DNA from: a virus
Reading direction: 5' to 3' (one strand)
DNA length: 21,444 nt
Virus record (IMG/VR): IMGVR_UViG_3300037296_000253
Span: 1 to 21,444 of that record
Shown: one piece after another, positions 1 to 21,444 of the stretch
Numbering within the stretch: the first letter of the stretch is position 1
Layout of the letters: every line of letters begins with the position of its first letter
Position numbers and translations under genes: made by a program
Notes under the pieces: model-generated
What the model saw: only the letters and a program-made list of their open reading frames with translations
Databases searched by the model: none
Told to the model about the DNA's origin: nothing

Positions 1-109
1 TTGATGCGTTAAATTCCGCAAGTTGCGGAATATGACCGTTTTAGCACTGCCTGGGTATCGTTTGCTTGAACGGCTCAATCTAAAAAGGGTCTGCCCTCAC
101 TGGGGAAAC
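1..109. mobile_element. Right tip of an A-type element lying upstream of the window
   Basis: This stretch matches the last ~110 bases of element A (9957-10067) and of dA (17963-18073), including a 19-bp palindrome at 13-31, and it ends at the attachment core at 110. It is therefore the right end of another element in the same tandem array. No gene is supported in it; the short forward ORF running through is an accidental reading of element-end DNA. Confidence 0.8.
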
Positions 110-133
110 ATCTATTCGACAATGTGCAGGTGG
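110..133. other. Attachment-like core, junction 0
   Basis: First of six copies of an invariant 24-bp sequence beginning ATCTATTCGACAATG. It is followed by GTGG, then T or C, then CGGCT, and in most copies ACTTCACTAGCA. It separates an A-type right end from the left end of element A. Recurrence exactly at every boundary between otherwise different units marks it as the site-specific recombination site. The half-sites ACAT and ATGT flank a 10-bp centre at 108-125. Confidence 0.8.
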
Positions 134-351
134 TCGGCTACTTCACTAGCAAAGAAATGCTTAAATTTCGCTTTCGACCGCCGATGCTCAGGCAAGGGTA
201 ATCAAGGGATTTAAGGATAAGGATTAAGGACAGAACAGAGTCATGCCAACAGGGTTCTTAGTATTAGCCACAGAGGTAGTCAAAAAAACAGCTCTGTAGC
301 CCTCTGATAGCGCGGGTCTACGCCTCAAAACACTAATGCACACAGGGAGCG
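134..351. other. Element A left end, no gene
   Basis: No coding region is supported. The stretch holds the common left end of A-type elements (compare 16786-17003), a purine-rich A/T-rich tract near 205-235 with repeats of the type GGATTAAGGA, and the terminator of the polymerase gene at 282-301. The purine-rich tract is a plausible melting region, but nothing in the sequence proves that. Confidence 0.5.
282..301 (-). terminator. Terminator of the element A polymerase gene
   Basis: On the minus strand GGCT-ACAG-AGCT is followed by G and seven T, about 50 bases after the polymerase stop. The stem is short. In dA (16934-16953) the G-U pair is replaced by G-C (GGCT-ACAG-AGCC), a compensated change that supports a real hairpin. 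Confidence 0.55.
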
Positions 352-1815
352 TCAAAGTTGCTCGATTTCGAGGGTCAAAAGGTATCCGGTATCGGCCTTG
401 ATTCGGCGCTCAAGTTTGGCCAAATCCGGCTTGCCGTGAACGGTTAAACCGTCATGTTGAAGTAGTGCGGCGCTGCCCGCTAATGTCTTGAGCATGGATT
501 GCAGGGCAATGGATTCAGCGCCCTGTAAAACGTGCGCCAGCTTCTCACGGCTGTTCGACTTCAAGCCGATCTCGCGCCCCGCGTCATTAACCAAAACGCC
601 AACCTTTTTCGTTTTGGCTTGGTAGTCCAGCAATACAGCCTTGCCGATTCTGCGAACGTCGCCGTAAAGATCCAGCACCAGGGGCAGGCCGCGTAATCGG
701 TCGGTGGCTTCCAGTCCCAGACGTTGCTCGATAGCCCGTTGATTCTCTTTTGGGCTCTTAGCCAGGGTTGCACCATAGACCACGGCCAATAGCAGAAACT
801 TGGCGTCATCGGTGCTAATGCCTCCGGCGCTGGCGATTTCGGCGCGGGTGGCTTTCTTGTTGTCCAGGTAATGCAGAATATGCGGCGCTTTCTCGCCTAG
901 CCGGTCAGCCATTTGGGCCAATAGCGACCAATGGCAGTTTGCTATATCTACATCGTAGCAGCCCTTCAGGGCCGCTCTACGCACTTCACCAACACACCGC
1001 TGTAGGTTGATCGAACCTTCGGCGTAAAGTCTGCCTGCGTTGCTCTCGCGGTAGGTGGTGGGCAATACAAAGCCGGGAGCGCCGGAACGCTTCGCAAGGT
1101 CAAGCATGATGGACGCCTGATCCCTCGCCATCATGGCGCGGCGCTTTGCTGCATCTTCGCCGGAGTTGGGGCCGCGGCCTGTTCTAATGGCGTCCCATAA
1201 TTCATGTGACCAACGGAAAGCGGCGGCGGGCTTTTCCCTGTCAAGATACGCCTGGGCCGCGTGGTGGAACTTGTGCAGGTTGTCGCCTTCGATTTCTACG
1301 GCGGCGTGGATTTGCTTTTTCTCGAAACGGGTATTTCTGTTTGCAGTGGTGCGCGACCGAATACCATCAACCGGCATTCTGTAAGGCGAACCGTCAGGAT
1401 TTACCAAACCTTTCTCGTTAGGTTCCAGACCGCTCAGGGCGTATTGTTTTGAGTTTTCTTGGTAGCCCATACAGATCTCCTTTGCTCTTTCAGTCATACG
1501 CCAGCCGCCGGCACTATGGCCACGCTTTGGCTTTAGATCCAGAACAAACCATTCTAGTACGGCGTTGGTTTCGGTGAATTGCTTGGCGCTACCAAACATT
1601 GCAGCCTTGCCGCGCCAGTGGATTGCGGAAACATCCTCCACGCCTGAATTATGCGTGAACCTTCCGGCGTGCATGCTCCAAAGTATAGCGGCCATACCCA
1701 TTTGATGGGCTTCATTTAGTGCGCGGAACGCTTCGGATTCGGCGCTTATGTGGCTTGTGAACGCTTTGGGCCTATATCCAAAAACAGTGTTTCTTTGAAT
1801 TTTGGGCTGTGTCAT
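352..1815 (-). CDS. Stand-alone family-A-like polymerase, probable replication protein of element A
   Basis: Product of 487 aa. The C-terminal ~210 residues carry recognisable family-A polymerase signatures. Motif A is YDVDIANCHWSLLAQM at 287-302 (D288, D290). An O-helix-like motif B runs K339 to Y347-G348, with the family spacing K-x7-YG but without the usual preceding Arg. Motif C is QHDGL at 453-457 (D455). No exonuclease domain is recognisable, and the N-terminal ~270 residues are unassigned. The ATG lies 4-5 bases after GAGAG. By position it corresponds to the quite different polymerase of element B, so it is probably the element's replication or priming enzyme (inference). Gly after the catalytic HD, where bacterial Pol I has Glu, is closer to single-subunit RNA polymerases or primases. 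The C-terminal third is duplicated in dA. Confidence 0.65.
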   Translation of the reverse strand: MTQPKIQRNTVFGYRPKAFTSHISAESEAFRALNEAHQMGMAAILWSMHAGRFTHNSGVEDVSAIHWRGKAAMFGSAKQFTETNAVLEWFVLDLKPKRGHSAGGWRMTERAKEICMGYQENSKQYALSGLEPNEKGLVNPDGSPYRMPVDGIRSRTTANRNTRFEKKQIHAAVEIEGDNLHKFHHAAQAYLDREKPAAAFRWSHELWDAIRTGRGPNSGEDAAKRRAMMARDQASIMLDLAKRSGAPGFVLPTTYRESNAGRLYAEGSINLQRCVGEVRRAALKGCYDVDIANCHWSLLAQMADRLGEKAPHILHYLDNKKATRAEIASAGGISTDDAKFLLLAVVYGATLAKSPKENQRAIEQRLGLEATDRLRGLPLVLDLYGDVRRIGKAVLLDYQAKTKKVGVLVNDAGREIGLKSNSREKLAHVLQGAESIALQSMLKTLAGSAALLQHDGLTVHGKPDLAKLERRIKADTGYLLTLEIEQL

Positions 1816-1839
1816 AATCTCTCGACTGGTCTAGGTAGC

Positions 1840-1925
1840 ACTTGCTCAGTGAAGGTAATCAGGCAGATTTGCCGTCTAGGACTGATTACCGCGAATTCAA
1901 AGAGCCCCTTAATCGGGGCTTTTTC
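1840..1925 (+). ncRNA. Predicted structured small RNA (element A copy)
   Basis: A perfect 9-bp stem, GGTAATCAG (1854-1862) with CTGATTACC (1882-1890), encloses a 19-base loop. It is followed by an intrinsic terminator, AGCCCC-TTAATC-GGGGCT plus T-run (1903-1925). The same arrangement occurs in every B element between polymerase and recombinase genes, with loop and linker substitutions but an unchanged stem and terminator. It contains no convincing ORF. It is transcribed divergently from the polymerase gene and ends facing the recombinase gene. A role in copy number or in controlling the polymerase is possible but unproven. The 5' end is uncertain; CATAAT at 1813-1818 could be the -10 element. 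Confidence 0.6.
1903..1925 (+). terminator. Intrinsic terminator of the element A small RNA
   Basis: Six-base-pair stem AGCCCC / GGGGCT with loop TTAATC, then TTTTTC. It is oriented for forward transcripts and identical in element B (11839-11860). Confidence 0.85.
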
Positions 1926-1957
1926 GTTTCTAGGTTTCGATTCTACATCAGAATTCG

Positions 1958-2581
1958 TCACGGGTGCATTTCTCCCAACTCCCTCAGCTCCACTTTTACC
2001 GAATGAACCGTGCTCGTGCTGCATCCTACGGTGGTGGCGATCTTGCGAATGCTCCACTTTGCATCAATCAGCAGGTCGGCAATTCTCTTTCGTTTCACTT
2101 CGTCGCGGGGTCTGCCGTGGTACAGCCCTTTCGCTTTGGCCTTCTCGATCCCTTGCCGCTGGCGCTCCCGTTTCAGGTCGTAATCAGTGCGGGCCATGGC
2201 TGCGGCCATATCCAGCAACATCTCGTTGATAGAGCTCAGCATCCAATCATTAGCGCCGGTCAGGACTTGGTGGGTGGTCGGCAGGTCAGCGGCAACAATG
2301 CACACGCCACGGCTGCGGATTTCAGCGCGTAGCAGCTCCCACGCCGCACGCGGTAAGCGGGTGAGCCTGTCCACGGATTCAACCAGCAGCACATCACCGG
2401 CTTGGCAGTCACTCAGCAGGCAGCGCAATTCGGGCCGGTCTGCGGTGGCTCCGCTGGCGTTCTCTGCGTAGGTTGCGGCGATCCTTTGCCCACGGTCAGC
2501 ACAGAACGCTTTAAGCTGCTCAGCGGCGCGTGTGGCGTCTTGCTCGGTGGTGCTTGCTCGCAGGTAGGCGCGAATAAACAT
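1958..2581 (-). CDS. Serine recombinase (resolvase/invertase family)
   Basis: Product of 207 aa from the ATG at 2581, the usual N-terminus for this family (MFIRAYLRAST...). An upstream in-frame extension to 2692 runs through non-coding-looking DNA. The catalytic Ser is S10 in YLRAST, and the arginine-bearing motif SVDRLTR (R72, R75) is intact. The C-terminus carries a resolvase-type helix-turn-helix (KWSIRKIATTVGCSTSTVHS). The length is that of a small resolvase rather than a large serine integrase. It therefore more likely resolves multimers or tandem copies than integrates the element, although element A has no other recombinase. It ends about 30 bases beyond the small RNA terminator and converges on it. 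In element B this slot holds a tyrosine recombinase on the opposite strand. Confidence 0.9.
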   Translation of the reverse strand: MFIRAYLRASTTEQDATRAAEQLKAFCADRGQRIAATYAENASGATADRPELRCLLSDCQAGDVLLVESVDRLTRLPRAAWELLRAEIRSRGVCIVAADLPTTHQVLTGANDWMLSSINEMLLDMAAAMARTDYDLKRERQRQGIEKAKAKGLYHGRPRDEVKRKRIADLLIDAKWSIRKIATTVGCSTSTVHSVKVELRELGEMHP

Positions 2582-2694
2582 AGCGGCTCGCTTTAGGTGG
2601 TCAGCGGCTAATCTATCGTTAAAGGTCGGCGGTAAGTAGATATAGCGGGGCGTGATTTTGTAGGTTTTGGCTATCGGCTGGGGCATGCCCAAAC

Positions 2695-2728
2695 AAAAAA
2701 GCCCCGCACAGCATCACGCAGGCGGGGC
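2695..2728 (-). terminator. Terminator of the capsid operon
   Basis: On the minus strand GCCCCGC ... GCGGGGC forms a perfect 7-bp stem with a 14-base loop, followed by six T. It lies downstream of the connector gene and upstream of the recombinase, so it separates the head operon from the recombinase. Confidence 0.85.
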
Positions 2729-2891
2729 CGGGTGCCCGTTCAGAATCGCTCTGTCGGGCTTACGTGTCGCCGGCCACAGGTATCCACTGAGGAGAAAGGC
2801 CGCACACGTTCACGGGGTTTTTTTATGTGAAGGCACTGCCCGTGTAATCCTTCCCCTGATTACCCTCTCGGGCCGCTCAGGGCGCGGAACA
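2729..2891. other. Gap between capsid operon and its terminator
   Basis: About 160 bases with no supported gene. It contains the inverted pair GTAATC (2844-2849) and GATTAC (2858-2863), a shortened echo of the stem in the small RNA. No recognisable start signal or ORF of note is present. Confidence 0.35.
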
Positions 2892-3176
2892 TCAAAACAC
2901 TTCGGCAGAACGGTACGGGTTAAGCAAAATCTGATAGGTGTGGTTTTTGTACAGCACCTCGGCACTTTGCCGTTCCCTGTTTTCAAACAGGTCAGCGGTC
3001 AGCAGCAGAATGGCGGCCTCGATTGTCTTTGGCATTGGGTCGGGGAAATCGTTGCCTAGATACTTAACAACGTGTTCTTGCGCGGCTTGCCAATATGTTT
3101 CGATCAAAACATCTTCATCAACAGAATTATCTTCGATGCGTAAATGCTGCTTAATGTCTCTCAGCTGTAGGCTCAT
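2892..3176 (-). CDS. Head-tail connector, HK97 gp6-like
   Basis: Product of 94 aa with the N-terminal pattern of gp6-like connectors (short helix LQLRDIKQHLRI, an acidic turn, then a long helix with YWQAAQEHV), matching the family's ~90-110 aa length. Connector rings sit under the portal and join the head to the tail. The start overlaps the large terminase stop as ATGA, so translation is probably coupled. It is the last gene of the head operon; no head-closure, tail or tape-measure gene follows. That would suit an element making a head finished to accept someone else's tail (inference). Confidence 0.85.
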   Translation of the reverse strand: MSLQLRDIKQHLRIEDNSVDEDVLIETYWQAAQEHVVKYLGNDFPDPMPKTIEAAILLLTADLFENRERQSAEVLYKNHTYQILLNPYRSAEVF

Positions 3177-4669
3177 GCAAAAAATACCTCTGTGTTGATT
3201 TCTACCGGATCGGCTGCGGATTGGGCGGCACCCATGGCCATGGCAAGGGCTTGAATACCATCAATGCGGCCTGTTCGGCGCGACTTGTCCAGTTTGCGGC
3301 TACCGGCTGGGTCTTTGGTGGCCACGGCATTGGCTGCGCACATGGTCAGCACTGGGTTGTTGCCGTGAGCCATGCGGGCGTTCAGCAACTCGGCCTCCAG
3401 GTGATCCAGTGCCGGGGCCATATCTTTAAAGCCCTGGCCATGTGGCACCAGCGGCAAATCCAGCCCCAACCTTTCCAGCTCTTTGCTCAGAATATCCATG
3501 CGCCAGCGGTCAAAGGCCACGGCTACCACGTCCAGATCGGCCAGAATTTCGGCCATATCCAGCGCCACCACTTCGTAATCAACGGTCGCGCCTGGGGTTG
3601 TCGTCAAATAACCTTGCGCTGCCCACACGTCATAGGGTGCGCGGTCGGTCTTTGCCCGGTCGAATAACCCTTGCTCGGGTGTCCAGAAATGGGCTTGTAC
3701 CTGCCACACGCCTTGAACTTTGCCCACGATAACCAGGGCGGTCAGGTCAGTGCGGGCCGATAGGTCGAGGCCTGCATACACGGGCCCATCAAACGGCAAT
3801 GGCTCGGCGCTGCAACTCTCCCAAACGTCAGGCGATATAAACGGGCTGTCGAGGCTCACACGCTGATTGAGTAGCAAGTTTCGGGCGGTGTTGCTCATGC
3901 TGGGCATTCGTTCGGCGCGGGCCATTTGTTCGGTTAAGTCGTCCAGGCTGCGGAATATTCCCAGTGCAGGATTGGCCGCTTCCCACGCTTCCGTGTCCAT
4001 CAGGTCGCAACCTTTCGGTGCGGCGTAAACATGGCAGACGGTGCGCGGATCTTTGGAGCGTTGAGCGTCGTCGATCCATTGGCTCAGTAGGTCGGCATCG
4101 TTCGCCGCCTGGGTCGATATGGTAATCAGCAGCGGGCTGTCGTGTGCGCCCTGGCTTGTGGTGATAGCGTCCACAAAATCCGACTGCGGGCCACGTACCT
4201 GGCCAACTTCGTCCAGAATCGCCAGCACCGGGCTCAGGCCGTGGGCGGTTTTCCCATCAGCAGCCAGTGCTCGGAACTCGGTATTCAATGGCAAGCCCAT
4301 CAGCCGTTTACCGCTGGGCATAATGCGCACCAGGCCGGAAAGCTCGGGTGATAGTTGAACCATCTTCGCCGCCAGGTTAAAAACGAGGGCGGCTTGGTCA
4401 CGGCTCATGGCACCGGATACCAGTTGAGCGTTTTGTTTTGCTTCGGGGCCCACCAGGTGCACCAGCAGAATGGCGGCGATTAGCGCGGTTTTTCCGTTCT
4501 TCCTGGCCAGCGACAAAATGGCGCGGCGGGTGCCTTTGGGGTTGTCGTAAATCGCTTTGATAAAATCAACCTGAAACGGTGCCAACTCTAGCGGCCTGCC
4601 CACTCCGGCACCTTCCGGCGTCACGCAGTAGCGGGTTATAAACCGGCACGCCTTTTCGCCTCTGGTCAC
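3173..4669 (-). CDS. terL: Terminase large subunit, HK97 type
   Basis: Product of 498 aa, the ATP-driven DNA packaging motor and nuclease. ATPase motifs: Walker A ARKNGKT (55-61), Walker B ILDE (151-154) and a coupling segment ITISTQA (182-188). RNase-H-like nuclease aspartates: D302 in AGLDLS, D387 in AFDRW and D470 in GRIDG. All expected residues are present and the length is normal, so the protein looks functional. The GTG start overlaps the small subunit stop as GTGA. Together with the HNH gene this suggests cos-type cleavage as in HK97-like phages; I could not locate a cos site. Confidence 0.95.
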   Translation of the reverse strand: MTRGEKACRFITRYCVTPEGAGVGRPLELAPFQVDFIKAIYDNPKGTRRAILSLARKNGKTALIAAILLVHLVGPEAKQNAQLVSGAMSRDQAALVFNLAAKMVQLSPELSGLVRIMPSGKRLMGLPLNTEFRALAADGKTAHGLSPVLAILDEVGQVRGPQSDFVDAITTSQGAHDSPLLITISTQAANDADLLSQWIDDAQRSKDPRTVCHVYAAPKGCDLMDTEAWEAANPALGIFRSLDDLTEQMARAERMPSMSNTARNLLLNQRVSLDSPFISPDVWESCSAEPLPFDGPVYAGLDLSARTDLTALVIVGKVQGVWQVQAHFWTPEQGLFDRAKTDRAPYDVWAAQGYLTTTPGATVDYEVVALDMAEILADLDVVAVAFDRWRMDILSKELERLGLDLPLVPHGQGFKDMAPALDHLEAELLNARMAHGNNPVLTMCAANAVATKDPAGSRKLDKSRRTGRIDGIQALAMAMGAAQSAADPVEINTEVFFA

Positions 4670-5124
4670 TGCATCGTTCTCGGAATCAATTCATCATCCT
4701 GCAAGGCATCACGGGCGCGGGTTTCCAGTTCGGAACCGTTGCGAATGTCGCGGGATTTGCCAACGGTGCTAACTGCATCAACCTTGAGTTGCCGGGCCAG
4801 TGCCAGGGCGCGGCGGGTGGCCTTGTCCAGCAGGGCGCAAGCGGGGTTAGTCGTGCCACCAACAACCATTCCATTGCGGTCGATGTGTGATTCGATGTGT
4901 GCCATATCGCCGTAGGCTCTTGCCAGGTGGCTGGCTAAAATTAAATCGGCATCGTTCCAGGTGTCACGCGGGCGGGCCATGACAATGGCATTCCATAGGG
5001 GCCGGTCTTGCTTGCGCACGGTGACGAACTTGGGCGGCGCAATCGGGCCAAGGGCTGCGGATTGAATCGCGGTTACGGCAGCTTTGGCGCTGTCGGCTCT
5101 GTCTCTTTTGGGTGTTGGTTTCAT
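4666..5124 (-). CDS. terS: Terminase small subunit, P27-like
   Basis: Product of 152 aa from the ATG at 5124; a TTG at 5136 would add four residues but has no better ribosome site. The basic N-terminus and the helix ARPRDTWNDADLILASHLARA resemble P27-family small terminases, which recognise the packaging site and load the large subunit. It lies immediately before the large subunit gene. The packaging specificity of the element would be set here, and a satellite-specific small subunit would let it package its own DNA in preference to helper DNA (inference). Confidence 0.85.
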   Translation of the reverse strand: MKPTPKRDRADSAKAAVTAIQSAALGPIAPPKFVTVRKQDRPLWNAIVMARPRDTWNDADLILASHLARAYGDMAHIESHIDRNGMVVGGTTNPACALLDKATRRALALARQLKVDAVSTVGKSRDIRNGSELETRARDALQDDELIPRTMQ

Positions 5125-5176
5125 AGGTGTTACCAATAAAAAAGGACTGAATCAGCGGTTTTTGCCGTTTCAGTTC

Positions 5177-5488
5177 CTAGTGATTCCAATGGTGGTTTGC
5201 GTCGAGAGGGCGTCCTCGAACGTCACAGCCGGCACTTGATGCTTTGCCCATGCTAACGGCAGTCTTTCGGCTATGGCATGGTGTGCAAAGGCTCTGCAAG
5301 TTGTGGCGGCTGTTGTCGTCGTCATAGTCGGCGCGGCTGTCAACGATGTGATCCACCTGATTGGCTGGGGTTACATAGCCCATCAGCCGGCAGTCGGCAC
5401 ACAGCGGCTCCTCTGCCAGCACTTGCTCACGCAGACGACGCCATGCGGCGCTATTGAGTGGTAGTGTTCGCTTCTTGGGTTCGTACAT
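5177..5488 (-). CDS. HNH endonuclease, HK97 gp74-like
   Basis: Product of 103 aa starting at the ATG at 5488, seven bases after GAGGGG; a TTG further upstream is less likely. It shows the zinc-knuckle HNH layout: C30-x2-C33, D46-H47, N63 and C68-x2-C71-H72. HNH proteins of this class sit next to terminases and assist cos cleavage in HK97-type phages. The first 38 bases overlap the portal gene. In transcription order it lies between portal and small terminase, whereas classic HK97 maps put terminases first. Confidence 0.9.
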   Translation of the reverse strand: MYEPKKRTLPLNSAAWRRLREQVLAEEPLCADCRLMGYVTPANQVDHIVDSRADYDDDNSRHNLQSLCTPCHSRKTAVSMGKASSAGCDVRGRPLDANHHWNH

Positions 5489-6620
5489 CGTCCAGCCCCT
5501 CAATCGTTGGCATGTTCTCTATCTGTCGGGCCTCGCTTTTCAGCATCCATCCGTCAGCAATGGCACGCTCATAGAATTGGGCGCGGGTTAGGCTATCGCC
5601 TCGCAGCAGACCTTCCACGTTATGCTCGACAAAGAACCGGCTAGGGTCATTAATCAACACACGGTTAATGGCCTGCTCCCATGCGACCAGGTGCCGGCGC
5701 AGAGTGTTGGTGACAAAGAACCTCGCCAGCTCCACCACGTTGGAATAGTTCGCGGCTTCCATATCAGCGACCATTACCGGCGGCACTCGAAACAGGCGGC
5801 AACATTCCACAATGGAAAGGCGGCGGGCGGCGATCCAGTCGGCATCCTCAAGGGTCATTGAAACGGTCTTGAATTGGCCACCTTGCGGTAATACAGCCGT
5901 TTTGCCGTGGTTGCCGACACCGGCCTGCCCACTTGCCCACGAATCGCGGATTTGTGCGGCCTGCTCTTTGGTGGTGCCTGGGGGCATCTCGATAACGCCT
6001 GATAGCTTGGTTCCCTGCTCGAACATCTTGGCGCCGTGTGTGCGCTCTGCCAGCGCCAAACCTATGGTGTCGCGTGCCACTTGAATGGGTGAACGTCCGA
6101 TAATTCCATCATCAGAATGGTATTTGACGTGCAGCACTTCATCAGCCAGCAGCCGCTTGGTGTTGCCGCCATCGTCTACCACGTCATAAAGCAACTTGCC
6201 TTTGGCCGTTTTCAGGATCGTCACACGGTCAGGGTGAAGCGGTAGCAGGGCTTCCGGTCGTCCGGCATTGTCACGGACTATCTCGGCATAAGCGTTGCCC
6301 CTCAGCAGCAAATGACGCTGTAGTTGTTCCCGAAACTCTAAAGCTGTCTGGTAATCGTTGGGCGCGTCATGCAGCAGCCGGTACAAGGGTTCGCCGGTCG
6401 CCTTTTCGCGGCCTGTTGCGGTCTTCTCGTACAGGTTCAACGGCAAGCTGCCGACGGTTTCTGATATGGCAGCGACACAGGCATAAACGGCGCTGATACT
6501 CTCGGCGCTTTCGGTGTTGACCATTACGCCAGCAGACTCGGCAGCGGTGGCCAGGTTGCTGTAATAGGTATCAAACGCCGGTGTATTGTTGCGCTGTTCA
6601 CGTTTAAAGGGCCACTTCAT
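5451..6620 (-). CDS. Portal protein, HK97 gp3-like
   Basis: Product of 389 aa from the ATG at 6620. GGAGG lies seven bases upstream, whereas the in-frame GTG at 6626 is only one base from it. The ATG overlaps the protease stop as ATGA. The N-terminal region (SISAVYACVAAISETVGSLP) and the LLRGNAYAEI / PLHPDRV segments are typical of HK97-family portals, the dodecameric ring through which DNA enters the head. Length is normal for the family and there is no sign of damage. Confidence 0.95.
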   Translation of the reverse strand: MKWPFKREQRNNTPAFDTYYSNLATAAESAGVMVNTESAESISAVYACVAAISETVGSLPLNLYEKTATGREKATGEPLYRLLHDAPNDYQTALEFREQLQRHLLLRGNAYAEIVRDNAGRPEALLPLHPDRVTILKTAKGKLLYDVVDDGGNTKRLLADEVLHVKYHSDDGIIGRSPIQVARDTIGLALAERTHGAKMFEQGTKLSGVIEMPPGTTKEQAAQIRDSWASGQAGVGNHGKTAVLPQGGQFKTVSMTLEDADWIAARRLSIVECCRLFRVPPVMVADMEAANYSNVVELARFFVTNTLRRHLVAWEQAINRVLINDPSRFFVEHNVEGLLRGDSLTRAQFYERAIADGWMLKSEARQIENMPTIEGLDDVRTQEANTTTQ

Positions 6621-7129
6621 CGGCACGCCTCCAGGTACAGCCTTGCCAGTGCAATGGCGGGTGATTGCTTGCCACGGACTTGGACGGTGGTGGTGTCATA
6701 GGCCGGATCGGCGGTAATGGTAATCTCGAATAGATCAACGTCGGTCAGGTGGCGGGTTTCGCCCTCCCAACTTTCGCCCTGGGCAATGAAGCCAAACGAA
6801 CAGCCGGCAACGTCACCACGGGCCACCAGAACGGGTAAATCACGGCCTAACTGTGTGTCTGGTAGGTCGATCTCGAAAGCAAGCCCCTGGGCATCTTCTG
6901 ATAGTCTCAGACTACCTGATCCCAGTCTTCCCAATAGGCTGCGGCTATCGTGTTCGTAAATGGCGCGAATTTTGGTTGCCGTATCACTGGCCAGCGTGCG
7001 CTTGAAAGCACCAGGCCGGATAATTTCAGAAAATCCGCCTAACTGGGTCGGTTCGTCAAAGCGGGCCGCGTACCCGTACAGGGTGCGGCCTTTGCTTGTG
7101 ACGACGCTTTCAAGGGCTCGCCGTTCCAT
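6617..7129 (-). CDS. Prohead protease, HK97 gp4-like
   Basis: Product of 170 aa from the ATG at 7129, two bases after the capsid gene stop and preceded by GGAG at a suitable distance; a longer frame to 7186 would run into the capsid gene. The catalytic His is H60 in YEHD and the Ser is S111 in CSFGF, the layout of HK97-type serine proteases. It would cleave the capsid delta domain during maturation. An acidic ITADPAYDTT segment near the C-terminus is also family-typical. Confidence 0.92.
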   Translation of the reverse strand: MERRALESVVTSKGRTLYGYAARFDEPTQLGGFSEIIRPGAFKRTLASDTATKIRAIYEHDSRSLLGRLGSGSLRLSEDAQGLAFEIDLPDTQLGRDLPVLVARGDVAGCSFGFIAQGESWEGETRHLTDVDLFEITITADPAYDTTTVQVRGKQSPAIALARLYLEACR

Positions 7130-7131
7130 GA

Positions 7132-8346
7132 TTACGCTCCGCTGGCTTTCACGAATGCTGCGGCATGGCGCAGGGCAATGTCGCATGTGGCCATGGCGCG
7201 AACTTGGATGCCGCCTCGGCTGTAGGCGGGTTCGGCGTATGGGTTCACCAGGATGTCAATCTCAGACCAAATACCAAGCATTACCTGGCTGAAATCGCCG
7301 TACAGCAGGGTATCGGCTGGCATCTGATTTGTTGCGCCGTACGGCTTGCCATCAATCATGCCGGCGTCTGCCAGGAATCCAGAACCGGAACCGGTCACTT
7401 TCTCAGTGCTGGCCAGGTGAGTGCGTACACCAGGCGCAGACAGGAATCGGGTGCCTTCCAGGTTTTCCAGTTCCAGCAGCTCAGACAGCGCCAGCATTTC
7501 AGCCCAGTTAGTCGGCATTAGCGCGGTTTGAATACCGGACGTTTGCAGGATGCCAGTTGGCTCACCAGATAGGCCTGAACCGTTCAAGATTGCGCTGTCG
7601 ATCTGTTGCGCAATGAGTGCGGTCAGGTCGTCGCGTACAAGCTGCTCGATGCCGGGGCTTGATTGCTGAATAAGCTGCCGGCTCATTTCTGTTTTGCCAC
7701 CGGTGTGCTTCGGCGTCATGGTCACAGAATCGAAAGCCATGGTTGATTCAGGAACAGCGCCGCCTTCCGTTACCCAGCCAAGGCTCATACCGCTACCGAA
7801 TTTCGGCACTGATACGTTGCCTTGCAGGCCGGTCAGGACACGCACGCCTAATTGACGGGCCAACAGCTTGTTGCGCAGGGCGCCAATGTAATCAGCGGGG
7901 CGGTGTTGGGTACCTACCAGCTCGGATGCGCTTGTAGTGTCATTGGCGCGTTGTTCCAGGGCTTGCATTGGAATGAATACACCTTCGGCTTTGCGGCCAC
8001 TGCGGCGCTCGGCTTCCTGGGCATACTCACGTTCTAGTCCGTCGAGGCTGCGGCCTTCCATTTGGGCGCGGATCACCTTCACCACGGACACACCAGCGGC
8101 CAGCTTGTCGTAATCGCCGGTCGCATTGTCCGAAACGGTCACGGCATGGCTGCGGCGTTCGGTGTCTGCCAGGTATTCGGCACGCTCGATTTGCTTCGAG
8201 AAGGCGCGTTCTTCGGCTTTCAGGGTGTCGAATTGCTTTGATTCATCGGCGGAAAGGTTGCGGGTTTCTTTGCCGGCAGCGTCAACCAAGGCTTTCATGG
8301 CTTCGACTTTGGCGGCGCGTTGTTCACGTAGGGCGGATAATTTCAT
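7132..8346 (-). CDS. Major capsid protein, HK97 fold
   Basis: Product of 404 aa. The first ~65 residues form a charged coiled coil (delta/scaffold domain), followed by a linker and the HK97 core with the usual WVTEGGAVPES segment and ILNGSGLSGEPTGIL loop. The ATG is preceded by AGGTGA. It is the first gene of the head operon, about 50 bases downstream of the predicted start site, and ends two bases before the protease. Capsid-forming satellites typically build a smaller head from such a protein; size cannot be judged from sequence. Confidence 0.95.
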   Translation of the reverse strand: MKLSALREQRAAKVEAMKALVDAAGKETRNLSADESKQFDTLKAEERAFSKQIERAEYLADTERRSHAVTVSDNATGDYDKLAAGVSVVKVIRAQMEGRSLDGLEREYAQEAERRSGRKAEGVFIPMQALEQRANDTTSASELVGTQHRPADYIGALRNKLLARQLGVRVLTGLQGNVSVPKFGSGMSLGWVTEGGAVPESTMAFDSVTMTPKHTGGKTEMSRQLIQQSSPGIEQLVRDDLTALIAQQIDSAILNGSGLSGEPTGILQTSGIQTALMPTNWAEMLALSELLELENLEGTRFLSAPGVRTHLASTEKVTGSGSGFLADAGMIDGKPYGATNQMPADTLLYGDFSQVMLGIWSEIDILVNPYAEPAYSRGGIQVRAMATCDIALRHAAAFVKASGA

Positions 8347-8360
8347 TTTGTCACCTAATA

Positions 8361-8386
8361 GCTGTTTGTTTGTAGAAAGCGCTTTC
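8361..8386. promoter_or_regulatory. Operator-like repeats in the capsid operon leader
   Basis: A second, imperfect copy of the box upstream (GCTGTTTGTTTGTAGA, 8361-8376, compare 8411-8426, 50 bases apart) abuts a perfect 12-bp palindrome GAAAGCGCTTTC (8375-8386). Both lie just downstream of the predicted transcription start, a position suited to repression. Confidence 0.5.
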
Positions 8387-8402
8387 GTAATAGGCTCACG
8401 CT

Positions 8403-8432
8403 ATCATATTGCTGTTTATTTGTACAGTTATC
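8403..8432 (-). promoter_or_regulatory. Predicted promoter of the capsid operon
   Basis: Minus-strand -10 TATGAT (8408-8403) and -35-like GATAAC (8432-8427) are 18 bases apart. The start would lie near 8396, about 50 bases before the capsid ATG. The spacer is filled by a LexA-type box. Confidence 0.5.
8412..8427. promoter_or_regulatory. LexA-type SOS box
   Basis: CTGTTTATTTGTACAG fits CTGT-N8-ACAG exactly, with an A/T-rich centre as in gammaproteobacterial LexA sites. It overlaps the predicted promoter, so the capsid operon is expected to be off until DNA damage. Confidence 0.6.
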
Positions 8433-8446
8433 TGAATTTCAGACAC

Positions 8447-8471
8447 AAAAAAACCCGCCGATTAGGGCGGG
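8447..8471 (-). terminator. Terminator after the zinc-ribbon gene
   Basis: Minus strand CCCGCC-CTAATC-GGCGGG followed by seven T. It closes the RHH/zinc-ribbon operon and insulates the capsid operon, which then depends on its own promoter. Confidence 0.9.
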
Positions 8472-8508
8472 CTTGTAAGTCATGGCTTACGCGCTTGTGC
8501 GCTGCGGC

Positions 8509-9300
8509 TTACGTTTGGCGCTGCCAGCTTGGGCCATTTTTGGCAATATGGATTGCTTCTTCGAGTGTTCCAACCATGCCCCAACCTGTCGGGCGATCCC
8601 ATGCGCCACCGTCCAGGCAACGAACGTCATACCGCACGCCGTCGGGGAAATGTTTCAGCCAGCCGGCGTGTTGTGCGTCTTGCTTGGCGTCCCATTCGGC
8701 GCGAGTGCCAGGCTCAATCGTGCCGGCCTTGATATAGCCAGCCATTCGGCGCAGAAAGGCGTCGTATGATTCACGCGGGCTGTCGTCGGTGACGATGTAG
8801 GGGCGATTAAACCACTCACGATGTGAGTCTGGGCGCTCGCTGTTGTCGCACTGGTCAAAGTGCGGCGGTAACACTGGATTGACTGGCACGCCGTCCACTA
8901 CTTCCGGCACCTTGCCGGTTATATAATCTGCATGTATGTCGATGATGCCGTAGTCGCATTCGTCGCACTGGTATTCGGTGCGGCTGATATACAGGTAAGC
9001 GGTCACGGATCGGCCACAGGTCGGACAATCAAAGCCGGCTGTTGATGCGTCTATCAGTTCGTTCTCCTGGCTGGTCACGGTTTGCGGCTCCGGTAGTGCT
9101 TCCAGCAGGTCAGAAAGTAGCTCCCGGGCGGCTAAAATATCCTCCGGGCCTGCAACGAATATCAGCTGCTCGAGAGCCTGCTCAATTTGGCCGGCGATTT
9201 CTTTATGCCGTAAGCCCTCAGCCAGTGCGCTGGTAATGTCTCCGGCTTGGTACCGGCGGCGGCTGTCGGGTGTGCCTGGCAATCTGGTTATGTTGCTCAT
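8509..9300 (-). CDS. Zinc-ribbon protein of unknown function
   Basis: Product of 263 aa that I do not recognise as a named family. Residues 1-75 are helical and acidic. A four-cysteine zinc ribbon follows: CPTC at 92-95 and CDEC at 112-115. The C-terminal 100 residues are rich in Trp and Asp (REWFNRPYIV, WDAKQDAQHAGWLKHFPDG, GAWDRPTGWG). The start overlaps the RHH gene stop as ATGA and has AGGAG eight bases upstream, so the two are translationally coupled. By position between regulator and capsid operon it could act on helper phage, on transcription or on packaging; no motif decides this. The first 22 codons survive in dA, fused to the polymerase remnant. Confidence 0.8.
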   Translation of the reverse strand: MSNITRLPGTPDSRRRYQAGDITSALAEGLRHKEIAGQIEQALEQLIFVAGPEDILAARELLSDLLEALPEPQTVTSQENELIDASTAGFDCPTCGRSVTAYLYISRTEYQCDECDYGIIDIHADYITGKVPEVVDGVPVNPVLPPHFDQCDNSERPDSHREWFNRPYIVTDDSPRESYDAFLRRMAGYIKAGTIEPGTRAEWDAKQDAQHAGWLKHFPDGVRYDVRCLDGGAWDRPTGWGMVGTLEEAIHIAKNGPSWQRQT

Positions 9301-9515
9301 TGCTGCGGCTCCTGAATGGCCTGGGCCAGTTCTTCGGTTTGCTGCTTCTTCAATTCTCTGTCAGCCCACTTTAACGACTGATCCCGCGCCACTTTGCCGG
9401 CGCTGATTACTTCACCAGTTCTCTGCCTGAATGCTTTAACGGCATCTTCCAGCTTGTCGCGGTCTTCCTGGGTAATGTGAATCGTCAGGCTTTTCTTCAC
9501 TTTCGTTGTGGTCAT
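9297..9515 (-). CDS. Small ribbon-helix-helix DNA-binding protein (element A)
   Basis: Product of 72 aa with a beta strand (KSLTIHIT) followed by two helices (QEDRDKLEDAVKAFRQRT and VISAGKVARDQSLKWADREL), the layout of ribbon-helix-helix regulators. Residues 1-59 are identical to the element B protein although the DNA differs at about a dozen positions, all synonymous, so the protein is under strong selection. The C-terminus differs (…TEELAQAIQEPQQ here, AEA in B). A strong ribosome site (AGGGG) precedes the ATG, and palindromes lie in the promoter. Probably an autoregulator or copy-control/partition protein; the partner is unknown. Confidence 0.75.
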   Translation of the reverse strand: MTTTKVKKSLTIHITQEDRDKLEDAVKAFRQRTGEVISAGKVARDQSLKWADRELKKQQTEELAQAIQEPQQ

Positions 9516-9532
9516 GCTTGCGCCCCTGTCAG

Positions 9533-9573
9533 TATCTTATAGACAAGGTATATCTTGTGAGGTTGTGGGTCAA
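9533..9573 (-). promoter_or_regulatory. Promoter and operator of the RHH gene (element A)
   Basis: Minus-strand TTGACC (9573-9568) is a good -35, followed by TATACC. Two overlapping palindromes cover the region: TATCTT-ATAGAC-AAGGTA (9533-9550) and ACAAG-GTATAT-CTTGT (9543-9558). Both have counterparts in element B at 13289-13311, consistent with an operator for the RHH protein. Confidence 0.55.
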
Positions 9574-9597
9574 CTTGTTTTTTGCTTGTGTGCAGCT

Positions 9598-9796
9598 TGG
9601 ACATTTTGTCCACTCTGCTCTTTTAAAGCTTCTGAGGTTTTTGGGGTGGTAGATTTTTCCGCCCCAAATTCCCGCCCAATTTTTCGCCAAGGGTTTCGTG
9701 GGTGGGTGAGCTTTGGACATTTTGTCCATTGCTATCCCGCCGAAACGATCACCAAGGGTTTCGTGGGTTGGCGCTTTGGGCTGGACATTTTGTCCA
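9598..9796. repeat. Three copies of the palindrome TGGACATTTTGTCCA
   Basis: Perfect 6-bp arms with a 3-base spacer occur at 9598-9612, 9714-9728 and 9782-9796. The last two are each preceded by the 17-base direct repeat CCAAGGGTTTCGTGGGT (9687-9703 and 9752-9768). Two copies survive in dA (17720-17734, 17788-17802). Candidates are replication iterons of element A, an operator array or a packaging signal. They lie upstream of the RHH promoter on the minus strand. Confidence 0.75.
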
Positions 9797-9968
9797 TCCG
9801 AAAAATCGCGACCTTCACGACCGCCCGCTGGCGCGTGTGCGATGGGCAGCGTTCTGTTTTCACTGTCGCTTGTAGACAGTGAGCTCACAGGCGCGTGTGC
9901 AGTGTTACGGATTGCTACTTCGTCGGGCGTTGATGGTGCGGCTAGCTGGTAGAGGATTGATGCGTTAA

Positions 9969-9987
9969 ATTCCGCAAGTTGCGGAAT
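9969..9987. repeat. 19-bp palindrome near A-type right ends
   Basis: ATTCCGCAAGTTGCGGAAT has perfect 9-bp arms around one base. It occurs at the same distance from the attachment core in all three A-type right ends (13-31, 9969-9987, 17975-17993) and is absent from B right ends. A regulator or recombination accessory site is likely. Confidence 0.7.
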
Positions 9988-10067
9988 ATGACCGTTTTAG
10001 CACTGCCTGGGTATCGTTTGCTTGAACGGCTCAATCTAAAAAGGGTCTGCCCCCACTGGGGAATGTT

Positions 10068-10091
10068 ATCTATTCGACAATGTGCAGGTGG
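10068..10091. other. Attachment-like core, junction 1 (A/B1)
   Basis: The 24-bp core between the right end of A and the left end of B1. The flank just upstream reads GGGGAATGTT here and at 18074, but GGTGGAAC at B right ends, so strand exchange probably falls within the core. Confidence 0.8.
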
Positions 10092-10321
10092 CCGGCTACT
10101 TCACTAGCATGGACTTTTTTGACGTTCGGACACTTTGCAGGATCGGCCATGGATATGCACCGGATATACCCCCCCAGATGCACCCCGAATCAGGGCCAGG
10201 AATACACCGGAATCAGCATCCCAGAATGGGGCTCTCCTACTGTAAACCCGGTTAGAGACGAAAGTTGTTTATATTCAAACATTTAAGACACCTTTTTTTA
10301 CCCGATAGTTAGCTTATGCAA
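10092..10321. other. Element B left end with degenerate 15-bp repeats
   Basis: No gene is supported in these 230 bases. Three related repeats (ATGCACCGGATATA at 10155, ATGCACCCCGAATCAG at 10178, ATACACCGGAATCAG at 10202) are 23-24 bases apart, about two helical turns. They are candidate protein-binding sites. The first ~20 bases match the A left end; the rest does not. Copies lie at 13439-13668 and 18098-18327. Confidence 0.5.
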
Positions 10322-11590
10322 CTATTTTACAGGGCAGTCAAAACCAGTCTCACGGCGGTACTCTCGGGCCATGATTTCAGACAGCAATTCCGCGTGCTTT
10401 TTGGCCACAATAAACGAATCGTGAACGGGTAAAATTGCAGTCTCTTGCTTCACAAACTCGGCGATTATCCGGCCTGCTATTCGGGCATCTCGGTATTGCA
10501 CGCGTAACGCTTGGCCGGGCTTATTGAACGCTGCGGCAATCGGCTTGTTTGCACTCAGGAACGCGGCCACGGCTTCGGTAACGTCGATGTCTGGGCTTAG
10601 CGGGGCGAACGCATCCCATAGGCAGGCGGGGCGCTTAGGCGGACTTTGGCGGCGATCTAGTGGCAGTGTTTGCCACAGTTCCAACTTGTGCCGGTATTGG
10701 TGCCAGGCTTCCAGCAGGCGCGGATTCTGTCGGGATTGAAGGTGCTGAATTGCTTTTAACGGGTTGTCGTCATACAGCAGTTGTAAAAAAACCAGCTTGG
10801 CCACCTCACGCGGCACGCCTGGCAGGGTGTACGGATCGGCGTTGAGCGGGTATTGCTGGCCAGCGTCGGCGTACATCATGCGGGCGTGCATGGCGGCGTA
10901 GTCCAGTTCAGCCACCGGCTCAAGATTGATAAACAAGCGGCTGCGCTCTGCTTTGCTCAAGTTCTGGGCTTGGTGATACCACCGGCCACCCTGGTTCCAG
11001 TCCTGATTAAACACCCGTTTAACTTGCGGGCTCGGCAGGTGTTGCCCGTCCAGGTGCACATCGGTGTTCATCAGCAGGCGATTAAGGCGCTTTACGGGCG
11101 GCTCAAGTGAGAGAAGGACACGCGCTCCGGTTGTTTTCTGCGGCTGGCCTTTGCTGTCGCGCAATTCGATAACGTGGCGTAGCTCGGGCGCGATGTCCGG
11201 CGCTTCTAGCGGGTCGAGTCGGTCAGCCAGCGCAGGCAGCGGTCGCACTTCGGTACAATGGCCGCCGCCTGGCCGTTGGGACGCGATTGCCTGGGTAATC
11301 AGGCCAGCAGCTTGCAGCGTGTCCAGAATTGCCGGTACGGGGTTTTGGTTTGAAGTGCTGCGGGTTATCAGCAGGCATTTACCCCATCGCATACAGTGCG
11401 CCAGGTTAACGAAAAGGGTCTCGGCGGTTTCGATAAACAGCACGCGGCGATGTAGCTTTTTGACGTGGCCGGTCTGCTTCATTAGCTCGGGAACTTGCAA
11501 CGCCAGGTTTCGGCAGCGTGCGTTTTTACTCTTATCGCGCCAGTGATTTGCGTAGTGGTGGCCGGTCTTAGTGCGTTGTAGAGCCTGCAT
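10322..11590 (-). CDS. Stand-alone family-A-like polymerase, probable replication protein of element B (copy 1)
   Basis: Product of 422 aa. The palm and finger motifs of family-A polymerases are clear. Motif A is AELDYAAMHARMMYA at 227-241 (D230). The O-helix motif has R261, K265 and Y273, the same R-x3-K-x7-Y spacing as bacterial Pol I. Motif C is PVHDSF at 388-393 (D391). The segment GGRWYHQAQN at 201-210 is shared, as I recall, with uncharacterised mobile-element proteins of this type. No exonuclease domain is visible. HDSF resembles T7-like RNA polymerases more than the HDE of Pol I, so RNA-primer synthesis is possible. It has little general similarity to the 487-aa element A protein but occupies the same slot. 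A hairpin sits between promoter side and ATG, and Shine-Dalgarno pairing is poor. Confidence 0.7.
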   Translation of the reverse strand: MQALQRTKTGHHYANHWRDKSKNARCRNLALQVPELMKQTGHVKKLHRRVLFIETAETLFVNLAHCMRWGKCLLITRSTSNQNPVPAILDTLQAAGLITQAIASQRPGGGHCTEVRPLPALADRLDPLEAPDIAPELRHVIELRDSKGQPQKTTGARVLLSLEPPVKRLNRLLMNTDVHLDGQHLPSPQVKRVFNQDWNQGGRWYHQAQNLSKAERSRLFINLEPVAELDYAAMHARMMYADAGQQYPLNADPYTLPGVPREVAKLVFLQLLYDDNPLKAIQHLQSRQNPRLLEAWHQYRHKLELWQTLPLDRRQSPPKRPACLWDAFAPLSPDIDVTEAVAAFLSANKPIAAAFNKPGQALRVQYRDARIAGRIIAEFVKQETAILPVHDSFIVAKKHAELLSEIMAREYRRETGFDCPVK

Positions 11591-11594
11591 TTTT

Positions 11595-11612
11595 TGCCCA
11601 TCAATTTGGGCA
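11595..11612 (-). promoter_or_regulatory. Leader hairpin just before the polymerase ATG
   Basis: On the transcript TGCCCA and TGGGCA pair around a 6-base loop and end four bases before the ATG, where a ribosome site would be. This could limit translation of the replication protein. Copies lie at 14942-14959 and 19601-19618. Confidence 0.45.
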
Positions 11613-11680
11613 GGCGCGGAATTTAATCAATAGCAGGGCTTGTCAATTCAGCTTAAATTAGCCAGTATCGGCCAATAACG

Positions 11681-11697
11681 GTGTACCGATAGTACAC
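11681..11697. promoter_or_regulatory. Palindromic operator candidate GTGTAC-N5-GTACAC
   Basis: Perfect 6-bp inverted repeat with centre CGATA, about 90 bases upstream of the polymerase start. Its GTAC core echoes the GTACC of the iterons at 12804-12940, so the same protein could bind both. Copies lie at 15028-15044 and 19687-19703. Confidence 0.5.
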
Positions 11698-11699
11698 GG

Positions 11700-11720
11700 A
11701 AAAAAGCGGTTACAGCCGCT
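11700..11720 (-). terminator. Leftward terminator upstream of the polymerase gene
   Basis: Minus strand AGCGG-CTGTAA-CCGCT followed by six T. It would stop leftward transcripts coming from the small RNA/recombinase side before they reach the polymerase gene. Copies lie at 15047-15067 and 19706-19726. Confidence 0.6.
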
Positions 11721-11726
11721 GCCGTG

Positions 11727-11757
11727 TTGCCTATCAATTCGCTGTTTATGCTAAACT
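11727..11757 (+). promoter_or_regulatory. Candidate promoter of the element B small RNA
   Basis: TTGCCT (11727-11732) and an extended -10, TGCTAAACT (11749-11757), are spaced 19 bases apart. Transcription would start near 11764, about 25 bases before the conserved stem. Confidence 0.45.
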
Positions 11758-11763
11758 TATCCA

Positions 11764-11860
11764 AGTTTCGCGCCTGCTTAGTAGTGAAGGTAATCAGACA
11801 GATTTCGTCGTCTATCACTGATTACCGCGATTTCAAAGAGCCCCTTAATCGGGGCTTTTT
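11764..11860 (+). ncRNA. Predicted structured small RNA (B copy 1)
   Basis: About 97 nt. GGTAATCAG (11789-11797) pairs perfectly with CTGATTACC (11818-11826). Inside, GACAGA and TCTATC add five more pairs with one mismatch. An intrinsic terminator follows at 11839-11860. Compared with element A (1854-1925) the outer stem and terminator are unchanged while loop and linker vary, and homology continues ~50 bases past the terminator to CACGGGTGCA, where the two elements diverge into different recombinase modules. No ORF is supported inside. Confidence 0.65.
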
Positions 11861-12039
11861 CCGTTTCTATGTTTCGAGTCTACATCAGAATTAATCACGG
11901 GTGCAGCAAGCCAGATTGCACGCGCCAACCACAATGCCATGTATACCCCTTGTATATCTTATACACCTTGTATAACCTGCAACTGTTCGCCTTTTAGCCA
12001 GAACCCGAACAGTTAGCAATCTCAGCAGGAGTACAGGCG
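11861..12039. other. Recombinase gene leader with inverted and direct repeats
   Basis: AACTGTTCG (11981-11989) and CGAACAGTT (12006-12014) form a perfect 9-bp inverted repeat just before the recombinase. The 13-mer AACCCGAACAGTT recurs inside the gene at 12090-12102. An A/T-rich tract with CCTTGTATA twice (11948 and 11966) holds promoter-like sequences. This is a plausible autoregulatory or recombinase-binding region. Copies are displaced by 3,347 and 8,006 bases. Confidence 0.5.
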
Positions 12040-12687
12040 GTGCCACACAACAACTTTGATCTATTCGACAACGAGCGGCCAACCACTGAAACCCGAACAG
12101 TTGAACCGGAATTGTCGATTCTGGGCGGTTCTCGTGTGGCTAACGATGTGGCGCGGGGTCGAAAGTATTTATCGCGTGATGAAGTTATGGCGCTGGTGAA
12201 GGCAGCAAAGAAGAACCGGCACGGCTCCAGGGACTCGCTTATGATCCGGCTGGCCTATGAACACGGGCTGCGGGTGTCGGAACTGGTGAATACTCGGTGG
12301 CAGCACCTAGACCTGTCTGGCCACACGTTCAGCGTCAGCAGGGCTAAGGGCAGCATTGATTCTACGCACCCGCTGCAAGGTGACACCGTGCGGGCCATAA
12401 AGAAGTTTCAGCGCGAACTCAGCCAGTCCAGCGGTCTTATGTTCACCAACGAGCGCGGCGCTCCTGTGTCGGTCGATGGGTTCCGGCGTATGTTCGGCAG
12501 GTTATCCGAGAAGGCGCTCGGCACGGTCTGGAACCCCCACGCCTTGCGTCATGCCTGCGGCGTCCACCTGGTCAACTCCGGCACCGGCATTCGTCAAATA
12601 CAGTCGTACATGGGCCATTCCAATATTCAGAATACTGTCGTTTACACCCAGTTGAGCGCAGCGGCGTTTGACCATATCAAAATGTGA
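12040..12687 (+). CDS. FimB/FimE-like short tyrosine recombinase (B copy 1)
   Basis: Product of 215 aa from a GTG start with GGAG ten bases upstream. The complete catalytic set is present: R78 (HGLRVSE), K103 (SRAKGS), H167-x2-R170 (HALRHACG), H193 (GHSN) and nucleophile Y202 (VVYTQ). The length and lack of an arm-binding domain match the FimB/FimE group rather than long phage integrases. It is the only tyrosine recombinase type in the window and the natural candidate for recombination at the 24-bp core. Its early codons for DLFDNE contain ATCTATTCGACAA (12059-12071), identical to the first 13 bases of the core, which suggests an autoregulatory site or the origin of the core. Confidence 0.92.
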   Translation: MPHNNFDLFDNERPTTETRTVEPELSILGGSRVANDVARGRKYLSRDEVMALVKAAKKNRHGSRDSLMIRLAYEHGLRVSELVNTRWQHLDLSGHTFSVSRAKGSIDSTHPLQGDTVRAIKKFQRELSQSSGLMFTNERGAPVSVDGFRRMFGRLSEKALGTVWNPHALRHACGVHLVNSGTGIRQIQSYMGHSNIQNTVVYTQLSAAAFDHIKM

Positions 12688-12734
12688 TCCTGTCCATGGC
12701 AGCGGCTTACGGCGCTTTGCGATTTCAACTTTCT

Positions 12735-12780
12735 TCAGGTTTTATCAGGTTCAAACCCCATCAAACCCTATCAAATCCCA
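12735..12780. repeat. 10-bp helical-phase repeats, origin-like tract (B copy 1)
   Basis: TCAGGTTTTA (12735), TCAGGT (12745), then TCAAACCCCA, TCAAACCCTA and TCAAATCCCA in tandem at 12751, 12761 and 12771. The period of about 10 bases puts all copies on one face of the helix, as in regulator or initiator arrays. Copies lie at 16082-16127 and 20741-20786. Confidence 0.6.
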
Positions 12781-12803
12781 CCATGCTGGTGCGCACGTCT
12801 GAC

Positions 12804-12940
12804 TGCGTACCTTTGCTGCGTACCAGGGCCGTGTACCAATTTGAAATCTTGCCGCCGTTTGCCAAGTTCAGCGGGCAAAATGCTAACTATTGCTAAGAGG
12901 CCAGTTCGTACCAACAGTTCGTACCAACAGTTCGTACCAG
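12804..12940. repeat. Two triplets of 13-bp iterons with core GTACC (B copy 1)
   Basis: TGCGTACC begins at 12804 and 12817 and CGTGTACC at 12830, 13 bases apart. CAGTTCGTACCAA begins at 12902, 12915 and 12928, again 13 bases apart. Two triplets with the same period next to phased repeats look like a replication origin bound by an initiator. Copies lie at 16151-16287 and 20810-20946. Confidence 0.7.
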
Positions 12941-13012
12941 GCGCAAACCCCACCAAGCCAGTAAGCGGGTGAGCTGCTCACGGTTGAGTGTTCCGGTAAG
13001 ATGGGTATACAT
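12893..13012 (-). CDS. 39-aa small protein overlapping the iterons (B copy 1)
   Basis: The ATG at 13012 has a strong ribosome site (AGGAG, eight bases upstream). The product begins MYTHLTGTLNREQLTRLLAW and ends in a Trp/Tyr-rich tail encoded by the iteron DNA (RTVGTNCWYELAS). It lies 70 bases downstream of the RHH gene on the same strand, so the two may be cotranscribed. The central NREQLTRLLAWWGLRL could be an amphipathic helix. No family is recognised. Because iterons constrain its C-terminus, it may be a chance frame, but the start signal is better than most in the window. Confidence 0.45.
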   Translation of the reverse strand: MYTHLTGTLNREQLTRLLAWWGLRLVRTVGTNCWYELAS

Positions 13013-13082
13013 GGTCGGCGCTCCTATGGTTGCCGATGGTGTCACGGCTCCGGCTTGCTCGAACAAGCGCGGGGCCACTTTT

Positions 13083-13271
13083 TTATGCTTCGGCTTGCTG
13101 CTTCTTCAATTCTCTGTCAGCCCATTTCAACGACTGATCTCGTGCCACTTTGCCGGCGCTGATTACTTCGCCAGTTCTCTGCCTGAATGCCTTAACGGCG
13201 TCTTCCAACTTGTCGCGGTCTTCCTGGGTGATGTGGATGGTTAGGCTTTTCTTCACTTTCGTTGTGGTCAT
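13083..13271 (-). CDS. Small ribbon-helix-helix DNA-binding protein (B copy 1)
   Basis: Product of 62 aa. Residues 1-59 are identical to the element A protein; only the tail (AEA) differs. The strand-helix-helix layout and the basic N-terminus (TTTKVKKSL) fit an RHH dimer that inserts its strand into the DNA groove. AGGGG lies eight bases before the ATG, and the upstream region carries overlapping palindromes. As the one accessory protein shared by full and minimal elements, it probably serves the elements' own regulation or maintenance rather than capsid formation. Confidence 0.75.
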   Translation of the reverse strand: MTTTKVKKSLTIHITQEDRDKLEDAVKAFRQRTGEVISAGKVARDQSLKWADRELKKQQAEA

Positions 13272-13288
13272 GCTTACGCCCCTGTCAG

Positions 13289-13311
13289 TATCTTATAAAC
13301 AAGATATATCT
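13289..13311. promoter_or_regulatory. RHH operator region (B copy 1)
   Basis: TATCTT-ATAAAC-AAGATA (13289-13306) and the perfect 10-mer palindrome AGATATATCT (13302-13311) overlap. On the minus strand TTGAAC further upstream could be the -35 element. The element A equivalent keeps the symmetry with substitutions. Copies lie at 16636-16658 and 21295-21317. Confidence 0.55.
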
Positions 13312-13414
13312 GATAGAGTTTAGGTTCAACCTGTTTCGGCTCAGCACTGCCTGGGTATCGTTTGCTTTAACGGCACGGCTCAATCTGAAAAGGGTCTGCC
13401 TCCACTGGTGGAAC

Positions 13415-13438
13415 ATCTATTCGACAATGTGCAGGTGG
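13415..13438. other. Attachment-like core, junction 2 (B1/B2)
   Basis: The 24-bp core between two B copies. Here ACAT and ATGT symmetrically flank the 10-base centre CTATTCGACA. This B/B junction is what integration of a second B circle at an existing B end would leave. Confidence 0.8.
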
Positions 13439-13668
13439 CCGGCTACTTCACTAGCATGGACTTTTTTGACGTTCGGACACTTTGCAGGATCGGCCATGGA
13501 TATGCACCGGATATACCCCCCCAGATGCACCCCGAATCAGGGCCAGGAATACACCGGAATCAGCATCCCAGAATGGGGCTCTCCTACTGTAAACCCGGTT
13601 AGAGACGAAAGTTGTTTATATTCAAACATTTAAGACACCTTTTTTTACCCGATAGTTAGCTTATGCAA

Positions 13669-14937
13669 CTATTTTACAGGGCAGTCAAAACCAGTCTCAC
13701 GGCGGTACTCTCGGGCCATGATTTCAGACAGCAATTCCGCGTGCTTTTTGGCCACAATAAACGAATCGTGAACGGGTAAAATTGCAGTCTCTTGCTTCAC
13801 AAACTCGGCGATTATCCGGCCTGCTATTCGGGCATCTCGGTATTGCACGCGTAACGCTTGGCCGGGCTTATTGAACGCTGCGGCAATCGGCTTGTTTGCA
13901 CTCAGGAACGCGGCCACGGCTTCGGTAACGTCGATGTCTGGGCTTAGCGGGGCGAACGCATCCCATAGGCAGGCGGGGCGCTTAGGCGGACTTTGGCGGC
14001 GATCTAGTGGCAGTGTTTGCCACAGTTCCAACTTGTGCCGGTATTGGTGCCAGGCTTCCAGCAGGCGCGGATTCTGTCGGGATTGAAGGTGCTGAATTGC
14101 TTTTAACGGGTTGTCGTCATACAGCAGTTGTAAAAAAACCAGCTTGGCCACCTCACGCGGCACGCCTGGCAGGGTGTACGGATCGGCGTTGAGCGGGTAT
14201 TGCTGGCCAGCGTCGGCGTACATCATGCGGGCGTGCATGGCGGCGTAGTCCAGTTCAGCCACCGGCTCAAGATTGATAAACAAGCGGCTGCGCTCTGCTT
14301 TGCTCAAGTTCTGGGCTTGGTGATACCACCGGCCACCCTGGTTCCAGTCCTGATTAAACACCCGTTTAACTTGCGGGCTCGGCAGGTGTTGCCCGTCCAG
14401 GTGCACATCGGTGTTCATCAGCAGGCGATTAAGGCGCTTTACGGGCGGCTCAAGTGAGAGAAGGACACGCGCTCCGGTTGTTTTCTGCGGCTGGCCTTTG
14501 CTGTCGCGCAATTCGATAACGTGGCGTAGCTCGGGCGCGATGTCCGGCGCTTCTAGCGGGTCGAGTCGGTCAGCCAGCGCAGGCAGCGGTCGCACTTCGG
14601 TACAATGGCCGCCGCCTGGCCGTTGGGACGCGATTGCCTGGGTAATCAGGCCAGCAGCTTGCAGCGTGTCCAGAATTGCCGGTACGGGGTTTTGGTTTGA
14701 AGTGCTGCGGGTTATCAGCAGGCATTTACCCCATCGCATACAGTGCGCCAGGTTAACGAAAAGGGTCTCGGCGGTTTCGATAAACAGCACGCGGCGATGT
14801 AGCTTTTTGACGTGGCCGGTCTGCTTCATTAGCTCGGGAACTTGCAACGCCAGGTTTCGGCAGCGTGCGTTTTTACTCTTATCGCGCCAGTGATTTGCGT
14901 AGTGGTGGCCGGTCTTAGTGCGTTGTAGAGCCTGCAT
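13669..14937 (-). CDS. Family-A-like polymerase (B copy 2)
   Basis: Identical in sequence to the 422-aa protein of copy 1, with motif A D230, O-helix R261/K265/Y273 and motif C HDSF intact. The leader hairpin, upstream palindrome and leftward terminator are also preserved, so this copy should be as active as the first. Confidence 0.7.
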   Translation of the reverse strand: MQALQRTKTGHHYANHWRDKSKNARCRNLALQVPELMKQTGHVKKLHRRVLFIETAETLFVNLAHCMRWGKCLLITRSTSNQNPVPAILDTLQAAGLITQAIASQRPGGGHCTEVRPLPALADRLDPLEAPDIAPELRHVIELRDSKGQPQKTTGARVLLSLEPPVKRLNRLLMNTDVHLDGQHLPSPQVKRVFNQDWNQGGRWYHQAQNLSKAERSRLFINLEPVAELDYAAMHARMMYADAGQQYPLNADPYTLPGVPREVAKLVFLQLLYDDNPLKAIQHLQSRQNPRLLEAWHQYRHKLELWQTLPLDRRQSPPKRPACLWDAFAPLSPDIDVTEAVAAFLSANKPIAAAFNKPGQALRVQYRDARIAGRIIAEFVKQETAILPVHDSFIVAKKHAELLSEIMAREYRRETGFDCPVK

Positions 14938-15110
14938 TTTTTGCCCATCAATTTGGGCAGGCGCGGAATTTAATCAATAGCAGGGCTTGTCAATTCAGCT
15001 TAAATTAGCCAGTATCGGCCAATAACGGTGTACCGATAGTACACGGAAAAAAGCGGTTACAGCCGCTGCCGTGTTGCCTATCAATTCGCTGTTTATGCTA
15101 AACTTATCCA

Positions 15111-15207
15111 AGTTTCGCGCCTGCTTAGTAGTGAAGGTAATCAGACAGATTTCGTCGTCTATCACTGATTACCGCGATTTCAAAGAGCCCCTTAATCGGG
15201 GCTTTTT
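15111..15207 (+). ncRNA. Predicted structured small RNA (B copy 2)
   Basis: Same sequence as copy 1: stem halves at 15136-15144 and 15165-15173, terminator stem at 15186-15203. Confidence 0.65.
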
Positions 15208-15386
15208 CCGTTTCTATGTTTCGAGTCTACATCAGAATTAATCACGGGTGCAGCAAGCCAGATTGCACGCGCCAACCACAATGCCATGTATACCCCTTGT
15301 ATATCTTATACACCTTGTATAACCTGCAACTGTTCGCCTTTTAGCCAGAACCCGAACAGTTAGCAATCTCAGCAGGAGTACAGGCG

Positions 15387-16034
15387 GTGCCACACAACAA
15401 CTTTGATCTATTCGACAACGAGCGGCCAACCACTGAAACCCGAACAGTTGAACCGGAATTGTCGATTCTGGGCGGTTCTCGTGTGGCTAACGATGTGGCG
15501 CGGGGTCGAAAGTATTTATCGCGTGATGAAGTTATGGCGCTGGTGAAGGCAGCAAAGAAGAACCGGCACGGCTCCAGGGACTCGCTTATGATCCGGCTGG
15601 CCTATGAACACGGGCTGCGGGTGTCGGAACTGGTGAATACTCGGTGGCAGCACCTAGACCTGTCTGGCCACACGTTCAGCGTCAGCAGGGCTAAGGGCAG
15701 CATTGATTCTACGCACCCGCTGCAAGGTGACACCGTGCGGGCCATAAAGAAGTTTCAGCGCGAACTCAGCCAGTCCAGCGGTCTTATGTTCACCAACGAG
15801 CGCGGCGCTCCTGTGTCGGTCGATGGGTTCCGGCGTATGTTCGGCAGGTTATCCGAGAAGGCGCTCGGCACGGTCTGGAACCCCCACGCCTTGCGTCATG
15901 CCTGCGGCGTCCACCTGGTCAACTCCGGCACCGGCATTCGTCAAATACAGTCGTACATGGGCCATTCCAATATTCAGAATACTGTCGTTTACACCCAGTT
16001 GAGCGCAGCGGCGTTTGACCATATCAAAATGTGA
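15387..16034 (+). CDS. FimB-like tyrosine recombinase (B copy 2)
   Basis: Identical to copy 1, with all catalytic residues (R78, K103, H167, R170, H193, Y202). The core-like 13-mer inside the early codons lies at 15406-15418. Three intact copies in one array would give a dosage effect unless the gene is autoregulated. Confidence 0.92.
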   Translation: MPHNNFDLFDNERPTTETRTVEPELSILGGSRVANDVARGRKYLSRDEVMALVKAAKKNRHGSRDSLMIRLAYEHGLRVSELVNTRWQHLDLSGHTFSVSRAKGSIDSTHPLQGDTVRAIKKFQRELSQSSGLMFTNERGAPVSVDGFRRMFGRLSEKALGTVWNPHALRHACGVHLVNSGTGIRQIQSYMGHSNIQNTVVYTQLSAAAFDHIKM

Positions 16035-16150
16035 TCCTGTCCATGGCAGCGGCTTACGGCGCTTTGCGATTTCAACTTTCTTCAGGTTTTATCAGGTTCA
16101 AACCCCATCAAACCCTATCAAATCCCACCATGCTGGTGCGCACGTCTGAC

Positions 16151-16287
16151 TGCGTACCTTTGCTGCGTACCAGGGCCGTGTACCAATTTGAAATCTTGCC
16201 GCCGTTTGCCAAGTTCAGCGGGCAAAATGCTAACTATTGCTAAGAGGCCAGTTCGTACCAACAGTTCGTACCAACAGTTCGTACCAG
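16151..16287. repeat. 13-bp iteron triplets (B copy 2)
   Basis: Iterons begin at 16151, 16164, 16177 and at 16249, 16262, 16275, as in copy 1; the phased 10-bp repeats lie just upstream. Confidence 0.7.
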
Positions 16288-16359
16288 GCGCAAACCCCAC
16301 CAAGCCAGTAAGCGGGTGAGCTGCTCACGGTTGAGTGTTCCGGTAAGATGGGTATACAT
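16240..16359 (-). CDS. 39-aa small protein (B copy 2)
   Basis: Same frame and ribosome site (AGGAG) as in copy 1. Identity of the copies gives no independent support for it being a gene. Confidence 0.4.
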   Translation of the reverse strand: MYTHLTGTLNREQLTRLLAWWGLRLVRTVGTNCWYELAS

Positions 16360-16429
16360 GGTCGGCGCTCCTATGGTTGCCGATGGTGTCACGGCTCCGG
16401 CTTGCTCGAACAAGCGCGGGGCCACTTTT

Positions 16430-16618
16430 TTATGCTTCGGCTTGCTGCTTCTTCAATTCTCTGTCAGCCCATTTCAACGACTGATCTCGTGCCACTTTGC
16501 CGGCGCTGATTACTTCGCCAGTTCTCTGCCTGAATGCCTTAACGGCGTCTTCCAACTTGTCGCGGTCTTCCTGGGTGATGTGGATGGTTAGGCTTTTCTT
16601 CACTTTCGTTGTGGTCAT
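16430..16618 (-). CDS. RHH DNA-binding protein (B copy 2)
   Basis: Identical 62-aa protein to copy 1, with the operator palindromes at 16636-16658. Confidence 0.75.
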   Translation of the reverse strand: MTTTKVKKSLTIHITQEDRDKLEDAVKAFRQRTGEVISAGKVARDQSLKWADRELKKQQAEA

Positions 16619-16761
16619 GCTTACGCCCCTGTCAGTATCTTATAAACAAGATATATCTGATAGAGTTTAGGTTCAACCTGTTTCGGCTCAGCACTGCCTG
16701 GGTATCGTTTGCTTTAACGGCACGGCTCAATCTGAAAAGGGTCTGCCTCCACTGGTGGAAC

Positions 16762-16785
16762 ATCTATTCGACAATGTGCAGGTGG
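16762..16785. other. Attachment-like core, junction 3 (B2/dA)
   Basis: The 24-bp core joining a B right end to an A-type left end. Downstream the usual CGGCTACTTCACTAGCA reads CGGCTCCGGTACTAGCA, the only junction with that variant, so dA's left end differs slightly from A's. Confidence 0.8.
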
Positions 16786-16933
16786 TCGGCTCCGGTACTA
16801 GCAAAGAAATGCTTAAATTTCGCTTTCGACCGCCGATGTTCAAGGGAAGGTATTCAAGGGATTTAAGGATAAGGATTAAGGACAGGACAGAGGTAAGCAA
16901 ACAGGGTTCTTAGTATTAGCCACAGAGGTAGTT

Positions 16934-16953
16934 AAAAAAACGGCTCTGTAGCC
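16934..16953 (-). terminator. Terminator after the dA polymerase remnant
   Basis: Minus strand GGCT-ACAG-AGCC followed by G and seven T; the counterpart of 282-301 with a stronger stem. Confidence 0.55.
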
Positions 16954-17003
16954 CGCTGATAGCGCGGGTCTACGCCTCAAAACACTAATGCACACAGGGA
17001 GCG

Positions 17004-17534
17004 TCAAAGTTGCTCGATTTCGAGGGTCAAAAGGTATCCGGTATCGGCCTTGATTCGGCGCTCAAGTTTGGCTAAATCCGGCTTGCCGTGAACGGTCAGG
17101 CCGTCATGTTGAAGTAGTGCGGCGCTGCCCGCTAATGTCTTGAGCATGGATTGCAGGGCAATGGATTCAGCCCCCTGTAAAACGTGCGCCAGCTTCTCAC
17201 GGCTGTTCGACTTCAAGCCGATCTCGCGCCCCGCGTCATTAACCAAAACGCCAACCTTTTTCGTTTTGGCTTGGTAGTCCAGCAATACAGCCTTGCCGAT
17301 TCTACGAACGTCGCCGTACAGATCCAGCACCAGGGGCAGGCCGCGTAATCGGTCGGTGGCTTCCAGTCCAAGACGTTGCTCGATAGCCCGTTGATTCTCT
17401 TTTTGGCTCCTGGCCAGGGTTGCACCGTAGACCACGGCCAATAGCAGAAACTTGGCGTCATCGGTGCTAATGTCTCCGGCTTGGTACCGGCGGCGGCTGT
17501 CGGGTGTGCCTGGTAGTCTGGTTATGTTGCTCAT
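17004..17534 (-). pseudogene. In-frame fusion of zinc-ribbon start to polymerase C-terminus
   Basis: A 176-aa open frame. The first 22 residues are the start of the zinc-ribbon protein (MSNITRLPG...YQAGDI) and the rest is the element A polymerase from S334 to its end. The join lies at a 13-bp sequence (17468-17480) present, with one mismatch, at both deletion ends in A (816-828 and 9234-9246). Motif B (K-x7-YG) and motif C (HDG) remain, but motif A with its metal-binding aspartate is lost, so polymerase activity is not expected. The frame stayed open, with a few amino-acid differences from A, so the fragment may still be expressed and could interfere with the full-length protein. Confidence 0.75.
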
Positions 17535-17695
17535 TGCTGCGGCTCCTGAATGGCCTGGGCCATTTCTTCGGTGGCCTGTTCGGCTCTGTCCATATTGGCC
17601 TTGAGCTGCCAAGCGTAATTGGCCAGAACGTGGGGAGCTAGTTCTTCGCCGCCTTCGTTCACTGATTTCAGGTAAACCATTAACATTGAAATCAT
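17531..17695 (-). pseudogene. Remnant of a gene from a third element variant
   Basis: An open frame of 54 residues from an ATG at 17695, ending in the same MAQAIQEPQQ-type tail as the element A RHH protein and overlapping the next start as ATGA. The preceding residues (VYLKSVNEGGEELAPHVLAN, then YAWQLKANMDRAEQATEE) do not match the RHH protein. The frame continues upstream into the palindrome region without a good ribosome site, so it is probably the 3' end of a different gene that occupied the RHH slot in dA's parent. Confidence 0.5.
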
Positions 17696-17719
17696 GGCCT
17701 GGGTCTGGGTGGTGAGCTT

Positions 17720-17802
17720 TGGACATTTTGTCCATTGCTATCCCGCCGAAACGATCACCAAGGGTTTCGTGGGTTGGCGCTTTGGGCTGGACATTTTGTC
17801 CA
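17720..17802. repeat. Two TGGACATTTTGTCCA palindromes retained in dA
   Basis: At 17720-17734 and 17788-17802, matching the second and third copies of element A. Retention of these, with both ends, in a 1.3-kb derivative suggests they are needed in cis. Confidence 0.7.
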
Positions 17803-18073
17803 TCCGAAAAATCGCGACCTTCACGACCGCCCGCTGGCGCGTGTGCGATGGGCAGCGTTCTGTTTTCACTGTCGCTTGTAGACAGTGAGCTCACAGGCGC
17901 GTGTGCAGTGTTACGGATTGCTACTTCGTCGGGCGTTGATGGTGCGGCTAGCTGGTAGAGGATTGATGCGTTAAATTCCGCAAGTTGCGGAATATGACCG
18001 TTTTAGCACTGCCTGGGTATCGTTTGCTTGAACGGCTCAATCTAAAAAGGGTCTGCCCCCACTGGGGAATGTT
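17803..18073. other. dA right end, non-coding
   Basis: Matches the element A right end from 9797 to 10067, including the 19-bp palindrome (17975-17993). No gene is supported here. Confidence 0.6.
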
Positions 18074-18097
18074 ATCTATTCGACAATGTGCAGGTGG
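18074..18097. other. Attachment-like core, junction 4 (dA/B3)
   Basis: Same core and upstream flank as junction 1, joining an A-type right end to a B left end. Confidence 0.8.
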
Positions 18098-18327
18098 CCG
18101 GCTACTTCACTAGCATGGACTTTTTTGACGTTCGGACACTTTGCAGGATCGGCCATGGATATGCACCGGATATACCCCCCCAGATGCACCCCGAATCAGG
18201 GCCAGGAATACACCGGAATCAGCATCCCAGAATGGGGCTCTCCTACTGTAAACCCGGTTAGAGACGAAAGTTGTTTATATTCAAACATTTAAGACACCTT
18301 TTTTTACCCGATAGTTAGCTTATGCAA

Positions 18328-19596
18328 CTATTTTACAGGGCAGTCAAAACCAGTCTCACGGCGGTACTCTCGGGCCATGATTTCAGACAGCAATTCCGCG
18401 TGCTTTTTGGCCACAATAAACGAATCGTGAACGGGTAAAATTGCAGTCTCTTGCTTCACAAACTCGGCGATTATCCGGCCTGCTATTCGGGCATCTCGGT
18501 ATTGCACGCGTAACGCTTGGCCGGGCTTATTGAACGCTGCGGCAATCGGCTTGTTTGCACTCAGGAACGCGGCCACGGCTTCGGTAACGTCGATGTCTGG
18601 GCTTAGCGGGGCGAACGCATCCCATAGGCAGGCGGGGCGCTTAGGCGGACTTTGGCGGCGATCTAGTGGCAGTGTTTGCCACAGTTCCAACTTGTGCCGG
18701 TATTGGTGCCAGGCTTCCAGCAGGCGCGGATTCTGTCGGGATTGAAGGTGCTGAATTGCTTTTAACGGGTTGTCGTCATACAGCAGTTGTAAAAAAACCA
18801 GCTTGGCCACCTCACGCGGCACGCCTGGCAGGGTGTACGGATCGGCGTTGAGCGGGTATTGCTGGCCAGCGTCGGCGTACATCATGCGGGCGTGCATGGC
18901 GGCGTAGTCCAGTTCAGCCACCGGCTCAAGATTGATAAACAAGCGGCTGCGCTCTGCTTTGCTCAAGTTCTGGGCTTGGTGATACCACCGGCCACCCTGG
19001 TTCCAGTCCTGATTAAACACCCGTTTAACTTGCGGGCTCGGCAGGTGTTGCCCGTCCAGGTGCACATCGGTGTTCATCAGCAGGCGATTAAGGCGCTTTA
19101 CGGGCGGCTCAAGTGAGAGAAGGACACGCGCTCCGGTTGTTTTCTGCGGCTGGCCTTTGCTGTCGCGCAATTCGATAACGTGGCGTAGCTCGGGCGCGAT
19201 GTCCGGCGCTTCTAGCGGGTCGAGTCGGTCAGCCAGCGCAGGCAGCGGTCGCACTTCGGTACAATGGCCGCCGCCTGGCCGTTGGGACGCGATTGCCTGG
19301 GTAATCAGGCCAGCAGCTTGCAGCGTGTCCAGAATTGCCGGTACGGGGTTTTGGTTTGAAGTGCTGCGGGTTATCAGCAGGCATTTACCCCATCGCATAC
19401 AGTGCGCCAGGTTAACGAAAAGGGTCTCGGCGGTTTCGATAAACAGCACGCGGCGATGTAGCTTTTTGACGTGGCCGGTCTGCTTCATTAGCTCGGGAAC
19501 TTGCAACGCCAGGTTTCGGCAGCGTGCGTTTTTACTCTTATCGCGCCAGTGATTTGCGTAGTGGTGGCCGGTCTTAGTGCGTTGTAGAGCCTGCAT
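18328..19596 (-). CDS. Family-A-like polymerase (B copy 3)
   Basis: Identical 422-aa protein to copies 1 and 2, with palm motifs and the leader hairpin (19601-19618) intact. Confidence 0.7.
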   Translation of the reverse strand: MQALQRTKTGHHYANHWRDKSKNARCRNLALQVPELMKQTGHVKKLHRRVLFIETAETLFVNLAHCMRWGKCLLITRSTSNQNPVPAILDTLQAAGLITQAIASQRPGGGHCTEVRPLPALADRLDPLEAPDIAPELRHVIELRDSKGQPQKTTGARVLLSLEPPVKRLNRLLMNTDVHLDGQHLPSPQVKRVFNQDWNQGGRWYHQAQNLSKAERSRLFINLEPVAELDYAAMHARMMYADAGQQYPLNADPYTLPGVPREVAKLVFLQLLYDDNPLKAIQHLQSRQNPRLLEAWHQYRHKLELWQTLPLDRRQSPPKRPACLWDAFAPLSPDIDVTEAVAAFLSANKPIAAAFNKPGQALRVQYRDARIAGRIIAEFVKQETAILPVHDSFIVAKKHAELLSEIMAREYRRETGFDCPVK

Positions 19597-19769
19597 TTTT
19601 TGCCCATCAATTTGGGCAGGCGCGGAATTTAATCAATAGCAGGGCTTGTCAATTCAGCTTAAATTAGCCAGTATCGGCCAATAACGGTGTACCGATAGTA
19701 CACGGAAAAAAGCGGTTACAGCCGCTGCCGTGTTGCCTATCAATTCGCTGTTTATGCTAAACTTATCCA

Positions 19770-19866
19770 AGTTTCGCGCCTGCTTAGTAGTGAAGGTAAT
19801 CAGACAGATTTCGTCGTCTATCACTGATTACCGCGATTTCAAAGAGCCCCTTAATCGGGGCTTTTT
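19770..19866 (+). ncRNA. Predicted structured small RNA (B copy 3)
   Basis: Same sequence as copies 1 and 2: stem halves at 19795-19803 and 19824-19832, terminator at 19845-19866. Confidence 0.65.
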
Positions 19867-20045
19867 CCGTTTCTATGTTTCGAGTCTACATCAGAATTAA
19901 TCACGGGTGCAGCAAGCCAGATTGCACGCGCCAACCACAATGCCATGTATACCCCTTGTATATCTTATACACCTTGTATAACCTGCAACTGTTCGCCTTT
20001 TAGCCAGAACCCGAACAGTTAGCAATCTCAGCAGGAGTACAGGCG

Positions 20046-20693
20046 GTGCCACACAACAACTTTGATCTATTCGACAACGAGCGGCCAACCACTGAAACCC
20101 GAACAGTTGAACCGGAATTGTCGATTCTGGGCGGTTCTCGTGTGGCTAACGATGTGGCGCGGGGTCGAAAGTATTTATCGCGTGATGAAGTTATGGCGCT
20201 GGTGAAGGCAGCAAAGAAGAACCGGCACGGCTCCAGGGACTCGCTTATGATCCGGCTGGCCTATGAACACGGGCTGCGGGTGTCGGAACTGGTGAATACT
20301 CGGTGGCAGCACCTAGACCTGTCTGGCCACACGTTCAGCGTCAGCAGGGCTAAGGGCAGCATTGATTCTACGCACCCGCTGCAAGGTGACACCGTGCGGG
20401 CCATAAAGAAGTTTCAGCGCGAACTCAGCCAGTCCAGCGGTCTTATGTTCACCAACGAGCGCGGCGCTCCTGTGTCGGTCGATGGGTTCCGGCGTATGTT
20501 CGGCAGGTTATCCGAGAAGGCGCTCGGCACGGTCTGGAACCCCCACGCCTTGCGTCATGCCTGCGGCGTCCACCTGGTCAACTCCGGCACCGGCATTCGT
20601 CAAATACAGTCGTACATGGGCCATTCCAATATTCAGAATACTGTCGTTTACACCCAGTTGAGCGCAGCGGCGTTTGACCATATCAAAATGTGA
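20046..20693 (+). CDS. FimB-like tyrosine recombinase (B copy 3)
   Basis: Identical to copies 1 and 2, with the full catalytic set. The internal core-like 13-mer lies at 20065-20077. Confidence 0.92.
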   Translation: MPHNNFDLFDNERPTTETRTVEPELSILGGSRVANDVARGRKYLSRDEVMALVKAAKKNRHGSRDSLMIRLAYEHGLRVSELVNTRWQHLDLSGHTFSVSRAKGSIDSTHPLQGDTVRAIKKFQRELSQSSGLMFTNERGAPVSVDGFRRMFGRLSEKALGTVWNPHALRHACGVHLVNSGTGIRQIQSYMGHSNIQNTVVYTQLSAAAFDHIKM

Positions 20694-20809
20694 TCCTGTC
20701 CATGGCAGCGGCTTACGGCGCTTTGCGATTTCAACTTTCTTCAGGTTTTATCAGGTTCAAACCCCATCAAACCCTATCAAATCCCACCATGCTGGTGCGC
20801 ACGTCTGAC

Positions 20810-20946
20810 TGCGTACCTTTGCTGCGTACCAGGGCCGTGTACCAATTTGAAATCTTGCCGCCGTTTGCCAAGTTCAGCGGGCAAAATGCTAACTATTGCT
20901 AAGAGGCCAGTTCGTACCAACAGTTCGTACCAACAGTTCGTACCAG
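20810..20946. repeat. 13-bp iteron triplets (B copy 3)
   Basis: Iterons begin at 20810, 20823, 20836 and at 20908, 20921, 20934, matching copy 1. Confidence 0.7.
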
Positions 20947-21018
20947 GCGCAAACCCCACCAAGCCAGTAAGCGGGTGAGCTGCTCACGGTTGAGTGTTCC
21001 GGTAAGATGGGTATACAT
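20899..21018 (-). CDS. 39-aa small protein (B copy 3)
   Basis: Same frame and AGGAG ribosome site as in copies 1 and 2. Function unknown and coding status uncertain. Confidence 0.4.
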   Translation of the reverse strand: MYTHLTGTLNREQLTRLLAWWGLRLVRTVGTNCWYELAS

Positions 21019-21088
21019 GGTCGGCGCTCCTATGGTTGCCGATGGTGTCACGGCTCCGGCTTGCTCGAACAAGCGCGGGGCCACTTTT

Positions 21089-21277
21089 TTATGCTTCGGC
21101 TTGCTGCTTCTTCAATTCTCTGTCAGCCCATTTCAACGACTGATCTCGTGCCACTTTGCCGGCGCTGATTACTTCGCCAGTTCTCTGCCTGAATGCCTTA
21201 ACGGCGTCTTCCAACTTGTCGCGGTCTTCCTGGGTGATGTGGATGGTTAGGCTTTTCTTCACTTTCGTTGTGGTCAT
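21089..21277 (-). CDS. RHH DNA-binding protein (B copy 3)
   Basis: Identical 62-aa protein to copies 1 and 2, with operator palindromes at 21295-21317. Confidence 0.75.
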   Translation of the reverse strand: MTTTKVKKSLTIHITQEDRDKLEDAVKAFRQRTGEVISAGKVARDQSLKWADRELKKQQAEA

Positions 21278-21420
21278 GCTTACGCCCCTGTCAGTATCTT
21301 ATAAACAAGATATATCTGATAGAGTTTAGGTTCAACCTGTTTCGGCTCAGCACTGCCTGGGTATCGTTTGCTTTAACGGCACGGCTCAATCTGAAAAGGG
21401 TCTGCCTCCACTGGTGGAAC

Positions 21421-21444
21421 ATCTATTCGACAATGTGCAGGTGG
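21421..21444. other. Attachment-like core, junction 5 at the window edge
   Basis: Complete 24-bp core after the right end of B3, ending on the last base of the window. What follows, another element or host DNA, is not visible. Confidence 0.8.

What the first reader, a model, noticed from the sequence alone, without database searches (positions are those of the whole stretch)
1..21444. Tandem array of full, minimal and deleted relatives stacked at one attachment core
Seen: six identical 24-bp cores delimit units of 9,958, 3,347, 3,347, 1,312 and 3,347 bases, all in the same orientation, with the order A-B-B-dA-B and another A-type end before the first core. Known: site-specific recombinases can stack elements sharing an attachment site. 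Inferred: a capsid-coding satellite, a minimal element and a deleted derivative coexist as a community using one recombination system. Such mixed arrays are rarely described for phage satellites.
Basis: partly seen in the sequence, partly recalled or inferred. Interest (0 to 1): 0.85.

Follow-up and report, generated by a model that had tools for sequence, protein, structure and literature searches.

The report
Mixed array of capsid-coding satellite plasmids
A 21-kb metagenomic DNA piece, probably from a Halomonas-type bacterium, strings together head to tail a phage satellite that codes for its own virus shell, a tiny plasmid-like relative and a deleted copy, all joined at the same 24-letter site; mixed arrays like this are known for cholera filamentous phages but I found none described for tailed-phage satellites.

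Summary
Unit A carries a complete HK97-type capsid and packaging module without tail genes. Its closest relatives (TerL 80-81%, MCP 70-72% aa) are six satellites in Halomonadaceae genomes with the layout of capsid-forming PICIs. A lacks their tyrosine integrase and AlpA; instead it has a small family-A DNA polymerase-fold protein plus a serine resolvase, a pair also found on a circular Erwinia plasmid. Unit B (replication-type protein plus single-domain tyrosine recombinase) is plasmid-like: recombinases 57-65% identical lie mostly on small Halomonadaceae contigs, several demonstrably circular. Mixed junctions also occur in two other metagenome records (B|A, and A joined to a third type, C), so mixing is real. 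The exact order A-B-B-dA-B is not established: the three B copies are 100% identical and the record ends exactly on the core, a typical assembly branch point. No host flank or attB was found, so an extrachromosomal multimer/cointegrate is at least as likely as a chromosomal array. Best reading: a plasmid-like relative of capsid-forming PICIs that shares one recombination site with a minimal replicon. New variant of a known kind.

The parts
1..109 (+). A-type right end preceding the first core
   Evidence: 99% identical to 9957-10063
110..133 (+). 24-bp core 1
10068..10091 (+). 24-bp core 2 (A|B junction)
13415..13438 (+). 24-bp core 3 (B|B junction)
16762..16785 (+). 24-bp core 4 (B|dA junction)
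18074..18097 (+). 24-bp core 5 (dA|B junction)
21421..21444 (+). 24-bp core 6; the record ends on its last base
110..10067 (.). unit A, 9,958 bp: capsid-coding satellite
352..1815 (-). A Rep-type protein, 487 aa; residues ~144-487 have a family-A DNA polymerase fold
   Evidence: model pLDDT 86.6, best Z 15.4; homologs in Halomonas, Erwinia and Polaromonas
1958..2692 (-). small serine recombinase (resolvase/invertase type, C-terminal HTH), 244 aa
   Evidence: PF00239 E 1.4e-26
2807..2887 (-). Proteo-phage-1 RNA (RF03044), also in chromosomal relatives
   Evidence: 47.6 bits, gathering 42
2892..3176 (-). head-tail connector
   Evidence: PF05135
3173..4669 (-). terminase large subunit, HK97 type
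   Evidence: PF20441, PF03354; 65% to HK97-group phages; 80-81% to Halomonadaceae satellites
4666..5136 (-). terminase small subunit
   Evidence: phrog_5601 E 1.1e-32
5177..5503 (-). HNH endonuclease
   Evidence: PF01844
5451..6626 (-). portal protein
   Evidence: PF04860 E 1e-104
6617..7186 (-). prohead protease
   Evidence: PF04586
7132..8346 (-). HK97-fold major capsid protein
   Evidence: PF05065, TIGR01554
8509..9300 (-). 263-aa protein of unknown function, possible Zn ribbon
9297..9515 (-). 72-aa small protein; first 59 aa identical to the B protein
10068..13414 (.). unit B copy 1, 3,347 bp minimal element
13415..16761 (.). unit B copy 2, 100% identical
18074..21420 (.). unit B copy 3, 100% identical
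10322..11590 (-). B Rep-type protein, 422 aa; PolA-like motifs by eye only
   Evidence: phrog_4756 E 4e-45; alignment; model unusable, pLDDT 39.5
11982..12013 (+). 13-6-13 inverted repeat just upstream of the tyrosine recombinase, conserved upstream of its plasmid homologs; probable recombinase site
12040..12687 (+). single-domain tyrosine recombinase, 215 aa
   Evidence: PF00589 E 6e-37; 57-65% homologs, mostly on small Halomonadaceae plasmid-like contigs
12059..12071 (+). second copy of the first 13 bp of the core, inside the start of the recombinase gene
   Evidence: 3 of 2000 simulations share 13 bp or more
13083..13271 (-). B copy of the small protein (62 aa), first 59 aa identical to A's
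16762..18073 (.). unit dA, 1,312 bp: deletion derivative of an A-type unit
17004..17894 (-). dA fusion ORF, 296 aa, ending in Rep residues 334-487 (first polymerase motif lost)

Best explanation
The units are members of one plasmid-like family of satellite elements, most likely of Halomonadaceae, that share their ends (core plus right arm), a small protein with 59 identical residues and exchangeable replication genes. A is a cf-PICI-type capsid and packaging module (HK97 capsid, protease, portal, HNH, TerS, TerL, connector; no tail) placed on a plasmid-like backbone (PolA-fold protein plus serine resolvase) instead of the integrase/AlpA backbone of chromosomal cf-PICIs. B is a minimal replicon with a plasmid-type tyrosine recombinase; dA is a passenger lacking both a whole Rep and a recombinase. 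Site-specific recombination at the 24-bp core joins and resolves units, giving homo- and hetero-multimers carried as extrachromosomal cointegrates and/or a chromosomal array. The enzyme acting on the core is most likely B's tyrosine recombinase working in trans on A. A would make its own DNA-filled heads and take tails from a helper phage. Shown: anatomy, homologies, mixed junctions in three records. Inferred: replication function, recombinase identity, extrachromosomal state, helper dependence, host.
For: Cores and units. Capsid module. Six Halomonadaceae genomes hold the same module, ~66-75% nt; L045, L046 and L048 are flanked by tRNA-Pro repeats ~10.4-10.9 kb apart, L050 has integrase, AlpA and an 18-bp repeat near tRNA-Ser. 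Family-A polymerase fold. Rep plus serine recombinase on a 7,129-bp Erwinia contig with 95-bp end repeats, hence circular; Rep homologs and annotated recombinase family proteins on Polaromonas plasmids. B recombinase homologs on 5.6-17 kb contigs, four with 77-123-bp end repeats, next to Rep-type genes (Rep3 confirmed in L061). Mixed junctions elsewhere: B|A in L010, A|C in L072 with a PriCT_1 Rep; A|A in L007, L009 and L076; chimera of A module with B-type Rep in L012. No host flank in any junction read. Core half recurs at the start of B's recombinase gene.
Against: No closed circle of A or B was found. B's recombinase has its own better candidate site (11982-12013) away from the core, so its action on the core is not shown. 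The core was not recognisable in plasmid or cf-PICI relatives. A-type Rep homologs also lie on chromosomal contigs (L018, L019, L021). Missing host flanks could reflect trimming of IMG/VR records.
Confidence: 0.55

Rival explanations
1. Chromosomal array: satellites integrated one after another at a host attB whose core is the 24-bp repeat, by a shared integrase acting in trans.
For: Same orientation, clean unit ends, hetero junctions in three records; closest capsid-module relatives are chromosomal islands.
Against: No host flank in the junctions examined; core (exact 22-mer) absent from genome contigs and 21-mer with up to 2 mismatches absent from 275 Halomonadaceae genomes; A has no integrase; relatives of B's recombinase are mostly on plasmid-like contigs.
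Confidence: 0.27
2. Replication or packaging concatemer: mixed head-to-tail DNA made during a lytic cycle, possibly packaged by A's terminase, sequenced as such.
For: PICMIs are packaged as concatemers (PMC10803314); terminase is HK97 type; three B lengths (10,041) nearly equal one A (9,958).
Against: Concatemers of one replicon do not join different units; exchange at one 24-bp site needs recombination or end ligation; no packaging site found in the core (no similarity to a HK97-group cos region); the length ratio would be this close to an integer by chance about 1 in 20.
Confidence: 0.1
3. Assembly artefact: separate circular replicons joined at the shared ends by the assembler.
For: Three B copies 100% identical; record ends exactly on a core; order not resolvable by short reads.
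Against: A|B, B|dA, B|A and A|C junctions carry unit-specific bases on both sides of a 24-bp core, within reach of one read; mixed junctions in other samples; A right arm and B left end differ just outside the core.
Confidence: 0.08

Closest known systems
Capsid-forming PICIs (cf-PICIs)
   Same: Gene set as described in PMC10690885: capsid, protease, portal, connectors, TerS, TerL, HNH, no tail; TerL 80-81% and MCP 70-72% aa to Halomonadaceae elements of that layout
   Different: A lacks a tyrosine integrase and AlpA; has PolA-fold Rep and serine resolvase; found in mixed head-to-tail arrays
CTXphi/RS1/TLCphi arrays at dif in Vibrio cholerae (PMC4246890)
   Same: Full phage and minimal satellites stacked head to tail at one recombination site, served in trans
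   Different: Those are filamentous phages using host XerCD and dif; here tailed-phage-type capsid genes, element-encoded recombinases, core without an evident dif
PICMIs (PMC10803314)
   Same: Very small marine satellites; tandem DNA
   Different: PICMIs have integrase and AlpA, no capsid genes, use full-size helper capsids
Small Halomonadaceae plasmids with single-domain tyrosine recombinases (L057-L064)
   Same: Recombinase 57-62% identical with a conserved inverted repeat upstream
   Different: They use other Rep genes (Rep3 confirmed in L061); no A/B core
Phage-pirating plasmid pMP1 of Marinitoga (PMC11921389)
   Same: Plasmid-state element moved in phage particles
   Different: pMP1 has no capsid or terminase genes

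Membership tests
cf-PICI | own capsid, protease, portal and connector genes | tested here: met
cf-PICI | own packaging set HNH, TerS, TerL | tested here: met
cf-PICI | no tail genes | tested here: met
   no tail family matched confidently in any A protein
cf-PICI | tyrosine integrase and AlpA | tested here: not met
   absent from A; present in relative L050
cf-PICI | integrated in the chromosome at an att site | tested here: inconclusive
   no host flank or attB found
cf-PICI | induced by and tailed by a helper phage | not testable with these tools
   needs experiment
PICMI | integrase and AlpA, no capsid genes | tested here: not met
   A has capsid genes; B has no AlpA match
Xer-exploiting elements (CTX/TLC type) | attachment site is dif-like | tested here: inconclusive
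   core compared with dif by eye only; host dif not identified
Integron cassette arrays | attC that folds as single strand | tested here: not met
   attachment region folds no better than shuffles, z +0.9 to +1.4
Family-A DNA polymerase fold (A Rep) | palm fold of Pol I | tested here: met
   Z 15.4, rmsd 4.6, 293 residues aligned

The most novel reading that the evidence does not exclude
A two-level satellite community: a capsid-coding satellite living as a plasmid, and a minimal element B (one third of its length) that supplies the shared recombinase and rides in hetero-multimers, three B units filling one A head; B would be a satellite of a satellite.
Probability: 0.12. Interest if true: 0.85.

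Novelty: new variant of a known kind. Interest (0 to 1): 0.62.

Why it matters
cf-PICIs are known as chromosomal islands. A capsid-coding relative on a plasmid-like backbone, recombining with minimal and defective partners at one shared site, would show how satellites swap replication modules and how satellites and plasmids merge. It makes testable whether one recombinase serves a mixed population of elements, and whether small partners are packaged in satellite-made heads.

Tried and rejected
Core as integron attC: rejected, no fold. Core as cos: no similarity to the mEp390 ends or to cf-PICI relatives. Conserved block after the connector first taken for cos or packaging site: it is Rfam RF03044, Proteo-phage-1 RNA. 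Core search in genome contigs and viral contigs: none. Host search in Halomonadaceae with B Rep, core and small protein: none. B Rep structure: unusable. Tyrosine recombinase search in viral contigs: none. Near matches in phages and plasmids: none. L071/L075 and L077-L079 pattern hits: no similarity to the units, judged chance.

Full report
Observation. The window is a whole IMG/VR record of 21,444 bases. Repeat analysis shows the shared DNA to be longer: a 25-bp block before each core and a conserved 18-bp stretch after it, with one position that differs between A (T) and B (C) left ends. Within the window the arm before the core belongs to the preceding unit and the base after it to the following one, so the join lies in or beside the core. 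L010 shows a mosaic right arm, so exchange within the arm also happens.

Limits of the assembly. The three B copies are identical over 3,347 bp, and the record stops on the last base of a core, where A and B continuations diverge. Short reads could not order such an array. I therefore accept the pairwise joints but not the order or copy number. The sequencing technology of the record is not known to me.

Independent joints. L010 carries B|A. L072 carries A joined at the core to a third left end (C) with a PriCT_1 Rep. L007, L009 and L076 carry A|A joints with an altered core region that holds a 61-bp piece of C. L012 is an A module with a B-type Rep. These are other metagenome records, so mixing is not peculiar to this contig.

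Unit A. Pfam and PHROG matches give connector, TerL, TerS, HNH, portal, protease and HK97 capsid, no tail. The same module stands in six Halomonadaceae genomes. L045, L046 and L048 are flanked by repeats of tRNA-Pro about 10.4-10.9 kb apart; L050 has tRNA-Ser, integrase, AlpA and a C4 RNA, with an 18-bp repeat about 10.8 kb away. That is the cf-PICI layout as described in PMC10690885. A differs by lacking integrase and AlpA. Its Rep folds as a family-A DNA polymerase. The Rep plus serine recombinase pair is on a circular 7-kb Erwinia molecule, and Rep homologs are on Polaromonas plasmids.

Unit B. The tyrosine recombinase is a single catalytic domain with a short N-terminal stretch and is 57-65% identical to homologs found mostly on small Halomonadaceae contigs, four of them with end repeats that show circularity. 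A 13-6-13 inverted repeat upstream of the gene is conserved among them and present in B at 11982-12013; it is the likely site of this enzyme. The first 13 bp of the core recur at 12059 in the recombinase gene (3 of 2000 simulations), and L010 and L072 cores contain CTGTTCG as B's repeat arms do. This is suggestive, not proof, that the enzyme also acts on the core. A and B share a small protein whose first 59 residues are identical although the DNA differs at synonymous sites.

dA. The left part (Rep residues 334-487) is 95.8% identical to A at the DNA level, with 10 synonymous and 2 nonsynonymous differences in the Rep codons; the right end is 99.7% identical. It most likely derives from a sibling A lineage; it lacks the first polymerase motif and any recombinase.

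State and host. No joint to host DNA was seen and the core is absent from the genomes searched. Homologies point to Halomonadaceae, which is inference. Whether the array is chromosomal or extrachromosomal remains open; I favour plasmid-like multimers because both backbones have plasmid relatives.

Comparison. In working it resembles CTX/RS1/TLC arrays (PMC4246890); in packaging genes it is a cf-PICI relative; it fails the integrase/AlpA criterion, so I do not file A as a standard cf-PICI. The papers searched did not describe such a case, but the library holds open-licence papers only.

Noticed in passing
window 2807-2887 (-); L045 8070-8151, L046 12654-12737, L050 13884-13969: Rfam RF03044 Proteo-phage-1 RNA sits just after the connector gene in A and in three chromosomal cf-PICI-like islands; this may link that RNA of unknown function to satellites.
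   Followed up: partly
window 12902-12939 and the same place in other B copies: Three tandem 13-bp units CAGTTCGTACCAA, iteron-like.
   Followed up: no
window 9577-9728: Repeated palindrome TGGACATTTTGTCCA in A's right region.
   Followed up: no
L012: Chimera: A packaging module with a B-type Rep, switched at a shared ~123-bp stretch between the Rep and the upstream recombinase region.
   Followed up: partly
L072 808-1140: A right end with a 333-bp insert that reads, by eye, like the end of a phage replication gene.
   Followed up: no
unit lengths: Three B lengths (10,041) almost equal one A (9,958).
   Followed up: no
L060 (17,027 bp): Circular Halomonadaceae contig with two inverted copies of the small tyrosine recombinase, possibly a cointegrate.
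   Followed up: no

Follow-up and report, generated by a model that had tools for sequence, protein, structure and literature searches.

A head-bearing unit of a multi-unit viral contig as a probable tail-less capsid-forming satellite in plasmid form

The stretch analyzed here (the window; positions 1 to 21,444 of the IMG/VR record IMGVR_UViG_3300037296_000253, 21,444 nt) consists of five units arranged head-to-tail in the order A, B1, B2, C, and B3 (Table 1). Unit A, which carries an operon of head and packaging genes, is probably a capsid-forming satellite in plasmid form, in line with the cf-PISP idea but in a lineage different from that of Vibrio. We infer that A is episomal, is replicated by its 487-aa protein, is cut at cos, uses the tails of a helper phage, and can be induced.

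Table 1. Features of the window, with coordinates, strand, and supporting data
Feature	Coordinates	Strand	Evidence or comment
Unit A	70..10025	.	9,956 bp, repeat to repeat; head-bearing; direct-repeat spacing 9,956 bp
Junction repeat copy 1, left of A	70..133	+	D6 family, six copies; alignment
487-aa protein, replication slot of A	352..1815	-	Polymerase-A-like through weak profile match
Replication-gene leader	1848..1968	+	Stem GGTAATCAG/CTGATTACC, GCCCC-GGGGC hairpin, T run; common to A and B
Serine resolvase	1958..2692	-	PF00239 1.4e-26; 51-56% to Pseudomonas plasmid recombinases
Terminator-like hairpin, after head operon	2703..2722	-	Terminator scan
Proteo-phage-1 RNA (RF03044)	2807..2887	-	47.6 bits, gathering 42; 3' of head operon
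Head-tail connector (gp6-like)	2892..3176	-	PF05135 1.4e-14; TIGR01560
Terminase large subunit (TerL)	3173..4669	-	PF20441/PF03354; phrog_9 1.7e-126
Terminase small subunit (TerS)	4666..5136	-	phrog_5601 1.1e-32
Candidate cos region	5137..5184	-	Conserved motif 5172-5184, between HNH and TerS
HNH endonuclease	5177..5503	-	PF01844 3.5e-7; phrog_2323 2.9e-28
Portal	5451..6626	-	PF04860 1e-104
Prohead protease	6617..7186	-	PF04586 2.4e-42
HK97-fold major capsid protein	7132..8346	-	PF05065 2.4e-34
Terminator-like hairpin, upstream of capsid gene	8451..8474	-	Terminator scan
263-aa zinc-ribbon-like protein	8509..9300	-	Zinc-ribbon matches sub-threshold; phrog_17145 1.2e-8
72-aa small protein	9297..9515	-	90% DNA identity with B (62 aa there)
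Unit B1	10026..13374	.	3,349 bp, headless
422-aa replication-slot protein, B1	10322-11590	-	
FimB/XerC-like tyrosine recombinase, B1	12040-12687	+	
Small protein, B1	13083-13271	-	
Unit B2	13375..16721	.	3,347 bp, gene content as B1
Unit C	16722..18031	.	1,310 bp, A relative with internal deletion
Fused 296-aa ORF of C	17004-17894	-	
Unit B3	18032..21380	.	3,349 bp; 3349/3349 identical to B1

The head operon (2892-8346, minus strand) comprises seven intact ORFs, overlapping or closely spaced, all of which match head or packaging families. The original prediction described this set as complete and intact; the ORFs are indeed intact, but in comparison with relatives the set is incomplete, as the head-closure gene, which follows the connector gene in most cfPICI-type relatives, is missing: A has no room for it, and no match to it was found in any of the contigs L003–L010. 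In A, its absence could reflect decay. The prediction that the unit lacks both tail and lysis genes agrees with the data, as no convincing match to a tail or lysis family was found among the scanned proteins of the window, the best tail-family match being that of a 72-aa protein to a tail-chaperone family (E = 0.069), and since the largest ORF of the window, TerL, has only 498 aa, a gene of tape-measure size is absent. The 72-aa small protein that A shares with B has no Pfam match and, judged by eye only, is ribbon-helix-helix-like. Interpretations of the operon as a lysis, defence, or RNA-only locus were set aside, with no support found for any of them. As for the terminators predicted on both sides of the operon, hairpins are present at both places, but the scan yielded 23 sites vs. 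18.4 ± 4.0 in shuffles, so that the two flanking terminators are plausible but unproven.

The cos-like motif of the candidate cos region matches once in the whole window and overlaps the HNH reading frame in some relatives; it was found in 68 of 118 HNH–TerS spacers, the same spacers from which it had been derived. The chromosome ends of HK97 (AF069529) fall in the same HNH–TerS interval. The Proteo-phage-1 RNA occupies the same position in 13 out of 16 relatives.

The TerL tree was constructed for 47 of the 50 scanned records, L101, L069, L077, L083, HK97, and the window, leaving aside L002, L005, and L011, where the full TerL is missing, and the other 48 genome loci; L045 was unlabelled, and the labels of L037, L068, and L101 come from incomplete contigs. 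The window TerL falls inside the satellite clade, apart from four tailed-phage TerLs (SH-aLRT 98), and groups with satellites, away from L077, L083, and HK97. Its sister is TerL of L013, a contig carrying both an integrase and AlpA and thus an ordinary cfPICI. This placement supports the prediction of a capsid-forming satellite without tails. Plasmid-type members are nested within the integrative cfPICI clade, the plasmid label requiring six changes, at least five of them forced. The nearest relatives suggest that the head cassette moved several times between chromosomal islands and plasmids.

The relatives were scanned in a hand-chosen set of 50 out of 82 IMG/VR loci, the ten nearest and 40 longer ones. 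Contigs with 99% identical TerL, originating from several metagenomes, have four replication/recombination backbones: the 487-aa protein with the resolvase (A and L003–L006), the 422-aa protein with a resolvase (L008), a ColE2-type rep with a resolvase (L009), and a ColE2-type rep with a tyrosine recombinase (L010). Integrase and AlpA are both absent from contigs L002–L011, save for the short tyrosine recombinase of L010. Two circularly closing contigs, L020 (63-bp end repeat) and L036 (127-bp end repeat), carry a head cassette of this type together with a resolvase and, respectively, a Rep3 initiator and ParA, and no integrase match was found in either; Rep3 was also observed in L068 and L085, and ParA, in L101. 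Among the 50 scanned IMG/VR records, 36 contain an integrase and 11 a resolvase, the two being found together only in L067. The window itself is a linear fragment, but in L002 and L004, an A-type right end is joined to an A-type left end, as would fit a circle or a multimer. The ColE2-type replicase was considered as proof of a plasmid and set aside: it is not plasmid-specific, because it also occurs in L071, where an integrase match lies below the cutoff, and in L111, a 166-kb contig of chromosomal size. The chromosomal-island frame of the original prediction is not supported, as the relatives bear initiator or partition genes of plasmids together with resolvases, not integrases. No tail or lysis genes, which would have pointed to a reduced prophage, were found in related units in the contigs examined; whole genomes were covered in part. 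Open frames of 600 aa are present in eight of the 82 loci, a count that is no tail census because it includes minus-strand frames over head genes.

The 487-aa protein had been proposed to be a family-A-like polymerase, and profile analysis lends this weak support, with a collinear match to the T7/E. coli PolA profile over 205 columns (P 0.0025; one out of 100 column shuffles scored as high), but neither Pfam nor NCBIfam gave a match. The 422-aa profile matches the 487-aa profile over 196 columns (none of 100 shuffles scored as high) and has no match to PolA. Searches in Pfam, NCBIfam, and PDB sequences yielded no informative match for either protein, and the mean pLDDT of the AlphaFold2 models was 34.2 for the 487-aa protein (four rows) and 41.9 for the 422-aa protein (three rows). 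Homologs of the 487-aa protein are encoded by the Polaromonas plasmids pW9NP1 (40%) and pH8NP1 (35%), which also carry RepA, ParA, and a recombinase. In 390 genomes from the order of Billgrantia, homologs of the 487-aa protein were found in two (best 43%), and of the 422-aa protein, in 13 (best 33%), neither result pointing to a host; relatives of the latter were retrieved only in L008 with a single query, and only in L008, L068, and L085 with a two-row profile. No match to a recognized Rep or ParA family, to an integrase, or to AlpA-type excision/regulation genes was found among the unit A proteins, nor was a Stl/AlpA-type regulator recognized among them.

The leader of the replication gene, 91% identical between A and B over 123 bp and with a fold energy of -31.3 kcal/mol, is a candidate antisense copy-control RNA. 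It is also present in L009, 5' of the ColE2-type rep, and since the leaders of the B 422-aa gene and the L009 ColE2-type rep are 90% identical over 310 bp, reaching 16 nt into the ORF, one slot houses different replication genes. The shared 123-bp segment had been considered as a recombination site as well; this was dropped, as it sits 5' of the replication gene, in L009 too. The serine resolvase expected in unit A is confirmed by its PF00239 match, its probable role being multimer resolution. By contrast, the FimB-type attachment system, assigned by the original prediction to the head unit, belongs to the B units: each of the three encodes one complete FimB/XerC-like tyrosine recombinase, with none in A, and no relative of this recombinase was found in IMG/VR.

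We propose that A would replicate as a small plasmid, probably from the slot holding the 487-aa protein behind the structured leader, and that its serine resolvase would separate multimers. In the presence of an active tailed helper phage, A would build its own HK97-type heads. TerS/TerL, together with the HNH protein, would cleave the DNA at a cos site lying between the genes for HNH and TerS and package multimers into these heads, while head closure and the tail would come from the helper. Since head genes are present and tail genes are absent, A probably spreads via borrowed helper tails. B (3.35 kb) and C (1.3 kb) would be plasmid relatives sharing the backbone of A and fused to it through the junction repeat.

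The 9.96-kb size of the unit is confirmed by the 9,956-bp period of the direct repeats. Its ends, originally predicted to be defined, do coincide with repeat junctions, but these are direct repeats inside a five-unit array, and no chromosome border is seen within the window. Further copies of the junction repeat begin at 10026, 13375, 16722, 18032, and 21381. B2 is 99.8% identical to B1, every difference being located at the junction end, while C is identical to A by 95.4% over 760 bp and by 99.7% over 327 bp at the right end. Megablast found no near-identical DNA for unit A among phages and for the whole window among plasmids.

The order of the units comes from a single assembly containing exact 3.35-kb repeats, and it is quite possible that this order is an assembly artefact, with separate circular plasmids A and B chained through the shared junction/leader repeats. 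Indeed, B1 and B3 coincide in all bases, the B bodies are identical in three copies, the A right end with B1 equals the C right end with B3 over 3,740 bp with one gap, and the contig ends fall within repeats; still, in L005, from another metagenome id, a B-type right end (126 bp, 100%) is followed by an A-type left end, although this contig may be a recombinant A, and cointegrates via shared recombination sites are ordinary in biology. We consider it rather unlikely that the window represents a three-tier parasite, in which the headless mini-plasmids B and C hitch onto A through a recombination site they have in common, A uses helper tails, and A-B-B-C-B multimers are packaged and fill the head; here, B and C would fuse to A because only A has the cos site and head genes.

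An integrated tandem array, with cfPICI-like A, B, and C successively inserted at one site by the tyrosine recombinase of B and the junctions being att sites, seems improbable. The six junction copies of about 64 bp have the same orientation, their core differs between variants, every B retains a complete recombinase, and the sister L013 is integrative, all consistent with such insertion, whereas a host flank is absent from both the window and the near contigs matched to it, L002 and L004 connect A-type ends like a circle or a multimer, A has a resolvase instead of a tyrosine recombinase, and relatives carry Rep3 or ParA. Finally, it is very doubtful that the head operon is what remains of a formerly tailed phage-plasmid whose tail genes were lost and which has ceased to form particles, as, despite the absent head-closure gene and the existence of HK97-like phage-plasmids whose TerL is related (such as that of Pusillimonas, 41 kb, 72.7%), all seven head/packaging genes are intact, TerL keeps 99% identity in different metagenomes and on four backbones and clusters with satellites rather than L077, L083, and HK97, and the cos-like motif and the RNA are conserved.

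Capsid-forming satellites were earlier described as chromosomal islands, and their plasmid form has been described from Vibrio only, in April 2026 (PMC13230959). With A as a capsid-forming satellite in plasmid form, a near-identical head cassette (TerL 99%) is found on several unrelated replication modules. Given the several backbones and the repeated plasmid-type origins in the integrative clade, the cassette appears to be a movable device giving plasmids a virus head, so that one can ask what replicons, helpers, and recipient hosts are able to employ it. Should mixed multimers be packaged, particles without phage DNA could move small cargo plasmids.

Several known systems resemble A in part. 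The 16.9-kb circular plasmid pTT14-8 of Roseomonas mucosa (CP099479.1) has annotated HNH, portal, protease, capsid, and TerL genes and, like A, no tail gene, but it comes from Alphaproteobacteria, its TerL is distant (31% identity), it has an IS21 insertion, and its backbone is different. In PICMI, small satellite DNA is packaged as a head-to-tail concatemer, and A also stands head to tail with other units; unlike A, PICMI is reported to have no capsid genes, to integrate next to fis, and to form concatemers of one element (PMC10803314). HK97 (AF069529) shares with A the HK97-fold head genes, TerL (65% identical), and HNH and cos beside TerS (in A, the candidate cos), but, at 39.7 kb, it represents a complete tailed phage, the tail, lysis, and replication genes of which are missing from A. 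In cfPICIs, e.g., EcCIEDL933, the gene order capsid–protease–portal–HNH–TerS–TerL–connector is the same (PMC11389934), the Proteo-phage-1 RNA also lies on the 3' side, and the cfPICI L013 provides the sister of the A TerL; these elements are integrated (PMC11389934), whereas A has neither integrase nor AlpA.

The closest parallel is cf-PISP, the capsid-forming satellite-plasmid of Vibrio published in April 2026, which partly anticipates the novelty originally claimed for A; its authors state that relatives outside Vibrio were not found (PMC13230959). As described there, cf-PISP, like A, is small and tail-less, with capsid, portal, protease, HNH, terminase, and connector genes related to those of cfPICI; it is circular, whereas the circularity of A is inferred, encodes plasmid maintenance functions, and lacks a classical integrase (PMC13230959). 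The cf-PISP TG54 is 15.8 kb long and, according to the same text, carries parA, repA, ProQ/FinO-like and Stl-like regulators, a closure gene, and a tyrosine recombinase within the head region (PMC13230959), whereas unit A, with no recognized ParA, Rep, Stl, or closure gene, has 9.96 kb, the 487-aa replication-slot protein, and the serine resolvase, and is joined to headless units.

All seven head and packaging genes of unit A are unbroken, the longest open reading frame of the window is that of TerL (498 aa), and the other window proteins scanned gave no convincing match to tail, holin or lysis families; thus, the core of the original prediction, a head-only operon with neither tail nor lysis genes, stands. 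The head set had also been considered complete, which holds for the genes from capsid to connector, but not in comparison with the relatives, most of which carry a head-closure gene after the connector. This gene is absent from A, and no match to it was found in the close relatives L003–L010. Hence, a helper would need to provide A with closure in addition to the tail.

Features of the window and backbones of related loci
Feature	Position	Strand	Size or description
Unit A	70-10025		9,956 bp
Unit B1			3,349 bp
Unit B2			3,347 bp
Unit C			1,310 bp
Unit B3			3,349 bp
487-aa protein gene (A)	352-1815	-	
Proteo-phage-1 RNA (RF03044)	2807-2887	-	just 3' of TerL or connectors
Capsid, protease, portal, HNH, TerS, TerL, one connector (A)	8346-2892	-	family matches
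Conserved motif, HNH–TerS interval of A	5172-5184	-	in 68/118 HNH–TerS spacers
422-aa protein gene (B)	10322-11590	-	
Recurring 13-base junction stretch (B)	12060-12072		
Direct repeats, L068	7979-8189 (of L068)		~60-nt spacing
L003–L006			487-aa protein, resolvase
L008			422-aa protein, resolvase
L009			ColE2-type rep, resolvase
L010			ColE2-type rep, tyrosine recombinase
L020 (more distant)			63-bp end repeat, Rep3, resolvase
L036 (more distant)			10,869 bp, 127-bp end repeat, ParA, resolvase
L068, L085 (more distant)			Rep3
L101 (more distant)			ParA

According to the repeat comparison, the window, which is the entire IMG/VR record of 21,444 bases, consists of five units in one orientation throughout, linked through a conserved junction of about 64 bp (repeat search and alignment); their order is based on a single assembly, and short reads could not have put its exact 3.35-kb repeats in order. 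The headless units B1 and B3 align identically across all 3,349 bases, B2 differs from the other B copies solely near the junction, and C, at 1.3 kb, is related to A but without most of its middle. DNA comparison shows that A and B have in common the junction, the gene of a small protein of 62/72 aa, and a segment of 123 bp, the last two at 90% and 91% DNA identity, respectively. In the relative L005, a B-type end adjoins an A-type end (126 bp), giving limited independent support for such a pairing of ends. By eye, each B unit carries a further copy of a 13-base stretch of the junction, ATCTATTCGACAA, at the 5' end of its tyrosine recombinase gene.

The FimB-type attachment system ascribed earlier to the head unit belongs elsewhere: family matches confine the FimB/XerC-like tyrosine recombinase to the B units, and A codes for a serine resolvase. 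Thus, A is not an island carrying its own FimB system.

The segment common to A and B sits ahead of the putative replication genes. Its elements are a stem, GGTAATCAG/CTGATTACC, and a hairpin accompanied by a T run; the folding energy of its plus strand is −31.3 kcal/mol in A and −28.9 kcal/mol in B, and it may be the source of an antisense RNA. Over 310 bp, reaching 16 nt into the reading frame, the leader in B matches that of the ColE2-type rep gene of L009 at 90% identity, with the start codons of the two replication genes in register, which points to one slot and one control region serving different replication genes. It is this common leader and slot that most strongly support a probable role of the 422-aa protein of B in replication; for the 487-aa protein of A, the support comes from the 100-bp segment shared with the B leader. 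Two small plasmids of Polaromonas, pW9NP1 and pH8NP1, encode homologs of the latter protein; according to their records and the Polaromonas paper (PMC6015842), they carry RepA, ParA, and a recombinase. The 422-aa protein is a member of phrog_4756, whose relatives are spread over 137 phage records, for the most part of Vibrio and Aeromonas phages; among those listed, one is annotated as a DNA polymerase and several as hypothetical. The label "family-A-like polymerase" is plausible, not proven: the profile of the 487-aa family can be aligned collinearly with T7/E. coli PolA across 205 columns (P 0.0025; an equally high score in one of 100 column shuffles) and aligns with that of the 422-aa family over 196 columns (none of 100 shuffles), but profile comparison yielded no direct alignment of the 422-aa family with PolA, and neither protein has a match in Pfam or NCBIfam.

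Both plasmids and islands occur among the relatives. The closest are ten IMG/VR contigs (L002–L011), with TerL at 99% wherever present. L036 is a circular head-only element with no recognised Rep among the families searched, and the direct repeats of L068, located between the replication genes and the capsid gene, could be iterons. The ColE2-type rep is not plasmid-specific, as it is also present in L071 and L111. Of the 82 IMG/VR loci, we picked 50, in which we counted 36 integrases, 11 resolvases, ten AlpA, two Rep3, and one AAA_31; integrase and resolvase occur together only in L067, a 40-kb contig. In the TerL tree (53 rows), every satellite is separated from four tailed-phage TerLs (SH-aLRT 98), and the neighbour of the window cluster is L013, which is integrative and has AlpA. 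Thirteen rows bear the plasmid label, near-copies among them, and three of these labels are based on incomplete contigs; the label requires six changes on this tree, at least five of them forced by supported branches, which, within these limits, suggests that the head cassette has repeatedly switched between integrative and plasmid backbones.

The ends of the HK97 record fall between HNH gene 74 and TerS gene 1, the interval that holds the conserved motif in A. In 116 of the 118 loci, there are 67 copies of the motif within the spacers (the full 118 spacers amount to 25 kb) and nine outside them (both strands, about 2.95 Mb); since the spacers used for counting also served to define it, and since it overlaps the HNH frame in some relatives, the motif is a candidate cos. 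It is present once in the window, and hence B and C lack it. The Proteo-phage-1 RNA, which marks the 3' side of the packaging genes, is found at this place in 13 out of 16 satellite-type relatives, integrative and plasmid alike; these loci include L020, L036, L042, and L101.

Going beyond gene content, we consider A most likely to be a plasmid that would produce its own heads upon helper infection. Its multimers would be cut at the candidate cos and the heads then filled, with closure and tail given by the helper; B and C could be carried along as cointegrates. Multimers would be natural packaging substrates; in the PICMI satellites, the packaged form is reported to be concatemers (PMC10803314).

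Both a satellite-plasmid with capsid genes and a plasmid with head but no tail genes are already known. The former is cf-PISP TG54 from Vibrio crassostreae, described in April 2026, whose authors report no relatives outside Vibrio (PMC13230959); the literature searched, mostly other than bioRxiv and subscription papers, yielded no further capsid-forming satellite-plasmid. The latter is pTT14-8 from Roseomonas mucosa (L084, CP099479.1), a 16.9-kb plasmid of a cultured isolate, annotated with HNH, portal, protease, capsid, and TerL, and with no tail genes. Compared with these, the lineage, the replication modules, the absent closure gene, and the repeated backbone exchange are new, as is, possibly, the link to headless plasmids.
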